Shown here: one piece after another, positions 1-64,000 of the stretch | Numbering within the stretch: the first letter of the stretch is position 1 | How the letters are laid out: each line of letters begins with the position of its first letter | Assembly: GCA_018828385.1 (NCBI GenBank) | Contig: JAHJVE010000007.1 | Location: forward strand, 1 to 64,000 | Direction of reading: 5' to 3' | DNA from: Gammaproteobacteria bacterium | Lineage (GTDB): Bacteria > Pseudomonadota > Gammaproteobacteria > Burkholderiales > Rhodocyclaceae | DNA: 64,000 bases | Translations under genes and position numbers: made by a program | Notes under the pieces: model-generated | Told to the model about the DNA's origin: nothing | Databases searched by the model: none | Seen by the model: the letters and a program-made list of their open reading frames with translations, nothing else

Positions 1-18
1 CTGCAGCAGAGAGGCAAG

Positions 19-62
19 ATTATGAAGAACTCCTCTCACCCCGTCAAGCTTTTTTGCAAAAT
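19..62 (-). promoter_or_regulatory. Strong sigma70 promoter firing leftward out of the window (rRNA-operon type)
   Basis: Read on the minus strand there is a -35 TTGACG (42-47), a 17-bp spacer, a -10 CATAAT (19-24), and an AT-rich block upstream (48-62) that could be an UP element. The start region that follows, CTTGCCTCTCTGCTGCAG, resembles the leader of betaproteobacterial rRNA operons as I remember it. I infer that a 16S rRNA or other stable-RNA gene lies just beyond the left edge. The promoter elements are seen directly; the identity of the transcript is inference. Bases 63-199 show no gene. Confidence 0.6.
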
Positions 63-199
63 TCCTTGCTTCACCTGACTCCCCTACATCCGCCGAAAAC
101 CCCGGCACCGCAGGAGAGGTGCGCATTCTACGGATTAATCCAACACCGTCAACTTAAATCTGAAAATTTCTGATCGGGACGCCTAATTGACTCGAAAAA

Positions 200-757
200 T
201 CAACCAATCACTTCGTAGCTAACCTCAAGAATATCTATCTCGCGGATGCCTATCGGACTCTGGAAGCGGATCGAGTCGCCCTCCCGGGATTTGAGCAGGG
301 CGCGCGCCAAGGGTGAAATCCAGCTTATGCGCCCTTTCGAGACGTCGGTTTCATCTACGCCAACGATGGTGTAGGTGTTTTCGACGCCATCCGCATCGGC
401 AATCGTGACACGAGCACCGAAGAAGATCTGATCGTTATTTCCCTGACGTAGGGGATCGACGATTTCAGCGTTCTCAATACGCTTGGTCAGGAAGCGAATT
501 CGGCGATCAATTTCCCGAAGGCGACGTTTGCCATATATATAGTCGCCATTCTCCGAGCGGTCACCGTTCGATGCAGCCCACGCGACAACCTCCACGACGC
601 GAGGGCGCTCGCGTTTGACCAGATGCTCCAACTCGTCTTTCAAGCGTGCGTGGCCGGCGGGCGTAATGTAATTGCGTGTCCCGGCCGGGAGTTTCAGTGC
701 TGGCGGGAGGTCTTCTTCATCGTCTCCGTCACTCTCCCGCACAAACGCCTTGTTCAT
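200..757 (-). CDS. greB: Transcription elongation factor GreB
   Basis: GreB enters the RNA polymerase secondary channel and stimulates cleavage of backtracked transcripts. The 185-aa protein starts MNKAFVRE, has the N-terminal coiled coil with the acidic tip (SNGDRSENGDY, about residues 63-73, supplying the Asp/Glu that position the catalytic metal) followed by KRRLREIDRR, and a C-terminal FKBP-like globular domain (about 105-185). An N-terminal extension of the frame exists, but MNKAFVRE matches the family start and is used. The ATG overlaps the TGA of the upstream small gene by one base (TGATG), so the two are translationally coupled. GreB rather than GreA is favoured by the RRLREIDRRIR block. 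Confidence 0.93.
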   Translation of the reverse strand: MNKAFVRESDGDDEEDLPPALKLPAGTRNYITPAGHARLKDELEHLVKRERPRVVEVVAWAASNGDRSENGDYIYGKRRLREIDRRIRFLTKRIENAEIVDPLRQGNNDQIFFGARVTIADADGVENTYTIVGVDETDVSKGRISWISPLARALLKSREGDSIRFQSPIGIREIDILEVSYEVIG

Positions 758-1065
758 CAATAGCCGATACTGTAATGCTCGACATCGACGCGGATCAGTT
801 CGCGACCCAGCAGGGCGGCCGTGTTCTTGGCGAATTGATCTGCCCAGGCCGGCTGGTCGCGGAAACGCGCCTCCCCGGCATACTTGGCAACGCTGAGAAT
901 GCGGTCGACGGCAAGAATTTTTCCGGTCGGCGTGGCAACATCGCACTCCAGAACGGTGAACTCATGATCGAACCATTGGCGCGCCGTATCGGATTGCGCC
1001 CCGCTGGAAAACTTGAATTCGAATTCTTTTTCCTTACCGAACGAAACAATGACGTGATGTTGCAT
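757..1065 (-). CDS. Conserved hypothetical protein upstream of greB
   Basis: This is a 102-aa soluble protein of unknown function; I do not recognise the family. It has no signal peptide and no membrane segment. It contains an aromatic patch (EFEFKF) and a WFDHEF segment. The start MQHHVIVSF (1065) is chosen because a strong GGAGGAGAG sits just upstream; the five-residue longer frame from 1080 would have its start codon upstream of that site. The stop codon overlaps the greB ATG, so the two genes form an operon. A link to transcription fidelity or elongation is inference from this coupling only. Confidence 0.7.
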   Translation of the reverse strand: MQHHVIVSFGKEKEFEFKFSSGAQSDTARQWFDHEFTVLECDVATPTGKILAVDRILSVAKYAGEARFRDQPAWADQFAKNTAALLGRELIRVDVEHYSIGY

Positions 1066-1132
1066 TTCTCTCTCCTCCATAGTTCTGTTCAGGGTATTCT
1101 AGCAAAACAACAGGAGCATTCAGGAGCCGAAA

Positions 1133-1354
1133 ATGTCACTTCATCCGCTGACGGACACAGAGATCAGCGACATTCATGCCCAGTTGCATGAATTACAGGT
1201 AGAACACCGCGACCTGGATTTGGTCATCACCCACCTGATCGAGAATCCACCCCCGGAGGACTTGCTCATTCGCCGGCTGAAGAAACGCAAACTGTTGTTG
1301 AAAGACCGAATCATCCAGTTGGAGCAGATGCTGGTGCCGGACATCCCTGCCTAA
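1133..1354 (+). CDS. DUF465 / YdcH-family small coiled-coil protein
   Basis: This is a 73-aa, highly charged, almost entirely helical protein. The hydrophobic heptad pattern (DIHAQLHELQVEHRDLD, then LIRRLKKRKLLLKDRI) is that of the DUF465 (YdcH) family, which has no established function. CAGGAG precedes the ATG at a normal distance. Its 3' end overlaps the stop codon of the convergent membrane-protein frame at 1351. Confidence 0.8.
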   Translation: MSLHPLTDTEISDIHAQLHELQVEHRDLDLVITHLIENPPPEDLLIRRLKKRKLLLKDRIIQLEQMLVPDIPA

Positions 1355-1647
1355 TGCTCACTCGGCGGAATGCGAAAGAATATCCAGTAAATCCCGCCTA
1401 TCAATCCGGCCACGGCCAGTTCCCATAGCACGGGAAGCATCCAGACCAGGCATGCCAGCAAAGCCAGCAGCAGCGCAAAAAGTGCGATTTTTGCCATCAA
1501 GGAATCCGCAACCCAATATATCAGACGAGCCCAGCCATGGCCGCGCTGCCTACCCCCAACAAGTATCAATGATGCTACCACGCCCGATAGCGACCACCCG
1601 GCATAGCGCTTTCGATGAGGCCAATTCTTGCCGCTAAAATAGCGCAT
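1351..1647 (-). CDS. Small hypothetical membrane protein
   Basis: This 98-aa frame has one possible hydrophobic stretch near residues 21-31 (SGVVASLILVG) and two clear membrane segments after an internal Met at residue 51 (AKIALFALLLALLACLVWML and ELAVAGLIGGIYWIFF). No family is recognised. The start is uncertain. The ATG at 1647 overlaps head to head with the ATG of the plus-strand gene at 1646 (CATG), and the internal start at 1497 would give a 48-aa two-helix protein. Neither has a convincing Shine-Dalgarno site. Confidence 0.4.
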   Translation of the reverse strand: MRYFSGKNWPHRKRYAGWSLSGVVASLILVGGRQRGHGWARLIYWVADSLMAKIALFALLLALLACLVWMLPVLWELAVAGLIGGIYWIFFRIPPSEH

Positions 1648-1978
1648 GCCTTGTCCGCCACTTCCCGCCGATGCCTTCGGCGACCGTTTCGCGCTTGACG
1701 CGCTGCCCCTGGCCCGGTGCGCCGCCGGCTACGCTGTCCAGATGCTCGACACTGACAAGCTCCTCGACCGACTGACCGGCACTTTCCTGCCAGTCCGCTC
1801 AGAACAACTCGACGGGCTTTTCGACAGCTTCGAAGCCGCCTATGCCGCGGCGCACACCTGGGTCGAAAAATACTGCCCGAATCCTGACGACCACCGGCTG
1901 GCCATTGTGCCGGCCAGTTTTGATCAGATATTGAACCGCCACGTCCTCATATATGGCGTTCTCTGCGGTCAACCCTGA
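1646..1978 (+). CDS. Hypothetical protein upstream of tas
   Basis: This 110-aa protein has no recognised family. After a GC-rich N-terminus it reads like a folded soluble protein (LDGLFDSFEAAYAAAHTWVEKYCP, then LAIVPASFDQILNRHVLIYG), with the codon bias of its neighbours. No good ribosome site precedes 1646; an internal Met at 1742 is an alternative start. It ends 25 bp before tas on the same strand and may share its transcript. Confidence 0.5.
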   Translation: MPCPPLPADAFGDRFALDALPLARCAAGYAVQMLDTDKLLDRLTGTFLPVRSEQLDGLFDSFEAAYAAAHTWVEKYCPNPDDHRLAIVPASFDQILNRHVLIYGVLCGQP

Positions 1979-2003
1979 TTTTTGCCCGATTTTGGAGCTA
2001 CCA

Positions 2004-3050
2004 ATGACACCCTTCCAGACACGCCAGCTTGGCCGCAGTAACCTCATCGTTCCCGAAATCTGTCTTGGCACCATGACTTTCGGCGAGCAAACCAGCGAGG
2101 CCGACGCTCACGCGCAACTCGACTACGCGCTGACCGCCGGCATCGGATTCATTGACACGGCCGAGATGTATGCCGTGCCGCCACGCGCCGAAACCTGTGG
2201 CGCCTCGGAAAGCATCGTTGGGCGCTGGCTCAGGCGCCAGCAGCGCGACCTGATTCAAATCGCCACCAAGGTTGCCGGACCCAGCCGCAACCTGAATTGG
2301 ATCCGCAATGGCCCGCCGGCGCTCGACCGCTCCAACATCCGCGCCGCCATCGAAGGGTCATTGCAGCGCCTGCAGACGGATTACATCGACCTCTATCAAC
2401 TGCACTGGCCGGAGCGCAATCAGCCGATGTTCGGCCAATGGCAGTTCGATCCGAAAACAGAGCGGGAGTGCACGCCGATCCGCGCGCAACTTGAAGCGCT
2501 CGGCGAACTGGTGCGCGAGGGCAAGATTCGCCACATCGGCGTCTCCAACGAACACCCGTGGGGCATCATGGAATTCACGCGCCTGGCTGACGAACTCGAG
2601 CTACCGCGCATCGTGTCGACGCAGAATGCCTACAGCCTTCTCAACCGGACGTTCGAAACGGGCCTGGCCGAAGTCTGCCATCGCCAACAGGTCGGGTTGC
2701 TGGTCTATTCGGCGCTGGCTTTCGGCCACCTGACCGGCAAGTATCTGGCCGACCCGAATGCCGCTGGCCGCCTGACCCAATGGCCGGCCTTCGGCCAACG
2801 TTACAGCAAGCCGAACGTTGCCCCAGCCGTTCAAGCCTACGTTGAACTCGCCCGCAAACACGGCCTGACGCCGACGCAACTGGCGCTCGGCTTCTCGCGT
2901 TCGCGCTGGTTCGTCGCCAGCACCATCATTGGCGCCTCGTCGCTCGCCCAGCTCAAGGAAACCCTGCCGGCCACGCAGACGGCGCTTTCGCCAGAAGTAC
3001 TTGCCGAAATCGACGCCATCCACCTGCGCTACACCAATCCGGCACCCTGA
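2004..3050 (+). CDS. tas: Aldo/keto reductase, Tas family
   Basis: NADP(H)-dependent aldo/keto reductase of about 348 aa. The catalytic tetrad is visible: Asp and Tyr in FIDTAEMY, Lys in IQIATKV, and His in YQLHWPERN. The MYAVPPRAETCG segment and C-terminal YTNPAP are close to E. coli Tas. The start at 2004 (MTPFQTRQLG) is chosen over the longer frame from 1953 because GGAGCT precedes it and it matches the family N-terminus. The natural substrate of Tas proteins is not settled. The stop overlaps the ATG of the next gene (TGATG), so the two are coupled. Confidence 0.92.
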   Translation: MTPFQTRQLGRSNLIVPEICLGTMTFGEQTSEADAHAQLDYALTAGIGFIDTAEMYAVPPRAETCGASESIVGRWLRRQQRDLIQIATKVAGPSRNLNWIRNGPPALDRSNIRAAIEGSLQRLQTDYIDLYQLHWPERNQPMFGQWQFDPKTERECTPIRAQLEALGELVREGKIRHIGVSNEHPWGIMEFTRLADELELPRIVSTQNAYSLLNRTFETGLAEVCHRQQVGLLVYSALAFGHLTGKYLADPNAAGRLTQWPAFGQRYSKPNVAPAVQAYVELARKHGLTPTQLALGFSRSRWFVASTIIGASSLAQLKETLPATQTALSPEVLAEIDAIHLRYTNPAP

Positions 3051-3841
3051 TGGAGTCGCTTTTCGTCCGCCTCGCGGAAGTCTTGGCCGCTTCCGAAATT
3101 GGCCCAAAAATCCGGTTGACCGTAGCAATCGCTGCCGACTGGCGGGCTGGTCAGCTCGATTGGCATGACACCGCACCGGTCACCCTCGTTTGCGGCCGGC
3201 CAGCCAAACCGGAACTGCTGCCGCACAAAGACGTACCGAATCGCAACCCGGCCACACCGGAAGGTCGGGCCCGCTTGCTCCACGCCATCGTGCACATCGA
3301 GTTTTCGGCCATCAACCTCGCTCTTGATCATGCTGCCCGCTTTCGCGGCCTGCCGCAAGCCTATTACGCCGACTGGATCGGCGTCGCCGCCGAAGAGGCC
3401 GAGCATTTCGAACTGCTGCGCGCCCGCCTGCAATCACTCGGCTACGACTACGGCGACTTCCCGGCCCACGCTGGCCTGTGGGACATGGCGGAAAAAACCA
3501 CCGACGACGCCCTCGTCCGGATGGCGCTCGTCCCGCGCCTGCTCGAAGCGCGTGGCCTCGACGCTACGCCGCCCATCCAGATGAAACTCGAACAGGTCGG
3601 TGACCACGAAAGCGCCCGCGCCCTCGACATCATTTTGCGCGATGAAATCGGTCACGTCGGCCTTGGCGATCGCTGGTTCCGCCACCTCTGCACCGAGCGA
3701 AATCTCGAACCGGAAAGCACCTACCGCGACCTGCTAACCCGCTACCAGGCCCCCTGGCCACAGGGAAAAATGAACGAATCAGCGCGCCTCGCAGCTGGCT
3801 TCAGCGCTGGTGAGCTGGCGGTCCTTGCAAAAAAAAGGTAG
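3050..3841 (+). CDS. DUF455 ferritin-like protein
   Basis: This 263-aa protein belongs to the DUF455 ferritin-like family, predicted four-helix-bundle proteins with a possible di-metal site. Candidate ligands are the Glu in HIEFSAINLALDHA, the EAEH motif in AAEEAEHFELL, and the DEIGH motif in ILRDEIGHVGLGDRW. No biochemical role is established; some annotations suggest a tRNA-hydroxylating or rubrerythrin-like enzyme. It is coupled to tas by a one-base overlap. Codons about 14-26 (PKIRLTVAIAAD) are built from a reverse copy of the dispersed element. Confidence 0.8.
   Translation: MESLFVRLAEVLAASEIGPKIRLTVAIAADWRAGQLDWHDTAPVTLVCGRPAKPELLPHKDVPNRNPATPEGRARLLHAIVHIEFSAINLALDHAARFRGLPQAYYADWIGVAAEEAEHFELLRARLQSLGYDYGDFPAHAGLWDMAEKTTDDALVRMALVPRLLEARGLDATPPIQMKLEQVGDHESARALDIILRDEIGHVGLGDRWFRHLCTERNLEPESTYRDLLTRYQAPWPQGKMNESARLAAGFSAGELAVLAKKR
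3091..3126 (-). repeat. Dispersed bipartite element, copy 1 (reverse, inside DUF455 gene)
   Basis: Read on the minus strand: core TGCTACGGTCAACCGG, then tract ATTTTT, spacer, GGCC, tract AATTT. It lies wholly within coding sequence near the N-terminus, where it encodes part of a poorly conserved segment. Confidence 0.85.
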
Positions 3842-4042
3842 AATAATCAGTTCAATGCGTTGATGTTTCGCCCGCAGTCATTCCGAGCAGCCACCGGTCT
3901 CGTAGGTTCTTGTGCAGGATTCACCCCATTGATTCGTTCCCCGGCATGGCTGCGTCGGGGTCACCCAGGCCGCCCGACCATCGGGCCAATCCGTCGCCGG
4001 TTATAACAATGTGAATGGCGACGAGGAAAGGAAACAACATCT

Positions 4043-5842
4043 ATGTCGTTAACTCCCGACAGCTTCGCCGATCTCGGCTTAAGCGAAACGCTACTCAAGA
4101 CCCTCATCGAAATCGGCTACGAAACTCCGTCGCCCATTCAAGCCCAATGTATCCCTGTTCTGCTTGAAGGTCACGACCTGATCGGCATGGCCCAGACCGG
4201 CACCGGCAAGACCGCCGCCTTCGCGCTGCCGCTCATGGAACAGATCGACGTCAAGCTGATGAAGCCGCAGGCGCTGATCCTGACGCCAACGCGCGAACTG
4301 GCCATCCAGGTTGCCGAAGCACTGCAAACCTACGCCAAGAACCTGCCCGGCTTCCACGTCCTGCCGATCTACGGTGGACAGAGCTACACCATCCAGCTCA
4401 AGCAATTGTCGCGCGGCGCCCACGTCATCGTCGGCACGCCGGGTCGCGTCATGGACCACCTCGAGCGCAAGACGCTCAACCTCGACAACCTGAAGACCAT
4501 GGTGCTCGACGAAGCCGACGAAATGCTGCGCATGGGCTTCATCGACGACGTCGAGTGGATTCTCGAACGCACCCCGGAACAACACCAGACCGCGCTGTTC
4601 TCGGCCACCATGCCGGAACAGATCCGCCGCGTCGCCCAGAAGTACCTGGTCAACCCGCGCGAAATCAAGATCAAGTCGGCCACCGCCACCGTTGCCGCCA
4701 TCCGTCAGGTTTACTGGCAGGTTTCCGGCATGCACAAGCTGGACGCCCTGACCCGCATTCTTGAAGTTGAAGAAGACTTCGACGCCGCCATCATCTTCGT
4801 CCGCACCAAGACGGCGACGGTCGAACTGGCCGACAAGCTCAACGCCCGCGGTTACGCCGCTGCCGCGCTGAACGGCGACCTCAACCAGCAGATGCGCGAA
4901 CGCGTCATCGAGCAGTTGAAGTCCGGCGCCCTGGACATCGTCATCGCCACCGACGTCGCCGCCCGCGGCATCGACGTGCCGCGCGTCAGCCACGTCGTCA
5001 ACTACGACATCCCCTACGACACCGAAGCCTACGTGCACCGCATCGGCCGTACCGGCCGCGCCGGCCGCACCGGCAACGCCATCCTGTTCGTCGCCCCGCG
5101 CGAAATCCGCATGCTGCGCACCATCGAGCGCGCGACGCGTTCGCCGATTGCGCCGCTGACCCTGCCGAGCCGGGCCGACGTGACCAACAAGCGGGTCGCC
5201 GACTTCAAGGGCAAGGTTGCCGAAGTACTCAACGCCGAAGGCCTCGATTTCTTCGCCAACATCGTTTCGCAGATCGCCGAGGAACAGAACGTCGGCGCCG
5301 AGGAAGTCGCTGCCGCGCTGGCCATGATGGCCCAGGAAGGCAAGCCGCTGCAGATCGCCGGCGAAGACCCGCGCCCGGCCCCCTCGTTCGACCGCGACAG
5401 CCGTCCGCGTCCGGGCAGCTTCGGCGAACGTGATGATCGCAAGCCACGCTTCGATCGTGGCGACAAACCCGGCTTCGAAAACCGTGGCGAACGTCCGCGT
5501 CGCGAAGAACGCCCGGCCCGTTCCGCGCCGAGCGGCGACATGGTGCGTTACCGCATCGATGTCGGCCGGGATCACGGCGCCCAGGTCAAGGATATCGTCG
5601 GCGCCATCGCCAACGAAGCCGGCATCGAAAGCCGCTTCATCGGCCGCATCGCGCTCTATGACGAATCGAGCACGGTCGAACTGCCAGCCGGCATGCCTGG
5701 CGAAGCCTCCAACGCCCTGAAACGCACCCGCGTCCGCGGCGTGCCGATCAACCTGCGTCCGGACGAAGGTCGTCAGGATGGCGGCACCGAGCGCAAGTTC
5801 GACGGCGAACGCAGCTTCAAGAAAAAGAGCTTCGACCGCTAA
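4043..5842 (+). CDS. deaD: ATP-dependent RNA helicase DeaD/CsdA
   Basis: DEAD-box RNA helicase of 599 aa that unwinds structured RNA in ribosome assembly and mRNA turnover, typically important in the cold. The helicase core shows the Q motif (TPSPIQAQ), Walker A AQTGTGKT (50-57), PTRELA, DEAD (156-159), SAT (187-189), ARGID and HRIGRTGR. A basic, RGD-rich, low-complexity linker (about 440-500) leads to a DbpA-type RNA-binding domain (about 500-575: RYRIDVGRDHGAQVKDI to VPINLRP), which distinguishes DeaD from RhlE or RhlB. The start follows GAGGAAAGG. A 201-bp leader precedes it, as is usual for cold-shock control of this gene, though no known element was identified. A strong terminator follows. 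Confidence 0.95.
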   Translation: MSLTPDSFADLGLSETLLKTLIEIGYETPSPIQAQCIPVLLEGHDLIGMAQTGTGKTAAFALPLMEQIDVKLMKPQALILTPTRELAIQVAEALQTYAKNLPGFHVLPIYGGQSYTIQLKQLSRGAHVIVGTPGRVMDHLERKTLNLDNLKTMVLDEADEMLRMGFIDDVEWILERTPEQHQTALFSATMPEQIRRVAQKYLVNPREIKIKSATATVAAIRQVYWQVSGMHKLDALTRILEVEEDFDAAIIFVRTKTATVELADKLNARGYAAAALNGDLNQQMRERVIEQLKSGALDIVIATDVAARGIDVPRVSHVVNYDIPYDTEAYVHRIGRTGRAGRTGNAILFVAPREIRMLRTIERATRSPIAPLTLPSRADVTNKRVADFKGKVAEVLNAEGLDFFANIVSQIAEEQNVGAEEVAAALAMMAQEGKPLQIAGEDPRPAPSFDRDSRPRPGSFGERDDRKPRFDRGDKPGFENRGERPRREERPARSAPSGDMVRYRIDVGRDHGAQVKDIVGAIANEAGIESRFIGRIALYDESSTVELPAGMPGEASNALKRTRVRGVPINLRPDEGRQDGGTERKFDGERSFKKKSFDR

Positions 5843-5865
5843 TCGTACTAGCCAGCAAGGCACCC

Positions 5866-5894
5866 AGGCCACGGCAAGTCCGTGGCCTTTTTTT
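5866..5894 (+). terminator. Rho-independent terminator after deaD
   Basis: Stem AGGCCACGG (5866-5874) pairs with CCGTGGCCT (5880-5888) across a 5-base loop, followed by a run of T. It lies 24 bp after the deaD stop codon. Confidence 0.9.
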
Positions 5895-5989
5895 GTCTGG
5901 CATTTTCGCGCGGACGGATACGCGAAACAGCTGTCTATTTTAAGCCCGCAACCGGATTTACCCGCCGTGGCGAGGCCGGTGCGGCACCC

Positions 5990-6025
5990 CCACGGTCAAC
6001 CGGAATTTTTCGCCAAATTTGAAAT
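5990..6025 (+). repeat. Dispersed bipartite element, copy 2 (forward, intergenic)
   Basis: CCACGGTCAACCGG, then AATTTTT, CGCC, AAATTT, GAAAT. It lies between the deaD terminator and the convergent histidine kinase gene. Both A/T tracts are kept but with T in place of A, so A/T content seems to matter more than exact sequence. Confidence 0.9.
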
Positions 6026-6048
6026 GACACTTTTCCGGCCGCGGACAG

Positions 6049-8058
6049 CTAAGCGGCGGCGCGCTTGTCCAGCCATTTGAGCAGCACGGCGAACAGCACT
6101 TCCGGTTCGACCGGCTTGGCGACGAAATCGTCCATGCCGGCGTCGAGGCACATCTGGCGGTCTTCCTGGAAAGCGTTGGCAGTCATCGCCAGGATCGGCG
6201 TCGGCCGACGCCCCGGCAACCGGCGAATGGCGCGCGTCGCCTTGAGTCCGTCCATGACCGGCATCTGGACATCCATGAGGATCAGGTCGTAATCAGCAAG
6301 CCCGGCCTGGTCGACGGCCACGGCGCCATTTTCGGCAATATCGACCGACCAGCCGAGCACTTCGTGCAGCAGTTCGAGGGCGACGATGCGGTTGATTTCA
6401 TCGTCCTCGACAAGCAGGATGCGAACGCCGGCATGGCGGGTCTGCAAGGCCAGTTCGGTCTCCGCGGCGGGCAGATCGGCAGCCGGCGAAGCATCGGCCT
6501 TGGCGGCCGGCGCAGCGAAAGCACCATCCCGAGCCAGGCGCAGGGTCAGCGCGAAGGTGCTGCCATGCCCCGGCACGCTGGTCGCCCTGATCTCGCCCCC
6601 CATCAGACCGACCAGGCGCCGGCAAATGCTCAAGCCGAGTCCGGTGCCGCCGTGCTGGCGTGTGGTTGAACTGTCGGCCTGCTCGAAAGGCTCGAAAATT
6701 CGTCCGAGCGCTTCCGGTTCGATGCCGATGCCGGTATCGACCACCTCGATGCCGATCAGCACCTCGGTCGCACTCTCCTCGCGAATATCCGCGCGCACCA
6801 TGACGCCGCCCTGATCGGTGAATTTGATGGCGTTATTGACCAGGTTGAGCAGGATCTGCTGGATACGCAGGGCATCGCCAATCAGCGGCATGTCGAGCAG
6901 TTGCGGCGCAATCTCGCGCCTGAGCCACAGCCCCTTGGCCTGGGCCCGCTCGCCGAGCAGGCTATCGACATTGGCGAAGAGCGCCCCCGGCAGGAACGGG
7001 GCTTCGTCCAAAACCAGCCGCTCGGCCTCGATTTTCGACAGGTCGAGCACGTCGCCCAACAAAGCCAGCAGATGATTTGCTGCCTGGTTGATGCGCCCCA
7101 GATTCTCGACCTGGCCCGGATCGACATTCTGCCGGGCCAGCATGTGCGTCAGCCCGATGATCGCATTCATCGGCGTGCGTACTTCGTGGCTCATATTGGC
7201 CAGGAAGGTGCTTTTCGCCCGATTGGCCGACTCGGCGACTTCCTTGGCCTGCGAAAGCTGCTGCGTTCTTTCGTCGACCAGCGACTCGAGATGATCGCGA
7301 TGGCGCAGCAATTCGGCCCGCGACGCCTCCCGCTCGGCCGACCAGCGCGTCGAAATCCAGCCGCCCCAGGCAATGCCGGCCAGCCCGACGAGCCAGATGA
7401 ACAGATGGCTGATGCCAAGATTGAAGCGCGACGCTTCGATCTGTTTGAAATAGGGCGCCAAGGGCATATTCAGCCCGGTCGCACCGCGCATGTCGCCGGT
7501 CTTGTAGCCGAGAACGGCATGGCACTTGTCACAGCCGGGCTCCATGCGCATGGCCCGCAGGTAACGCAGATAGGGTTTGCCGGCGACGTTCTCGACCTCC
7601 CAGACCTCGCTCTTTTCACCCCGCACGAAGGCTTCCAGCTGACGCTTTTCCCAGGTGTCCGGGGCATTGCCCGGATTCAGGTAGCGCAGCCCGGTAATCC
7701 GGCCACGAATGCCGTAATCGGTGGCGTAGAGATCCATCATCTGGCGCAGCATCGAGGCCGGATTGAGCAGCGTCAGCTTTTTTCCATCACTGGTCGTGAC
7801 ATCCCGACCCGGCACATGCGACAGCCAGGGCACCGATTTCTGGGTTTCCGTGACCGGCACGTAAACCCCGCCATGCAGCGTACCCCAGCGCCGAAAGGTG
7901 ATGTCCTTGTTGAGATTGGCGCGGGCTTCGGCGTAAGCCATCTCCATGGCCTGATTGCTGACATTGTGGAAATTCCACACGATCGACAGGAACAGGACAA
8001 ATGTCCAGACGACGGCGGAGAGCAGGGCCAGACGAACGGAAAGGAGTTTTTCAGCCAT
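6049..8058 (-). CDS. Hybrid sensor histidine kinase with DUF3365 haem-type sensor and receiver domain
   Basis: This 669-aa inner-membrane signalling protein has TM1 (about 8-28), a periplasmic DUF3365 (Tll0287-like) domain (about 45-205) with a CDKCH haem-c attachment motif at 176-180, TM2 (about 213-235), a HisKA domain with the phosphorylated His in [10 protein letters not shown] (His291), an HATPase_c domain, and a C-terminal receiver with the phospho-Asp in [13 protein letters not shown] and the conserved Lys in [11 protein letters not shown]3365 domains with CxxCH are thought to bind haem and sense redox state or gas. There is no dedicated response regulator beside it and no output domain, so it probably hands on phosphate through a phosphorelay. 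It is transcribed divergently from the iron receptor. Confidence 0.9.
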
Positions 8059-8205
8059 AACGCGTCAGGGTTTCATGCAAAGAGGAAGCTATCTTGAACC
8101 TAAATTAAGAAAATTGCATAAAACATGCAGGACGAAAAAGCGGCGCATCCCGCTTCGGACAGCCTTCGCCGAGCCCCGTCCGCTACAGCCCGGCAATCAG
8201 CCAGT

Positions 8206-8240
8206 CCTACGGTCAACCGGGAAAAATCGGCAATTTTGGA
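8206..8240 (+). repeat. Dispersed bipartite element, copy 3 (forward, intergenic)
   Basis: CCTACGGTCAACCGGG, then AAAAA, CGGC, AATTTTGGA. It lies about 30 bp upstream of the -35 box of the siderophore-receptor promoter, in the divergent intergenic region. Confidence 0.9.
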
Positions 8241-8270
8241 ACAGGTGGCCAGCCCCCGACGGGTAACAAC

Positions 8271-8305
8271 TTGCCGACCAATTGCAAATGCGATACATTC
8301 TCATT
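8271..8305 (+). promoter_or_regulatory. Promoter with overlapping Fur box, siderophore receptor
   Basis: -35 TTGCCG (8271-8276), 17-bp spacer, -10 TACATT (8294-8299). A candidate Fur box AATGCGATACATTCTCATT (8287-8305) matches 14 of 19 positions of the common AATGATAATGATTCTCATT form and covers the -10. The predicted transcript has a 5' leader of about 165 nt. Repression by Fur-Fe(2+) is inference. Confidence 0.65.
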
Positions 8306-8351
8306 CGTGTTCTTCGCTTACCGAAATGGGTGAGCGACCTGTATGCACGGT

Positions 8352-8375
8352 CAGCCAGCCTTACGCCAGCCAGCC
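8352..8375 (+). repeat. CCAGCCAGCC direct repeat in the receptor leader
   Basis: CAGCCAGCC (8352-8360) and GCCAGCCAGCC (8365-8375) lie downstream of the predicted transcription start, in the 5' leader of the TonB-dependent receptor. The same pair recurs before tonB, ftrA, ftrC and bfr. Confidence 0.7.
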
Positions 8376-8474
8376 TGTTTTCAACTGACTAGCCGTAGGA
8401 CTGCCTTCCAGCGCCAGGGATCAATGCACGCGCAGGCGTCCTGTCCGGTGATTTGACTTCACCCCGATAGGAAT

Positions 8475-10781
8475 ATGAAAAAACAATCCAACAAAACCAA
8501 GTTCCCGGCCAGCTTCCGGGTTCCCGGCATGGCCCAGACCAGCATTGCGCTGGGCGTTTCCACCGCCATGCTGATGCCGATGGGCGTCGCCCGTGCCGAT
8601 GACGATGTCGAAATGAAGCCGGTCACCGTCATCGAACGCGCCTTCGACCACAACCCCTATGCCGAACCGGATGCGCCGTACAAGGCCAAAAAATCCGGCG
8701 ACGACCGCCGCACCCGTCCGCTGGCCGAAACGCCGGCGACCATCCAGGTCATGACCAAGACCCAGATCGAGGATTCCGGCTACTCCGACCTGCGGGAAAT
8801 CCTCGACGCCCAGCCCGGCATCACGCTCGGCACCGGCGAAAACGGCAATGCCTTCGGTGACCGCTACATCATCCGCGGCTACGAAGCCCGTTCCGACGTC
8901 TTCGTCGACGGCCTGCGCGACCCGGGCATGACCATCCGCGAGAGCTTCGCCGTCGAACAGGTCGAAGTCTCCAAGGGCCCGAGCTCGAGCTTTGCTGGCC
9001 GCGGCACCGTTGGCGGGGCGGTCAATGCGATCACCAAGCAGGCTACGGTCGACTACGATTTCACCAAGATTTCGGCCGGCATCGGCACCGACGACTACGG
9101 CCGCGTCACACTCGATGCCAACCATGTCGTCAGCGACAACGTCGCCCTGCGCGCCAATCTGCTCTACGGCTACGAAGGCGTCCCCGACCGCGCGCCGGCC
9201 GACCGCGAACGCAAGGGTGTGGCGCTCTCCGGCCTGTTCAAGCCGAGCGACAATCTCGACATCCTGCTCGATTACTACGGCTTGCGCGCCAACGACAAGC
9301 CCGATCTCGGCTCGTGGCTGACCGGCACCGTGCCGAATCGCCGGCCGATGGCGAATTCGCCGGTCTATGCCCAGGACGGCGATTTCCTGACTTCCGATGT
9401 CGATACCTTCACCGGCCGCGTCAAGTACAAGATCACGCCCAACCTGCGGCTGACCAACCTGACGCGCTACGGCCGTTCGGAAAACGGATATGTGGCGACC
9501 GGCGCCTCCGCCTCGTCGACCCTGACCAACCTCAACCTGACGACCCATTCAGGCTGGCAGGATGTCGACTATTTCGTCAACCAGACCAGCCTGGCCTGGG
9601 ACACGAGCATCGCCGGCATGAAGCACGATTTCATCTTCAGCCTCGAATACACCGATCACAAGGTGTTGAACGGCCTCTATGAAATCGGCGGTGTGGTCAG
9701 CGGCGCCAACAATCCCCGCCTGAACAACGTGCCGGCGGCATCGGCACAGACGGCGCTGGACCGGAGCAACATCACCAAGAACACTGACAACTGGGACATC
9801 GACTGGCAAGCCAAGGCGGTTTCCGTATCGGCCATGGACACCGTCGACCTGACGGAAAAGTGGACGGCTTTTGCCGGCGTGCGCTACGACAAGACCGAGA
9901 TCTCGCTGAGAACGCGGCAGGCCGCTGTCGGTGGCGGCGCCAGCCCGCCCCCGGTCGGCACCATCAACGACTACGGCAGCCAGAACGCCGGCATGTGGAA
10001 CAGCCATTTCGGGCTGGTCTACAAGTTCCTGCCCTACGCCAACGTCTATGCCGCGTATGGTTCGGCAGCCGACCTCAACGGCGGCGAATCCGACGTCGGC
10101 AGCAGTTCGGGCTACGGCGGCATGGTCACCTACAACGGCTCGGCAGCCGGCGCCAAGCCGGAGAAAGCCGAGAACATCGAACTCGGTACCAAGTGGAACC
10201 TGCTCGGCGAAAAGCTGCTGGCCACGGCGGCCATCTTCCAGACCACCAAGTCAGACGTCATGGAAGGCGCCAATTACGACACGGTCGGCACCTTCAACAC
10301 CGGTGAAAACCGCGTCCAGGGCATCGAACTCGGCCTGGCCGGCAACCTCACCGAGAAGCTCAGCGCCTTTGCCGGCGTCGCCTTCATGGCGTCGGAAGTG
10401 CTCGCCTCGACCAATGCCGCCAACGTCGGCAAGCGTTTGAGCAACTTCGCCGACATCACGGCCTCGGCCCAATTACGCTATCAACTGACGCCCAAGTTTG
10501 CCTTCGGCTCGGCCGTCAAGTACGAGAGCGAAAAGTACGCCGGGCAACCGGACACGGCGGCCGGCTTCAGCACGACAACCGGGCAATATTCACAGCCCAT
10601 CCCGGCCTACACCGTGGTCGACGCCTTCGCCGACTACCGCCTGACCAAGCAGGCGAAAGTGCGCCTCAATGTCGGCAATGTGTTCAACGCCGACTACTAC
10701 CTGGCCGGTTATCGCTCCGGCGCCTTCGTGTACAAGGGCGATGCCATCAACGCGCGCCTGACCCTGAACTACGACTTCTAA
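8475..10781 (+). CDS. TonB-dependent siderophore receptor (Fiu-like)
   Basis: This 768-aa outer-membrane ligand-gated receptor probably takes up catecholate ferric siderophores. It has an extended signal peptide (cleavage near ARA-DD, about 41), a TonB-box-like EMKPVTVIE, a plug domain (about 75-190: PATIQVMTKTQIEDSGYSDLREIL, then RDPGMTIRESFAVEQVEVSKGPSS), and a beta-barrel ending with the C-terminal Phe of outer-membrane proteins (LTLNYDF). The adjacent PiuC/YbiX-type dioxygenase recalls the fiu-ybiX pair of E. coli and piuA-piuC of Pseudomonas, so a Fiu/PiuA-like catecholate receptor is the best guess. The exact ligand cannot be read from sequence. GATAGGAAT precedes the ATG. Confidence 0.9.
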   Translation: MKKQSNKTKFPASFRVPGMAQTSIALGVSTAMLMPMGVARADDDVEMKPVTVIERAFDHNPYAEPDAPYKAKKSGDDRRTRPLAETPATIQVMTKTQIEDSGYSDLREILDAQPGITLGTGENGNAFGDRYIIRGYEARSDVFVDGLRDPGMTIRESFAVEQVEVSKGPSSSFAGRGTVGGAVNAITKQATVDYDFTKISAGIGTDDYGRVTLDANHVVSDNVALRANLLYGYEGVPDRAPADRERKGVALSGLFKPSDNLDILLDYYGLRANDKPDLGSWLTGTVPNRRPMANSPVYAQDGDFLTSDVDTFTGRVKYKITPNLRLTNLTRYGRSENGYVATGASASSTLTNLNLTTHSGWQDVDYFVNQTSLAWDTSIAGMKHDFIFSLEYTDHKVLNGLYEIGGVVSGANNPRLNNVPAASAQTALDRSNITKNTDNWDIDWQAKAVSVSAMDTVDLTEKWTAFAGVRYDKTEISLRTRQAAVGGGASPPPVGTINDYGSQNAGMWNSHFGLVYKFLPYANVYAAYGSAADLNGGESDVGSSSGYGGMVTYNGSAAGAKPEKAENIELGTKWNLLGEKLLATAAIFQTTKSDVMEGANYDTVGTFNTGENRVQGIELGLAGNLTEKLSAFAGVAFMASEVLASTNAANVGKRLSNFADITASAQLRYQLTPKFAFGSAVKYESEKYAGQPDTAAGFSTTTGQYSQPIPAYTVVDAFADYRLTKQAKVRLNVGNVFNADYYLAGYRSGAFVYKGDAINARLTLNYDF

Positions 10782-10794
10782 AAAGGTGGCAAGG

Positions 10795-10827
10795 CCGGGT
10801 GGATCTGCGGAGTCACCCGGTTTTTTT
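10795..10827 (+). terminator. Rho-independent terminator after the siderophore receptor
   Basis: Stem CCGGGTG (10795-10801) pairs with CACCCGG (10814-10820), followed by TTTTTTT (10821-10827). The next gene's ATG is at 10829, immediately after the T-run, so this hairpin separates the receptor from the downstream oxidase and PiuC genes. Confidence 0.85.
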
Positions 10828-10828
10828 C

Positions 10829-11950
10829 ATGAATAAACCACACCCTCCACTACAACAAATCCCGCGTGAAATTCACTGCGCGGCAGATTACGAACATCTG
10901 GCGCCCCACTTCATCGCGGCGCCGGCCCTGGCCTACATCGCCGGCGGCTGTGGCGACGAACTGAGCCTGGCCGCCAACCGCAACGCCTTCGCCCGGACGC
11001 AGATCCTGCCGCGCCTGCTACGCGACATGCACGACGGCCATACCCGCAGCGAACTGCTTGGGCGGACCTGGGCGCACCCCATTCTGCTCGCCCCGGTGGC
11101 CTATCAGCGGCTGGTCCATCCGCTCGGCGAACTGGAAACGGCACGGGCGGCTGCCGCCACCGATACCTGCCTGGTGACCAGCACGCTCGCCTCGCAAAAG
11201 CTCGAAGAAGTGGCCCGACTGGCCGGCGACGAACGCTGGTTCCAGCTCTATTTGCAGCCGACACAGAATGCTACGGTCGACCTCATAAAACGGGCAGAAA
11301 TGGCCGGCTACACGGCGCTCGTCGTGACGCTGGACACGGCGATCAAACTGCCCGGCCGACGCGCCCAGGAGGTCGGCTTCACCATGCCACGCGACGTTAC
11401 CGAGGCCAACCTGGCCGATTACCCGGTGCCGCCGCCCATCGTGCTCGAACCCGGTGCCAGCCGCGTTTTCCAGGGCGCCATGCGCCAGGCGCCGACCTGG
11501 AACGATCTGGCCTGGTTACTCGGCCAGACCCGCCTGCCGGTACTGATCAAGGGCGTGCTCCATCCCGACGACGCAACCCGCCTGCAGGCCATGGGCGTCG
11601 CCGGACTGATCGTATCCAATCACGGCGGCCGGAGGCTCGACGGCGTGCCGGCCAGCCTTGACGTCTTGCCGCGCATCCGCCGGGCCGTCGGCGTCGATTT
11701 CCCGCTGCTGCTCGACAGCGGCATCCGCTCGGGCAGCGACATTTTCAAGGCCCTGGCGCTCGGCGCCGACGCTGTGCTCATCGGCCGCCTGCAGGTCTAC
11801 GCCCTGGCCGTCGCCGGGGCGCTGGGCGTCGCGCACCTGCTCAAACTGCTGCGCGAAGAACTGGAGGTCTGCATGGCGCAGGCCGGTTGCGCAAGGCTGG
11901 CCGACATCGGCCCGGACATGATTTATCGACACGAGGCAACATCATGCTGA
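10829..11950 (+). CDS. FMN-dependent alpha-hydroxy-acid oxidase/dehydrogenase (LldD/glycolate-oxidase family)
   Basis: This 373-aa TIM-barrel flavoenzyme oxidises a 2-hydroxy acid (lactate-like) to the keto acid. Catalytic and FMN-binding signatures are the Tyr in [10 protein letters not shown], Lys in [12 protein letters not shown], the active-site His in [11 protein letters not shown], and the phosphate loop [25 protein letters not shown]. Its place between a siderophore receptor and PiuC suggests a role tied to iron acquisition, perhaps oxidising a siderophore-derived hydroxy acid; that is inference. No ribosome site is visible before 10829 because the receptor terminator fills that space, and a GTG at 10799 would start inside the hairpin. 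The 3' end overlaps piuC by 7 bp. A degenerate copy of the dispersed element lies within it. Confidence 0.85.
11270..11303 (+). repeat. Dispersed bipartite element, degenerate copy 4 (forward, inside oxidase gene)
   Basis: GCTACGGTCGACC, then ATAAAA, CGGGC, AGAAATGG. It resembles copy 13 closely, with roughly six differences by eye. It encodes [11 protein letters not shown], so the match could be partly coincidental. Confidence 0.4.
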
Positions 11951-12627
11951 TTCCCATCGAAGGCGTCCTCAGCAAGGACGAAGTACGTCAGTTCCGCCAG
12001 CGGCTCGATGCCGCCGAATGGCAGGACGGGCTGAAAACGGCCGGCACCCTGGCCCGCTCGGTCAAACGCAATCTGCAACTGGAAGACGGCTCGCCGCTGG
12101 CCGTCGAACTGGGCAAGCTCATCCTGCGCAAGCTGGGCAACAATCCGCTGTTCGTTTCGGCCGCGCTGCCCAATCGCATCTACCCGCCCAAGTTCAACCG
12201 CTACGCCAACGGCGGCACCTATGGCGCGCATGTCGACAGCGCCGTGATGGCCGTTCCCGGCACCAATATTTCAGTACGCAGCGACCTGTCGGCCACGCTC
12301 TTCCTGGCCGAGCCCGATGAATACGAAGGCGGCGAATTGCAGGTCGAAGGGCCTTTCGGCATCCAGTCGGCCAAGCTGGCGGCCGGCGACATGGTGCTTT
12401 ACCCGTCGAGCAGCCTGCACTGCGTCACGCCGGTGACCGCAGGCGCCCGCGTTGCCTCGTTCTTCTGGATTCAAAGCATGGTTCAGAACGACAGCTCGCG
12501 TGTCCTGCTCTTCGATCTCGACCAATCCATCCAGGGCCTCACCCCCGCCCTCGCCACCGACGACCCGCAGCTGCTCAAGCTGACCGGCGTTTATCACAAC
12601 CTGCTCCGCCAGTGGGCGGTGACCTGA
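11944..12627 (+). CDS. piuC: Fe(II)/2-oxoglutarate-dependent PKHD-type hydroxylase PiuC/YbiX
   Basis: This 227-aa double-stranded beta-helix dioxygenase has the iron-binding HxD in GAHVDSAV and the distal His in LHCVTPV, with a 2-oxoglutarate-binding Arg likely in [10 protein letters not shown]. PiuC/YbiX proteins are regularly encoded with iron-regulated TonB receptors; the substrate is not established, and a siderophore has been proposed. The start at 11944 ([10 protein letters not shown]) follows CGAGG and matches the family; the longer frame from 11887 is the tail of the preceding gene read out of frame. It overlaps the oxidase stop and lies 13 bp before the iron-binding protein gene, so all three are one operon. 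Confidence 0.92.
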
Positions 12628-12640
12628 AAGCGGAAACATC

Positions 12641-13654
12641 ATGCGCAAATCCATCGCCTGGGCGCTCGCCGCCCTCTTTGCCGCCGGCCCGGCAGTGGCC
12701 GACGACAAGGAACTCAACCTCTACTCGGCCCGCCACTACCAGGCCGACGAGGCGCTCTACGCCAACTTTACCGAGCAGACCGGCATCAAGATCAACCGGA
12801 TCGAGGGCAAGGCGCATGAGCTGATCGAGCGTATCCGCAACGAAGGCGCCAACAGCCCGGCTGACGTTTTCATCACGGTCGATGCGGCCAGCCTGGCCGT
12901 GGCCGACGCCTGGGGCATCTTCGCGCCGGTCAAGTCAAAGCTGCTCGAATCGCGCATTCCGGCCCATCTGCGCTCGGACAACTGGTTCGCCTTCTCGACG
13001 CGGGCGCGCCTGATCATCTACAACAAACGCAAGCTCAAGGCCGAGGACGTCGCCACCTATGAGTCGCTGGCCGATCCGAAACTCAAAGGCCTGGTTTGCA
13101 GCATCCCTGGCGGGCACATCTACAACCTGACTTTTGTCGCCTCGATGCTTGCCCACAACGGCGAAGCCAAAACCGAGGAATGGGCGCGCGGGCTGGTCGC
13201 CAATTTCGCCCGGGCGCCGAAGGGTGGCGACACCGACCAGATCAGGTCGGTGGCCAGCGGCGAGTGCGGCGTGGCAGTCTCCAACAGCTACTACCTGGCC
13301 CGCCTGATGGCCTCCGAGCGGGTCGAGGAGCGCAATCTGGTCAAGCGTCTGGGCGTTGTCTGGCCGAACCAGAATGGTCGCGGCACGCACATCAACGTCT
13401 CCGGTGGCGGCATGGTCAAGACCGCCAGGCATCGCGAGGCGGCGGTCAAGTTTCTCGAATACCTGGCCAGCGATCAAGCGCAACGTTATTTCGCCAACGG
13501 CAACAACGAATGGCCGGCGCTGCCGAGCGTCAGCGTCAGCAACGAAGAGCTCGATGAACTCGGCAAATTCAAGGCCGACAATATCTCGTTGATCAAGGTT
13601 GCCAACCAGTTGTCGGCCGCCCAGAAACTGCTCGACCGGGCCGGCTACCGGTAA
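12641..13654 (+). CDS. Periplasmic Fe(3+)-binding protein of ABC type (FbpA/FutA family)
   Basis: This 337-aa periplasmic solute-binding protein has a signal peptide cleaved near AVA-DDKE. The mature part begins ELNLYSARHYQADEALY, typical of FbpA/FutA/AfuA iron binders, whose Tyr ligands include the YY pair seen here in SNSYYLARL. It would bind ferric iron and deliver it to an inner-membrane ABC permease, but no permease or ATPase gene lies beside it. It therefore either serves a transporter encoded elsewhere or has another role in this cluster. It is cotranscribed with piuC (13-bp gap). Confidence 0.88.
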   Translation: MRKSIAWALAALFAAGPAVADDKELNLYSARHYQADEALYANFTEQTGIKINRIEGKAHELIERIRNEGANSPADVFITVDAASLAVADAWGIFAPVKSKLLESRIPAHLRSDNWFAFSTRARLIIYNKRKLKAEDVATYESLADPKLKGLVCSIPGGHIYNLTFVASMLAHNGEAKTEEWARGLVANFARAPKGGDTDQIRSVASGECGVAVSNSYYLARLMASERVEERNLVKRLGVVWPNQNGRGTHINVSGGGMVKTARHREAAVKFLEYLASDQAQRYFANGNNEWPALPSVSVSNEELDELGKFKADNISLIKVANQLSAAQKLLDRAGYR

Positions 13655-13704
13655 TCCCGGGGCACGACAAACAGCGAAGTAATTGGGATTGATTCGCAAT
13701 ACCA

Positions 13705-13734
13705 ATTGACAGGAATTCTCATTTACCGGAAGAT
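13705..13734 (+). promoter_or_regulatory. Fur box and promoter before hemP
   Basis: ATTGACAGGAATTCTCATT (13705-13723) matches 14 of 19 positions of the AATGATAATGATTCTCATT form of the Fur box and overlaps a perfect -35 TTGACA (13706-13711). A weak -10 (around AAGATG) follows at about 17-18 bp. It lies 45 bp before the hemP ATG, and HemP genes are commonly Fur-controlled. Confidence 0.65.
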
Positions 13735-13767
13735 GCGATCAATTCTCGTTTGCAACAGGCGCCCATC

Positions 13768-13944
13768 ATGAACCCGCAGCCCCCCACCCCCGAGCCAACC
13801 CCGCCCGCCGAAAAAACTGAAAGCCGCCCGCGCATCGATAGCCAGAAGATTCTCGCCGGCGCCACGACGGTGGAGATCGAACACGCCGGGCAGCGCTACC
13901 TGCTGCGCGTCACGCGTGAAAACAAGTTGATCCTGACCAAATAG
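13768..13944 (+). CDS. hemP: Hemin uptake protein HemP
   Basis: HemP family protein of 58 aa. After a Pro-rich N-terminus comes the conserved block RIDSQKILAGATTVEIEHAGQRYLLRVTRENKLILTK, written here only as its key parts SQKIL, HAGQRYLLR and TRENKLILTK. HemP is a small cytoplasmic protein required for haem uptake or for activating haem-uptake genes in several proteobacteria; the mechanism is incompletely known. A TTG six codons upstream (13750) is an alternative start. It follows a Fur box and precedes tonB-exbB-exbD, suggesting an iron-regulated transcript. Confidence 0.88.
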   Translation: MNPQPPTPEPTPPAEKTESRPRIDSQKILAGATTVEIEHAGQRYLLRVTRENKLILTK

Positions 13945-13972
13945 TTTCTCTCCGTTGCACCTCTCGTTCCCG

Positions 13973-14000
13973 CAGCCAGCCAGTCAAAACCAGCCAGCCA
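13973..14000 (+). repeat. CCAGCCAGCC direct repeat before tonB
   Basis: CAGCCAGCCAG (from 13973) and CCAGCCAGCCA (13990-14000) lie 47-74 bp upstream of the tonB ATG, in the hemP-tonB interval. Confidence 0.7.
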
Positions 14001-14046
14001 AGGGTTTTTTCCCGAGACCGCGCAAGCCAAACCTGAAAAATCGCCC

Positions 14047-14688
14047 ATGAGCTACACCCTTTCCCGTCCTTCACCCTTCCAGCGCAGCGGCTTGCTGGCC
14101 GTGGTCGTTGGCCTGCATGTCGGTGTTTTGCTGCTCATCCTGGTCGCCAGGACCGTCGTGCCGCAGATCATGGAAATCCCGCTCGTCGTCGATCTGCTGC
14201 CCGCCCCGGAAATCGCCAAACCGCCGGCCGCCCAAGCCGTGCCGAAGGCCAGGCCGGTGCCGGTCAAGGCCGTGCAGGCACCGCAACCGAAGCCTGCCGC
14301 CCCGGTCGTCGAAGCCACGCAGAGTGTCGTCCCGGCGCCGGCCGCGGTGCTTGCCGCGCCGGTCGAAGCCAAGCCGGTGCCGGTAGCGCCGCCCGTTGAG
14401 ACGATCAGCCAGGCCCGCTTCGATGCCGACTACCTGCGCAACCCGTCGCCGCTCTATCCGCCGCTCGCCCGCCGCATGGGCGAGGAAGGCAAGGTCGTGC
14501 TGCGCGTTTCGGTCAATGCCCAGGGTTCGGCCGACAGCGTTGAAATCAGGACATCTTCAGGCAGCCAGCGACTCGACGAGTCGGCGCAAAAAACCGTGCG
14601 CAACTGGAAATTCATCCCGGCCAAGCGTGGCGATGTCGCCGTCCAGAGCTGGGTACTGGTCCCCATCATTTTCAAATTGGAGCAATAG
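14047..14688 (+). CDS. tonB: Energy transducer TonB
   Basis: This 213-aa TonB has an N-terminal membrane anchor (about 16-36: LLAVVVGLHVGVLLLILVA), a Pro/Ala/Val/Lys-rich periplasmic spacer (about 48-120), and a C-terminal TonB domain (about 125-213) with the YPPLARRMGEEGKVVLRV motif and VRNWKFIPAKRG. With ExbB and ExbD it couples the proton motive force to outer-membrane receptors such as the one at 8475. It lies two bases before exbB on the same strand, downstream of Fur-boxed hemP. Confidence 0.95.
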   Translation: MSYTLSRPSPFQRSGLLAVVVGLHVGVLLLILVARTVVPQIMEIPLVVDLLPAPEIAKPPAAQAVPKARPVPVKAVQAPQPKPAAPVVEATQSVVPAPAAVLAAPVEAKPVPVAPPVETISQARFDADYLRNPSPLYPPLARRMGEEGKVVLRVSVNAQGSADSVEIRTSSGSQRLDESAQKTVRNWKFIPAKRGDVAVQSWVLVPIIFKLEQ

Positions 14689-14689
14689 C

Positions 14690-15424
14690 ATGCAGGAAAA
14701 CGCTTTCGGTTTCGCTCACCTGTGGGCCAGCGGCGACAGCATTTCACACGCCGTCGCGATCATTCTCGCCATCATGTCCATCGTCAGCTGGTACCTGATC
14801 CTGGCCAAGGCCGTCGATTGGTGGGCCATGCGCCGCGCCGCCAAGGCGCTCGGCGCCTTCTGGTCGGCGAGCAGCGTCGGCGATGGCATCGCCCTGCTCA
14901 ATCAGGCCGGCGCCGACAGCCCTTACGCCCAACTGGCGACGCAGGCCAATGGCTGCAACAACGATTGCGAAGCCGCCCCCGGCCGCCTGGCCTCGCGTTT
15001 TGACCCGGCTGAACAGATGGAACGCGCCTTGCGCCAACAACTTTCGACGACACAAGCCAGCATGGAAAACGGCCTGACCCTGCTCGCCACGACCGGCGCC
15101 ACGGCGCCTTTCGTCGGCCTGCTCGGCACCGTCTGGGGCATCTATCACGCGCTGGTCGCCATCGGCCTGTCCGGTCAGGCGGCGCTCGAGAAAGTCGCCG
15201 GCCCGGTCGGCGAGGCGCTGATCATGACCGCCGCCGGCCTCGCCGTCGCGCTGCCCGCCGTCTTCGCCTACAACGCATTCACTCGCGCCAACCGCGTCAT
15301 TCTGGCCGACCTCGACGCCTTCGCCCACGACCTGCATGCCTTCTTCACGGTCGGCAAGCCGTTTGTCGCCAACAGCGCGCAGATCCACCCGATGCGCGCC
15401 CGCGTTGCGACGGAGGCAGCATGA
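14690..15424 (+). CDS. exbB: TonB-system proton channel ExbB
   Basis: This 244-aa MotA/TolQ/ExbB-family inner-membrane protein has TM1 at about 20-40 (AVAIILAIMSIVSWYLILA), a cytoplasmic loop, and two C-terminal membrane helices (TLLATTGATAPFVGLLGTVWGIYHAL and ALIMTAAGLAVALPAVFAYNAF) with the conserved LLGTVWGI and GLAVALPA motifs. It forms the pentameric channel around ExbD. The start at 14690 follows TTGGAGCAATAG, which overlaps the end of tonB. The start of the longer frame from 14396 lies antisense-like within tonB and is rejected. Confidence 0.95.
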   Translation: MQENAFGFAHLWASGDSISHAVAIILAIMSIVSWYLILAKAVDWWAMRRAAKALGAFWSASSVGDGIALLNQAGADSPYAQLATQANGCNNDCEAAPGRLASRFDPAEQMERALRQQLSTTQASMENGLTLLATTGATAPFVGLLGTVWGIYHALVAIGLSGQAALEKVAGPVGEALIMTAAGLAVALPAVFAYNAFTRANRVILADLDAFAHDLHAFFTVGKPFVANSAQIHPMRARVATEAA

Positions 15425-15493
15425 TGACGGCCCCCCTTCACTCACTTCGTTCGTTGCCCCCCTCCCTTGGGGCGGCCCGGCGGGAGACCTGAC
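15425..15493 (+). repeat. exbB-exbD spacer resembling a common intergenic repeat; encodes a 23-codon mini-ORF
   Basis: This 69-bp spacer carries TTCACTCACTTCGTTCG and a GC-rich foldable part (CCCTTGGGGCGGCC). A frame opening at the ATGATG that overlaps the exbB stop runs 23 codons (MMTAPLHSLRSLPPSLGAARRET) to a TGA two bases before the exbD ATG. I recall similar PLHSLRSLPP-like translations as repeated intergenic sequence in other betaproteobacteria, which would make this an inserted repeat and not a gene; a role in coupling exbB to exbD is possible but unproven. Confidence 0.5.
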
Positions 15494-15919
15494 ATGGCCA
15501 TGGGCAGCTTCAACGCGCAGAACCACCAGATGCCGACGGCGGAAATCAACATGACGCCGCTGGTCGATGTAATGCTGGTTTTGCTGATCATCTTCATCAT
15601 CACGGCGCCACTCATGACGCACCAGGTGCCGGTCGATCTGCCGCGCGCTTCGAGCACGCCGACGCCGGAAAAGCCGCTGACCCTGCAGGTCAGCATCGAC
15701 GCCGACAACCGCGTATTTTTGGCCGAAATTCCGGTTGACCGTAGCAGTCTCGAAAACCGCTTCCGCGATGCCGTGGCACAGGACGCCAAGGTCGAAATGC
15801 ACCTGCGCGCCGACCGCGCGACGCGCTACGAAACGGTGGCCGAAACGATGAGCGCCGCCCGTCGGGCAGGGCTGACCAAGATCGGTTTCGTGACCCAGCC
15901 GGGGGCCGCGCCGCTGTAA
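15494..15919 (+). CDS. exbD: TonB-system protein ExbD
   Basis: This 141-aa ExbD/TolR protein has a short cytoplasmic N-terminus, a single TM (about 23-42) with the essential proton-carrying Asp in the MTPLVDVMLVLLIIF motif, and a periplasmic domain ending KIGFVTQPG. The start at 15494 (MAMGSFNAQ) follows GGGAGACC; an upstream GTG-type start at 15467 lies in repeat-like spacer sequence. Residues about 75-85 (AEIPVDRSS) are encoded by a reverse copy of the dispersed element. Confidence 0.95.
   Translation: MAMGSFNAQNHQMPTAEINMTPLVDVMLVLLIIFIITAPLMTHQVPVDLPRASSTPTPEKPLTLQVSIDADNRVFLAEIPVDRSSLENRFRDAVAQDAKVEMHLRADRATRYETVAETMSAARRAGLTKIGFVTQPGAAPL
15714..15746 (-). repeat. Dispersed bipartite element, copy 5 (reverse, inside exbD)
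   Basis: On the minus strand: TGCTACGGTCAACCGG, AATTT, CGGCC, AAAAATA. It is translated as part of the periplasmic domain of ExbD in a different frame from the copy in the DUF455 gene. Confidence 0.85.
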
Positions 15920-15944
15920 AAATTTCGTTTTAAAACCATCCTCA

Positions 15945-15974
15945 AGCCAGCCACGCACCTGCCCAGCCAGCCAG
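15945..15974 (+). repeat. CCAGCCAGCC direct repeat before ftrA
   Basis: AGCCAGCCA (from 15945) and CCCAGCCAGCCAG (15962-15974) end 21 bp before the ftrA ATG, just upstream of its ribosome site CAGGGAG. Confidence 0.7.
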
Positions 15975-15995
15975 AGAAACCAGGGAGTCAAAAAA

Positions 15996-16541
15996 ATGCA
16001 CAGCATCAAGACCTTCGTTTCCGCACTGGCTTTATCCGCCGTCCTGGCCACTCCGGCCCTGGCCCTTGAATACCCCATCGGCGTGCCGCAGCAGCGCAAC
16101 GGCATGGAAATCGCCGCCGTCTATCTGCAGCCGGTCGAAATGGAGCCGGACGGGATGATGAAGAAGGCGTCGGAATCCGACATTCACCTCGAAGCCGACA
16201 TTCACGCCCTGGCCAACAACCCGAACGGGTTCGAGGAAGGCGCCTGGATGCCTTACCTGGCCATCAAGTTCGAGGTTTCCAAGATCGGCGGCGACTTCAA
16301 GGTGGCCGGCGATTTCATGCCCATGGTCGCCAACGACGGCCCGCACTACGGCGACAACGTCAAGCTGGCCGGCCCCGGCAAGTACAAAGTGAAGTACACC
16401 ATCCTGCCGCCCTCGGCCAACCCGCATTCGCATTTCGGCCGCCACACCGACCGCGCCACCGGCGTTCGCCCGTGGTTCAAGCCGTTTGAAGTCGAGTACG
16501 AATTCACCTACGTCGGCATCGGCAAAAAAGGCGGGTACTGA
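15996..16541 (+). CDS. ftrA: Periplasmic ferrous-iron-binding protein, P19/FtrA family
   Basis: This 181-aa periplasmic P19/Tp34-type protein has a signal peptide cleaved near ALA-LEYP. Candidate metal ligands are in the conserved MEIAAVYLQPVEMEPDG, SDIHLEADIHA and NPHSHFGRHTD segments (Glu, Met and His cluster with copper and iron sites in characterised P19 proteins). In the FtrABCD system described in Bordetella and Brucella, FtrA receives Fe(2+) and works with the cupredoxin FtrB to feed the FtrC permease. Here it begins the ftr operon, but a porin gene is interposed before ftrB. Confidence 0.9.
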   Translation: MHSIKTFVSALALSAVLATPALALEYPIGVPQQRNGMEIAAVYLQPVEMEPDGMMKKASESDIHLEADIHALANNPNGFEEGAWMPYLAIKFEVSKIGGDFKVAGDFMPMVANDGPHYGDNVKLAGPGKYKVKYTILPPSANPHSHFGRHTDRATGVRPWFKPFEVEYEFTYVGIGKKGGY

Positions 16542-16543
16542 TC

Positions 16544-18016
16544 ATGAAGCTCGCCAAAATTACCGCTGCGCTGGTCGTGGCGGGGCTGGCCCTGCCCGCC
16601 CTGGCAGCGTCCGACGCCGCCACCCTGCAAAAACTCATGGAGCGCATGGAAAAGCTCGAAGCGCGTAACGCCGAGCTGGAAAAGCAGGTCAAATCCCTGA
16701 AGAGCGAGAGCGAGGAAATCGCCAAGGGCCTCGACAGCCCGCGCCTTTCCGAAAACGAGCCGGAACTCACGGTGCGCCTGAAGGCTGTGGAAAAGGACGC
16801 GCTGGAAATGAAGAAGTCGGCCAGCCTGGCCGACAAGTTCGACGGCATCAAGGTTGGCGCCGCGCTGACCACCGTCGCCCAGCACGCCACCGGCCTGCCC
16901 ACGGGCACGGCGGATGGCGGCGGCCAGCTCAACTACCGCGCCGACGTCAGCGTCGAACTGCCGCTCGACCCTATCGGCGACATCGAGCAGAAGGTCTTCG
17001 CCCATGTCCGCATCGGCCAGGGCCAGGGCCTGAACGGCGCTTTCGGCAATCTCGGCCTGTTTGCCAGCGCCCCCAACTCGGTGGCTTTCCGGGCCAGCGG
17101 CGCCAATGCCGACGACTCCGTGGCCATCCTCGGCCAGGCCTGGTACCAGGCGGCGATTCCGCTGCCCTTCGGCGGTTTCACGCCCTACTCGCGGGAGAAG
17201 CTGGAGCTGACCTTCGGCAAGATGGACATCTTCGGCTTCTTCGACCAGAACGAGGCGGCCGGCGACGAGTCGGTCCAGTTCCTCAATTCCGTCTTCGTCC
17301 ATAACCCGCTGCTCGACGCCGGCGGCGAAGTCGGCGTCGATGCCAACGGCTTCCAGCCGGGCTTTGTCGCTTCCTACCTGAACTATCGCGACGGGGCCGA
17401 ACCGTGGCGTCTGTCGCTCGGCGTCTTCGGTGCCGGCGACCGCGGGGCCAATTACCAGAAGAGCTTGTCGACGCCGCTGCTCATGGTCCAGGCCGAAAAG
17501 CAGGTGAAGATATCCGGCGGCCTCTCCGGCAACTACCGCGCCTATGCCTGGACGCGCAGCCAGGCGACCGAACTTGACGGCGTCAGCACGGCCAAACACA
17601 CCGGCTTCGGTGTCTCGGTCGATCAGCAGGTCGGCGACGGGATCAAGCTGTTCGGCCGCTACGGCCAACTGGTCGAAGGCGAGTTGCCGTTCGACCAGGC
17701 CTTGTCGGTAGGCGCCGAGATCAGCGGCAACTACTGGGGCCGCGGCGCCGATGCCATCGGAGTCGGCGCCAGCTGGCTCAAGGCGAGCAGCGCCTATCGC
17801 GCCGCCGGCGGCGAAGGCGACATCGATGGCGACGGCACCGCCGACTTCACCTTCACGCCGTCCGGCGCCGAGAAGGTCGCGGAAATCTACTACCGCTTCC
17901 GCGTCTCGCCGCAATTCGAAATCACCCCTGACTTCCAGTGGATCGGCAACCCCGGCACCAACCGGAACGCCGACTCGGTCAAGGTCTTCGCCGTGCGCGC
18001 CAACATCGCCTACTAA
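16544..18016 (+). CDS. OprB/carbohydrate-selective-porin-like outer-membrane protein within the ftr operon
   Basis: This 490-aa protein has a signal peptide (cleavage near LA-ASDAA), an N-terminal periplasmic coiled coil (about 25-68: LQKLMERMEKLEARNAELEKQ type heptads), and a beta-barrel resembling OprB/carbohydrate porins (LNYRADVSVELPL, EKLELTFGKMDIFGFFD, IYYRFRVSPQFEITPDFQWIGNPG), ending in Tyr. It starts two bases after the ftrA stop and ends 10 bp before ftrB, so it is an operon member. A role as an outer-membrane channel for iron or an iron ligand is inference from context. Confidence 0.8.
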   Translation: MKLAKITAALVVAGLALPALAASDAATLQKLMERMEKLEARNAELEKQVKSLKSESEEIAKGLDSPRLSENEPELTVRLKAVEKDALEMKKSASLADKFDGIKVGAALTTVAQHATGLPTGTADGGGQLNYRADVSVELPLDPIGDIEQKVFAHVRIGQGQGLNGAFGNLGLFASAPNSVAFRASGANADDSVAILGQAWYQAAIPLPFGGFTPYSREKLELTFGKMDIFGFFDQNEAAGDESVQFLNSVFVHNPLLDAGGEVGVDANGFQPGFVASYLNYRDGAEPWRLSLGVFGAGDRGANYQKSLSTPLLMVQAEKQVKISGGLSGNYRAYAWTRSQATELDGVSTAKHTGFGVSVDQQVGDGIKLFGRYGQLVEGELPFDQALSVGAEISGNYWGRGADAIGVGASWLKASSAYRAAGGEGDIDGDGTADFTFTPSGAEKVAEIYYRFRVSPQFEITPDFQWIGNPGTNRNADSVKVFAVRANIAY

Positions 18017-18025
18017 GGAAAGCTC

Positions 18026-18358
18026 ATGAAAACCGCCCGCCTGCTTTTCATTTTTAGCCTTTTTTTCCAGTTGACCGTAGCAACGGCCGCCGACATGCCG
18101 ACCTACAAGCTGCTCATGAAGGATGGCCGCATTCATCCCGAAACGCTGGAAGTGCCGGCCATGACGCGCTTTCGGCTGGAGGTGAAGAATGAAGGGCCGG
18201 GCGCGGCGGAATTCGAGAGCCTGGAACTCAAGAAGGAACTGGTCCTTGCCCCCGGCGTGACGCGGAATCTGGTGTTTTTTCCGATGAAGCCGGGGACTTA
18301 CAAGTTTTTTGACGATTTCCACCCGGAAACCGGGCAGGGAAAGATCGTCGCCAAGTAA
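18026..18358 (+). CDS. ftrB: Periplasmic cupredoxin-domain protein, FtrB type
   Basis: This 110-aa protein has a signal peptide (1-22) and a cupredoxin_1-like beta-sandwich (MKDGRIHPETLEVPA, VKNEGPGAAEFES, PMKPGTYKFFDDFHPETGQGKI). In FtrABCD systems this protein is thought to oxidise or hand over Fe(2+) to the permease. A classical type-1 copper Cys is absent; His and Met/Glu could still bind metal. The hydrophobic core of the signal peptide (FSLFFQLTVATA) is encoded by a reverse copy of the dispersed element, an unusual case of a repeat supplying an export signal. Confidence 0.85.
   Translation: MKTARLLFIFSLFFQLTVATAADMPTYKLLMKDGRIHPETLEVPAMTRFRLEVKNEGPGAAEFESLELKKELVLAPGVTRNLVFFPMKPGTYKFFDDFHPETGQGKIVAK
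18047..18082 (-). repeat. Dispersed bipartite element, copy 6 (reverse, in ftrB signal peptide)
   Basis: On the minus strand: TGCTACGGTCAACTGG, AAAAAAA, GGC, TAAAAATGAA. One core base differs (CTGG for CCGG). It encodes the hydrophobic core of the FtrB signal peptide. Confidence 0.85.
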
Positions 18359-18363
18359 TAACC

Positions 18364-18393
18364 GCCAGCCAGCCAAATCAATAAATAGCCAGC
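18364..18393 (+). repeat. CCAGCCAGCC direct repeat before ftrC
   Basis: GCCAGCCAGCC (18364-18374) and AGCCAGCAA (from 18387) lie 17-46 bp upstream of the ftrC ATG, inside the ftr operon. A copy inside an operon points to an RNA-level role and not to a promoter element. Confidence 0.65.
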
Positions 18394-18409
18394 AAGCACG
18401 GAGCACAGC

Positions 18410-19213
18410 ATGGGTAACGCATTTTTTGTCGTCTGGCGCGAAAGCCTCGAAGCTTTCCTCATCGCCGGCATTCTCTACGCCTGGTTGCAGGCCAACGACG
18501 CCACCGGCAAGGGCAAGCGCGCCCTGTTCATCGGCCTCGGCGCCGGCGTCGGCCTCGCCCTGCTGCTCGGCTGGGCGCTGCTCACGGTGCAAGACGAGCT
18601 GACCGGCGAGGCGCTGGAAATCTTCCAGACCGCCACGCTCTTCGTCGCCGCCGGCCTGATCACCCAGATGGTGCTGTGGATGCGCAAACATGGCCGGCAG
18701 ATGAAGGCCCGGCTGCATGCCGACCTGGCCGCCGCCCGCGAGCGCTCGGGCTATTTCGGTGTCGCCGTCGTCGCTGCCCTGGCCGTTGCCCGCGAAGGGG
18801 CGGAGACGGTGATTTTCCTTTACGGCATGGCGCAGGAAGGCGACCTCAGCGCCCTGTTGCTGGGTTCCCTGGCCGGTTTTGCCGGCGCTGGCGCCACCGC
18901 CTGGCTGGCCGCCAAGAGCCTGGCCAGACTCAACATCGGCCTGCTTCTGCGCCTGTCATCGATCCTGCTGCTCATCCTCGCCTCGGCCCTGCTCATCGCC
19001 GCCATCGACCGCCTGATCGGCGCCGGCTATCTGCCGCCGCTACTCGACCCGGTGTGGGATACCTCGATGCTGATCGACGACACGACCAAAGCCGGCAAGC
19101 TCATCGCCGACTTTTCCGGCTACCGCGCCCGCCCGGCCCTGAGCAGCCTGCTTGTCTGGGCCGCCTACTGGGGCGTCGTGCTGGTTGCCTGGCGGAGGAC
19201 CGGCCGTGGCTGA
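18410..19213 (+). CDS. ftrC: High-affinity iron permease, FTR1/FtrC family
   Basis: This 267-aa seven-helix inner-membrane iron permease of the OFeT family shows both REXXE iron-translocation motifs: RESLE (10-14) in TM1 and REGAE in VAREGAETVIFLYG (TM4). It moves iron delivered by FtrA/FtrB across the inner membrane. Its stop overlaps the GTG start of ftrD by 8 bp, indicating coupled translation. Confidence 0.93.
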   Translation: MGNAFFVVWRESLEAFLIAGILYAWLQANDATGKGKRALFIGLGAGVGLALLLGWALLTVQDELTGEALEIFQTATLFVAAGLITQMVLWMRKHGRQMKARLHADLAAARERSGYFGVAVVAALAVAREGAETVIFLYGMAQEGDLSALLLGSLAGFAGAGATAWLAAKSLARLNIGLLLRLSSILLLILASALLIAAIDRLIGAGYLPPLLDPVWDTSMLIDDTTKAGKLIADFSGYRARPALSSLLVWAAYWGVVLVAWRRTGRG

Positions 19214-20597
19214 ACACGTCATCCAGTTCCACGCCAGCCGCCCGCAAAGCCGGGTAGCAAAAATCGGCCTTTTCCTCAGGAGAAACCGCCGGGCCATCAT
19301 TGCCGTGCAATGGCTCATCGTCATCCTCTACGCCGCGATGGTCATCATCCCGGCGTTTTTGCCCTTGCCGGCCGAAGACCAGCACATCTGGGACAACCTC
19401 CGCCTCTTCGCCCAATTCTGCTTCTGGGGCCTGTGGTGGCCCGGCGTCATGATCGCCACGGTAACCATGGGCCGCGTCTGGTGCGGCCTGTTCTGCCCGG
19501 AAGGCGCCATTTCCGAATGGGTCAGCCAGTACGGCCGGGGCAAGGCGCTGCCGCGCTGGCTCAAATGGACCGGGTGGCCCTTCGTCGCCTTCGTCATGAC
19601 CACGGTTTACGGCCAGCTGGTCAGCGTTTACGAATACCCGCAAGCGGCCTTGCTGGTCCTCGGCGGCTCGACCGTCGCGGCCATCGGCATCGGCCTGCTC
19701 TACGGCCGCGAAAAGCGCATCTGGTGCCGCTACCTGTGCCCGGCCTCCGGCGTCTTCGCTGTGCTGGCCAAGATCGCCCCGCTCCACTACAAGGTCGACC
19801 GCGACGCCTGGGACAAGTATCAGGGCGATTTCGAGCCGGTCAACTGCGCCCCGCTGCTCGACGTCCGGCGCATGACCAGCGCCTCCGAATGCCACAGCTG
19901 CGGCCGCTGCGCCGGCCAGCGCGATGCCGTCACCTATTCCGCCCGCTCGCCGTTCAGCGAAATCCTCGACTTCAACAACCCGGCCAAAACGCCGGAAGCC
20001 CTGACCCTCGTCTACGGCGTCCTCGGCGTCGCCACCGCCGCCTTCCAATGGACGCTCAGCCCCTGGCTACTCGCCATCAAACTGGCCGTCGCCGAATGGC
20101 TGGTCGACCACGACCACTTCGCCCTGCTCGACAACGACGTGCCGTGGTGGCTGCTCACCCACTACCCGGAAGCCAGCGACCTGTTCACCTGGCTCGACGG
20201 CGCGCTCATCCTCGCCTACCTGCTCGGCGGCGGTTTCCTGCTCGGCAGCCTGCTCCTCATCGGCCCGGCCCTCGCCGCCCGCGTCCTCAAAACCGAACAC
20301 CTGAGCTGGCAACGCTTCACCCTGGCGCTAACGCCGCTCGCCGCCGCCAGCGTCATCCTCGGCCTGTCGATGCTCACCGTCACCCATTTGAAGGCCGAAC
20401 ACCTGTGGCTAGGCTGGCTGCCCTATTTCCGCATCGGCCTGCTCACCGCCGGCTGCCTCGCCAGCCTGTGGCTGGCTTTGCAGCTAATCCTGCGGTCAAC
20501 CGGAAATAACAGCCAAAAATGGACTGCCGGGCTGGCGATGCTGTGGCCGGTCGGCCTCATGGCGACGGTTTGGACGCTCGTATTCTTTGTCTGGTAA
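19206..20597 (+). CDS. ftrD: Membrane polyferredoxin FtrD (4Fe-4S, NapH/RdxA-like)
   Basis: This inner-membrane iron-sulfur protein of about 463 aa has Cys motifs WCGLFCPEG and WCRYLCPASG typical of NapH/CcoG/RdxA polyferredoxins, then CHSCGRCAGQ, with 8-10 hydrophobic segments. In FtrABCD it is proposed to accept or supply electrons for iron oxidation or reduction during transport. The GTG at 19206 (MAEHVIQFHASRP) is chosen because GGAGGACCGG precedes it; the longer frame from 19152 runs over ftrC. Near the C-terminus, residues LRSTGNNSQKW are encoded by a forward copy of the dispersed element. Confidence 0.88.
   Translation: MAEHVIQFHASRPQSRVAKIGLFLRRNRRAIIAVQWLIVILYAAMVIIPAFLPLPAEDQHIWDNLRLFAQFCFWGLWWPGVMIATVTMGRVWCGLFCPEGAISEWVSQYGRGKALPRWLKWTGWPFVAFVMTTVYGQLVSVYEYPQAALLVLGGSTVAAIGIGLLYGREKRIWCRYLCPASGVFAVLAKIAPLHYKVDRDAWDKYQGDFEPVNCAPLLDVRRMTSASECHSCGRCAGQRDAVTYSARSPFSEILDFNNPAKTPEALTLVYGVLGVATAAFQWTLSPWLLAIKLAVAEWLVDHDHFALLDNDVPWWLLTHYPEASDLFTWLDGALILAYLLGGGFLLGSLLLIGPALAARVLKTEHLSWQRFTLALTPLAAASVILGLSMLTVTHLKAEHLWLGWLPYFRIGLLTAGCLASLWLALQLILRSTGNNSQKWTAGLAMLWPVGLMATVWTLVFFVW
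20490..20523 (+). repeat. Dispersed bipartite element, copy 7 (forward, inside ftrD)
   Basis: CTGCGGTCAACCGG, AAATAA, CAGCC, AAAAATGGA. It lies between two C-terminal membrane helices of FtrD, in a loop. Confidence 0.85.
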
Positions 20598-20680
20598 TTC
20601 ACGGTCGAGCCAAATTAGCAAAACTTGCCCCTACTTTTGAATGGCATAATCGGCCGAATACAAAAGCATAGGGGACGGTC

Positions 20681-22489
20681 TTGGCTGCGCTGATACCGGC
20701 AATCGGCACCTGCGTGTCGAACATGACAGGCGGCGAGCGGCGCTTGGCAAACCGCCTCGAACAAAAGCTCGAAGACGACTGGCTGCTCTGGTACGACGTA
20801 CCGCTCGGCCCGCGCAATGTGCATCCTGACTTCGTCGTCTTCAACCCGCGCCGCGGCTTGCTGGTGCTGGAAGTCAAAGACTGGAAGCTCGACACCATCC
20901 AGGACATCGACCGCACGAGCGCCAGCATCCTCACCAGCACCGGCCTCAAGCGCGTCGCCAACCCACTCGAACAGGCCCGGCAATACGCCCACGAAGTCAG
21001 CAACCTGCTGCAACGCGACCCGCAACTCACCATCAACAGCGGGCGCATGCAGGGCACGCTGCTCTTCCCGTGGAGCTACGGCGTCGTGCTCGCCAACATC
21101 AGCCGCAAGCAGTTCGACAGCACCAACCTCGGCGAAGTCATCGAAAGCCACCGCGTCATCTGCCAGGACGAAATGACCGAAAGCGTCGATGCCGAAGCCT
21201 TTCAGGAACGGCTGTGGGGCATGCTGCCGTTTTCCCGCAGCGTACCGCTCGCCCTGCCCCAGATCGACCGCATCCGCTGGCACCTCTTCCCCGAAATCCG
21301 CATCGTCGCGCCAACGCAAAACGGCCTGTTCGACGATCAGGAACCGGAAATCCCCGACATCGTCCGCGTCATGGACCTCCAGCAGGAACAACTCGCCCGC
21401 AGCCTCGGCGAAGGCCACCGCGTCATCCACGGCGTCGCCGGCAGCGGCAAGACGCTGATCCTCGGCTACCGCGCCGAACACCTCGCCAAAATCTGCGCCC
21501 GCCCCATTCTCATCCTCTGCTACAACCGCACCCTGGCCAAGCGCCTGAGCCGCACCATGGCCGCCAAGGGGCTGGCCGACAAGGTGCACGTTCACACCTT
21601 CCACCAATGGTGCCGCGCCCAACTCGTCGCTTATAACGCCGGCCTGCCCGAAAACGGCAAGGACAGCGAAGCCTACGCCGGCGAACTCGTCGACCGCATC
21701 ATCCGCGCCGTCGACGCCAACATCATTCCGGCCGGCCAATACGACGCCGTACTCATCGACGAAGGCCACGACTTCCAGCCCGAATGGCTCAAGCTCGTCG
21801 CCCAGATGGTCAATCCGAACACCAATTCGCTGCTCGTTCTCTACGACGATGCCCAATCCATCTACGGCAATGGACGGCACAACAAATTCAGCTTCAAAAG
21901 CCTCGGCATCCAGGCTCAGGGCCGCACCACCATCCTCAAGATCAACTACCGCAACACGCAGGAAGTGCTTGAACTAGCCAGCGGCATCGCCCGCGAACTC
22001 CTCAAACCCAGCGCCTCGGACGAAGACGGCGTCCCGCTAGTCGCCCCCATCAGCGCCGGCCGCCACGGCCCGAAGCCCCTGCTCATCAAGCTGCCCAGCA
22101 TTCAGGAAGAAGCCAACTACATCACCAAGCACCTCAAGGAAGCCCACAAAACCGGCACCCCGTGGAGCGACATGGCCGTCATCTACCGCGACTACGGCAT
22201 CGGCAAACCGGTACTCGCAACGCTAAGAAAAGCCGGCATCCCGGTCACGTATCAGGACGACATCACCTTCGCGGAAAAGGAAGACACCGTGAAGTTTCTG
22301 ACCATGCATAGCTGCAAGGGGCTGGAGTTTCCGCTGGTGGCGATCCCGGGGGCTGGTCGAGCGGTGGATGAAGGACGGAAGGATGAGGAAGCACGGTTGT
22401 TGTATGTGGCGATGACAAGGGCGACTAGGGAGTTGCTGGTGATAGGCGCAACCAAAATATATATCCCTCTTCCTTTGGCTCGCGCCTGA
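20681..22489 (+). CDS. NERD nuclease-domain / UvrD-type superfamily 1 helicase
   Basis: This 602-aa protein has an N-terminal NERD domain (about 15-130) with a PD-(D/E)xK-like site (HPDF Asp50, EVK Glu64/Lys66) fused to an SF1 UvrD/PcrA-like helicase: Walker A GVAGSGKT (251-258), Walker B VLIDEGHD (about 357-364), a later YDDAQSIY motif, MHSCKGLEF and LLYVAMTRA. Such fusions are DNA-processing enzymes, some in phage-defence loci. The start is TTG at 20681 after GGGGACGG. The last 200 bp switch to AT-richer codons with AGG and ATA, unlike the rest, and the RT gene follows after 17 bp. Partnership with the RT is inference. Confidence 0.85.
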   Translation: MAALIPAIGTCVSNMTGGERRLANRLEQKLEDDWLLWYDVPLGPRNVHPDFVVFNPRRGLLVLEVKDWKLDTIQDIDRTSASILTSTGLKRVANPLEQARQYAHEVSNLLQRDPQLTINSGRMQGTLLFPWSYGVVLANISRKQFDSTNLGEVIESHRVICQDEMTESVDAEAFQERLWGMLPFSRSVPLALPQIDRIRWHLFPEIRIVAPTQNGLFDDQEPEIPDIVRVMDLQQEQLARSLGEGHRVIHGVAGSGKTLILGYRAEHLAKICARPILILCYNRTLAKRLSRTMAAKGLADKVHVHTFHQWCRAQLVAYNAGLPENGKDSEAYAGELVDRIIRAVDANIIPAGQYDAVLIDEGHDFQPEWLKLVAQMVNPNTNSLLVLYDDAQSIYGNGRHNKFSFKSLGIQAQGRTTILKINYRNTQEVLELASGIARELLKPSASDEDGVPLVAPISAGRHGPKPLLIKLPSIQEEANYITKHLKEAHKTGTPWSDMAVIYRDYGIGKPVLATLRKAGIPVTYQDDITFAEKEDTVKFLTMHSCKGLEFPLVAIPGAGRAVDEGRKDEEARLLYVAMTRATRELLVIGATKIYIPLPLARA

Positions 22490-22506
22490 TTTTATGGAGA
22501 AAGAAA

Positions 22507-24231
22507 ATGGCCCCAAGAAATACTAATAGGCGCTTGATATGGATTTTGAAAGAAGGCTTTTTTCCCGCTCAAGTTCCTCCATGCTTTAATAGCGAGAAAT
22601 ATGCGGATTTAGCTTTAAGGCCCATTCCAGCATGGGTTATGGATACAAAGCACAAAGATTATGCATACGAAAAATACTCAGCTCCTCGAGTCGGGCACAA
22701 CAGGCGGCCACTGGCAATTACAAATCCAATTCCGCAGCTAAAGCTTTCAAAAATTATTTGCGAAAACTGGTCATCAATTAACGGGCATTTTTCAAAATCA
22801 AAAATATCTGTAAGCAGGCCCACATTTTCTTCAAATCCGGGTCGCTCTATTCTGATAACACCAACACACAAACTACCTGATAAAAAGCTTTTGCTTTCGC
22901 GTGGCGCAAGGTACGTTTTAATATCTGATATATCGCACTTTTTCCCAACGATATACACCCACTCTATTCCATGGGCAATACATGGAAAATCCATCGCGAA
23001 ACGCAACAGAGGACCATCGTTGTTTGGAAACCAATTAGATGCCGCGATTTCAGAGTGCCAGCGCAATCAAACTGCGGGGATTCCTATTGGACCTGACACG
23101 TCACACATAATATCGGAGATTGTTGGAACCTCCGTTGATCTTTCACTGAAGGATAAATTAGGAAAGTGGCCCACCGGCCTAAGATATGTTGATGACTTTT
23201 ATTTATTCTTCGAGGATTATTCTGAAGCGGTTCTCGCATTAAACAAACTAAACAACGCCCTTTCAGAGTATGAACTAAAAATGAATGGGCCAAAAACAAA
23301 AATTATTCCCTGCGAAAAATTAATGGAAGATGCGTGGACACACTCATTTTCAGACTACGAATTATCTCCTGAAAAAGTTAAACAGCGCAGGCAATTAACT
23401 CAATATTTCGATATGGCATTTTCAATGGCGGAAAAAGAGCCAGAACAGAATGTTATGCAATTTGCAATCCGAAAAATGCAGAGTGAAATTATAAAAAAAG
23501 ACAATTGGGCTGTCTTTGAGGCTTTTCTACTTAGATCTGCGCTGGCCTATCCGAATACAATTCAAGATGTGGTGATAATAGCTGACACATATTTTAGATA
23601 TGGATACCCTTTGCAGATATCACCGCATGGCTGGAGAGGAGTTATAAACAACATCATCTGTGAGCATGCATCTGCGAAGCATGAAAGTGAGGTTGCTTGG
23701 ACACTTTGGTTAGCGGCTAGGCTTAGGGTTCAAATTACAGGAGATGCGGTAAGAGCAATAGAACAGAGCAACCTAGGTTCAGTTCCAACGTTAATTGCGC
23801 TTTATCTGGAGTCAGTTGGGAAACTAAAGAAAAAAATTGATCGTCACCTATTACCAGAGCACTCCAGTTTTAACTGTGAGAATTGGCTTTTGTGCTATGA
23901 AGGTTCAGAGCAAGGATGGATTAATCACTTAAATCCCAATACCAAAACTCACTCAGGGTATTCATGGCTAGCTTCTGAGAACGTGAGGTTTTTTGATATA
24001 AACAGACTGCCTGATCCGATTTTCGTCTGGAAAGAAAACACAACCCTTTCCGACGATGATAAAAATCGGATGCTGGATTCAGATGATGATTTATTTGATT
24101 ACTTTGAATTTCCGGAGGTTTCCGATTCATACCTAAACGCAAGAGCCTATTCAAATAGGCATGCTGATTTAGAAGAAGAGGATGAGGAGACTGATGATTT
24201 TTTTGATTTAGGTGACGACATTCCCTATTAG
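22507..24231 (+). CDS. Reverse transcriptase of the Abi/DRT (unknown-group) type, probable anti-phage protein
   Basis: This 574-aa protein has a reverse-transcriptase domain: RT1-2-like RRPLAITNPIPQLKLSK (66-82), motif A DISHFFPTIY (Asp141), motif B-like GIPIGPDTSHIISEI (191-205), motif C YVDD (227-230) and motif D KMNGPKTKI (258-266). THSIPWAIHGK after motif A is, as I recall, shared by stand-alone defence RTs (Drt3b, AbiK and related groups). The C-terminal half (about 290-520) looks all-helical, followed by a strongly acidic tail (EEEDEETDDFFD). No maturase, integrase or retron features are seen. Its base composition is much more AT-rich than the flanks, so it was probably acquired. It is cotranscribed with the helicase and ends at a strong terminator. 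Confidence 0.82.
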   Translation: MAPRNTNRRLIWILKEGFFPAQVPPCFNSEKYADLALRPIPAWVMDTKHKDYAYEKYSAPRVGHNRRPLAITNPIPQLKLSKIICENWSSINGHFSKSKISVSRPTFSSNPGRSILITPTHKLPDKKLLLSRGARYVLISDISHFFPTIYTHSIPWAIHGKSIAKRNRGPSLFGNQLDAAISECQRNQTAGIPIGPDTSHIISEIVGTSVDLSLKDKLGKWPTGLRYVDDFYLFFEDYSEAVLALNKLNNALSEYELKMNGPKTKIIPCEKLMEDAWTHSFSDYELSPEKVKQRRQLTQYFDMAFSMAEKEPEQNVMQFAIRKMQSEIIKKDNWAVFEAFLLRSALAYPNTIQDVVIIADTYFRYGYPLQISPHGWRGVINNIICEHASAKHESEVAWTLWLAARLRVQITGDAVRAIEQSNLGSVPTLIALYLESVGKLKKKIDRHLLPEHSSFNCENWLLCYEGSEQGWINHLNPNTKTHSGYSWLASENVRFFDINRLPDPIFVWKENTTLSDDDKNRMLDSDDDLFDYFEFPEVSDSYLNARAYSNRHADLEEEDEETDDFFDLGDDIPY

Positions 24232-24235
24232 TACC

Positions 24236-24259
24236 AGCCGGGCATGCCCCGGCTTTTTT
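24236..24259 (+). terminator. Rho-independent terminator after the reverse transcriptase
   Basis: AGCCGGG (24236-24242) pairs with CCCGGCT (24248-24254) and is followed by TTTTTT. It lies five bases after the RT stop codon and closes the helicase-RT unit. Confidence 0.88.
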
Positions 24260-24589
24260 GCGCATAAAAACAGGCTCTGCTTTTATTTTGCCCGCCGAGC
24301 GTTTGGGCCAGTCGACTTCGGAGTACCGCTCTTGCCGGTCGCTCGGCAAAAAACGCCAGCATTGCCGCGAACGAGCCGCCGGCGTTCAGGTCTACGACGG
24401 GTCGGGGTCATTGTGCCCGGTGCGTCGGGTTGGCTCGTGGTTCCTTGTGCGGCAGGCGGTCCCGGTCGGGTGGTCCAGTTTTGCGCCGCTATGAACCAAG
24501 GGACTGCGGCAGACGGGTGTGGTTGTTGCTAATAGTTGGGCGTGAAGCAGGACGAGGGTTCTTGGCCCTCGACAACGGTTGGAGGCGAT
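24260..24589. other. Intergenic region after the RT; no gene seen
   Basis: About 330 bp without a convincing coding frame. Its codon-like pattern and base composition change from the AT-rich RT side to GC-rich towards 24590. A short perfect hairpin CGAGGGTTCTTGGCCCTCG (24552-24570) lies in the leader of the following gene. No known riboswitch or tRNA was recognised. It may be the right junction of the RT island. Confidence 0.4.
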
Positions 24590-25588
24590 ATGTCGGTCAA
24601 TGGAATTAACGGTAGCGGTTTCGATATTTCGAAACTCCTGGGCAGCAAGGCGACGACGCCGGCGGCGGGTTCGGCCGAGGCGACGGATTTCTTGTCATCG
24701 CTGAAGTTGCAGATCGCCAATGTCGAATCGCAGACGGTCGGCTTGCTTGTCTCGTCGGCGCCGGGTTCGGGCAAGGTGTCGGGCGCGGCGAATTTTGCCG
24801 ACATTCTCGGTGCCGGTAAAACGGCTGGCACGTCCTCTCTGGACGCCCTGCTGGGCAGCGCCGCTGGCGTGGGTGGCACGAATGGCGTGTCGGCTGCGGG
24901 GCGCAACATGGCGCTGTTCGACCCGGAGTCGGCCTACAAGATGATGACGAGCATCAACAGCTTTGCCGTCAATTTCAAGGCGGAGTCGTCTGAATTGAGC
25001 GACATGAAGTCCTACGTGTCGACGCTGCAGCAGGAGGCAGTGAAGCTGGGCAGCACGGCGGTGTCGACCAGCAACGATGAAATCCGCGGCCGCGTGCAGG
25101 CTTTTGCCAATGCCTACAATGGCTGGATGCAACGTTTCGGCAGCGAGTTGCAGGATGGCGGCATGCTGGCGGGCACGCAGGCGGCCAAGGTGTCGCAGTG
25201 GGAACTGGAGCAGAGTATCGCCAATCCATTCAATGGCGCGATGAACGGCGTGCATGGCATGGCTGATCTCGGCTTGAGCATCGATCCGGTGACCAAGCTG
25301 GCGACCGTCGATAACGCCCGGCTGGATGCGACGCTGGCCGGCAACAAGACGGCGGCAATCGGCGCGTTGCATGAATTCACCACCAATTTCGCCAAGTCGG
25401 CTGAACTGTTGAGCTCGGCCGGCAACTTCATTGCCAACCGTCTGGACAATCTGACGCGCGCGATCAGCTACATCGATTCCAACATGACGTCCTTGCAGGC
25501 CGAATTCGGCCTCGGTGACTCGGCGACACCGACCGGGCAGGTGGCCAAGGCATTGGCCAATTACAACGCGGTTCACGGCATCGGATGA
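24590..25588 (+). CDS. FliD-like (flagellar filament cap) C-terminal-domain protein, orphan
   Basis: This protein of about 332 aa has an N-terminus rich in Gly, Ala and Ser, a helical middle (MMTSINSFAVNFKAESSELSD, then LQQEAVKLGS) and a C-terminus resembling FliD_C (LGLSIDPVTKLATVDNARLDATLAGN, then RLDNLTRAISYIDSNMTSLQ). A cap protein would be exported by the flagellar system and act at filament tips, but no other flagellar gene is near and the usual FliD_N pattern is not evident. It may be a diverged or truncated FliD, or a surface protein borrowing the fold. The start at 24590 follows TTGGAGGCGAT; the longer frame from 24536 has no ribosome site. Confidence 0.55.
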   Translation: MSVNGINGSGFDISKLLGSKATTPAAGSAEATDFLSSLKLQIANVESQTVGLLVSSAPGSGKVSGAANFADILGAGKTAGTSSLDALLGSAAGVGGTNGVSAAGRNMALFDPESAYKMMTSINSFAVNFKAESSELSDMKSYVSTLQQEAVKLGSTAVSTSNDEIRGRVQAFANAYNGWMQRFGSELQDGGMLAGTQAAKVSQWELEQSIANPFNGAMNGVHGMADLGLSIDPVTKLATVDNARLDATLAGNKTAAIGALHEFTTNFAKSAELLSSAGNFIANRLDNLTRAISYIDSNMTSLQAEFGLGDSATPTGQVAKALANYNAVHGIG

Positions 25589-25629
25589 GTCAGTGCCCTT
25601 GGGGTCACCGTGAATTGGTTTTTCCAACC

Positions 25630-25664
25630 CCTACGGTCGACCGGAAAAATTAGCCAAAATGAAT
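25630..25664 (+). repeat. Dispersed bipartite element, copy 8 (forward, intergenic)
   Basis: CCTACGGTCGACCGG, AAAAATT, AGCC, AAAATGAATT. The core here is the perfect palindrome GGTCGACC. It starts 42 bp after the stop of the FliD-like gene. Confidence 0.9.
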
Positions 25665-25815
25665 TGGCGGGCCGCGATGCCTGGAGTTCAGTGAAAAACG
25701 GCGCGGCACATATCTTCACATTCCTTCCGCCTGCCATCTCTTAAACTGCCCGTGTGGCGCGCTGTGTCGGGCACAGACGCCATTCAATCCTTCCACGATT
25801 CAAGAGGAATTAGCC

Positions 25816-26061
25816 ATGGGCATTATCTGGTTTCTTATCGTCGGTCTCATCGCCGGCTGGCTCGCTGGTGTTCTCGTCAAGGGCGGCGGTTTCGGCCTGA
25901 TCGGCGACATGGTTGTTGGCGTCATCGGTGCCTTTGTCGGCGGCTTCCTGTTCAGCAACCTGGGCGTATCGGCCGGGGGTGGCCTGATCGGCAGCATCGT
26001 CGTGGCGACCATCGGCGCGGTGGTTCTGCTCTTTGTCATCCGCCTGATCAAGAAGGCGTAG
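25816..26061 (+). CDS. GlsB/YeaQ/YmgE-family small membrane protein
   Basis: This 81-aa, very hydrophobic, Gly-rich protein has three predicted membrane helices (IIWFLIVGLIAGWLAGVL, MVVGVIGAFVGGFLF and GSIVVATIGAVVLLFVI) and the GLIGDMVVGVIGA motif of the GlsB/YeaQ (Transgly_assoc) family. These proteins are stress-associated, and their mechanism is unknown. AGAGGAATTAGCC precedes the ATG. It is a single-gene unit. Confidence 0.9.
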   Translation: MGIIWFLIVGLIAGWLAGVLVKGGGFGLIGDMVVGVIGAFVGGFLFSNLGVSAGGGLIGSIVVATIGAVVLLFVIRLIKKA

Positions 26062-26503
26062 CGACGAGTCAGCAAGGGAAAGGGCAAAGACGTTTCGTTT
26101 TTGTCCTTTCCAATTCGGTTGGCTTTCCGAGCGGCCAATCCGTCCCGCCACCGGCCACGCAGGGTTGGCGCATTGAAGATGCTTGGCTTCGTAGTATTGC
26201 GCCTTTCTCCCGCCAAGCATTCTTGCGAATGTGTTTCTCAATATGGACAAAATGGCGTTTTTGTCTGCAATGAGAAACACCATGCCCGCAAATTCGCCCG
26301 AATACACTGCAATCGTCGCCGGGTAGCTTGCCACTCTCGACCGCCGCGACAAGCGTGCTTGCGCTCTGCCTGGCCCCCGATTCGCCACGGGATTGAAATT
26401 CACCTATACAAAATTGATTCAACCAGCGATAATCCGGTCTCCCTTGGATGCATAGCATCCGACCGAAACTTATTGATTCGGGTGGAGGAGACAAACCATC
26501 TGA

Positions 26504-26531
26504 AAGCCCGCGTTAGACGGGCTTCTTTTTT
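26504..26531 (+). terminator. Rho-independent terminator, plus strand, of an unassigned transcript
   Basis: AAGCCCG (26504-26510) pairs with CGGGCTT (26518-26524), followed by CTTTTTT. There is no gene on the plus strand in the 440 bp before it, so it may end a small RNA or serve the GlsB-type gene after a long 3' UTR. Confidence 0.75.
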
Positions 26532-26587
26532 GTCCATACGAATCGTGCCAAGGCACACCTGTTCTCCCTGGGGTCATTGATCCGGAC

Positions 26588-26614
26588 AAAAAAATGCCCG
26601 CTTTTGGCGGGCAT
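26588..26614 (-). terminator. Rho-independent terminator, minus strand, of an unassigned transcript
   Basis: Read on the minus strand, ATGCCCGC (26614-26607) pairs with GCGGGCAT (26601-26594) and is followed by a run of seven T. No minus-strand gene precedes it in the 290 bp to its right. Confidence 0.75.
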
Positions 26615-26767
26615 AAATCCATTTCTTGGAGGAGATGGAGGAGACAGGCGCTATTGTCTCCATAATTTTGCTGCAACGCAACAAATATTATGTGTCGTTT
26701 TTGAAACGCCGTGCCGGGCTGCCTTTCCGACGGCTGGACGCTCGTTGCGAAGGGGCTTGCCGACCTT

Positions 26768-26803
26768 CCACGGTCAACCGGAAATTCTGGCCAAAATCGA
26801 AAT
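26768..26803 (+). repeat. Dispersed bipartite element, copy 9 (forward, intergenic)
   Basis: CCACGGTCAACCGG, AAATT, CTGGCC, AAAATCGAAAT. It lies 100 bp upstream of the thioesterase start. Confidence 0.9.
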
Positions 26804-26902
26804 CCGGGCTGGCCGGATTTGCATGCTGACTGACTGCTCAGACAATGGTGCCGGCGCTTGCCATCGCCTAGGATGGCGCTTTCCAAAAACGAGGGAGACA
26901 GC

Positions 26903-27367
26903 ATGCAGGCCTTTCAGGATTATTACCCGGAGAACCTCGCCCACTGCTACGGCTGCGGCCGCGAGAACGCGCAGGGGCACCAGATCAAGACTTTCTGGGA
27001 TGGTGACGAGACGGTGACGCATTTTCAGCCGCGCCCCGAGCACACGGCGATTCCCGGTTTCGTTTATGGCGGCCTGCTGGCTTCGCTGATCGATTGCCAC
27101 GGCACGGGCACGGCGGCGGCCGCGATGTATCGCGCCGAGAATCGCGGGATGGACAGCCTGCCGCCGTTCCGCTTCGTGACCGGCTCGCTGCAGGTCAGTT
27201 ACCTGAAACCGACGCCGCTCGGCCCGCAATTGGAGATTCGCGGCAAGGTCAAGGAGATCAAGGGGCGCAAGGTGGTAGTCGAGGCGACGGTTTATGCCGA
27301 TGGCGAGGCCACGGCGCGCGGCGAAGTGGTGGCGCTGCAGATGCCGGATACCTTCGTCGCCAGGTAA
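26903..27367 (+). CDS. PaaI-type hotdog-fold thioesterase
   Basis: This 154-aa hotdog-fold acyl-CoA thioesterase of the PaaI/4HBT class has HCYGCG near the N-terminus, the active-site helix region GFVYGGLLASLIDCHGTGTAAAA (candidate catalytic Asp in LIDCH), and a strand pattern typical of 4HBT (LQVSYLKPTPLGPQLEIRGKV). It would hydrolyse a medium or aromatic acyl-CoA; the substrate is not inferable. The start at 26903 (MQAFQDYYPENL) follows GAGGGAGACAGC, and the longer frame from 26858 is rejected on that basis. Confidence 0.85.
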   Translation: MQAFQDYYPENLAHCYGCGRENAQGHQIKTFWDGDETVTHFQPRPEHTAIPGFVYGGLLASLIDCHGTGTAAAAMYRAENRGMDSLPPFRFVTGSLQVSYLKPTPLGPQLEIRGKVKEIKGRKVVVEATVYADGEATARGEVVALQMPDTFVAR

Positions 27368-27585
27368 GCGCGGCGGGCAGCTTCGCTGCAACAGGCCGGA
27401 AATGGCCTGTCTGCCAGCGGAGCTGACTACCGGAACAAGCGACGACTATTTTTACGACCCAAAATTTCAATGAATTCATAGACGAATCGGCAACCAACGA
27501 AACCCGTTCTGGTTGATGCAAGTCAAATATACGATACGCATATGAGTTAGTTTCAGTTCCTCAGGCACGTCTGGAGGAATCGATC

Positions 27586-29214
27586 ATGTCTCGTTTTTCG
27601 CTACGCACCCAGCTCTGGTTTCTGTCGCTTGCCTTGGTCAGCGGCTTTGTCATCTTCGGCCTGGTCACCTGGAAAACACTGGAACAATCGCGTGTCGGCG
27701 GGCCTGCCTATCAAAGAATCATCCTGCAGAAGGATTTGGTTGCCGACATTCTGCCGCCGCCCAACTACATCATCGAGTCGTACCTGACTGTCCTGCTGCT
27801 GGCCGACCCGGAACGGACCGGCGAACGAGATGTTCTGATCGAGAAGCTGGGCCAGTTGCGCAACGAATATCAGACCCGTCACACCTTCTGGTTGCAGCAA
27901 ACCCTGCCCTCCCCCCTGAAGCAAACCTTCCTCGAAGATGCCGACAGGCCGGCACAGGCTTTCTTCGAGTTGGTGAACAAGGAGTTTTTGCCCGAGGTCA
28001 CGAGCAACCGAATGGATGCCGCCGCGGCGACGCTGAAAAAACTCGAACAGTTGTATCAGCAACACCGCAAGGCCATCGATGACACCGTCAAACTGGCCAC
28101 CGCCGAGCAGGCTGCCACCGAGGAAAGCACGGCGGATTCGGTCCTTGGCAACAGTCTGACGCTCGTTGCCGTCTTCGTCCTTTCCTGTCTGGCGACCCTG
28201 GCCGTCAATTTCGTCTTTGGCAGGTCGCTGCGCGCCGGGATTGAGCAGGCTCGCCAGGCACTCGCCGAGGTCGGCAAGGGCAACCTGCATTTTTCGATCG
28301 ACACCGACCGGGCCGATGAATTGGGTGATCTGCTGCACTCGACAGATGCCACCATTCGCCAACTGAAACAGACCATCGCCAACATTCTGGCGGCGGCAGA
28401 AAGCGTCAGTCACTCGGCGTCTCACCTTTCATCGAACATCGTCGACCTTGCCAGCTCAACCGAGATCCAGAGCAACGCGATCACCTCCGTCGCCGCCACG
28501 GTGGAGGAAATGAGCAGCGGAATTTCGCAGATGGCCGATGTTTCGGCCACCTCGCGTGGCCGCGCATCCAGCGCGGGCGCCGCTTGCGACAGCGGTAGCG
28601 GCGAAATTGAAACGACGGTGACCGTCGTTGAAAAACTGGCGGTCGACGTGCGCAACACGGCAGAATCGATCAACGTGCTTGGCGCCAGCTCTCTCGAAAT
28701 TTCGACCATCGTCGGCGCCATCCGCGACATTGCCGACCAGACCAATCTGCTTGCCCTCAATGCGGCCATTGAGGCGGCACGGGCCGGCGAACAGGGCCGA
28801 GGCTTTGCCGTTGTCGCCGACGAGGTGCGCAAACTGGCCGAACGGACGGCGAAATCAACCGACCAGATCGGCGCCATGATTACCCAGATCCAGCGCGGCA
28901 TCGATCAGGCGGTTGCCGGCATGAGCGAGGGATCCGAATGGGCGCGGACGAGTATCGAGGTCGTTCAGCGGGCGCGCCAAAGCATGGGTGAGATTGCCAG
29001 CGAAACGAGCACCCTGATGCGCGACATCGATGAAATTGCCACCGCCCTGGAAGTCCAGCACGGTGGCAGCCTGACCATCTCCAGCGAGATCGAGAAAATC
29101 GCCGCCGCCTCGGAAAGCAATAGTGCGGCGACTCGCGAAGTCGCGGAAACGGCGCATGAAATGACGACGACTGCCCATCAGCTCCGCGAGACTGTTGCCT
29201 TCTTCCGCTGCTGA
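27586..29214 (+). CDS. Methyl-accepting chemotaxis protein
   Basis: This 542-aa chemoreceptor has TM1 (about 12-30), a helical periplasmic ligand domain (about 31-188), TM2 (about 190-212), a HAMP segment (about 213-265) and a cytoplasmic signalling coiled coil. The conserved hairpin tip [39 protein letters not shown] is present (key parts [11 protein letters not shown] and FAVVADEVR). The C-terminus (ETVAFFRC) lacks a CheR-tethering pentapeptide. The ligand is unknown. GGAGGAATCGATC precedes the ATG. No che genes are nearby, so it works with a remote array. Confidence 0.93.
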
Positions 29215-29306
29215 TCGCCGCACTGTAAAAGGGCAGAGGTGCGCCGGGGCTTTCTCCGCCCCCGCCCTTCTGCGAGAATCGCCGCTTTCCCGCTTACTGC
29301 CCAGCC

Positions 29307-29687
29307 ATGATCCAAGGTCAATTCCGTTCGTCCATCCTGCAGGTGCCTGCCGAGGTCACGGCGCTCAAGTTCCGCGGCTATCTGCGTCGGGAAATCGAGG
29401 CGGTGCAGGCGACGGCGCAGAGCGAGGAGGACATCATCGTGGTCCGCGTTTTCGTGCTCGAGAAGGTTTTGTTCGGGCTGGGCGCGCGCAAGGTAGATAG
29501 CATCGTCCAGGGCGTTGTCGGCAGGTGCCCGAACATTCAGCGCATCGAACTCGAGGCACTGCTTCGGCCGCTGACGGCGGACGAAATGCAGGAAGCGGCG
29601 GCCGACGCCCAGGCCACGCTGCAGGCGCAGAGCGACCGCGTGATGGCGTCTGGCGGCAAGCTCGGGGCGGACCGCCAGGCCGGCTGA
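29307..29687 (+). CDS. Hypothetical protein
   Basis: This 126-aa soluble protein is of unknown family. It has a compact N-terminal part (SSILQVPAEVTALKFRGYLRREIEAV), a segment VVRVFVLEKVLFGLGARKVD, and a helical Ala-rich C-terminus. No Shine-Dalgarno is obvious before the ATG at 29307. Codon use matches the genome, which supports coding. It lies 93 bp after the chemoreceptor gene and converges with the DUF2789 gene. Confidence 0.55.
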   Translation: MIQGQFRSSILQVPAEVTALKFRGYLRREIEAVQATAQSEEDIIVVRVFVLEKVLFGLGARKVDSIVQGVVGRCPNIQRIELEALLRPLTADEMQEAAADAQATLQAQSDRVMASGGKLGADRQAG

Positions 29688-29692
29688 TCAGC

Positions 29693-29923
29693 CTAGCGCA
29701 AACGCCCGTTGAGTTCGTCGATGACGGCCGACCAGTCGGCGTCTTCGATGATTTCTTCCTTGAGGAAGGTTCGTTGCGCATCGCTCCAGAAGGGCGCCCG
29801 GTAGAGCGGAATGTCGTTATCCAGCGGGCGATGGGTATCGATGAAGTTTTCTAGGGCGACCGCATCGGTGGGCAGCCCGAGCTGGGCGAACAGGTTGCTC
29901 ATGGTGTGCAATTGGGCTTGCAT
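29693..29923 (-). CDS. DUF2789 family protein
   Basis: This 76-aa protein matches the DUF2789 pattern: TMSNLFAQLGLPTDAVALENFI, then HRPLDNDIPLYRAPFWSDAQRTFLKEEIIEDADWSAVIDELN (key parts APFW and QRTFLKEEI). The function is unknown. The start at 29923 (MQAQLHTMSN) follows AAAAGGAGTCATCC. The longer frame from 29977 has no site. Confidence 0.85.
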   Translation of the reverse strand: MQAQLHTMSNLFAQLGLPTDAVALENFIDTHRPLDNDIPLYRAPFWSDAQRTFLKEEIIEDADWSAVIDELNGRLR

Positions 29924-30068
29924 GGATGACTCCTTTTCCTGACGGTGGGGTATCTGTTCGATGGATGCTTGCGGCAAGGGTTCCGCTGGCGAACCACAGC
30001 ACGGCTTCGACTGCTTCCACCAGTTGGTCAGGCCGGGTGGCCGGGGCGTAGCGGAGGAGGACGCTGGC

Positions 30069-30530
30069 TTAGTACGAGGACTTCGGCGCCATCATCATCG
30101 GCGGCATCAACTGACCACGGATCTCGCCCGGCTTGTGCGCGGCGGAATGCACATTGACGTACAGTTCGCCGGCCTTGTAGGCCTGATATTGCGCGTCGCT
30201 CAGTTTGCTGCCGGCCGGGACCATCCAGTCATGGTCGCCGCTCTTGCTCAGGGTGATGATGACCGGCCCGTTGGTGCCGGCCTTGCCGATGTGGATATGC
30301 GCCATGGTGCCGTCCAGCCCGCTGGTCATGACCTTGCCGCTGACGCTCATGTCGGGCTTGATGGTGATGGTGCCATCACCGGTGGCCATGGTCGTGACCG
30401 GCGGCACCTCGACGTCGCCGGAGAGTTTCAATTTGACGTCGTCGGCCAGGCTCGGCAAGGCAAACAACTGCAGCGCCGTGGCGGCGAGGATGCCAGGCAG
30501 AGCCTGGCGAAATTTCGGGGAAATGTTCAT
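30069..30530 (-). CDS. Secreted CHRD-domain protein
   Basis: This 153-aa exported protein has a signal peptide (1-29, cleaved near SLA-DDVK) and a CHRD domain (about 30-145) with the family signatures LSGDVEVPPV, MAHIHIGKAGTNGPVIITL, and YVNVHSAAHKPGEIRGQL. CHRD domains occur in chordin and in many bacterial periplasmic proteins; a metal- or ligand-binding role through the conserved His residues has been suggested but not shown. GAGGCTTGCC precedes the ATG. A perfect TGTCACC-N5-GGTGACA palindrome lies 66 bp upstream. Confidence 0.88.
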   Translation of the reverse strand: MNISPKFRQALPGILAATALQLFALPSLADDVKLKLSGDVEVPPVTTMATGDGTITIKPDMSVSGKVMTSGLDGTMAHIHIGKAGTNGPVIITLSKSGDHDWMVPAGSKLSDAQYQAYKAGELYVNVHSAAHKPGEIRGQLMPPMMMAPKSSY

Positions 30531-30595
30531 GGCAAGCCTCTCAATCTTGAATAGGTGGTGTCGCCAGAAGCAGGGCGTGAAAGTTCAGGGATCGG

Positions 30596-30614
30596 TGTCA
30601 CCAAGACGGTGACA
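30596..30614. promoter_or_regulatory. Perfect inverted repeat TGTCACC-N5-GGTGACA, candidate operator
   Basis: This is a 19-bp perfect palindrome with 7-bp arms, 66 bp upstream of the CHRD gene and 164 bp upstream of the CooA-like regulator. The TGTCA...TGACA ends recall CRP-family half sites, but the 9-base spacing is wider than the 6 expected, so another regulator may bind. Confidence 0.45.
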
Positions 30615-30684
30615 TGGTATTTGAGGGCCGATACCCATATTGGTTCGTGGTTTCTGGCCCTTTGTCGGAGCCGCCCCGACGGAC

Positions 30685-30700
30685 TGTCGCAAAACCGGCA
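30685..30700 (+). promoter_or_regulatory. Candidate CooA-type site upstream of the CooA-like gene
   Basis: TGTCG-N6-CGGCA matches 9 of 10 half-site positions of a TGTCG-N6-CGACA palindrome and lies 78 bp before the regulator ATG. It may mediate autoregulation. Confidence 0.35.
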
Positions 30701-30777
30701 ATTGCCCGGAACATGAAAACTTTCCCCTTTTGAATCAATACCCTGAGATTGGGCATTGCTTTTGCATGAGCACCTGA

Positions 30778-31434
30778 ATGCACGCTCATGCCCACCACGC
30801 CAGACCCGATTTCGCCGAAGCGGCGCAGAATGCGCTGCTCGATGGCTTCACGCTGCGCGAGTTGGCCAAGGGTTATCTGCTGTCGACGCCGGAATGCCCG
30901 CGCAACCAGGTGCTGATGGTGCAGTCCGGCCGTTTGCGCGTTTATCTGGCCGGCGACAACCGGGAACTCAACCTGAGCTTTCTCGAAGCCGGCGACATCT
31001 ACACGACCCACACGCCGACCTATGTCGAAGCCGTCGTGCCGTCCAGCATCTGGCTCATCGAAACGCCGGTCTTCGCCCGCAAGCTGGCCACCGACCCGTC
31101 GGTGACGCCGGTCATGATGCGCGTCATGGGCCGCCTGCTGAGCAATGCCGTGGGCCTTATCGAAGATCTGGCCTTTCGCGAAGTGCCGGCCCGGCTGGCG
31201 CGGTTTTTATGGCAACTGGCCGAACGGCGCGGTCATCGGCTCGAGCATGGCTGGCTGGTGCCGCTCGATTTCAGCATGCAGGACATCGCCAGCCTGCTCG
31301 GCACGACGCGGCAGAGCGTTTCTTCGCTGATCAACCAGTGGGAACGCGAGGGCATCCTGCAGCGCCAGAGCCGGCGCAGCCTGCTCGTGCCGTCGCTTGA
31401 CGCCCTCAAGGCGCGCAGCGCTCCCCTGCCCTGA
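30778..31434 (+). CDS. CRP/FNR-family regulator resembling the CO sensor CooA
   Basis: This 218-aa protein has an effector domain (about 20-110), a dimer helix and an HTH (about 165-195: MQDIASLLGTTRQSVSSLINQW). From memory it aligns with Rhodospirillum CooA: GRLRVYLAGDNRELNLSFLEAGD corresponds to GRLRVYLVGEEREISLFYLTSGD, and His78 (in YTTHTP) falls on the CooA haem ligand His77, while Cys75 is replaced by Thr. The N-terminus is His-rich (MHAHAHHARP), where CooA supplies its other ligand. It lacks FNR-type Cys. The neighbour is cowN, a gene for nitrogenase activity under CO, which supports a CO-sensing role. The identity of the effector is inference. Confidence 0.75.
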   Translation: MHAHAHHARPDFAEAAQNALLDGFTLRELAKGYLLSTPECPRNQVLMVQSGRLRVYLAGDNRELNLSFLEAGDIYTTHTPTYVEAVVPSSIWLIETPVFARKLATDPSVTPVMMRVMGRLLSNAVGLIEDLAFREVPARLARFLWQLAERRGHRLEHGWLVPLDFSMQDIASLLGTTRQSVSSLINQWEREGILQRQSRRSLLVPSLDALKARSAPLP

Positions 31435-31454
31435 AGCCCTGCCCTGAGGTAAAA

Positions 31455-31498
31455 CGTCGGCTGGCCGACGGACAGTGGGCGGCCCGGCCGGCTAAAGT
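31455..31498 (+). promoter_or_regulatory. CooA/CRP-type operator and -10 of the cowN promoter
   Basis: The palindrome CGTCGGCTGGCCGACG (31455-31470) matches 8 of 10 positions of TGTCG-N6-CGACA. A -10-like TAAAGT lies at 31493-31498, which would place the operator centre near -43, the class II activator position, with a leader of about 22 nt to the cowN ATG at 31528. Confidence 0.55.
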
Positions 31499-31527
31499 CG
31501 CTCCCGACCACTTTCAGGGAGAACGCC

Positions 31528-31824
31528 ATGTCTCAACGCTGCGCCTGTCGCCAGGCCGACCGCTACGTGAGCTTTCAGGACATCGACTGCGCCGGCAACG
31601 CGCGCCGGCTCATGGACCATCTCGACCGCCAACTGGCCCTGCCCGGCCGCAGCAACGCCTTCTGGGAATACTTTGCCAAGAAGCGCGCCGGCAGCGCCCT
31701 GGCCAAGCCCGACGACCTGTTCCTGATCCATTCCAACATCAACCAGTTTCGCGAGTTTTTCGAACACTGGGACGATGGCGAAGCGCTCGCCCTCCTGCTC
31801 CAGATCGAGGAAGAGTGCTGCTGA
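31528..31824 (+). CDS. cowN: N(2)-fixation sustaining protein CowN
   Basis: CowN protects nitrogenase from inhibition by carbon monoxide. The 98-aa protein carries the family pattern: DRYVSFQDIDCAGNARRLMDHL, FWEYFAKKR, DLFLIHSNINQFREFFE, and the C-terminal LLLQIEEECC. CAGGGAGAACGCC precedes the ATG. In Rhodospirillum, cowN is controlled by CooA, and here a CooA-like regulator is directly upstream. No nif genes are in the window, so nitrogen-fixation genes are expected elsewhere in the genome. Confidence 0.93.
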   Translation: MSQRCACRQADRYVSFQDIDCAGNARRLMDHLDRQLALPGRSNAFWEYFAKKRAGSALAKPDDLFLIHSNINQFREFFEHWDDGEALALLLQIEEECC

Positions 31825-31831
31825 GCGGAAT

Positions 31832-31868
31832 CCTACGGTCAACCGGGAAAAAAGCCCAAAATCGACAT
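31832..31868 (+). repeat. Dispersed bipartite element, copy 10 (forward, intergenic)
   Basis: CCTACGGTCAACCGGG, AAAAAA, GCCC, AAAATCGACAT. It begins 8 bp after the cowN stop, between convergent genes. Confidence 0.9.
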
Positions 31869-31884
31869 GGCGTCCGGCGCCGGT

Positions 31885-33327
31885 TCAGCAGCGGAAACAA
31901 ACCTCGTCACCTGACGTTGCGTCCCGATAGGTAATCGTCGCCGTCTTGAAATTGAGGTCGACGAGCAGGTTGCAGAAATACTCGTCGAGGCGCCAGCCCA
32001 TGGCGACGCAACTGCGATTGCTCGATTGCAGCTCGAAACGCCCGGCGAAGGCCGGGTACTCGTTGCGAAAGCGCATGAGGCTCAGCAAGCGCCGGACCAC
32101 CGGTTTTTCCAGCGCTTCGTCGGCTTCGGCCAGGGTGTAGAAATGGCGGTTGATGTCCCGCGACTCGCCGGTGCTTTCCATGAGCTCGATGTCGTTGCTG
32201 CCGGCCAGCAGGCCGACGTAGTAGACCTGCGGGATGCCGGGGGTAAAGAACTGGATGGCGCGAGCGCACAGATAGGCGTCGTCGTTTTGCTTGAGGGCGT
32301 CGTAAAAGGTACAGGTCAGCTGATAGATGGCGCCGACGCTATGCACGTTGGCGGCTGAACGACGCAGGATGGGATCGCCACCGCGGATGGAAACGTTTTC
32401 GACCAGCTCGCGGATTTTTGCCTCGGGCAGCAGGTCCTCGACATCGGGAATGCAGATCCCGTCGTGCGTGTCGAGCACCGTGACCTGCCGTTGCGGACAC
32501 ATGCGCAGCCAGCTCTTGAGATGCCGGCTGTCGGCGTCGAGCAGGGCAAAAAGAACCAGCGGCGGCAGGGCGAAGGCATAGGGCAACATGCCTTCGCGGG
32601 CGATGGCGAACTGGTAGCTCGGGTGGTCATGCACCTCGGGCAGGATGTCGGCGCCGTATTCCTTCGCCGTATCGCGGAACCACTTGAGAATGCCGTACAC
32701 CTCGGGTTCGACGAGAAAGCAGCTGCTGCCCAGGCGCTTGGTGGTGTAGCCGAAGGCATCGAGGCGAAACAGCTTGACGCCATGCCGGCTCAGGCTTTCC
32801 ATGTAACGCCGCATGAGATCGTAAGTCTGCTGCGACGCGTAGTTGAAATCGATCTGGTGCTCGGTGAAGGAGCACCAGACACGGCTGCGGTCGCCATTGG
32901 CGCAGACGACTTCGCGAAACGGCTCCTTCTCCTTGCGGATGTGGATGCGCTCGAGATCGTCGGGGGTCGGCTCGCCGAGGCGCTGCAGATGCACGAACAG
33001 GTCGGCATAGGGCGAGGCAAAACCGTTCTGCTCGAAATCCCGGAACTCCGGCGACGCGTCGGAAATGTGATTGAGGATCAGGTCGGCACACAGATCAAAA
33101 CTCCCGCTGATCCGCTCGACATCGGCCCACTCGCCAAAGGCCGGATCGACCTCGAGATGCGTCAGCGGCGAGAAGCCGCCGTCGCCGTTCGACGGATACA
33201 TCGGCAGCAGATGCACGCCACCGATCGCGTCGCCCAAGCGGCTTTCGAGAAACCCGGCGAGATCGGCCAGATTCGTGCCGATCCGGTTCGGGTAGCAAAT
33301 CAACTGGACCTGGTTCTTGAGCGGCAT
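31885..33327 (-). CDS. Sucrose phosphorylase (GH13_18)
   Basis: This 480-aa GH13 enzyme cleaves sucrose with phosphate to glucose 1-phosphate and fructose, or acts on a close relative such as a glucosylglycerate or glucosylglycerol. Signatures are VQLICYPNRIG, GVHLLPMYPS, DLILNHIS, the nucleophile Asp in FRLDAFGY, acid/base Glu in ILPEVHD, and TVLDTHDGI, with PGIPQVYYVGLLAGSND close to bifidobacterial sucrose phosphorylase. The start at 33327 (MPLKNQVQLICY) follows AAAGGATC; the longer frame to 33432 overlaps a dispersed element and is rejected. It stands alone, without a transporter. Confidence 0.88.
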   Translation of the reverse strand: MPLKNQVQLICYPNRIGTNLADLAGFLESRLGDAIGGVHLLPMYPSNGDGGFSPLTHLEVDPAFGEWADVERISGSFDLCADLILNHISDASPEFRDFEQNGFASPYADLFVHLQRLGEPTPDDLERIHIRKEKEPFREVVCANGDRSRVWCSFTEHQIDFNYASQQTYDLMRRYMESLSRHGVKLFRLDAFGYTTKRLGSSCFLVEPEVYGILKWFRDTAKEYGADILPEVHDHPSYQFAIAREGMLPYAFALPPLVLFALLDADSRHLKSWLRMCPQRQVTVLDTHDGICIPDVEDLLPEAKIRELVENVSIRGGDPILRRSAANVHSVGAIYQLTCTFYDALKQNDDAYLCARAIQFFTPGIPQVYYVGLLAGSNDIELMESTGESRDINRHFYTLAEADEALEKPVVRRLLSLMRFRNEYPAFAGRFELQSSNRSCVAMGWRLDEYFCNLLVDLNFKTATITYRDATSGDEVCFRC

Positions 33328-33415
33328 CGCGATCCTTTCAGGGGGAAGTGCAGATTTCAATCGCTGGCCTTTCATTCTCAAGCGATTCGGGCGCGACGTC
33401 GAGTCGAACTTGATT

Positions 33416-33452
33416 GCTACGGTCAACGCCAAAAAATCGGCAAAAACGAAAT
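33416..33452 (+). repeat. Dispersed bipartite element, copy 11 (forward, intergenic, variant core)
   Basis: GCTACGGTCAACGCC, AAAAAAT, CGGC, AAAAACGAAAT. The core 3' part is CGCC instead of CCGG; the rest is typical. It lies between the sucrose phosphorylase start and the YHS protein stop. Confidence 0.8.
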
Positions 33453-33490
33453 CGCGGCCGGCTGGCCGGACCTGGTCGGCGTCGGCCGAC

Positions 33491-33994
33491 TCAGCGCAGT
33501 CGTGCCGGCGGGCGGTTGCAGCAGGCGCCGCTGCCGGTATCGGCCATGTTGTCGAGTTCGTTGCCTTCCGCGAAGCGCCACCAGGCGCGCCGCCAACCGT
33601 GCAATCCGCCCTTGAGTCTCAAGCCGGAAGCCTCAGCCACGGCTTCGATCTGTTCCAGCGATGCCTGCCACAGATCGTATTCGACCAGAAGATGGTCATC
33701 CGCGGCCCGGGCGACGGTCACCCCCATCATCGCCAGCAGCCTGTCGCCAGCGCCCCGCAGCGCCTCGGCGTCGGGCGCGACGAATTGCAACTTGTGCTTT
33801 TTCGCTATCGGCCGGATGTCGGCCGTGCGCTGCGCCCGGGTATAGAGCGCCGGATGCCGGGTGAAACGCTCCAGGCATTGGCCGCAGCAGAAATGAAAGA
33901 CGAGACCCCGATGGGTCATCGAATACCGTGAATCGGCGATGGCGATGTCCATGCCGCAGACCGGATCGCGGCTGGTCGGGATCTTGCCGGTCAT
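33491..33994 (-). CDS. YHS-domain metal-binding protein
   Basis: This 167-aa protein has an N-terminal YHS domain: DPVCGMDIA (10-18), YSMTHRGLVFHFCCGQCLERFTRHPALY with a CCxxC cluster. YHS domains occur in copper ATPases and metallochaperones. The middle (about 60-130) is a ferredoxin-like or HMA-like fold without a clear Cys pair, and the C-terminus ends with a CC pair (GSGACCNRPP). It is downstream of the Met-rich periplasmic protein on the same strand and probably belongs to the copper set. Confidence 0.75.
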   Translation of the reverse strand: MTGKIPTSRDPVCGMDIAIADSRYSMTHRGLVFHFCCGQCLERFTRHPALYTRAQRTADIRPIAKKHKLQFVAPDAEALRGAGDRLLAMMGVTVARAADDHLLVEYDLWQASLEQIEAVAEASGLRLKGGLHGWRRAWWRFAEGNELDNMADTGSGACCNRPPARLR

Positions 33995-34070
33995 GATCGA
34001 TTCTCCTTGATGCCGCGAGGGATGGGCGGCGCTGTCGCCATCGCCCTTTTTGCCGCCCCGGCCCAGTCGC

Positions 34071-34571
34071 TCAGGGCTTGCCCATGCCCTGGCCGCCGGA
34101 CTTCATCATCATTTCCATCATGTCCATGCGCTTTTCCATCTGCTGCATGCGGTCGTCGGCACCGCCCATCGGACCGCCGGAACCCATCATGCCGCCCTGA
34201 CCCATCATGCCCATGCCACCCTGGCCCATCATGCCCATGCCACCCTGACCCATCATGCCCATGCCACCCTGACCCATCATGCCCATCATCGGGCAACCCA
34301 TCATGCCGCTGGCCATCTGCATGTTTTCCTGCATGGTCCGCATATGTTCGGCCATGGCCTTCTGGCGCTCGTCGTCGGTTTTGGCCTTGGCGATACGTTC
34401 AAGTTGCGTCTGCATCTTCCTGACGTTCGCCTGCATGCCCTTGATCGTTTGCGCCGATTGGCTTGCCGCCGCCTGTTCCGGGTGGTGGGCATCGTCGGCG
34501 ACGGCCGGCAAGGCAGTGGCCAGCGACATCGAGGCGATAAGACCGGCCAGCATCAGTTTGTTCAGTTTCAT
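34071..34571 (-). CDS. Periplasmic Met-rich protein with tandem MGMMGQGG repeats (probable copper binder)
   Basis: This 166-aa exported protein has a signal peptide cleaved near AVA-DDAH, a helical segment (about 40-88), then about four near-identical octapeptide repeats with Met-Met and Gly (about 94-128) including a CPMM, and a Met-rich helical tail (RMQQMEKRMDMMEMMM). Such Met clusters bind Cu(I) or Ag(I) in the periplasm (as in PcoE/CopK-like or CusF partners). It is encoded 133 bp after cusA. The repeat is a 24-bp unit at DNA level (34201-34272), prone to expansion or loss. Confidence 0.8.
   Translation of the reverse strand: MKLNKLMLAGLIASMSLATALPAVADDAHHPEQAAASQSAQTIKGMQANVRKMQTQLERIAKAKTDDERQKAMAEHMRTMQENMQMASGMMGCPMMGMMGQGGMGMMGQGGMGMMGQGGMGMMGQGGMMGSGGPMGGADDRMQQMEKRMDMMEMMMKSGGQGMGKP
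34201..34286. repeat. 24-bp tandem repeat in the Met-rich protein gene
   Basis: There are three full units of a 24-bp sequence (starting at 34201, 34225 and 34249) and a partial fourth from 34273. The first unit differs from the others at one base. Each unit encodes one Met/Gly octapeptide, so slippage would change the number of metal-binding repeats without a frameshift. Confidence 0.9.
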
Positions 34572-34599
34572 GATACGTCTCCTTGGCTAAGGTGAATTC

Positions 34600-34627
34600 C
34601 TCGTCCGACAGTAGTTGGTCGGACGAG
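34600..34627. other. Hairpin between cusA and the Met-rich gene
   Basis: A 10-bp perfect stem CTCGTCCGAC / GTCGGACGAG with an 8-base loop lies upstream of the Met-rich gene. There is no T-run on either strand, so it is more likely an mRNA-processing or stability structure, or an operator, than a terminator. Confidence 0.5.
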
Positions 34628-34703
34628 TCCAGCGAACCTTGTGTCAGCCCTCATGATGTGCTTTCCGGCCTTACCGCAAGATGAGCGGAAGATTACCGAT
34701 CGG

Positions 34704-37700
34704 TCAGTTTTCCTCATCCAGACCGGCCGCCGAGGCACTGGTCGAGGGGAGCGTTTCCAGCCCGCGCTTGAGCCGCCATTCCTTGACCAGGGCGTAGAGG
34801 GCCGGGATCACGCCGAGGGTCAGGATGGTCGAGGAAATCATGCCGCCGACCATCGGCGCCGCGATGCGGCTCATCACCTCAGAGCCGGTACCGGTGCTCC
34901 ACATGATCGGTAGCAGGCCGGCCATGATCGCCACCACGGTCATCATTTTCGGACGCACCCGTTCGACGGCGCCTTCCATGATCGCGTGGTAGAGATCGCT
35001 GGCTGTTGGCACGACGCCGGCCGACAGCCGTTCAAGCTTGACTTCGCGCCAGGCCTGGTCGAGGTAAATCAGCATGACCACCCCGGTCTCGGCGGCAACC
35101 CCGGCCAAGGCGATGAAGCCGACGGCGACGGCGACGCTCATGTTGTAGCCGAGCCACCACATCAGCCAGATGCCGCCGACCAGCGCGAAGGGCACCGAGA
35201 GCATGACGATCAGCGTTTCGGTCAGGCGCCGGAAGTTCAGGTAGAGCAGGACGAAAATGATGACCAGGGTGAGCGGCACGACCACCGCCAGCTTGGCCTT
35301 GGCGCGCTCCATGTACTCGAACTGGCCGGACCAGGTGGCGTAGTAGCCGGGCGGGAAAACGACCTTGTCGCTGACCGCTTTCTGCGCCTCCTTGACGTAA
35401 GAACCGACGTCGCGGTCGCGGATGTCGACGAAAACATAGGCGGCGAGCAGCGAATTTTCGGTCTTGATGCCGGGTGGACCGTTGCGCAGTTCGACCTTGG
35501 CCAACTGGCCGAGCGGGATCATGCCCAGGCGGCTCGGCACGAAGACCTCGTTGGCAATGCTTTGCGGGTCTTCACGCAGGGCGCGCGGGTAGCGCACGGC
35601 GATGTTGTAGCGCTCCAGCCCTTCGACCGCGGTGGTCACCGGGGCGCCGCCGAGCGCGGTGCCGACCACTTGCTGGAAGTCGCCGACAGTGATGCCGTAG
35701 CGGGCCAGTTGCTCGCGGCGCGGGGTGATGTCGAGGTAATAGCCGCCAGTCACCCGTTCGGCGTAGGCGCTCGACGTGCCCGGCACCGTTTTCACGGCCT
35801 GCTCGATCTGCCGGGCCAGTTTCTCGATCTCGCCGAGATCCTTGCCGAACACCTTGACCCCGACCGGCGTGCGGATGCCGGTCGACAGCATGTCGATGCG
35901 CGCCTTGATCGGCATGGTCCACGAGTTGGCGACGCCGGGGAACTTGAGCGCCGCGTCCATCTCGGCGACCAGCTTGTCGACCGTCATGCCCGGTCGCCAT
36001 TCCTTTTCCGGCTTGAGGTTGATGACCGTCTCGAACATTTCCATCGGCGCCGGGTCGGTCGCCGTGGCGGCGCGACCGGCCTTGCCATAGACCGATTCGA
36101 CCTCGGGGAAGGTCTTGATGATGCGGTCGGTGGTCTGCAACAGCCGGCCGGCCTCGGTCACCGACATGCCGGGCAAGGACGCCGGCATGTAGAACAGCGA
36201 GCCTTCGTTCAGCGTCGGCATGAATTCCGAGCCGATCTGGCGGGCCGGAATGATCGTGACCAGCATCGAAACCAGCGCCAGGACCAGGGTCAGCGGCTTG
36301 TGGCGCATCACCCACTGGATGATCGGCCGGTAGGCCCAGATCAGGAAGCGATTCACCGGATTTTTCTGCTCCGGCATGATGCGCCCGCGAATGAAGAACA
36401 TCATGAGCACCGGCACCAGCGTCACCGAAAGCAGCGCCGCGCCGGCCATGGCGAAGGTCTTGGTGAAGGCGAGCGGGCTGAACAGGCGGCCTTCCTGGCC
36501 TTCCAGCGTGAATACCGGCAGGAAGGAGACGGTGATGATGAGCAGCGAGAAGAACAGGGCCGGGCCGACTTCCTTGCAGGCCTTGATCATGGTCGCCCCG
36601 CGCTCGGCCTGGCTGGCCTCGGGCGGCAGGTGTTCGAGCCGTTTGTGGGCGTTCTCGATCATCACGATGGCGGCGTCGACCATCGCCCCGATGGCAATCG
36701 CGATGCCGCCCAGGCTCATGATGTTGCTGCCCATGCCCAGCGAGCGCATGGCGATGAAGGCGATGAGGATGCCGATCGGCAGGGTCAGGATGGCGACCAG
36801 GGCGCTGCGCACGTGCATCAGGAAAATGACGCAGACGGCGGCGACGATGAGGCTTTCCTCGACCAGCGTCCATTTCAGATTGGCGATGGCGCGCTCGATC
36901 AGGGTCGAACGGTCATAGACGGCGACGATTTCCGTGCCGCTCGGCAGGCCGCTTTTCAGTTCCTCGATCTTGGCCTTGACGTTGGCGATGACGTCCAGCG
37001 CATTCTGCCCAAAGCGGGCCATGACGATGCCCGAAACCACTTCGCCGTCGCCGTTCAGCTCGGTGATGCCGCGTCGGCTGGCCGGCACCAGCTCGACCCG
37101 GGCGACATCGCGGACCAGCACCGGCGTGCCGCCGTCGCTTTTGAGGACGAGCGTTTCGATGTCCTCGATACCCTTCAGGTAGCCGAGGCCGCGCACCATG
37201 AATTCCTTCTCGGCCAGCTCGACGACCCGGCCGCCGACATCGCGGTTCGATTCGCGGATGACCTGGGTCAGGCGATTCAGCGGAATGCCGTAAGTGGCCA
37301 GGCGGTGCGGATCGACCGTCACCTGGTATTCCTTGACGAAGCCGCCGACGCTGGCCACTTCGGCGACGCCGCCGGCCTTGGTCAATTGGTAGCGGACGTA
37401 CCAGTCCTGGACGCTGCGCAGATCGGCCAGCGACTGATCCTTGCCGGTCAGGGCGTACTGGAAGACCCAGCCGACGCCGGTGGCATCCGGCCCGAGTTGC
37501 GGACTGACCCCGGCCGGCAGATTGCCCTGGGCCGAACTGAGATATTCCAGGACGCGCGAACGCGCCCAGTAGATGTCGGTGCCGTCCTCGAAAATCACAT
37601 AGACGTAGGAGGCGCCGAACATCGAGAAGCCGCGCACGACCTTGGCCTTGGGCACGGCGAGCATGGCCGTGGTCAGCGGATAGGTGACCTGATCCTCGAC

Positions 37701-37880
37701 CACCTGCGGCGCCTGGCCGGCATAGGGCGTGTAGACGATGACCTGGACGTCGGACAGATCGGGCAGCGCATCGAGCGGCGTGTGCTTGACCGCGTAGATG
37801 CCGCCGGCGACCAGGCCGAGGCTGGCGAGCAGGACGATGAAGACGTTGCGGGCCGACCATTCGATCAGTTTGCCGAGCAT
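34704..37880 (-). CDS. cusA: Heavy-metal efflux RND transporter CusA
   Basis: This 1058-aa inner-membrane trimeric RND pump (HME subfamily) expels Cu(I)/Ag(I) from the periplasm through CusB and CusC. Features are TM1 (about 12-30), the periplasmic porter domains, the conserved SIGAMVDAAIVMIENAHK-type TM4 region (here AIGAMVDAAIVMIENAH) with proton-relay Asp, and the Met-containing cleft segment (FYMPASLPGMSVTEAGR). It is one base after cusB in the operon. The metal is judged from the neighbouring CusF, DUF411 and cusRS; a Co/Zn/Cd pump (CzcA) is less likely. Confidence 0.93.
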   Translation of the reverse strand: MLGKLIEWSARNVFIVLLASLGLVAGGIYAVKHTPLDALPDLSDVQVIVYTPYAGQAPQVVEDQVTYPLTTAMLAVPKAKVVRGFSMFGASYVYVIFEDGTDIYWARSRVLEYLSSAQGNLPAGVSPQLGPDATGVGWVFQYALTGKDQSLADLRSVQDWYVRYQLTKAGGVAEVASVGGFVKEYQVTVDPHRLATYGIPLNRLTQVIRESNRDVGGRVVELAEKEFMVRGLGYLKGIEDIETLVLKSDGGTPVLVRDVARVELVPASRRGITELNGDGEVVSGIVMARFGQNALDVIANVKAKIEELKSGLPSGTEIVAVYDRSTLIERAIANLKWTLVEESLIVAAVCVIFLMHVRSALVAILTLPIGILIAFIAMRSLGMGSNIMSLGGIAIAIGAMVDAAIVMIENAHKRLEHLPPEASQAERGATMIKACKEVGPALFFSLLIITVSFLPVFTLEGQEGRLFSPLAFTKTFAMAGAALLSVTLVPVLMMFFIRGRIMPEQKNPVNRFLIWAYRPIIQWVMRHKPLTLVLALVSMLVTIIPARQIGSEFMPTLNEGSLFYMPASLPGMSVTEAGRLLQTTDRIIKTFPEVESVYGKAGRAATATDPAPMEMFETVINLKPEKEWRPGMTVDKLVAEMDAALKFPGVANSWTMPIKARIDMLSTGIRTPVGVKVFGKDLGEIEKLARQIEQAVKTVPGTSSAYAERVTGGYYLDITPRREQLARYGITVGDFQQVVGTALGGAPVTTAVEGLERYNIAVRYPRALREDPQSIANEVFVPSRLGMIPLGQLAKVELRNGPPGIKTENSLLAAYVFVDIRDRDVGSYVKEAQKAVSDKVVFPPGYYATWSGQFEYMERAKAKLAVVVPLTLVIIFVLLYLNFRRLTETLIVMLSVPFALVGGIWLMWWLGYNMSVAVAVGFIALAGVAAETGVVMLIYLDQAWREVKLERLSAGVVPTASDLYHAIMEGAVERVRPKMMTVVAIMAGLLPIMWSTGTGSEVMSRIAAPMVGGMISSTILTLGVIPALYALVKEWRLKRGLETLPSTSASAAGLDEEN

Positions 37881-37881
37881 C

Positions 37882-39408
37882 TCAATGCCCTTCGTGGCCG
37901 GCGGCCGGCATCGGCTCGAAGCCGGTGATGACGAACTCGCCGTTGCCCCGATCCTCGAAACTGAAGCGCACCGCCTGGCCGGGCAGCAGGCCCTTGGCCA
38001 GGGCCGGCGCGGCGAGACCGAAATCCATGGTCATCGCCGGCCATTGCAAGGCGGGAATCGGCTCGTGTTTCAGCGAAATCGAGCCATTTGCGGCGTCGAC
38101 CGTAACAATCGCCCCCATCGCCGAATAACTTTTCGCCGCCGGCGCCGCTTGGGGGTCGGTGAAGGTCGACAGCGCCGCCTTGAGGTTGCTCTCGGCATCG
38201 ATCAGGAAATTGGCGGCGACCACCACCTCGGCGCCGTCTTCCAGGCCTTCGAGAATTTCCACGGCATCCTGTCCGCGCCGGCCGACCTTGACCGCCTGCG
38301 GCTGGAACTTGCCTTCGCCGGCGACGCGCAGGACGACCTGGCGCTCGCCGGTATCGATCAGTGCCGATTTGGGGACGGTCAGCCGCGGTGCCTGGCCGGC
38401 GGTCGCCAATTCGACGTGGGCGAACATGCCCGGGCGCAGCAGGCCGTCGCGGTTGGCCAGCTCGAGGCGCACCGGCGTCGTCCGCGTCGCCGCGTTGAGG
38501 GTCGGATAGAGGTAGCTGACCTTGGCTTCAAAGTGCCGGCCGGGGAAGGCGTCGATGTCGACCTGCGCCGTCTGGCCGACCTTGATCCGTTGCAGATCCT
38601 GTTCATAAACGTCGGCAATGACCCACACCGTCGACAGGTCGGCGATGCGGTAGATCGCCGTGCCCGGCGCGAAGCGCATGCCTTCGACGGCCTTCTTGTC
38701 GAGGACGATGCCGGCGGCCGGCGAGCTGAAGGTGACGCGGCTGTTGGCCTGGCCGGCGGGGGCCGCCATCTGCCAGTTGGCCAGACGCTCGCGCGCCGCT
38801 TCGGCCAGACGCTGCGCGGCCTGGCGGGCGGCCGGGTCGGCGCCCGGCGCATCGAGCTTGAGCGACTGGGCGATGGCCAGTTCCTTCTGGGCTGAGACCA
38901 GTTCCGGGCTATAGACGGAGAACAGCGGCTGGCCGCGCTTGACCGGGTCGCCGCTGGCATTGACGTAGAGGCGCTCGATCCAGCCCTCGAAACGCGGCGC
39001 CACGTCGTGGATCAGCCGTTCGTTGATTTCGACCCGGCCGACCGCCCGCACGGCGGCGTCGAGCACCGCCATTTCGGCCCTGGCCGTCTTGACGCCCAGC
39101 GTCTGCAAACGGGCCGGGCTGACCTTGACGGCACCCTCGCCATCCGGTTCGTCGCCTTCATAGACGGCGATGTAGTCCATGCCCATCGAGTCTTTCTTCG
39201 GCGTCGGCGAGGTGTCCGGCAAGCCCATGGGATTGCGGTAATAGAGCAGCTTGCGTTCGGCCTGGCCGGTCTCGGCGGCCGGGCTGCCGCTGGCCGCGGC
39301 TGACGCGGCGGCATCGTTCAGTTCGTGACGCTGGCCGGCCAGATAACCGCCGAAGGCGGCCAATAGCGCTACGCCAAGCAGGGATAAAGCAAGGGATGAC
39401 TTCTTCAC
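37882..39408 (-). CDS. cusB: CusB periplasmic adaptor with N-terminal metal-binding and C-terminal CusF-like domain
   Basis: This 508-aa membrane-fusion protein links CusA to CusC. It has an N-terminal membrane anchor, a heavy-metal-binding segment (YYRNPMGLPDTSPTPKKDSMGMDY, about residues 56-79, with conserved Met), barrel-sandwich and alpha-hairpin domains (about 110-400), and a fused CusF-like domain at the C-terminus (about 435-505) with the Cu(I)-binding HEPIPALQWPAMTM (His, Trp, Met, Met). The fusion supplies a built-in metallochaperone. It overlaps cusC by 4 bp. The N-terminal anchor (MKKSSLALSLLGVALLAAFGG) may be a lipoprotein-less signal anchor. Confidence 0.92.
   Translation of the reverse strand: MKKSSLALSLLGVALLAAFGGYLAGQRHELNDAAASAAASGSPAAETGQAERKLLYYRNPMGLPDTSPTPKKDSMGMDYIAVYEGDEPDGEGAVKVSPARLQTLGVKTARAEMAVLDAAVRAVGRVEINERLIHDVAPRFEGWIERLYVNASGDPVKRGQPLFSVYSPELVSAQKELAIAQSLKLDAPGADPAARQAAQRLAEAARERLANWQMAAPAGQANSRVTFSSPAAGIVLDKKAVEGMRFAPGTAIYRIADLSTVWVIADVYEQDLQRIKVGQTAQVDIDAFPGRHFEAKVSYLYPTLNAATRTTPVRLELANRDGLLRPGMFAHVELATAGQAPRLTVPKSALIDTGERQVVLRVAGEGKFQPQAVKVGRRGQDAVEILEGLEDGAEVVVAANFLIDAESNLKAALSTFTDPQAAPAAKSYSAMGAIVTVDAANGSISLKHEPIPALQWPAMTMDFGLAAPALAKGLLPGQAVRFSFEDRGNGEFVITGFEPMPAAGHEGH
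38071..38110 (-). repeat. Dispersed bipartite element, degenerate copy (reverse, inside cusB)
   Basis: The segment GTCGACCGTAACAATCG resembles the 3' end of the reverse core (GTTGACCGTAGCAATCG), preceded by a weak A/T tract. It encodes TVDAANGS and could be chance. Confidence 0.3.
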
Positions 39409-40706
39409 AAAGGGGCTCCTGCCAGTTGTTCCAGTTCGGCCTGACGGACGCTGGCCTCGACTTCGGCGTCGAGCAGGGCCAGCCGGGTACGCAGAATCTG
39501 CCGCTCGGCCTCGATCAGGGTGTTGAAATTGACGCGGCCACTTTCATAGCCGGCCTGCGCCGAGTCGAGTGTCGCCCGGGCTTGCGGCAGCAAGGTATCG
39601 CGCAACAGTCGGGCCTTGTCGACGCTGGCATTGAAGCCGGCCAGCGCCTCGCCGAGCCGCCCGTTGAGGCGGGCTTCGGCGGCGGCCACGCGCTGGCGGG
39701 CGGCCTCCAGCCGGTAGCTGGCTTCGCGTTCCTGCGCCCGGCGCGACGACTGCTGCAGGGGAATATTGACTTCGACCATCAGATCCCAGGTTTCGGGACC
39801 GATCATGTCCGAACGCGGACGGTTGTTGGTCAGTGCCAGGCCGAAGTCGGGGTAACGGTTCAGATGAACCAGATCCCGGCTCTTCTCGGCGGCGCTGACG
39901 CCGAGCCGTTCGCGGCTCAGGTCAGGGGAAATCTCCCGGGCCTGGGCGTAGACCTGCGCCAGGTTCCGGCTGTTCGGCGGCGCCATGAGGCGCACCGGCT
40001 CGGCCAGCGGCGCATCGGCGGCGCGGGGCAGCAAGGCGTTGAGCCTGGCCGCCGCCTCCCGCCGGCGCCGTTCGCTGTCGACCAGATCGACCTTGAGGCT
40101 GGTGCTCTCGCTCTGGACGCGCACCGCATCCTGCTGCGGCACGAGGCCGACGCTGTAGCGGTGCACCACCAGGCGCTCCAGCGCATCGACCAGATGCAGG
40201 GTTTCGTCGAGGATGCGTTGCTGGCCGACCGCCTGGAAATGGCGGGCAAAGGCGACCTTGATCTTCGCTTCCAGCTCGAGGCGGGCCGCGTCGTGCGCGC
40301 TATCGGCCTGGCCGGCCAGCGCCTCGGCCACCTCGCCGCGCAGGCCGCGCTTGCCCGGGAAGGGCAGCGCCTGAATGGCCCGGTAGCGCGTCGTGCCGAC
40401 CGATCCCGGCAGCAACGAGGCGGATTTGCCCGGCGTCATGGCATTGTTGAAATCCATCAACTCGATCTGGAAGCGGGGATCGGGCAGGGCCGAGGCCGGC
40501 TCCACCCGTTCATGCAAGGCCTGGGCGTCGAGGCGACGCACCCGCAGATCGGGATTGTGCTCGCGGGCATAGTTCAGCAGTTCCTCGACCGTCCTGCCCG
40601 GCGCCTCCTCGGCCGCCAGCGCGGGCGGCATGCAGAGCGCCAGCGCGGCGGCAAGGGCGGCGAGCCGCCACGGGGTCTTTCCTGAAGCGGTCTGGCGGGC
40701 ATCCAT
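39405..40706 (-). CDS. cusC: Outer-membrane efflux protein CusC (TolC family)
   Basis: This 433-aa TolC-family outer-membrane factor has a signal peptide cleaved near ALA-AEEA and two repeated long helical hairpin regions (about 60-220 and 250-420), including ALPDPRFQIELMDF and GYESGRVNFNTLIEAERQILRTR. It completes the Cus tripartite pump. It has no lipobox Cys, unlike E. coli CusC. It lies 21 bp downstream of the cusF-like gene and overlaps cusB. Confidence 0.9.
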   Translation of the reverse strand: MDARQTASGKTPWRLAALAAALALCMPPALAAEEAPGRTVEELLNYAREHNPDLRVRRLDAQALHERVEPASALPDPRFQIELMDFNNAMTPGKSASLLPGSVGTTRYRAIQALPFPGKRGLRGEVAEALAGQADSAHDAARLELEAKIKVAFARHFQAVGQQRILDETLHLVDALERLVVHRYSVGLVPQQDAVRVQSESTSLKVDLVDSERRRREAAARLNALLPRAADAPLAEPVRLMAPPNSRNLAQVYAQAREISPDLSRERLGVSAAEKSRDLVHLNRYPDFGLALTNNRPRSDMIGPETWDLMVEVNIPLQQSSRRAQEREASYRLEAARQRVAAAEARLNGRLGEALAGFNASVDKARLLRDTLLPQARATLDSAQAGYESGRVNFNTLIEAERQILRTRLALLDAEVEASVRQAELEQLAGAPL

Positions 40707-40727
40707 CGCGGCGGTCTCTCTATTTTC

Positions 40728-41072
40728 TTACTTGGCGGTTTCCAGCTGGGTCACGGTCAGCGCCCCGGCCACGTCGTCGGCCACGAAGCGGACCTTGTCG
40801 CCGGGCTTGACCCGGTCGATGGCGACCTTGTCCTGGACGTCGAAGGTCATGGTCATCGACGGCATCTTGAGATTGGCCAGCGGGCCGTGGGCGATGGTGA
40901 TCTTGCGGCCGGCCGGGTCCACCTTCTTGACCGTGCCTACCGACATGCTGGCCATGGACTGGCCGGCATCGTGCTGCATGGTCGCACCGTGATGATGGCC
41001 GGTATCGGCGATGGCCGGGGTTTGGGCGACGGCGATGAGGGCGATGGCGGCGACGGTGATTGCAGTTTTCAT
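40728..41072 (-). CDS. cusF: CusF-like periplasmic copper chaperone with Trp-to-Met change
   Basis: This 114-aa exported protein has a signal peptide cleaved near AIA-DTGH, a His/Met-rich linker (HHHGATMQHDAGQSMASM), and an OB-fold CusF domain (about 45-112). The Cu(I) site reads HGPLANLKMPSMTMTF: His and both Met are kept, but the position of the cation-pi Trp (W44 in E. coli CusF) is Met. The CusF domain fused to CusB in the same operon keeps Trp. AAGGAGTTCTC precedes the ATG. It probably loads CusB. Confidence 0.88.
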   Translation of the reverse strand: MKTAITVAAIALIAVAQTPAIADTGHHHGATMQHDAGQSMASMSVGTVKKVDPAGRKITIAHGPLANLKMPSMTMTFDVQDKVAIDRVKPGDKVRFVADDVAGALTVTQLETAK

Positions 41073-41099
41073 GAGAACTCCTTGATGGTTGAAAAAGGT

Positions 41100-41540
41100 T
41101 CAGTGCCGGGCATAGACGCTGGTCTTGCCATCCGGCTGGACGAGCAGGGTTTGGTAAGGCACCGGGCGCGGGCTTTCCATGCCCGGCGAACCGGGCGGCA
41201 TGGCTGGCACGGCGAGGCCGATGGCCTTCGGTTTTTCCTTGAGCAGGCGCTCGATGTCGGCGGCCGGTACATGGCCTTCGACGAGGTAGCCGCCGACCTT
41301 GGCGGTATGGCAGGAACCGAGTTGCTCGGGCATGCCGAGGCGCTGGCGGGCCGCCGGCACGTCGTTCACTTCATGAGTACGGACGGCGAACCCGGCCACC
41401 TTGAGGTGATCGATCCACTTGCCGCAGCAGCCGCAGTAGGGGCTCTTGTAGACATCGACCACATCGGCTGCCGCAGCCGGCAGGGCAAGGCTCGTGGCGA
41501 GGGCAAATACGGTCAGGAAAACGGCGACGGGCTTCGACAT
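41100..41540 (-). CDS. DUF411 periplasmic metal-binding protein
   Basis: This 146-aa exported protein has a signal peptide cleaved near AAA-DVVD. DUF411 signatures are VYKSPYCGCCGKWIDHL (CxCC cluster, thioredoxin-like fold), GSCHTAKVGGYLVEGHVPA, and LLKEKPKAIGLAVPAMPPGSPGME with a Met/Pro tail. DUF411 proteins occur in copper and silver resistance operons. It is the first gene of the minus-strand run leading to cusA. The start at 41540 follows GGGAGTAAGTCC. A CopR/CusR-type palindrome lies 72 bp upstream. Confidence 0.88.
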   Translation of the reverse strand: MSKPVAVFLTVFALATSLALPAAAADVVDVYKSPYCGCCGKWIDHLKVAGFAVRTHEVNDVPAARQRLGMPEQLGSCHTAKVGGYLVEGHVPAADIERLLKEKPKAIGLAVPAMPPGSPGMESPRPVPYQTLLVQPDGKTSVYARH

Positions 41541-41611
41541 GGACTTACTCCCTGGGCGATCAAGTGGGAGCAAGTATGGTCAGGGGCGACCAACAGGAAG
41601 CTGACCGCCAA

Positions 41612-41627
41612 ATTACATTTTTGTAAT
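41612..41627. promoter_or_regulatory. CopR/CusR-type palindrome upstream of the DUF411-cus operon
   Basis: ATTACA-TTTT-TGTAAT is a perfect 16-bp inverted repeat, 72 bp before the DUF411 start and just after the cytochrome gene stop. It matches the kind of palindrome recognised by copper-responsive OmpR-family regulators. Binding by the CusR at 42460 is inference. Confidence 0.65.
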
Positions 41628-41643
41628 CTTCCGGCTTGATGCC

Positions 41644-42306
41644 TCAGTGCTTGTGGGCGGCGTGGTCGTGGCCATCGTGGCGATGCCCGGCCTTGGCTGC
41701 GGCGGCGGGCTTGGCCGCTTCGGCCGGCGGTGGTGCCTCGTGGTGGTCGGCATGCCCCTCCATGCCGCCGTGGACGTGGCCGTCGCTGGCCGCCACCAGT
41801 TGATCGTAGGCCGTCTTGGAGAGGCCGGGCAGGGTTTGCACGAAGGCGGCCAGATCCCAGATGGCTTCGTCGTCCATGCCGCCCTTGGCCCAGGCCGGCA
41901 TGGCCGAGGCCTTGATGCCATGCTTGATGATCCAGAAATCGCGCGCCGCGTTGCGCCTGGCGCCGGAATCAGCAAGCCCGGCGGCGAGATTGGGCGGCGT
42001 CGGGTACAGGCCCCGGCGGATTTCGGAATCGGCCAAGGCGGGGGCGAGATGGCAATCGACGCACATGGCGGCGTAGTTTCCCGCCCCGCGCCGGATGCGT
42101 TCGGGATTGTCGAGATCGGCCGGCGCCGTGATCCCGGCGCTCTGCCGGGCGATGGCGCGCTCGCGGGCAAATGCCAGCAGGTCATGGACGACCGGATGAT
42201 GCGGCGTGTCGGCACCAACCGCCACGATGCCGGTGGCGGCGACGGTGGCGACGCTGGCCGCGCCCACCGCCAGGGTCGCCAAAACGCCGATTAATACTTT
42301 GTTCAT
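41644..42306 (-). CDS. Exported c-type cytochrome with His-rich tail
   Basis: This protein of about 220 aa has a signal anchor (about 1-28), a single haem-c motif CVDCH and a probable axial Met in ASAMPAWAKGGM. The C-terminus is a Pro/Ala linker followed by a His-rich segment (HRHDGHDHAAHKH), a likely metal-binding tail. The start MNKVLIGVLATLAV (42306) follows GGAGAAATTTC; the longer frame to 42651 runs over cusR and is rejected. A palindrome 73 bp upstream is shared with divergent cusR. Cytochromes of this kind have been seen with copper-resistance genes, and the electron partner is unknown. Confidence 0.87.
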   Translation of the reverse strand: MNKVLIGVLATLAVGAASVATVAATGIVAVGADTPHHPVVHDLLAFARERAIARQSAGITAPADLDNPERIRRGAGNYAAMCVDCHLAPALADSEIRRGLYPTPPNLAAGLADSGARRNAARDFWIIKHGIKASAMPAWAKGGMDDEAIWDLAAFVQTLPGLSKTAYDQLVAASDGHVHGGMEGHADHHEAPPPAEAAKPAAAAKAGHRHDGHDHAAHKH

Positions 42307-42378
42307 GAAATTTCTCCGTTGGAATGGCCGAGTCTGACGATGGTATTTTTGCCAGACCGACAGCCGGATGACTGGCGG

Positions 42379-42394
42379 ATTACATTTTCGTAAT
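42379..42394. promoter_or_regulatory. CopR/CusR-type palindrome between cytochrome and cusR
   Basis: ATTACA-TTTT-CGTAAT, one base from perfect, is 73 bp from the cytochrome start and 66 bp from the cusR start. It is well placed to control both divergent genes and to give autoregulation of cusRS. A dispersed element begins 3 bp to its right. Confidence 0.65.
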
Positions 42395-42396
42395 CT

Positions 42397-42429
42397 GCTA
42401 CGGTCAACCGGAAAAACGGCGGAAAATGC
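42397..42429 (+). repeat. Dispersed bipartite element, copy 12 (forward, intergenic)
   Basis: TGCTACGGTCAACCGG, AAAAAC, GGCGG, AAAATGCG. It abuts the CusR-type palindrome in the cytochrome-cusR interval. Confidence 0.88.
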
Positions 42430-42459
42430 GAGCCTGATCGCCATTCCTGGTGGAGAAAC

Positions 42460-43137
42460 ATGAAAATACTCGTCGTCGAAGACGAACCGAAGATCGGAAC
42501 CTATCTCAAGCAGGGCCTCGTCGAAGCCGGCTTTGTCGTCGATCTCGTGGCCAACGGCCTCGACGGCCTGCACCTGGCGCTGACCGAGGCACACGATCTG
42601 GCCATCCTCGACGTCATGCTGCCCGGTCTCGACGGCTGGCAGGTGTTGCAAGGCATCCGGCGGGCCGGCAAGGAGATGCCCGTGCTCTTCCTGACCGCCC
42701 GCGATCAGGTCGAAGACCGGGTCAAGGGGCTGGAACTCGGCGCCGACGATTATCTGGTCAAGCCCTTCGCCTTTTCCGAATTGCTGGCCCGCGTGCGCAG
42801 CCTGTTGCGGCGCGGCGGCAAGGCCAAGGAGTCGGAATTCCTGCGCGCCGCCGATCTCGAACTCGACCTGCTGCGCCGGCGGGTGACCCGCTCCGGCAAA
42901 CGCATCGACCTGACCGCCAAGGAATTCGCCCTGCTCGAACTGCTCCTGCGCCGGCAGGGCGAGGTGCTGCCCCGCTCGCTGATCGCCTCGCAGGTCTGGG
43001 ACATGAATTTCGACAGCGACACCAATGTCATCGAGGTCGCCATCAAGCGCCTGCGCCTCAAAGTCGACGACGCCTTCGAACCGAAGCTGATCCGTACCGT
43101 GCGCGGCATGGGCTACGTGCTCGAGGTGACGGCTTGA
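42460..43137 (+). CDS. cusR: Heavy-metal response regulator CusR/CopR (OmpR family)
   Basis: This 225-aa protein has a receiver domain (1-120; acidic EDE near residue 8, phospho-Asp in [10 protein letters not shown] about 51, Lys in LVKPFAF about 102) and an OmpR-type winged helix (about 125-223: [20 protein letters not shown], then [14 protein letters not shown]). It would activate the divergent cytochrome, the DUF411-cus operon and itself through the ATTACA palindromes. GGTGGAGAAAC precedes the ATG. The stop overlaps the TTG start of the sensor gene. Confidence 0.93.
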
Positions 43138-44531
43138 AGGCCACCTGGAGTCGCTCGCTGACCCTGCGCCTGACCCTGCTCTTTGCCGTGGCGGCGGCCT
43201 TCGTGCTGTTCTTGCTGGGCCTGCTCATCGGCAATCTGGTCGAACAGCATTTCGAAGAGCAAGACATGGAAGCGCTCTCCGGAAAGATGGCGCTGACCCG
43301 GCACATTCTCGAGCGCGACTCGGCAACGCAGGATGGCGCAGCGCTCGGCCGGCAACTCGATGATGCGCTGACCGGTCATCACGGCCTGGCGGTTGCGGTT
43401 TTCGGGCCGGACCGGCAAGTCGTGTACGCCAACGAGGCGCTGACCTTTCCGCCCGCGCTGCTCGATCCCCAGGCCGCCGCCCTGCCCGGCCGCGTCGTCA
43501 AATGGCAGGCGCCCGAAGGGCTGCCCTGGCGCGGCATATCGGCCGTGGTGACGGCCGGGCCCGATGGCCGGACGCCGTTCATCATCGCCATTGCCACCGA
43601 AATATCCCATCACGAACACTTCATGAGCGGCTTCCGCGGCACCCTGTGGGTGTTCATCGCCCTGGCCACGCTGGCCATGGGGCTGCTCGGCTGGGTCGTC
43701 GTCCGGCGCGGGCTGGCGCCCTTGCAGACGATCAAGCGGCGGGCCGCGGAAATTACCGCCAACCACCTGCACACCCGTTTGCCGGCCGAGGCGATTCCCC
43801 AGGAACTGGCCGATCTGGCCGACACCCTCAACGATATGCTGGCCCGCCTCGAGGAGTCCTTCCAGCGGCTTTCCGATTTTTCGTCCGACCTCGCGCACGA
43901 GCTGCGGACGCCGGTCAGCAACCTGCTCACCCAGACCCAGGTGACGCTTTCGCGGGCGCGCTCCGACGATGAATACCGCGACATCCTGGCCTCCAATGCC
44001 GAGGAATTCGAGCGTCTGTCGCGGATGATCGCCGACATGCTTTTTCTCGCCAAGGCCGACAACCAGCAGATCATCCCGAACCGCGAGCGCGTCGAACTGG
44101 CCGACGAGGTCGCCGACCTGCTCGAGTTCTACGGCCTGCTCGCCGAGGAAAAAGCGATCCGCGTGACGCTGAGCGGGGCCGGCGCGGTGACCGGCGACCG
44201 GCTCATGCTGCGCCGGGCGGTCAGCAACCTGTTGTCCAACGCCCTGCGCCACACGCCCGACGGCGGCGCCGTGACGATCCGCCTCGAGCGCCAGCGCTCA
44301 CGGCTGGCGCTGACCGTCGAAAACACCGGCCCGGGCATTCCCGCCGAGCACCTGCCCCGCCTGTTCGACCGCTTCTACCGGGCCGACAGTTCGCGTCAGC
44401 GGACCACCGAAGGCTCCGGCCTGGGGCTGGCCATCACGCGTTCCATCCTGCTCGCCCACGGCGGCGAGGTCAGCGTCGAATCAGCCGACCAGCGCACCCG
44501 CTTCACGCTGACTTTGCCGGCCAGCGACTGA
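43134..44531 (+). CDS. cusS: Heavy-metal sensor histidine kinase CusS
   Basis: This 465-aa inner-membrane kinase has TM1 (about 12-34), a periplasmic sensor domain (about 35-165), TM2 (about 166-188), HAMP (about 189-240), HisKA with the phosphorylated His in [13 protein letters not shown], and HATPase_c ([41 protein letters not shown]). It would sense periplasmic Cu(I)/Ag(I) and phosphorylate CusR. The start is TTG at 43134, overlapping the cusR TGA, after GAGGTG; no in-frame ATG lies before TM1. Confidence 0.9.
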
Positions 44532-44553
44532 TTTCGGCCGGTCGCCAGTGATT

Positions 44554-44590
44554 GCTACGGTCAACCGGAAAAAACGGCCAAAAATGGAAT
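44554..44590 (+). repeat. Dispersed bipartite element, copy 13 (forward, intergenic; best consensus copy)
   Basis: GCTACGGTCAACCGG, AAAAAA, CGGCC, AAAAATGGAAT. It begins 22 bp after the cusS stop, between convergent genes. This is the copy closest to the consensus. Confidence 0.92.
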
Positions 44591-44623
44591 CTGCGGCCTG
44601 AATCTCCGGCCTGAATCTGCGCC

Positions 44624-46663
44624 CTATTTCCCGAACAGCTTCTGCAACTCCTTGCCCAGCACCTCCTGCGCCTTTTGCTTGAGCTGGGTCTTGGCCGCTT
44701 CCTGCAGCAGCTTGTCGAGTTCCAGCGTGTAGGCCAGTTGGCCGTAAGGCCCGCGCAGGCGCAGGGGCACGGTGATGCCCTTGAGGAAGGCCAGTTCCTG
44801 GCCGGTCTGCCCGGTCGCGCTATCGACGACGCTGATCCTGGCGTGATAGTCCACGCTGTCCCGGCCGATGTCGATTTCACCCTCGCCGGCCAGGCGCAGG
44901 AAAGGCGATTTGAGCGCCAGATCCTTGTTGCGGGCGACGCCGTCGTCGATGCGGAACGTCGCGGTCAACTCGGAGAAATCGGTCTTTTCCGCCGCGCTCG
45001 TGCTACCGCTCAGCGCCTGCTTGCCGCTCAGCGCCGCCTTCGCCTGGCGCAACAGCTTGGCCAGGTTGATCCCCTTGATCGCGCCGTCGCGCAGATCCAG
45101 ACCGGCCTGCCCGGCCAGCCCGCGCTTGAGGGCGGAAACCGTGTCGCCGCGCGTCGTCACGTCGAGCGAGACACTGCCGCGCCCTTCCAGAATATCCTTG
45201 TCGGCGAGGTCTTTGAGGAGCGGCGAAATGTCGATCCCGCGCAGGTTCTGGCGCACCGCGAAGCGGTTGCCGGCGGCGTCGACCGAAACACTGCCATCGA
45301 CCGATCCGCCATAGAGCCGGGCGCGCAGCGGCGCCACCTGCAGGCGGCCGGCGGCGATCTCGATCCGCGCGTCGAGCCCGCTCAGTTTGAGTTTGTTGGC
45401 CTGCAACTGGCCGACCTTGACGGTGCCCTGGACATCCAGCCCCTTGAGCGCGGCCAGGTCGATCTTCGCTTCCGGCGCCGCCCCGCCCTTGCCAGCCCCT
45501 CCGCCCTGCCCGGCCGGTTTCGGCGGCAGGTAGCGGTCGACGTTCAAGCGGTCGATATCGAGGGCGAAGCCCAGGGCCAGCGGGGCGAATCGTTCGACGG
45601 CGAGCTTCAGGTCGATTTTCGATTCATCGAAACCGGTGGCCAGCGCCAGATCGGCCCGTTGCTTGCCGAGATCGGCAGCCAGACGACCGGCCAGCGGCAG
45701 CTTGAGCTGCTTCATCGGCAAGGCCGGGCTGGCTACTTCGACCGCCCCGGACAGCTTGTCGAGAACGATCGTCCGCGCCTTGCCATCGGCCGCCACCGGC
45801 GACGCGAGATCAGCCTTGAGCGAGGATTCGCCGAGCGCCGCGTCCAGTCCGAAGGCAAATTGGCGGATGCTCAGCGCCTCGAGCGAACCGGCCAGACCAT
45901 CGAGCGCGATGCGGGAAACGATCTTTTTGCCGGCCCCTTCCAGCGTCGCCGAGAGGGTCAGCGCGTCACCGCTGGCCTCGCCCGCGGTCAGCTTCAGGCC
46001 GGGCGCTTCAAGGGTCAGCACGAATTGGTCGGGGCCGATGCTGCCGCGCGTCGCCAGCTTGAACTGGTCGACGGCAAAATGCTGGCTGCCGGTGTTGCCC
46101 GACAAGGCCCCGGTCGACAGGTCGAGATCGCTGATTTCCGTCGTCTTGCCGGTGGTTTCGTCGTGCCAGGTGAGGCGGGCATCGCGCAGCGCCAGGCCGG
46201 CCACGTCGATGTCGAGCGGCGTGGCCGGCTGCCCGGCCGGCGTCGGCGACGGGCCGGCCGTCTTGTCGCCCGAGTTCAGGTCGTCAATATTGAGCGAGCC
46301 GTCCTTGCGCTTGATGAGATTGACCGCCAGCCCGTCGATCTCGACGCGCTTCACTTTCAGTTCCTTACTGAGCAGCGGCAGCACGGCGACGGCAATGCGC
46401 GCCGCGCCGAGTTTGAAGAATTCGCTCTTGCCGTCGGCCTCCGACAGCCGAACCTGGCTCACGCGCACGGCAACATCCGGCCACACCGACAGCCTCAGTT
46501 CGCCGTCAATCGACAACTGGCGCCCGGTCTTGGCCGCCACCTGGTCGACCAGCTGACGCTTGATCGCCGCCTCGTCGAACATCGCGTACAAGACACCGAT
46601 GGCCACCACCAGAACGCCGACCAGCACGGCCCCACCAATCCCTATTTTGCGCAAGACTGTCAT
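44624..46663 (-). CDS. AsmA-family protein
   Basis: This 679-aa protein has an N-terminal membrane anchor (about 8-28: IGGAVLVGVLVVAIGVLYAMF), an AsmA domain (NLIKRKDGSLNIDDL), a Pro/Gly-rich insert (about 385-400), and a C-terminal AsmA_2-type region (LRGIDISPLLKDLADKDILEGRGSVSLDVTTRGD, key parts DISPLL and LEGRG). AsmA-like proteins bridge the periplasm and are implicated in phospholipid transport and outer-membrane assembly. It is a single gene converging with cusS. Confidence 0.9.
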   Translation of the reverse strand: MTVLRKIGIGGAVLVGVLVVAIGVLYAMFDEAAIKRQLVDQVAAKTGRQLSIDGELRLSVWPDVAVRVSQVRLSEADGKSEFFKLGAARIAVAVLPLLSKELKVKRVEIDGLAVNLIKRKDGSLNIDDLNSGDKTAGPSPTPAGQPATPLDIDVAGLALRDARLTWHDETTGKTTEISDLDLSTGALSGNTGSQHFAVDQFKLATRGSIGPDQFVLTLEAPGLKLTAGEASGDALTLSATLEGAGKKIVSRIALDGLAGSLEALSIRQFAFGLDAALGESSLKADLASPVAADGKARTIVLDKLSGAVEVASPALPMKQLKLPLAGRLAADLGKQRADLALATGFDESKIDLKLAVERFAPLALGFALDIDRLNVDRYLPPKPAGQGGGAGKGGAAPEAKIDLAALKGLDVQGTVKVGQLQANKLKLSGLDARIEIAAGRLQVAPLRARLYGGSVDGSVSVDAAGNRFAVRQNLRGIDISPLLKDLADKDILEGRGSVSLDVTTRGDTVSALKRGLAGQAGLDLRDGAIKGINLAKLLRQAKAALSGKQALSGSTSAAEKTDFSELTATFRIDDGVARNKDLALKSPFLRLAGEGEIDIGRDSVDYHARISVVDSATGQTGQELAFLKGITVPLRLRGPYGQLAYTLELDKLLQEAAKTQLKQKAQEVLGKELQKLFGK

Positions 46664-46783
46664 GTTGCTTCGCTCCGGAAATTTGCCTCAAGCCTCAGCC
46701 TAGCAAAACAGCGGCGGATATTCTGTTCAAAAATGTAAGGCCGGGCGCGTATCCTTGTCGCCCACGCCCGCCCAAACCGCCCG

Positions 46784-47995
46784 ATGACCACCCAGCTCGC
46801 CCCGCGCACCGAACGCTTTTTCCTGCTCACCCTGGCCGGCATCCAGTTCAGCCACGTCCTCGATTTCATGATCATGATGCCGCTCGGCCCCATCCTCATG
46901 GCCGCCTTCGGCATCGGCACGCACGAATTCGGGCTGCTCGTCGCCTCCTACAGTTTCAGCGCCGCGGTGTCCGGCATTCTCGCTGCCACCTTCGTCGACC
47001 TCTTCGAGCGCAAGCGCCTGCTGCTCATCGTATTCACCCTGTTCGGCCTGGCCACGCTGGCCTGCGGCCTGGCGCCGGGCTATTCGACGCTGATCCTGGC
47101 GCGCGGCATGGCCGGCGTTTTCGGCGGCGTCATGGGCGCCCTGGTGCACACCATGATCGCCGACGCCATCCCCTTTTCGCGGCGGGGACGGGCCAGCGGC
47201 GTGGTGTCGAGCGCCTTTTCGCTGTCCACCATTGCCGGCGTGCCGCTCTCGCTGTGGCTGGCCAACCACCTCGGCTGGCGGGCGCCTTTTGTGCTGATTT
47301 TCGGGTTGACCGTCGCATTCCTCGCCGTCGGCCTGCGCTTTCTGCCCGAACTGCGCCACCACATCGGCGAGGAAAAACGCGCCCATCTGCTCTCCGCCAC
47401 TTTCAGCGTGCTGGCCGACGCCAACCACCGCCGCGCCCTGCTCTTTTCGGCGCTCATCATCTTTTCCGGCTTCACGATCATCCCGTACATCACGGTCTAT
47501 GCCGTCAACAATGTCGGGATCGCCCAGACCGACATCCCCATCGTCTATCTGGTCGGCGGCACGGCCACCTTCATCAGCGCCCGGCTCATCGGGCGCTGGG
47601 CCGACCGCCACGGCAAGGTCGAGGTCTATCGGCTGGTCGCCCTGCTCGCCCTGCTGCCGACGCTGGTCATTACCCACGCCGGTGTGCTGCCGCTGTGGGG
47701 CTGGCTGATCATCTCGGCCAGCTTCTTCGTGCTCATCTCGGGGCGCATGATCCCGGCCATGGCCATCATCGCCTCCGCCGCCGACCCCAAGCTGCGCGGC
47801 ACCTTCCTGTCGCTCAACGGCACCGTGCAATCGCTGGCCATGGGCCTCGCCACCACGCTGGCCGGCTTCCTCACCTCGCTCGACGCCAGCGGCCGCATCG
47901 TCGGCTATGCGCAGGTCGGCTACGTTGCCGTAGTGGCCAATCTGCTCGCCATCTGGTTCGTCGCGCGCATCGTCATGCACGGCAGGAACAACTGA
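46784..47995 (+). CDS. MFS transporter (drug/metabolite exporter type)
   Basis: This 403-aa major-facilitator protein has 12 predicted helices. The DHA1-type loop motif between TM2 and TM3 is FVDLFERKRLLLI, the TM4-5 region is ILARGMAGVFGGVMGALVHTMIADAIPFSRRGRASGVV, and a GRWADRHGKVEVYR loop lies between TM8 and TM9. These place it with DHA1-like exporters such as arabinose or drug efflux proteins. The substrate is unknown. It is followed after 9 bp by a hypothetical membrane protein gene. Confidence 0.88.
   Translation: MTTQLAPRTERFFLLTLAGIQFSHVLDFMIMMPLGPILMAAFGIGTHEFGLLVASYSFSAAVSGILAATFVDLFERKRLLLIVFTLFGLATLACGLAPGYSTLILARGMAGVFGGVMGALVHTMIADAIPFSRRGRASGVVSSAFSLSTIAGVPLSLWLANHLGWRAPFVLIFGLTVAFLAVGLRFLPELRHHIGEEKRAHLLSATFSVLADANHRRALLFSALIIFSGFTIIPYITVYAVNNVGIAQTDIPIVYLVGGTATFISARLIGRWADRHGKVEVYRLVALLALLPTLVITHAGVLPLWGWLIISASFFVLISGRMIPAMAIIASAADPKLRGTFLSLNGTVQSLAMGLATTLAGFLTSLDASGRIVGYAQVGYVAVVANLLAIWFVARIVMHGRNN
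47288..47317 (-). repeat. Dispersed bipartite element, degenerate copy 14 (reverse, inside MFS gene)
   Basis: On the minus strand TGCGACGGTCAACCCG, AAAATC, AGCAC, AAAAGG. Both tracts and most of the core remain. It encodes LIFGLTVAFLA in a membrane helix. Confidence 0.45.
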
Positions 47996-48004
47996 AAGCC
48001 CGCT

Positions 48005-49084
48005 ATGGATTTCGAATTTTTCCTGAACAGCCTCGACCATCTGCCCCTGTTCGACAAGTGGGCCTGGGGTGCCGTCGGCATCGCTGTGCTGGCGGCGACC
48101 GGTCTGATCCTGGTTGGCGAGCGCCGCTACTTTGCCGCCCGCGACAAGGCCGGCAGCTGGCTGTCGCTGCGCCTGCTCTCGCTGTTCATTCTGCTGCCGC
48201 TGACCGCAGGGGTCATCGTGATGACCAGCCTGGCGATGTCTGGGCCCGAGGCGCTGGCCTATTTCTATTTCGCCCTGCTCGTCCTTGGCCCGCTCATCTG
48301 GTTCGCCGGTCATGCGCTCTGCGGCCGTCTGCTGCGGCCAGCCTTCAGCAAGGGCGAAAGCCGCTTCATGGCGGCCAGCGGCCTGTTCATCCTGACCCTC
48401 CCGTTTCTCGCGGCTACCGTCGCTCAGGGGCTGATTTTCCAAGCCTCGCACGGCCTCTCCCAAAGCGCCTTGCGGAACGCGCCGGCTGCCGCTTTGCCCT
48501 ATGCCGTCGGCCCCGTGCAACATTTCACCCTGCCCACCGTCGGCCTGATCCATACCCAGTCGCTGATCGCCCCGGCCGGTTTCGAACTGGAACGAATCGA
48601 CCGCAAGGTCGGCGAACACTGGTCGGACACCGCGACCAGCACACGCGACCTCTTTTGCCGGGATGGCCAGAACCTCCACCTCATGTGGTCGGCCCGCGAA
48701 GCGGCGCCGATGCTGCGCCTTTACTGGCGCCGCAACGGCCAGCGCGTGAAGGCCGATTTCGCACCGACGAGCGCTACGGTCGACCTGGCCGAGCCGGCTG
48801 AATTCAGCATCGGGTTTCGCCCCGACGGCATCGACCCGCCGGTGCCCATTCCCCGCTCACGTGCCTCGATTGCCTACTTCGTCAGTCCGGATCGTCTCTA
48901 CTTCAACTCGCTGAACCCGCTGCAGCCCGGCGAAACCTTCGCCAACGACTGCATCATGCCGGGTTACAAGCGCGTTGCCTGGGCAAAGGAAGGCCCGCCC
49001 CAGGCCGTCGCGCTGATGTTCTTCCAGCGCGCCGATGCCCCTTACCTGCGGGCCGAGATTAGACGTCCGGCCGATCAGCAATAG
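48005..49084 (+). CDS. Hypothetical membrane protein
   Basis: This 359-aa protein has four predicted N-terminal membrane helices (about 22-40, 57-77, 83-103, 122-145) and a C-terminal soluble domain (about 180-355) that is beta-rich and likely extracytoplasmic (FTLPTVGLIHTQSL, ELERIDRKVGEHWSDTATST, IAYFVSPDRLYFNSLNPL). No family is recognised. It is 9 bp downstream of the MFS gene and possibly cotranscribed. Confidence 0.65.
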   Translation: MDFEFFLNSLDHLPLFDKWAWGAVGIAVLAATGLILVGERRYFAARDKAGSWLSLRLLSLFILLPLTAGVIVMTSLAMSGPEALAYFYFALLVLGPLIWFAGHALCGRLLRPAFSKGESRFMAASGLFILTLPFLAATVAQGLIFQASHGLSQSALRNAPAAALPYAVGPVQHFTLPTVGLIHTQSLIAPAGFELERIDRKVGEHWSDTATSTRDLFCRDGQNLHLMWSAREAAPMLRLYWRRNGQRVKADFAPTSATVDLAEPAEFSIGFRPDGIDPPVPIPRSRASIAYFVSPDRLYFNSLNPLQPGETFANDCIMPGYKRVAWAKEGPPQAVALMFFQRADAPYLRAEIRRPADQQ

Positions 49085-49173
49085 CGTCGCCAGCGACAAG
49101 CCGTAAAATTCTGCATTCCGGGTGCGCTTTCACGCCTGATCAGGCGCCACCCATTTCTGCAAAGGCAAAAAAC

Positions 49174-49584
49174 ATGTTCGACAATCTGGCCGGATTTTTC
49201 ATTCAGTGGGCCATCACCGCGTTCTCCTTGTGGGGCGCCAGCCTCGTCTTCAAGGGCATCCGCATTTCCAGCACCTCGGCGCTCATCGTCGCCGCCCTGC
49301 TCCTCGGTTTTGCCAACGCCGTCCTCCGCCCGCTGCTCGTTCTCCTGACCCTGCCGCTGACCCTGATCACGCTCGGCCTGTTCGTCCTGGTCATCAACGC
49401 CCTGCTCCTCATGCTCGTCGCCAAGGTGGTCAGCGGCTTCACCATTTCCGGCTTCTGGACCGCCTTCTTCGCCAGCCTGTTCATTTCCATCCTGAGCATC
49501 GCCCTCGGCACCCTGGCCCCGAACGCCGAAACGACGATCTACCGCCTGCCGCCCAACCCCTCGGTGCAGACCATTTCGGCATGA
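49174..49584 (+). CDS. Phage-holin-family (PF04020) four-helix membrane protein
   Basis: This 136-aa inner-membrane protein has four helices and a C-terminal cytoplasmic tail. The pattern LWGASLVFKGIRISS, LLLGFANAVLRPLLVLLTLPLTLITLGLFVLVINALLL (key part LRPLLVLLTLPLT) is that of the PF04020 family, named for phage holins but usually of unknown housekeeping role. The stop overlaps the nudC start (ATGA), so translation is coupled. Confidence 0.88.
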   Translation: MFDNLAGFFIQWAITAFSLWGASLVFKGIRISSTSALIVAALLLGFANAVLRPLLVLLTLPLTLITLGLFVLVINALLLMLVAKVVSGFTISGFWTAFFASLFISILSIALGTLAPNAETTIYRLPPNPSVQTISA

Positions 49585-50345
49585 GCCAGGCCGCCTACTG
49601 GATCCTGCGCTGCGAACATCGCCTGCTGACGATCAGCGGCGCCGGCTCAGTCTTCCCCGCCGGCCTGGCCGCCGATTTCGGCCACCCCGAAAATGCCCTG
49701 CAGGTCGGCGAACTCAACGGCCGGCCCTGCCACGCCGCCGATGTCGCGGAGTTCCCCGCCATCCCCGGCGGTGAAGCCACACCGCTGCGCGCCATCTTCC
49801 AGCTCGCCGGCCCCGACACCTTCGCCCTGGCCGGCCGCGCCACCCAGTTGCTCGACTGGCAGGCCAACCACCGCTACTGCGGCAAGTGCGGCACGCCAAC
49901 CGCCATCAAGGAAGGCGAGATGGCCATGCACTGCCCGGCCTGCGGCCTGCTCGCCTACCCGCGCATCTCGCCGGCCGTCATGGTGCTGGTGCGCGATGGC
50001 GACAAACTGCTGCTCGGCCGCAGCCCGCACTTCAAGCCCGGCGTCTTCAGCGCCCTGGCCGGCTTCGTCGAAGCCGGCGAAACGCTCGAACAATGCGCCG
50101 CCCGCGAAGTCCGCGAGGAAGTCGGCATCGAAATCGCCAACCTGCGCTATTTTCAAAGCCAACCCTGGCCCTTCCCCAACTCCCTAATGGTCGCCTTCTT
50201 CGCCGATTACGCCGGCGGCACCATCACCCCCGACCCGAACGAAATCGAAGCCGCCGACTGGTTCACGCCCGACGCCCTGCCCATCCTCCCCGAACCGATC
50301 AGCATCTCCCGCCGGCTCATCGAAGCAGCGCTGCGCGAGCGCTGA
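49581..50345 (+). CDS. nudC: NADH pyrophosphatase / NAD-decapping NUDIX hydrolase NudC
   Basis: This 254-aa protein has an N-terminal NUDIX-like domain, a zinc ribbon (YCGKCGTPT, then CPACGLLAYPR), and a catalytic NUDIX domain with the Nudix box GFVEAGETLEQCAAREVREEVG and the downstream SQPWPFPNSLM motif specific for NudC. It hydrolyses NAD(H) and removes NAD caps from RNA. The start at 49581 overlaps the preceding stop; the far longer frame from 49206 is a shadow. Confidence 0.95.
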   Translation: MSQAAYWILRCEHRLLTISGAGSVFPAGLAADFGHPENALQVGELNGRPCHAADVAEFPAIPGGEATPLRAIFQLAGPDTFALAGRATQLLDWQANHRYCGKCGTPTAIKEGEMAMHCPACGLLAYPRISPAVMVLVRDGDKLLLGRSPHFKPGVFSALAGFVEAGETLEQCAAREVREEVGIEIANLRYFQSQPWPFPNSLMVAFFADYAGGTITPDPNEIEAADWFTPDALPILPEPISISRRLIEAALRER

Positions 50346-50360
50346 AACCGACGCAAAGGC

Positions 50361-50399
50361 ATTTCGTTTTTGGCTGTTTTTTCCGGTTGACCGTGGGAA
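50361..50399 (-). repeat. Dispersed bipartite element, copy 15 (reverse, intergenic)
   Basis: On the minus strand CCCACGGTCAACCGG, AAAAAAC, AGCC, AAAAACGAAAT. It begins 15 bp after the nudC stop, between convergent genes. Confidence 0.92.
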
Positions 50400-50476
50400 T
50401 GGCTAGTTGTTTAGAGACGGAAGACAGCCAATACCAGCCGATGACCGGCTCGAAGCCAGCCTAAGTTATGCGGCAA

Positions 50477-53155
50477 CTATTCGTTTTCAGTCACAACACT
50501 CAACCTGTCAATCGCCTGACTGATCTCGCTAATCAGAGATTGTGCCTGGTCAGCATCGAAATCGGCTTGCCTTAGCAGTGCATCCAATTCTGTGGTGGAG
50601 TCCTGAATTTCCTTAAGCCCCAGCGTTCCTGAAACCCCCTTGAGCGCATGGACCAATTGCTGTGCAGCCACCAATTCTCTCTCACCTAAAAGCTGGGAAA
50701 CACGGATCATTGTGTCGCGCTGCCCGCCATAGAAGAGACGCAACAGTTTCAGGTATTTTTCCCCGTTTCCGCGCAACATTGTCAGCCCGCGGTTGACGTC
50801 AATTCCCGGCACAATGGCCAGACGGGCAAGTACATCCGCTCTTTGCATCGCCTCTACATCTGTATTAGCAATCAGTGAGGCGCTTTCCTCCGTCTGGCCA
50901 GATTCGGTTGTCGGTAACCATTTCAACAACGTGGCGTACATATCCTCGGGCACAACGGGCTTGGCTATGAAATCGTTCATGCCCACCTCCAGACAGGCAA
51001 CACGGTCTTCATCAAATGCATTGGCGGTCATGGCAAGAATCGGCTTCCTGTCCCAACCAGGCAAGAGACGAATGGCCTGAGTTGCTTCCAGTCCGTCCAT
51101 ATTAGGCATTTGAATGTCCATCAGGATCAAGTCATAGATGCCATTACGCACCTTCTCGATGGCAATGCACCCATCCTCTGCAACGTCAACGTCCAGCCCG
51201 ACACCGTTTAGCAACTCTGTAGCGACTTCGCGGTTAATCGCATTGTCTTCCGTCAGTAACAAACGTCGGCCTGCATGATGTTGACGCAAGGTTTTTTCGG
51301 CGTGAGCCGATGGTCTGCCCTCAGGTGGCATGACGCCGTGACCACGGCCCAACCAGACCGTAAACCAGAACACGCTCCCTTGGCCGGGGGTACTGTCGGC
51401 GCCAGCATCGCCGCCCATGATGCTGGCCAAACGTTTGGTGATGGCCAGTCCCAAGCCCGTGCCGCCGTATTTTCGGGTTGTACTCGCATCCGCTTGTTCA
51501 AATTCATGAAACAACTTGGCCAATTTATCAGGCGCGATACCGATCCCGGTATCCTGAACTTCGAAGCGCACGAATAATTTATCGTCCTTCTCTTCTAGCA
51601 AATTGGCCCGGAGACTGATCGTTCCCTGCTGGGTGAACTTAACAGCATTTCCCGCAAAATTCAGGAGCGCCTGGCGAACTCGGGTTACGTCACCACGCAG
51701 CCAGAGAGGAACGTGATCGCCATCGACCTCAACTATCAGTCCTTTACTTCGGGCGGATTCCGAAATCAGTGAGCGCACATGATCAAGAATCGCACCCAGG
51801 GCGAAATCCTGAGTCTCGAGCATCAGTTTACCGGCCTCTATTTTTGAGAGATCCAGAATGTCGTTGATGATGGAAAGCAGGTGCTGGGCCGCAATATCGA
51901 TTTTGCTCAGACGTTCGGCTTGCCCCACGCTGACGCCATCGCTGCGCAACAAGTGGGTCAAGCCAATGATGGCGTTCATTGGAGTGCGGATTTCGTGACT
52001 CATGTTGGCCAGAAAGGCGCTTTTTGCCTGTGTTGCAGCCATGGCTGCGTCAGCCTTTTCCGCAAGGCTGACGTTCAGGCGTTCGATCAGCAACTGAGAG
52101 TATGCAACCCAGGCCGCAACGATGATTGCGCAAAGGAGCAAGATGACCACAATCGGCGTCAGTGATTGCAGGATGCGCTGGCGTTCGGCATCCAGCGTTC
52201 CAGTCGGCACATGCGTCACCAGTCGCCAGACGTAATCTTTGCTCCCGACTACTGTTGTGTCCTTGCCAGCTGTGCTCCGGAAGAATTCCAAGCGGACAGA
52301 TTTCAGTGGATCAACGTTTTGCCAGGACCACAATCCATCAGCCAGCCAAGCCTTGCCGCTATCACCAGCGCTTATGGCAGCCCACGCCTCAGGATTCTTC
52401 CGTTCAAGCGTGGTCGATTGTCCGAGTGCGAAACCCCATTCGTCGGCGGCGACCAAACTGTGCAACCAGTAGCCTTCGCGATTCAGTATTTCCAATTGCC
52501 GGCCCTGCGGGCCTGCGGCCTTTTGCAGGGTATCAATCCATTTCTTGGCCAGATAATTGACTACCAAAATGCCTCGGCGTTGCCCCTCGTCGCCGAATAG
52601 CGGCACAGCAAAGCGCAGCATGGGCTTGTAGGGTCGTTCGATCTGCTCGTTTTCAATATTCAGATTGAGCGGGGATATGTATATCTTGCCTTTGGGCAGA
52701 ATCATGGTCGCGTTGTAGTAGGGGCGTTGTATCTTCTGCTGCAAGTCTGAATCGGCAACGCGTGTTGTTTTTCCATCGACCACATCGATGCGCAACTCTT
52801 CCTTGCCCTGCTCGTCAATCCAGCGAATTTGCGCAATGGTGGGATTGGCACTTAGATACACACCGAAGTTGTCTGCCAAGGCCGATAGATTGTCTGAGGA
52901 AGGCCTTTTCAGCAATTTGCGCAGGCGTGGCAACGATTCAAGAAAAGTGATGTCGGCTGCTGCATCATTCAAGCGGCCTTCGATTTCTTGAGAAGCTCTA
53001 TTCAGCGCCTGGCGTTCCTGTTCGGCAATTTGCTCATGCACATAGCGAAGTTGGGTTGTCGCAAAGAAATATCCTCCTGCACCAATGAGGGCGGCTAAGG
53101 GGAATAAGAGCAAAACAAAGACCCGAAACACTCGTTTGTAGTAATGGCGATCCAC
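50477..53155 (-). CDS. Hybrid histidine kinase with periplasmic cache-type sensor, receiver and Hpt domains
   Basis: This 892-aa protein has TM1 (about 10-32), a periplasmic dCache-like sensor (about 33-330), TM2 (about 331-352), HisKA ([16 protein letters not shown]), HATPase_c ([18 protein letters not shown]), a receiver ([10 protein letters not shown], phospho-Asp in [21 protein letters not shown]) and a C-terminal Hpt domain with His in [12 protein letters not shown]. It is a complete phosphorelay in one chain, ready to pass phosphate to a separate regulator. The signal is unknown. Its codon use is visibly less GC-biased than neighbouring genes, so it may be a later arrival. Confidence 0.9.
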
Positions 53156-53540
53156 AATGCCTCCCTATCATCAGCGCTCGCGGGCTATTCAAAAAATGAA
53201 TGAATTGCAAGAGCCTCGCTCTATGACAGAGTGCGCTTACGCCTTCTCGGGGTCAATCTCCCCCGCATAAGTCGACGCGTGCAGCTCTGCAAAAAATAAG
53301 TTGCCATTCAGCATCAAATGGTGACTCGGCAGAAATAAGCAAAAGCCAGCCGTTCAACCGTCTTTCGATTCCCTCACACCAACGCCTATTGCTCGTAAGC
53401 ACTGAACTCCTTCCGAACCCCGCTGTCGCAGGCCTTATGCAGGTGGAAAACCGGTCGCTCAGCGCCTAAAATGGGCGCTCGGGCCAGCCAGCCGCTTTTG
53501 CCAGCCAACCTCTAGCTTCCAACCATTTCCGGAGAATGCA
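53156..53540. other. Intergenic region upstream of the bacterioferritin operon
   Basis: About 385 bp between the divergent hybrid kinase and bfr genes. It is AT-richer at its left end, shows no supported gene and no clear Fur box, and has a CCAGCCAGCC pair near the bfr start and a lone AGCCAGCCG at about 53344. Promoters for both flanking genes must lie here, but none is clear enough to mark. Confidence 0.5.
53483..53510 (+). repeat. CCAGCCAGCC direct repeat before bfr
   Basis: GCCAGCCAGCCG (53483-53494) and GCCAGCCAACC (53500-53510) lie 31-58 bp upstream of the first bacterioferritin ATG. Confidence 0.7.
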
Positions 53541-54026
53541 ATGAAGGGCGACAAGAAAATCATCGACATCCTGAATGACCTGCTGACTGGCGAACTGACG
53601 GCTGTCGATCAGTACCTGATCCACGGCGAGATGTATGCCGACATGGGCTTGAACGAGTTGTCCGAGAAATCCATCCACGAGTCCGATCACGAGCGTCAGC
53701 ATGCCCGCGCCCTGATCCAGCGCATTCTCTTCCTCGAAGGCAAGCCGGACCTCGGCAAGCGTGACACGCTGAAGATCGGCAAGACGGTGCCGGAGATGCT
53801 GAAGTCCGACCTGGCCGTCGAATACAAGGTGGATGGCGACCTCAAGAAGGCGATGGCGGCCTGCGAGAAGGCCCAGGATTATGTCAGCCGCGACCTGCTC
53901 GGCGTCCAGCTCGAGGATACCGAAATGGACCACGCTTATTTCCTCGAAAAGCAGCTCAGACTGATCGATCTGGTCGGCCTGCCCAATTACCTGCAGAGCC
54001 AGATGGGCTCGAGCAAGCCGGCGTAA
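53541..54026 (+). CDS. bfrB: Bacterioferritin subunit with ferroxidase site, no haem ligand
   Basis: This 161-aa bacterioferritin forms 24-mer iron-storage shells. Using E. coli Bfr numbering, the di-iron ferroxidase residues are kept (Glu18, Glu51 and His54 in HESDHERQH, Glu127 and His130 in TEMDH, with the Glu of AVEYK near 94). Met52, the haem ligand, is Arg (HERQH). It pairs with the next gene, whose pattern is the reverse. The symbol letter is arbitrary. GGAGAATGCA precedes the ATG. The gap to the second gene is 12 bp. Confidence 0.92.
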   Translation: MKGDKKIIDILNDLLTGELTAVDQYLIHGEMYADMGLNELSEKSIHESDHERQHARALIQRILFLEGKPDLGKRDTLKIGKTVPEMLKSDLAVEYKVDGDLKKAMAACEKAQDYVSRDLLGVQLEDTEMDHAYFLEKQLRLIDLVGLPNYLQSQMGSSKPA

Positions 54027-54038
54027 GGAGCGACGACG

Positions 54039-54521
54039 ATGAAAGGCGACAAGAAAGTCATCGAAGCCCTCAACAAGGTGCTCAAGAACGAGCTGACTTC
54101 GATCAACCAGTATTTCCTGCATGCCCGGATGTTCCGCAACTGGGGGCTGGAAAAGCTCAACGACTACCAGTACAAGCAGTCGATCCGCGTCATGAAGGAG
54201 GCCGACGAGATCATCGAGCGGGTGCTTTTCCTCGAAGGCCTGCCCAACCTGCAAAATCTCGGCAAGTTGCTGATCGGCGAGCATGTCGTCGAATGTCTGG
54301 CCGGCGATCTCAAGTACGAACGCGAAATCCAGCGGCCGTTGCTGGTCGAAAGCATCGCTTTGTGCGAGGAACTGCAGGATTACGTCAGCCGCGACCTGCT
54401 CGAGGAACTGCTCGAACATTGCGAAGAGGCCATCGACTGGCTGGAAACGCAGCAGACGCTGATCAAGGATGTGACGCTGCCGAACTACCTGCAGGCGCAC
54501 ATGGAGCCGGGCGAAGGCTAG
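54039..54521 (+). CDS. bfrA: Bacterioferritin subunit with haem ligand, ferroxidase site lost
   Basis: This 160-aa bacterioferritin paralogue keeps Met52 ([10 protein letters not shown]), the axial haem ligand at the dimer interface, but ferroxidase residues Glu51, His54 and His130 are replaced by Val, Glu and Ala ([16 protein letters not shown]). It would not oxidise iron itself but could bring haem into mixed shells for electron transfer during iron release, with Bfd as donor. Cotranscribed with the ferroxidase-type subunit and followed by a terminator. The symbol letter is arbitrary. Confidence 0.92.
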
Positions 54522-54546
54522 GCTTTTCGGACATCGAACCCGCCAA

Positions 54547-54574
54547 AAGCCGCAGCCTGCCTGCGGCTTTTTCG
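54547..54574 (+). terminator. Rho-independent terminator after the bfr pair
   Basis: AAGCCGCAG (54547-54555) pairs with CTGCGGCTT (54561-54569), followed by a T-run. It lies 26 bp after the second bfr stop codon. Confidence 0.9.
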
Positions 54575-54677
54575 TTTCCGCCCATACTGGCTCGCGAATT
54601 GCTCACCTTCTATATCGACGCTGTCGTTTGTCGCAAACACGACACACCGTTTGACCTGGCGGTGAAAATGTTAGTTG

Positions 54678-54714
54678 TTGACAACAATTCTCAATTGCGT
54701 AAGATGAGAATTGT
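54678..54714 (+). promoter_or_regulatory. Promoter with Fur-type inverted repeat before bfd
   Basis: -35 TTGACA (54678-54683), 16-bp spacer, -10 TAAGAT (54700-54705). A perfect 10-bp inverted repeat ACAATTCTCA (54684-54693) / TGAGAATTGT (54705-54714) overlaps the -10 and resembles Fur half-sites (ATTCTCA/TGAGAAT). Iron repression of bfd, and perhaps feoBA, is inferred. Confidence 0.75.
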
Positions 54715-54744
54715 TCGCATTAAACGCAATTGAGGAGGCAGTTC

Positions 54745-54948
54745 ATGTACGTCTGCGTCTGCAAGGCAGTCACCGACCGTCAGATTCACGAAGCCGCCCG
54801 CGGCGGCGCCCGTACCCTGGGCGACCTGCGGCGCGAGCTCGGCGTCACCATGGATTGCGGCCGTTGCGCCTCCTGCGCCCACGAATGCTTGAAGGAGGCG
54901 CGTCAGTGTGATGCCCATGCCAGCGCCTGCCTTCCGCTCGCCGCCTGA
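54745..54948 (+). CDS. bfd: Bacterioferritin-associated ferredoxin Bfd
   Basis: This 67-aa [2Fe-2S] ferredoxin reduces the haem of bacterioferritin to release stored iron under iron limitation. The four Cys ligands follow the Bfd spacing: CVC near the N-terminus (YVCVCKAVTD) and CGRCASC in the middle (TMDCGRCASCAHEC). The C-terminal tail carries extra Cys and His. TGAGGAGGCAGTTC precedes the ATG at 54745; the frame from 54730 would start before the ribosome site. Its Fur-controlled promoter next to the bfr pair fits the release role. Confidence 0.93.
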   Translation: MYVCVCKAVTDRQIHEAARGGARTLGDLRRELGVTMDCGRCASCAHECLKEARQCDAHASACLPLAA

Positions 54949-54954
54949 GCCTGG

Positions 54955-54992
54955 ATTTCGATTTTGCGCGAAATTTCCGGTCGACCGTAGCA
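54955..54992 (-). repeat. Dispersed bipartite element, copy 16 (reverse, intergenic)
   Basis: On the minus strand TGCTACGGTCGACCGG, AAATTT, CGCGC, AAAATCGAAAT. It begins 6 bp after the bfd stop. The core holds the palindrome GGTCGACC. Confidence 0.9.
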
Positions 54993-55086
54993 TTCACCCG
55001 GCCAAAACTTGCCCTGGATCAGCAAACCCCTTTTCAAACCGGCGTAGAGTGACGGTCTCCCCGGCAAGACCAGAAATCCTTTAAAC

Positions 55087-57036
55087 GTGACCACCTCCGC
55101 CTCTGCCGCCAACGCCATCCTGCTCGTCGGCCATCCCAACGTCGGCAAATCCGTCCTCTTTCACCGCCTGACCGGCGCTTACGTCAACGTTTCGAACTAC
55201 CCCGGCACCACCGTCGAAGTCACCCGCGCCAGCGCCCGTTTCGACCGCGAGGCGATGCTCCTCGACACCCCCGGCGTACTCGCCCTGCCCTCGCGCAGCG
55301 ATGACGAACGGGCGACGATGCGCGCCCTGCTCAACGAATCCTCGCGCTGCCTCGTCCAGGTCGGCGATGCCAAGAACCTGCGCCGCACGCTGACTTTGAC
55401 CGCCCTGCTGGCCGAACTTGGCGTGCCCATGGTGCTGGCGCTGAACATGCACGACGAGGCCGCAGCGCGCGGCGTCGTTGTCGATACCGCGGCGCTCTCC
55501 GAAGAACTTGGCATCCCCGTGCTGGCCACCGTCGCCACCGGCGGCGAAGGCATCGGCGAACTGACTCACGGCCTCGGTCACGCCCGACCCGCCGAAGCGC
55601 TGCTGCGCTACGACCCGGAAATCGAGGCCGACATCGCCGCCATGGCCGAGGCCATCACCCGCCTCGCCCCGCATCCGCAACTGGCGGCGCGCGGACTGGC
55701 GATTCTTTATCTTGGCGGCGATTCGGTGGTCGCCGACTGGCTGATCGAGCACGCCGGCGACTCCCACGGTCAACTGGAAAAAGTGCGCAAAAACGCAGTC
55801 GACCGTAGCGATGGCGACCTCCCCGCCCTGCTCGCCCGCGAACGCACCGAAGCGGCCGATGCGCTGGCCGCCAGCGTCATCCAGCGCGCCGTCAAGAGCA
55901 GCCCGCTGCTCTCGCAACGCCTCGGCCAGTACGTCGTACATCCCGTCTGGGGCGGGCCCATCCTGCTCGGCGTGCTCTACGCCGTCTATCAATTCGTCGG
56001 CGTTTTCGGCGCCACGGTACTCGTCGGGCTACTCGAAAAAGACCTGTTCGAAGGCATACTCAATCCCGCCTTCACCACGCTGGTCGGCGCCCTGGCCGGC
56101 CCAGGCTGGCTGCAGGACTTGCTGGTCGGCCAGTACGGCCTGTGGTCCATGGGCATGACCTACGCGCTGGCGCTCATCCTGCCCATCGTCACCACCTTCT
56201 TCTTCGCCTTCGGCGTGCTTGAGGACTCCGGCTACCTTCCCCGCCTGACGGTCATCGCCAACCGGCTGTTTTCGCTGATCGGCCTCAACGGCCGCGCGGT
56301 TTTGCCGATGGTCCTCGGCCTCGGCTGCGTGACGATGGCGACGCTGACGACGCGCATCCTGCACAGCCCGCGCGAACGGCTGATCACCATCTTCCTGCTC
56401 GCCCTGGCCATCCCGTGCTCGGCGCAACTCGGCGTCGTGCTCGGCATGCTCGGTGGCGTGTCATTCACCGCCGTCCTCGTCTGGGCGCTGGCCATGGTCG
56501 CCGTCCTGCTGCTCTCCGGCTTCCTCGCCGCCAGGCTCATTCCCGGCCGGCGCATCCCGCTCGTCACCGAACTACCGCCGATGCGCCTGCCGATCTTCGC
56601 CAACGTGCTCAAGAAAACCGGCGGCCGGCTCAAGTGGTACCTCATCGAAGTCATCCCGCTCTTTTTGCTCGGCACCTTCATCATGTTCGCGCTCGACAAA
56701 AGCGGCGCGCTGCCCGCCATCATCGAAGCCGGCGAGCCGCTCGTCTCCGGCTGGCTCGGCCTGCCCAAGGAAGCCTCGGCCGCCTTCGTCATGGGCTTCC
56801 TGCGCCGCGACTTCGGCGCCACCGGCCTGTTCGCCATGGCCCACAGCCTGAGCCCGATTCAGGCGGTGGTCGGGATGATCACCATCACCCTGTTCATCCC
56901 CTGCTTCGCCAGCCTCATGATGATGATCAAGGAACAAGGCACCAAGATCGCCCTCGGCATGGTCGCCATCATCGTCCCCTTCGCCTTCTTCGTCGGCGGC
57001 CTGTTCAACCTCCTCCTCCGCGCCGTCTGGTCATGA
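55087..57036 (+). CDS. feoB: Ferrous iron transporter FeoB
   Basis: This 649-aa inner-membrane Fe(2+) transporter has an N-terminal G domain: G1 GHPNVGKSVLFHRL, G2 region YPGTTVEVTRA, G3 LLDTPGV, G4 LNMHDEA, then a helical domain and the membrane part with two Gate domains (GVLEDSGYLPRLTVIANRLF, LGLGCVTMATLTTRIL with the conserved Cys, and GFLRRDFGATGLF). It is shorter than E. coli FeoB (773 aa) but intact. The start is GTG at 55087. It overlaps feoA by 4 bp. A paired, convergent copy of the dispersed element lies at codons about 226-240. Confidence 0.93.
   Translation: MTTSASAANAILLVGHPNVGKSVLFHRLTGAYVNVSNYPGTTVEVTRASARFDREAMLLDTPGVLALPSRSDDERATMRALLNESSRCLVQVGDAKNLRRTLTLTALLAELGVPMVLALNMHDEAAARGVVVDTAALSEELGIPVLATVATGGEGIGELTHGLGHARPAEALLRYDPEIEADIAAMAEAITRLAPHPQLAARGLAILYLGGDSVVADWLIEHAGDSHGQLEKVRKNAVDRSDGDLPALLARERTEAADALAASVIQRAVKSSPLLSQRLGQYVVHPVWGGPILLGVLYAVYQFVGVFGATVLVGLLEKDLFEGILNPAFTTLVGALAGPGWLQDLLVGQYGLWSMGMTYALALILPIVTTFFFAFGVLEDSGYLPRLTVIANRLFSLIGLNGRAVLPMVLGLGCVTMATLTTRILHSPRERLITIFLLALAIPCSAQLGVVLGMLGGVSFTAVLVWALAMVAVLLLSGFLAARLIPGRRIPLVTELPPMRLPIFANVLKKTGGRLKWYLIEVIPLFLLGTFIMFALDKSGALPAIIEAGEPLVSGWLGLPKEASAAFVMGFLRRDFGATGLFAMAHSLSPIQAVVGMITITLFIPCFASLMMMIKEQGTKIALGMVAIIVPFAFFVGGLFNLLLRAVWS
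55763..55809. repeat. Dispersed element, convergent double copy 17/18 inside feoB (degenerate)
   Basis: A forward CCACGGTCAACTGG, AAAAA, GTGCGC, AAAAACG is followed immediately by a reverse CAGTCGACCGTAGCG, giving an inverted pair sharing the A/T tracts. It encodes SHGQLEKVRKNAVDRS in the linker between the helical domain and the membrane domain of FeoB. Confidence 0.55.
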
Positions 57037-57290
57037 GCCCCGCCCACGAAGCCCGCCTTCCCCTCGCCTTCATCCCGCCCGGCAGCGAAGTCCGCCTCGC
57101 CGGCCTGGGCGAGGAAATCGACCCGCTGCAGCGTGAGCAACTGACCGCCTACGGGCTGGCCATCGGGCGCAGCATCCGGCTGCTGCAGCAACGGCCGATG
57201 ACGGTGATTCTCGCCGACGAGGTGGAATTGGCGCTGGAGCACGCGGTAGCACGGCATATCTGGGTGGAGAAGTTGCCGGCGGTTGCCTGA
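57033..57290 (+). CDS. feoA: FeoA-domain protein
   Basis: This 85-aa SH3-like FeoA domain (IPPGSEVRLAGLGEEIDPLQREQLTAYGLAIGRSIRLLQQRPMTVILADEVELALEHAVARHIWVE; key parts LAYGLAIG-like TAYGLAIGRSI and DEVELALEHAVARHIWV). FeoA binds and stimulates FeoB. The order here is feoB then feoA, reversed from E. coli, with an ATGA overlap. The longer plus-strand frame from 56415 reads over feoB out of frame and is rejected. Confidence 0.9.
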   Translation: MSPAHEARLPLAFIPPGSEVRLAGLGEEIDPLQREQLTAYGLAIGRSIRLLQQRPMTVILADEVELALEHAVARHIWVEKLPAVA

Positions 57291-57330
57291 TTTTGCTTGG
57301 GGTTCCGGTTATTTGGCGATTTCCCGGTTA

Positions 57331-57540
57331 GTTGGCTTGGGGTTCCGCCCTGCTGGCGGGCATACTTTCTTTTGCTTCGCCAAAAGAAAGTAGCCAAAGA
57401 AAAGGCGACCCCAAGGTCGGCGCCCCTTCGGGGTTCCTTGCGCTACTCGGCAGGCCGGGCGGCTGCGGAACTCGGGCTACGCCCTCAAACAGTCCTCGCC
57501 GAAGGCCCCCGGCCCGCCTGCGTTGCTCAGCGCCTCTCAT
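57331..57540. repeat. Left arm of a long inverted repeat
   Basis: This arm is about 210 bp and contains TTTCTTTTGCTTCGCC, AAAGAAAGTAGCC, AAAAGGCGACCCC, CGGGTTCCTTGCGCTACTCGG-like parts and CTCAAACAGTCCTCGCC. It matches the reverse complement of 57711-57925 over most of its length, roughly 75-80% by eye. The frames it opens (SFASPKES, LRCSAP) are recurrent spurious peptides in GC-rich proteobacteria as I recall, and are not annotated as genes. Confidence 0.8.
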
Positions 57541-57590
57541 GGGGACCCGAAAGGCGTCCACGGGCAACCGGTTTGCCGAAAAAAATGATT

Positions 57591-57627
57591 CCTACGGTCA
57601 ACCGGGGAAAAAGCCCAAAAATGAAAT
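57591..57627 (+). repeat. Dispersed bipartite element, copy 19 (forward, in inverted-repeat spacer)
   Basis: CCTACGGTCAACCGGGG, AAAAA, GCCC, AAAAATGAAAT. It sits in the 170-bp spacer between the arms of the long inverted repeat. Confidence 0.9.
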
Positions 57628-57710
57628 CCGCTGGTCGTTCGTGGACGCCTCGCTCCTCCCCCTGACAGGGGGAGGCCGGGAGGGGGTTTGGTTTCCGGGC
57701 CCCTTGGAAG

Positions 57711-57925
57711 GTGCCGAGCAACGCAGGGTCTGGCGGAAAAGGGGCGAGGACTGTCTGAGGGCGAAGCCCGAGTTCCGCAGCCCCCGCCAGTCCCGAGTAG
57801 CGCAGGGAACCCGCGCAGCGGGCACCGACCCAGGGTCGCCTTTTCTTTGCTTACTTTCTTTTGGCGAAGCAAAAGAAAGTAAGCCGCCCCGCAAGGGCGG
57901 AACCCCCTGCCAACTACCCTAACCC
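57711..57925. repeat. Right arm of a long inverted repeat
   Basis: This is the inverted counterpart of 57331-57540. It includes GGCGAGGACTGTCTGAGGG, GAACTCGGGCTT read on the minus strand, GGTCGCCTTTTCTTTGC and CTTTCTTTTGGCGAAGC. Together the arms could form a large hairpin in RNA read from either side; the convergent genes feoA and selD flank it. It probably derives from two repeat-family insertions in opposite orientation. Confidence 0.8.
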
Positions 57926-57944
57926 CAGCCGAGGCAAAGCCCTA

Positions 57945-58991
57945 TCAAACAACATCAATCCCCACCTCGCCCTCACCAATTTCCCCAATCACCGAAACAT
58001 GCGAGAACCCCTGTTGCAGGAACAGCGACAACACTTCCGTCACCGTTTCAGCCGTGCATGAAACGAGCAGTCCCCCCGAGGTTTGCGGGTCGGTGATCAG
58101 CGTTTTGGCGGCTGCATCGAGGGTAGGCGCCAACGTCACGCCTTCACCGTAGCTGGCCCAGTTGCGTCCCGAGGCGCCGGTCATGTGGCCGGCATCGACA
58201 AATTCGCGGGCACGGGGGAGCAGCGGCAGGTCGGCGTAATTAACCGTGGCGCGCACATTGCTGCCCTTGCACACTTCAAGCAGATGGCCGGCCAGGCCGA
58301 AGCCGGTGACATCGGTGACGGCATGGACGCCTTCGAGACAGGCCAGCATCGGCCCTGGCGTATTGAGCTGGGTGGTGGTGTCGACCATGGCGTCGTAATC
58401 GCTGGCGTGGAGCAGGTCTTTCTTGAGCGCGGCGCTATAGACGCCGACGCCGAGCTGCTTGCCAAGGATCAGTTTGTCGCCCGGTTTGGCGCCGCTGTTG
58501 CGCTTGAGATGCGCCGGATTGACGATGCCGATGGCGACCAGGCCGTAAATCGGTTCGACCGAGTCGATGGTGTGGCCGCCGGCAATCGGAATGCAGGCGG
58601 CGCGGCAGACGGCTTCGCCACCTTGCAGAATCTTGCCGATGGTTTCCAGCGGCAGGGTGTTGACCGGCATGCCGACGATGGCCAGCGCGAAGAGCGGCGT
58701 GCCGCCCATGGCGTAGACGTCGGAAATGGCGTTGGTGGCGGCGATGCGGCCGAAATCGTAGGGGTCGTCGACAATCGGCATGAAGAAATCGGTGGTCGCG
58801 ACGATGGCCTGCTGCGGGTTGATCTGATAAACCGCCGCGTCGTCGCTGGTCTCGGTGCCGACCAGGAGTTGCGGCGGAATGATGCCCGACGGGGCGCCAG
58901 CCAGAATTTGCTGGAGGACGGCGGGCGCGATCTTGCAGCCGCAGCCACCGCCATGGGAAAGCTGGGTCAATCTGATTTTTTCTTCAGGCAC
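57945..58991 (-). CDS. selD: Selenide, water dikinase SelD
   Basis: This 348-aa ATP-dependent enzyme makes selenophosphate for selenocysteine and selenouridine. Signatures are the catalytic HGGGCGCKI loop near residue 13-21 (Cys form, not Sec), DDAAVYQI, TTDFFMPIVDDPYDFGRIAATNAISDVYAMGG, GGHTID, and DPQTSGGLL near the C-terminus. It is the last gene of the minus-strand run from copZ; the gap is 32 bp. The partners selA and selB are not in the window. Confidence 0.95.
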   Translation of the reverse strand: MPEEKIRLTQLSHGGGCGCKIAPAVLQQILAGAPSGIIPPQLLVGTETSDDAAVYQINPQQAIVATTDFFMPIVDDPYDFGRIAATNAISDVYAMGGTPLFALAIVGMPVNTLPLETIGKILQGGEAVCRAACIPIAGGHTIDSVEPIYGLVAIGIVNPAHLKRNSGAKPGDKLILGKQLGVGVYSAALKKDLLHASDYDAMVDTTTQLNTPGPMLACLEGVHAVTDVTGFGLAGHLLEVCKGSNVRATVNYADLPLLPRAREFVDAGHMTGASGRNWASYGEGVTLAPTLDAAAKTLITDPQTSGGLLVSCTAETVTEVLSLFLQQGFSHVSVIGEIGEGEVGIDVV

Positions 58992-59023
58992 GGCTGTTCT
59001 CTCGAAATACTGTTGTTTGATTT

Positions 59024-59230
59024 TTATTCAGCGTCGAAGCCGGCATCTTCGATGGCAGCGACCAGCGCCTCGCGCGTCACGGCCTGCGGATCGAAAGCGA
59101 CTTTGGCTTCGCCTGCCTCCAGCGAGACGTCGGCGCTGGCCACGCCGGCCATGCCGCCGAGTACGCCGCCGATGTTCTTGACGCAGCCCTGGCAGCTCAT
59201 GCCACCGACCTTGATGATTGTATTTTCCAT
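59024..59230 (-). CDS. copZ: Heavy-metal-associated (CopZ-like) copper chaperone
   Basis: This 68-aa HMA domain has the metal-binding GGMSCQGC (9-16) and the ferredoxin-like pattern VKNIGGVLGGMAGVASADVSLEAGEAKVAF, then LVAAIEDAGFDAE. As a cytosolic Cu(I) chaperone it could deliver copper to the CopA ATPase at 61016. Between them lies a GGDEF-EAL gene on the same strand; the gap to it is 5 bp, so they are probably cotranscribed. Confidence 0.9.
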   Translation of the reverse strand: MENTIIKVGGMSCQGCVKNIGGVLGGMAGVASADVSLEAGEAKVAFDPQAVTREALVAAIEDAGFDAE

Positions 59231-59235
59231 GCCAT

Positions 59236-60990
59236 TTACCTATTCACGAAGGGTTGCTGACGCAGGATTTCGGCTATGCCGGCAGCCGATGTCGGCCTAC
59301 TGAAATAGTAGCCTTGCGCCATATCGCAGCCCATTTTACGCAATTGCGCCAACTGTTCGGCAGTTTCGACGCCTTCGGCGAGCACGGTCATGCGCAGGCT
59401 ACGGCCCATGCTGACGATGGTAGAGGCGATGGCCCAGTCGTCGGGATCGGTTTCCAGATCGTTGACGAAGGAACGGTCGATCTTGAGCTTGCCGACCGGG
59501 AAGCGCTTGAGATAGGCGAGCGAGGAGTAGCCGGTGCCGAAATCGTCGAGCGACAGTTCGACGCCCATGCGGTGCAGCGCCGATAGCGTGCCGAGATTGA
59601 TGTCGGCATCGTGCATCACCGTGCGCTCGGTCAGTTCCAGTTCGAGCAGGCCGGCCTCAAGCCCCGAGGCGGCGAGTGCGCCGGCGACCATTTCGACAAA
59701 ACCCGGCTGGCGAAACTGGACGGGCGCCACGTTGACGGCGACGACCAGCGACGGCAACCCCTCGTCGCACCAGGCTTTGGCCTGGCGGCAGGCTTCGCAC
59801 AGGACCCAGTCGCCGATCGGGTTGATCAGGCCGGTTTCTTCGGCGACATGGATGAAGTTGTCCGGCATGATCGTGCCGAGTTCCGGGTGCTGCCAGCGGA
59901 TCAGCGCTTCGACGCCGATCACCAGGCCGCTGCGCAGATTGACCAGCGGCTGGTACTGGAGGATGAATTCGCCCTGCGCCAGGGCGCGCCGCAGATTGCT
60001 TTCCATGAGCAGGCGGTCGAGCGTCGCCGTGTTCATCTCGGTGGCGTAAAACTGGAAGGTGTTGCGGCCGATTTCCTTGGCCCGGTACATCGCCGTGTCG
60101 GCGTTCTTGAGCAGGGTTTCGAGATCCTCTCCGTCGTGCGGATAAATGCTGATGCCGAGCGATGGCGTGACGGTCAGCTCATGCCCCGCCACTTCGAACG
60201 GCCGGGCAAAGACATCGATGATGCGCCGCGCCACTTCGGCGGCCGCCGCCGTATGAAAACCCGGCATGGCAAAAATGAACTCGTCGCCGCCGAGCCGGGC
60301 CACCGTATCGATGCGCCGCACGACAGTATCCAGCCGGCGCGCCACTTCGACCAGGAGTTCGTCGCCAACGCTGTGGCCGAGCGAGTCGTTGACCCGCTTG
60401 AAATGATCAAGATCGAGAAAGATCACGGCGATTTCGCTCTTGTCACGCTCGGCCGCTGCCAGCAACAGGACAAAACGTTCGCGCAACAGGCGACGGTTGG
60501 GCAAGCCAGTCAGCACGTCGTAGTCGGCCAGTTCGCGGATGCGGCTTTCCGCCGCCTTCTGGGCGGAAATATCGAGCAGCGTTCCGACCGAGGCCGGCCG
60601 GCCGTCAAAGCTCGACGGCGCTCCGTAGACCATGGCCGGAAACACCGAGCCATCCTTGCGCACGGCGGAAATCTCGTAGTAATGCCCGCTGGCCCCAGCG
60701 GCTCTGGCCCGCATCTGGTCGACGATGAAGGCATGCAACTCGGGAGCGACCACATCGAGCGGCCCCATGCCGTCGATCATTTCTTCGGCGCTATAGCCGA
60801 AGAGACGCGTCAGGTAGGGATTGACGTACTTGAAACGCCCATCCTGCAAGACGAAGATGCCGACCTGCGCAGCCTCCATCGTCGTCCGGAACATCGATTC
60901 CTGTTCCGTCAACGCCGGCAGACCGCCCTTGCCCTTACCCTTTCCCGCTTCTTCCAGCACAACCGACTTCCCTCCGACTCCAGTCGTCAT
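59236..60990 (-). CDS. PAS-GGDEF-EAL cyclic-di-GMP signalling protein
   Basis: This 584-aa cytosolic protein has a PAS domain (about 30-155: FRTTMEAAQVGIFVLQDGRFKYVNPYLTRLFGYSAEEM; key parts YVNPYLTRLFGY), a GGDEF domain (about 165-320) with an intact active-site GGDEF in ARLGGDEFIFAM, and an EAL domain (about 335-580) with IGVEALIRW, NVAPVQFRQPGF, DDFGTGYSSLAYLKRF, KIDRSFV and AEGVET. Both catalytic signatures look intact, so it may make or break c-di-GMP under PAS control. No membrane segment. It sits between copZ and copA, an unusual neighbour that may couple copper status to c-di-GMP. Confidence 0.92.
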   Translation of the reverse strand: MTTGVGGKSVVLEEAGKGKGKGGLPALTEQESMFRTTMEAAQVGIFVLQDGRFKYVNPYLTRLFGYSAEEMIDGMGPLDVVAPELHAFIVDQMRARAAGASGHYYEISAVRKDGSVFPAMVYGAPSSFDGRPASVGTLLDISAQKAAESRIRELADYDVLTGLPNRRLLRERFVLLLAAAERDKSEIAVIFLDLDHFKRVNDSLGHSVGDELLVEVARRLDTVVRRIDTVARLGGDEFIFAMPGFHTAAAAEVARRIIDVFARPFEVAGHELTVTPSLGISIYPHDGEDLETLLKNADTAMYRAKEIGRNTFQFYATEMNTATLDRLLMESNLRRALAQGEFILQYQPLVNLRSGLVIGVEALIRWQHPELGTIMPDNFIHVAEETGLINPIGDWVLCEACRQAKAWCDEGLPSLVVAVNVAPVQFRQPGFVEMVAGALAASGLEAGLLELELTERTVMHDADINLGTLSALHRMGVELSLDDFGTGYSSLAYLKRFPVGKLKIDRSFVNDLETDPDDWAIASTIVSMGRSLRMTVLAEGVETAEQLAQLRKMGCDMAQGYYFSRPTSAAGIAEILRQQPFVNR

Positions 60991-61015
60991 CGAAACCCCT
61001 TGTCCGTGCTTCCAC

Positions 61016-63190
61016 TCAGCGGCCCGGCTGCCAGCGCTTCAACAGCAGCGAGTTCGATACTACCGACACCGAACTCATCGCCATGGCGGCCCCCGCCACC
61101 ACCGGATTGAGCAAGCCCATGGCCGCCAGCGGAATTCCCGCCACATTGTAGATGAATGCAAAGAAAAGATTTTGCCGGATTTTGCCCAAAGTGGCCGCCG
61201 ATAGGGCGATTGCGTCAACCACACCGAGCAGGTCGCTACGAATCAATGTTAAATCTGCCGCCTCCACCGCGGCGTCGGAACCGGCGCCGATGGCAAAGCT
61301 GACATCGGCCGCGGCCAGGGCCGGCGCATCGTTGATGCCGTCGCCGACCATGGCCACCAATCCGCCGTCGGCTTTCAATTCCTTGATCGCCGCCGCCTTG
61401 TCGCCGGGCAGAATGCCGGCGCGGAACTCGGCGATACCGGCCTCGGCAGCAATCGCCGCGGCCGTTGCCGCGTTGTCGCCAGTCAGCATGACAACCCGGA
61501 TGCCGCGCTCGCGCAGCTTGCCGACCGCCACCCGCGAAGTCGGCCGCAAGGCATCGGCGATGGCAAACAGGGCCAGCGTGGTTGCGCCTTCGGCCAGCCC
61601 CACCACCGTCTTGCCGGCCCGCTGCAATTCGGCCACCGTCGGGTCGTCAGCCAGCCCCAGCCAGCTCGGCGACCCGAGGCGTAGCATCCGGCCCTCGACC
61701 TCGCCTTCGACGCCATGCCCGGCCAGGGATTTGAAATTTGCCGCTTTTTTCCGGTTGACCGCAGGAATGCCAGCAACAGCGGCGGCAACGACAGCCCGCG
61801 CCAGCGGATGCTCGGAATTCTCCTCGAGCGCTGCCGCCAAGCCGAGCGCCTCCTCGCGCGTCAGGCCGTAGGGCACGACATCGGTGACTTGCGGCGTGCC
61901 GCAGGTCAGCGTCCCGGTTTTATCCAGCGCCAGCACGGTGATCTTCTCGGCCCGCTCCAGCGCCTCGGCGTTCTTGACCAGAATGCCGGCCCGCGCCCCC
62001 TGCCCGGTGCCGACCATGATCGCCGTCGGCGTCGCCAGACCGAGCGCGCACGGGCAGGCGATGACCAGCACGGCGACGGCATTGACCAGCGCCTCGGCGA
62101 AATCGCCGGCATACCACCACCAGCCGGCGAAGGTGGCGAGCGCGATGACGCACACCGTCGGCACAAAAATCGCCGAAATCCGGTCGGCCAGCCGCTGCAC
62201 CGGCGCCTTCGAACCCTGCGCCTCGCCGACCATGCGGATGATGCCGGCGAGCAGCGTGTGCTCACCAACGCCAGTCGCCCGGCAGCGCATCGCCCCCTGG
62301 CCGTTGGCCGTCGCGGCAAAAACCTTGTCGCCGGCTCGCTTGCCCACCGGCATGCTCTCGCCGGTCAGCATCGCCTCATTGACGCTCGATTCGCCGTCGA
62401 TCAACTCGCCATCGACCGGCACGCTTTCACCCGGACGAACGAGGAAAACGTCACCCGGCATCAGCGCTTCGACCGGCATATCGATCCACTGTCCATCGCG
62501 TTCGACGCGCGCCGTCTTGGGCTGCAGACGGATCAGCGACTCGATGGCCTCCGAGGTCCGCGCCTTGGCCCGCGCTTCGAGCAGTTTGCCGAGCAGGACC
62601 AGCGTGATGACTGCCGAACCGGCCTCGAAATAGACATGCTGGGCCAGCCCGAACAGCGTGACCACCGTCGAAAAACCCCAGGCCATGCTCGTCCCGAGCG
62701 CCACCAGCACATCCATATTGGCGCCGCCGCCACGCAGGGCCTTGAAGCCGCCATCGTAGAAACGCCAGCCGATCCAGAACTGCACCGGCGTCGCCAGCGC
62801 CAGCTGGAACCAGCGCGGCAGTTCGTTCATGTGGCCATGTTCGCCGAACATGAAAAGCATCTGCCCGACGAGCGGCAAGGTCAGCGCCACCGAAATCCAG
62901 AAACGACGGATTTCGCTACGGTAAACGAGCAATTTCGCGGCTTTTTCACGTTCGCGCGTTTGCCCATCGACCACCGCAGCCGTGAAGCCGGCCTTGGCGA
63001 CAGCGGCCACCACCGCTGCTTCGTCGGCACCAGCCGAAAGACGAATGCGCGCCCGCTCGGCGGCCAGATTGACATTGGCCTGCATGCCGGCCTGGCGATT
63101 GAGCACCTTCTCCAGCCGCGCCGAACAAGCGGCGCAGGTCATGCCGCCGATGGCAAACTCGACGACCCGACCGCTATCTGCCTCGGTCAT
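61016..63190 (-). CDS. copA: Copper-translocating P1B-type ATPase CopA
   Basis: This 724-aa Cu(I)-exporting P-type ATPase has one N-terminal HMA domain ([13 protein letters not shown]), eight membrane helices with the CPC metal site ([12 protein letters not shown]), an actuator motif LTGESMPV, the phosphorylation site DKTGTLT, the nucleotide-binding [13 protein letters not shown], and [15 protein letters not shown]. The start at 63190 ([10 protein letters not shown]) overlaps the preceding usp stop as ATGA. In the N domain, residues [12 protein letters not shown] between the HP motif and the next strand are encoded by a dispersed element. Confidence 0.95.
61729..61767 (-). repeat. Dispersed bipartite element, copy 20 (reverse, inside copA)
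   Basis: On the minus strand TTCCTGCGGTCAACCGG, AAAAAA, GCGGC, AAATTTCAAAT. It is translated in the ATPase nucleotide-binding domain, in a loop that varies among P1B ATPases. Confidence 0.88.
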
Positions 63191-63612
63191 TTGACCAGCA
63201 GGACCGGGCAAGGCGCCAGATGCAAAACCCGCGTCGCCACCGACCCCATGACCAACCCGGCCAGGGCGCCCAGCCCGTGCGCCCCCATGACGATCAGGTC
63301 GCAAGCCAGTTCATCGGCCAGCCTGGCTACCACCTCAGCCGGCTGGCCGACATGAATGTGCGTCGTATGAAAACGCCCCGCCGCATCCAGTTTTTTCTGG
63401 GCCTCGACCAGATGCTCCTGCCCCTCTTCGAGATAGTAGGCGTGCAGCGTTTCCTTGCCGACATGGGCCTGCACGCGACCAATCGGAATCGGCGCATGGA
63501 CGTGCAGCAGGTGGATTTCCGGCACATCGCGAAACCAGCCGACGTGAGTGATCAGATGATCAACCGCGCGCAAGGAACATTCGGAACCATCAACCGGCAA
63601 GAGGATTTTCAT
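63187..63612 (-). CDS. Universal stress protein (UspA family)
   Basis: This 141-aa USP-fold protein begins [20 protein letters not shown] and ends with the ATP-binding [25 protein letters not shown] motif ([22 protein letters not shown]), so it probably binds ATP. Precise roles in this family vary. It is coupled to copA by a 4-base overlap. Confidence 0.9.
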
Positions 63613-63627
63613 GATCTCACTTCCAAG

Positions 63628-64000
63628 CTAATTCAGGCCCGTCAGACGGAACAGGCCGAAGAATCCATATATCCCAAAGCCTAGCACCAACAGGCCGGAC
63701 AGGGTACGCACGACCGGCCGCCGGACGAATTCGTTGAGTCGCGCCAGGACGATGCCGGCGAGCAATAAATTAGGCAGGGTTCCGAGGCCGAAGGCCAGCA
63801 TCATCAGACCGCCGCGCGTTGCCGAACCGGCCGTCAGCGCACTGGCCAGCGCGCTGTAGACCAGACCGCAAGGCAGCCAGCCCCACAGCAGGCCAAGCGG
63901 AAAAGCCTGGCCAATGCTGCGCGCCGGCAGAAAGCGCCGGGTCAGCGGTTGCAGATGGACCCACAGTTTTTGTCCGGCGCGCTCGGTAAAAGCCAGCGCC
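63628..64000 (-). CDS. Sulfite-exporter TauE/SafE-type membrane protein, 3' part only
   Basis: The last about 124 codons of a gene entering from the right edge. The translation includes GLLWGWLPCGLVYSALASAL, then RGGLMMLAFGLGTLPNLLLAGIVLARL, and ends FGLFRLTGLN before TAG at 63628-63630. This is the C-terminal half of the TauE/SafE-like (UreH/cytochrome-oxidase-associated) family, with LPCG conserved. Members often sit next to copper ATPases and cbb3 oxidase assembly genes, as here with copA, suggesting a metal-related role. The 5' end is outside the window. Confidence 0.8.
   Translation of the reverse strand, partial: ALAFTERAGQKLWVHLQPLTRRFLPARSIGQAFPLGLLWGWLPCGLVYSALASALTAGSATRGGLMMLAFGLGTLPNLLLAGIVLARLNEFVRRPVVRTLSGLLVLGFGIYGFFGLFRLTGLN

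Follow-up and report, generated by a model that had tools for sequence, protein, structure and literature searches.

A dispersed core-plus-A-tract element in Azonexus/Dechloromonas genomes: a probable self-DNA uptake signal

A dispersed element of about 40 bp was confirmed in the genome from which the window (the whole stretch of 64 000 nucleotides analysed here) was taken. It is probably a self-DNA uptake signal, that is, a genomic watermark of the USS/DUS kind, of Azonexus/Dechloromonas, a betaproteobacterial genus of freshwater and soil bacteria. The results support the original prediction of a DNA-uptake-type signal; the uptake function and a reader protein are inferred. Of the three outcomes named in that prediction as refuting it, none was encountered: copies greatly exceed chance throughout the genome, the alignable copies show no insertions, and competence genes occur. 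This reading is strengthened by the occurrence of dialects, by gain and loss at the species level, by the origin of copies through substitution and by their scarcity in foreign DNA.

Copies, architecture and placement of the element

Searching the window with the core TACGGTCAACCGG at up to two mismatches gave 22 matches (shuffled sequences: mean 1.17, largest 4). A 40-column matrix was built from 55 copies, all outside the window, and applied with a cutoff of 15 bits. It retrieved 20 copies in the window, and 20 Markov-simulated windows gave 0 copies each, even at 10 bits. When 70 copies were used for the matrix, at least 30 bits were reached by 17 of the 20 matches, in agreement with the predicted 16 good copies, or about 20 with degenerate ones. 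The copies from the matrix scan (13 plus, 7 minus) are the following.

1959..1998, plus, weak copy, 18.2 bits
3090..3129, minus, 46.8 bits, within the DUF455 gene 3050-3841
5986..6025, plus, 49.2 bits, intergenic
8203..8242, plus, 48.4 bits, intergenic
11267..11306, plus, weak copy, 25.1 bits, within ORF 10799-11950
15709..15748, minus, 37.1 bits, within called ORF 14744-16105 (minus; no Pfam family)
18045..18084, minus, 56.1 bits, in the start of the cupredoxin-like gene 18026-18358
20486..20525, plus, 52.4 bits, within a called ORF
25627..25666, plus, 40.9 bits, intergenic, GGTCGACC form
26764..26803, plus, 50.5 bits, intergenic
31829..31868, plus, 57.8 bits, intergenic, directly 3' of a stop codon
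33413..33452, plus, 43.0 bits, at the start of ORF 31885-33432(-)
42394..42433, plus, 38.6 bits, intergenic
44551..44590, plus, best copy, 64.4 bits, intergenic
47280..47319, minus, weak copy, 22.1 bits, within the MFS transporter gene 46784-47995
50361..50400, minus, 61.0 bits, intergenic
54955..54994, minus, 52.7 bits, upstream of feoB
55760..55799, plus, 40.6 bits, within feoB (55087-57036)
57588..57627, plus, 59.9 bits, intergenic
61729..61768, minus, 54.5 bits, within a called ORF

The copy at 57588..57627 is preceded, 34 bp upstream and in the same orientation, by a degenerate core copy (57559-57571).

Across the source genome the copy number was far above chance, and both orientations were present as expected: 590 near-exact cores were counted (290/300 by orientation), compared with 18 (7/11) for a reversed-pattern control. 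A sample of this genome contained 91 copies in 464 kb and therefore about 840 copies per genome, an extrapolation close to the predicted figure of roughly 1000. The predicted density of one copy per 3–4 kb held within the window (20 copies in 64 kb), which is denser than average; all sampled pieces of two genomes, window included, contained 158 copies in 864 kb. The average density is about 0.2 per kb, below the approximately one per kb that is typical, not strictly defining, of uptake sequences. Fairly even spacing had also been proposed and was not borne out, the coefficient of variation of 0.80 differing non-significantly from that of random placing (0.89 ± 0.06, p = 0.07).

The consensus is ATTSC-TACGGTCAACCGG-AAAAAWnGGCCAAAAWTGAAAT, in which a strongly conserved core, (A/G)CGGT(C/G)(A/G)AC, is followed by two phased TpA-free A-tracts. 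The A/T tracts, predicted to lie 10–11 bp apart, are centred at about +16.5 and +27.5, i.e. 11 bp apart and helically phased, and weak further A/T peaks occur at about −11 and −21. The interchange of A and T within the tracts is real, with avoidance of TpA in both (tract 1, 10 seen versus 46.2 expected; tract 2, 2 versus 34.7).

The top-ranked over-represented 11-mers of the source-genome sample were pieces of the element. The 11-mer CGGTCAACCGG was 113-fold over expectation in this sample and its one-mismatch copies 3.1-fold. Perfect copies of it outnumbered one-mismatch copies both in the source genome (57 versus 48) and in the closed relative G347 (45 versus 38). For the 9-mer ACGGTCAAC in the source genome the counts were 77 perfect and 188 one-mismatch (ratio about 11-fold above chance), and for TGCGGTCGA in D. 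denitrificans 36 and 192 (about 5-fold above chance). The 11-mer excess points toward a strong consensus of the USS/DUS kind, and the raw excess fails on 9-mers, the word length used in the cited part of PMC1626085, which describes an anomalously strong consensus for USS and DUS.

Genes were called with our own heuristic in the samples of the source genome and G347, which together contained 151 copies. Of these, 53 (35%) lay no more than 50 nt downstream of a stop codon, compared with 4.3% of random positions, as the original prediction had suggested. Inside called genes 75 copies were found and outside them 76, although 87% of the bases were called coding, which amounts to an intergenic excess. 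The position after stop codons would suit a post-transcriptional or transcription-termination element, for which there is a precedent in USS and DUS pairs co-opted as terminators (according to the cited part of PMC1852404). Such a role is nevertheless very unlikely: half of the copies are inside genes and in both orientations (40/35), merely three close pairs (<60 bp) occur among 121 spacings, and the interchange of A and T would be expected to break a fixed hairpin. Local co-option could have taken place in the palindromic dialect described below, which has full inverted copies.

In G347, 72 copies were found in 20 pieces across 4.42 Mb, with copies in 18 of the 20 pieces and no clustering at ori or ter in these sampled pieces; 31 copies point one way and 41 the other, without following the GC skew. 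A Chi-like recombination signal or another replication-linked signal, as hundreds of copies with a short conserved core might suggest, is highly improbable in view of the equal orientations genome-wide and the lack of a clear GC-skew link in G347. Chi-type signals are octamers, far shorter than this element, and the two A-tracts would be left unexplained.

Distribution, dialects and origin of copies

Among the genera sampled, the element was confined to Azonexus/Dechloromonas, where 42 of 76 species had at least 21 copies and 34 had 0–15. The 241 genomes of other genera of the same family gave 0–3 matches each, as did 369 further genomes drawn from the class (four of them shared with another sample). 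Many of the genomes are MAGs or drafts; the one-contig genomes G312, G347, G369 and G301 showed the same pattern. Counts from the iterated matrices of D. denitrificans and G301 were left out, as these matrices admitted background at 10 bits. Species that are close by FeoB can be unlike in copies (A. fungiphilus, 171; A. hydrophilus DSM 23864, 6).

At least three dialects were distinguished, and these are largely species-specific. Type A, with the core ACGGTCAAC containing ACGGT, was assigned to 11 of the 76 species (more than 150 copies of CGGTCAACCGG). The second, TGCGGTCGAC plus tracts, was present in 137, 119, 100 and 86 copies in other species versus 10 in the source genome, and its consensus has GCGGT with no A four bases before it. 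The third, the palindromic ACGGTCGACCGT plus tracts, was found in 74 and 93 copies in two species and in 0 in the source genome; full inverted copies occur, and tracts flank the palindrome on either side in places. Different versions sometimes occupy the same orthologous position. At the site 18045..18084, for example, D. hortensis and D. denitrificans have the TGCGGTCGAC dialect in a gap-free alignment. G326 is mixed (137 TGCGGTCGAC and 97 CGGTCAACCGG), and the carriers G303, G304 and G355 match none of the three dialects well. Hidden further dialects were sought by k-mer scans of 100 kb each, which gave no dominating word in the element-poor G305, G353, G320 and D. agitata, nor in the low-copy carrier G218 (29 copies); the best z in these five scans was 6.4, compared with 10.7 for the carrier G347 with an equal amount of DNA.

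These data bear on the chief rival, in which a nucleoid-associated or chromosome-organising protein would bind the element, recognising the core and bending or bridging the DNA through the phased A-tracts. The phased TpA-free tracts with their weak further peaks, the even coverage of the chromosome and the intergenic excess would all agree with such a site. We consider it unlikely, since 34 of 76 congeners have so few copies, some of them being very close to carriers by FeoB, since dialects replace one another, and since G347 has no ori/ter cluster and an orientation independent of GC skew. The consensus is moreover stronger than is usual for an intracellular site, an argument taken from the cited part of PMC1626085.

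For the origin of copies, 82 sites were compared with orthologous loci, of which 20 were alignable; none of the 122 spanning alignments lacked 20 nt or more at the element site and no split alignment with a 25–60-nt gap was found, the other 62 sites giving no alignment and the aligner disfavouring 40-nt gaps. The copy within feoB was spanned by 48 alignments, 32 of which were gap-free over the 40 columns, in relatives with and without the element. The copy at 54955..54994 was retained in the aligned relatives L029, L030, L031 and L071, beyond which synteny was too poor. Within conserved genes, the sequence of the copies departs from that of relatives by substitutions. Judging by these alignments, the alignable copies arose by substitution in place and not by insertion.

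A small mobile repeat, either a REP with its RAYT transposase or a MITE, would account for the high copy number and the intergenic excess. It was rejected for the alignable copies, which show no precise insertion, and is extremely unlikely overall. No Y1 transposase was found in the source genome or in G312, G317, G333, G336, G343 and G347, the in-gene copies differ by substitutions, and the interchange of A and T within tracts of fixed length is unexpected for copied repeats. In the genus as a whole, a Y1 transposase was present in 33 of 76 genomes; 4 of the 11 type A species have it and 7 do not.

The element is scarce in recently acquired DNA, as judged from small samples (one island and three low-G+C pieces). 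A 33.7-kb integrase-bearing island within comEC of G333 has 0 copies, with about six expected at 180 per Mb, and its flanks retain copies. The 60 kb made up by the three pieces with less than 55% G+C contained 2 copies, compared with 156 in the 804 kb of the other 38 pieces.

Competence genes and a proposed mechanism

The competence genes sought were present. Of the 76 genomes of the genus, 71 contained ComEC, including all 51 high-quality ones, and comEC itself has a copy of the element. The source genome encodes a ComP_DUS-type pilin (42.5 bits; cutoff 27.3), the gene for which adjoins those for a GspH/FimT-type pilin, PilW and PilY1. The ComP_DUS-type pilin was found in 70 of 76 genomes, carriers and non-carriers alike. 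ComEC and this pilin are also present in species without the element, so that carriers cannot be told from non-carriers by these genes; in G333, a species rich in the element, comEC is even interrupted. Matches to PF16732 in carriers and non-carriers comprised mixed pilin types, none of which demonstrably follows dialect. The predicted model of the ComP_DUS-type pilin from the source genome resembles a generic minor pilin, with N. meningitidis PilV as the best match and ComP third. The literature searched (bioRxiv and most subscription papers being outside its scope) contained no report of an uptake sequence in Azonexus/Dechloromonas; no report of natural competence of these species was found in it, and the 13-mer core did not occur in the paper texts searched.

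In the proposed mechanism, a receptor for DNA on the cell surface would read the element. This receptor would most likely be a minor type IV pilin, the ComP_DUS-type and GspH/FimT-type pilins encoded side by side in the source genome being candidates. It may recognise the bases of the core and, in the A-tracts, the bend and the narrow minor groove. DNA bearing the element would be captured and then drawn through the secretin to ComEC, and its recombination would spread the favoured sequence by molecular drive. An altered reader would favour another version, copies would be rewritten and dialects would result; where uptake or its bias was lost, copies would decay and leave species without the element.

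To our knowledge, self-DNA uptake labels are so far known in two bacterial families only. We regard it as somewhat likely that Azonexus/Dechloromonas represents a third, independently evolved lineage of uptake watermarks, belonging to betaproteobacteria that live free in the environment. On this view the lineage, with at least three species dialects that largely exclude one another (one a palindrome that A-tracts flank on either side in places), would have converged on the Haemophilus design of GCGG(T) plus phased A-tracts, would be read by a minor pilin and would have been gained or lost repeatedly within one genus. If there is a third lineage alongside those of Pasteurellaceae and Neisseriaceae, it would show that self-recognition evolves repeatedly, also outside host-bound bacteria. 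The genus has 76 sequenced species, carriers as well as non-carriers of the signal, in which one could test why uptake specificity arises, shifts dialect and disappears; cultured carriers among them include Dechloromonas denitrificans ATCC BAA-841 and Azonexus fungiphilus DSM 23841. The A-tract design in common with Haemophilus would make the shape-reading part of the putative receptor directly testable.

Comparison with known systems

REP elements are short, species-specific repeats with hundreds of copies, most of them intergenic. The Azonexus element is similar to REP/RAYT systems in copy number and intergenic bias; unlike in these, the source genome has no RAYT and the alignable copies have no insertion footprint.

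With the DUS of Neisseriaceae, which is read by the pilin ComP, the element has in common a family-wide watermark with dialects and some relatives without any (for DUS, the cited part of PMC3630211), and a ComP_DUS-type pilin is also present in the source genome. The distribution of DUS has served to find mobile islands (cited part of PMC7371117). Unlike in DUS, no GCCGTCTGAA-type core with CTG is present in the Azonexus consensus.

The closest counterpart in architecture is the USS of Pasteurellaceae (Hin type, AAGTGCGGT; Apl type, ACAAGCGGT), in which the core is likewise followed on its 3' side by a pair of A/T tracts spaced by about one turn. A strong consensus, clade dialects and an origin by point mutation instead of insertion are also common to both (for USS, the cited part of PMC1626085). 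GCGGTC is shared between the Apl 10-mer ACAAGCGGTC and the TGCGGTCGAC dialect. In H. influenzae uptake, rigid or bent A/T tracts matter and GCGG is the crucial inner core, according to the cited part of PMC7811141. Protein–DNA modelling of pilins has reportedly been carried out for Pasteurellaceae (PMC12616744). The USS core ANNNGCGGT itself is absent: type A has ACGGTCAAC, with ACGGT instead of GCGGT, and the TGCGGTCGAC dialect is without the preceding A. Unlike in USS, the Azonexus core is longer, an additional AC(CGG) block separating CGGT from the first tract. The tract centres are 11 bp apart and not 12 as in the Hin type, the density is lower and one dialect is palindromic, flanked in places by tracts on either side. 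The carriers also differ, those of the Azonexus element being a betaproteobacterial lineage.

Copy number, anatomy and placement

Matches to the core TACGGTCAACCGG with at most two mismatches numbered 22 in the window against a shuffle mean of 1.17. Alignment of 70 copies, drawn from a 400 kb own-genome sample in addition to the window, gave the 40-column consensus ATTSC-TACGGTCAACCGG-AAAAAWnGGCCAAAAWTGAAAT, with 47.6 bits of information in total, 21 of them within the 13-base core. When the matrix was built from 55 copies outside the window, it detected 20 inside it; 20 simulated windows gave none. At a threshold of 10 bits, a matrix scan gave no copies in 2 Mb of simulated sequence and 91 in 464 kb of the own genome, which extrapolates to about 840 copies genome-wide. 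Cores with at most one mismatch numbered 590 in this genome (290 and 300 on the two strands; 7 and 11 for a reversed-pattern control).

The anatomy was analysed using 165 copies of two genomes, chosen by the core alone. The A/T content peaks at +14 to +19, at +25 to +30 and then at +32 to +35 (flank mean 0.38); upstream peaks are strong at -4 to -2 and weak near -11 and -21, and the peak spacing is about one helical turn. A and T swap inside the tracts while TpA steps are nearly absent (10 versus 46.2 expected and 2 versus 34.7 expected), so the original prediction that shape and not sequence is kept is borne out for the tracts; narrow-groove, bent A-tracts require the absence of TpA steps. 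Such tracts are also accounted for by the main rival explanation, in which the element is a binding site for a nucleoid protein.

For placement, 864 kb of the own genome and of a one-contig relative (G347) were examined, with genes called heuristically. 76 of the 151 copies lie outside called genes, although called coding sequence makes up 87% of the bases, and 53 lie 0-50 nt past a stop codon (4.3% for random positions). Of the copies in coding sequence, 40 have one orientation and 35 the other. The relative carries 180 copies per Mb, and of the 20 pieces taken across its chromosome 18 contain at least one. Spacing had been described as fairly even; its evenness over random was not significant (p = 0.07). 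The three pieces of low G+C content (<55%) hold two copies in 60 kb and the other 38 pieces 156 in 804 kb. In the window, the first copy-free stretch (20526-25626) overlaps the part of lowest G+C (0.54); the longest (33453-42393) has normal to high G+C.

Distribution and dialects

Using a dialect-neutral pattern, 42 of the 76 species genomes of Azonexus/Dechloromonas contain at least 21 copies and 34 contain at most 15 (control, at most two per genome). Named carriers are D. denitrificans (138 copies), D. hortensis (126), A. fungiphilus (171) and Azonexus sp. R2A61 (146); named element-poor genomes are D. agitata is5 (two) and A. hydrophilus DSM 23864 (six). The 10-15 copies in some element-poor species may be remnants. 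In other genera, 241 genomes of the family and 369 others drawn from the class gave 0-3 matches each, and among 297 genomes from the rest of the order the core of type A (the own-genome dialect) occurred at most 14 times per genome, with similar controls. Closest to the FeoB of the window are proteins of MAGs labelled no further than Betaproteobacteria, Proteobacteria or Azonexaceae; Dechloromonas and Azonexus come next. The genus was identified as Azonexus/Dechloromonas because named genomes have the same copy counts as numbered genomes in the genus of the window (for example D. denitrificans, G385 = G111, and A. fungiphilus, G389 = G307). A 41-row FeoB tree, labelled by the presence of at least 40 copies (20 rows; one sequence, L041, counted as without), needs 12 changes, and 87 of 500 shuffles needed as few; presence is thus patchy and close relatives differ, on a tree of one gene that may itself have moved.

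More than 150 copies of type A (CGGTCAACCGG) are present in 11 of the 76 species. The form TGCGGTCGAC with tracts reaches 137, 119, 100, 86 and so on in other species and ten in the own genome; ACGGTCGACCGT with tracts has 74 and 93 copies in two species, eight in A. fungiphilus, at most one elsewhere and none in the own genome. This last dialect is in places a full palindrome with tracts flanking both sides. Its overlapping both-strand matches in two genomes (contig C1 of G301, e.g. G301:C1:1148769-1148808, and G352) are inverted repeats, which could also act as hairpins. A fourth form, TGCGGTGAAC, makes up three of the five copies of one piece (L051). The separation of dialects is imperfect: G326 has 137 copies of the TGCGGTCGAC type and 97 of type A, and three genomes (G303, G304 and G355) fit all three dialects poorly. 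In the sample from D. denitrificans, TGCGGTCGA is the top over-represented 9-mer; other repeats outrank the core in G301. Other words strongly over-represented there (L123-L132), such as GTCTCAGGCTT with 42 copies in 200 kb, are perhaps a repeat cluster. A nucleoid-protein site leaves both the dialects and the near-absence from 34 of the 76 congeners unexplained.

Orthologous sites and foreign DNA

Dialects swap at single orthologous positions in a cupredoxin-like gene and in comEC. In the former, at 18045, GCTACGGTCAACTGG of the own genome aligns without a gap to GCTGCGGTCGACGCC of D. denitrificans. The own comEC reading frame (L012, stop to stop 14911-17247) has a copy at 15230-15269, CCACGGTCAACCGG; the orthologous place in G326 has CTGCGGTCGACGGC, of the TGCGGTCGAC dialect, with one 1 nt gap. 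Of the 48 alignments of the feoB copy at 55760, 32 are gap-free; they are to species that carry the copy as well as to species that lack it.

Insertion was assessed for 82 copies with 300 nt flanks; for 20 of these, alignments to relatives (122 in all) spanned the site. In none of the 122 was 20 nt or more missing at the site (0/923 at random control positions), and split alignments with an extra 25-60 nt were absent. With 20 of the 82 copies alignable and the aligner disfavouring 40 nt gaps, power is limited for intergenic copies. Small gaps in the 40 nt window were commoner at copies (61/122) than at controls (133/923), as would be expected of strongly altered sequence, but they also make the alignments there rough. 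Judged from these alignments, the alignable copies (20 of 82) are not insertions.

In the element-rich genome G333 (505 copies by the strict pattern), an insert of about 33.7 kb (G333:C33:109525-143311, L243-L245) separates comEC into two pieces, the small N-terminal piece being a weak match (E = 5e-4). The island encodes a tyrosine integrase, a B-family polymerase, a D5-like protein and a Y-family polymerase. It contains no element copy, about six being expected at 180 per Mb, and the nearest copies flank it. comEC is broken at about the same place (Competence domain position 26-29) in G333 and G353 (G353:C1:2218607-2251157), and perhaps also in G356, with the two pieces on different contigs (C39 and C72); mobile islands may use this gene as a recurrent integration site. 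The sole viral contig matched by the strict type-A pattern (L249, IMGVR_UViG_3300029891_000082) has copies at 810-849(-) and 9380-9419(+) and a Toprim domain in one ORF; it may be phage DNA bearing the watermark of its host.

Candidate reader and comparison with known uptake sequences

ComEC was found in 71 of the 76 genus genomes and in all 51 of high quality. Minor pilin genes form an operon-like run in the own genome.

Members of the run at 8152-15274 of L223
ComP_DUS-type pilin with four cysteines
GspH/FimT-type pilin
PilV-like pilin (by position and N-terminus only)
PilW
PilX-like protein (by position and N-terminus only)
PilY1

The model of the ComP_DUS-type pilin (mean pLDDT 79.8) is closest to Neisseria PilV, then to a Shewanella pilin and then to ComP. 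ComP_DUS-type matches also occur in element-free species and are of mixed type, so this pilin is only a candidate reader.

Among the computable properties of uptake sequences that were examined, the element lacks their density; perfect cores outnumber mismatched cores for 11-mers and not for 9-mers; all of the remaining properties are present. We consider that the element is probably a DNA-uptake signal. A pilin would read it and uptake would be biased towards DNA carrying it; recombination of the DNA taken up, together with molecular drive, would spread it. This mechanism is proposed because it is established in Haemophilus and Neisseria (excerpts of PMC1626085, PMC7811141, PMC3630211 and PMC12616744), rather than from data on this organism.

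Passages of PMC12616744 (2025) and PMC7811141 (2020) name uptake preferences for two families only, and no report of an uptake sequence in Azonexus/Dechloromonas was found in the literature searched. By its sequence, the element belongs neither to the Pasteurellaceae uptake signal sequences nor to the Neisseriaceae DNA uptake sequences; by every sign available, it would work like these two families.
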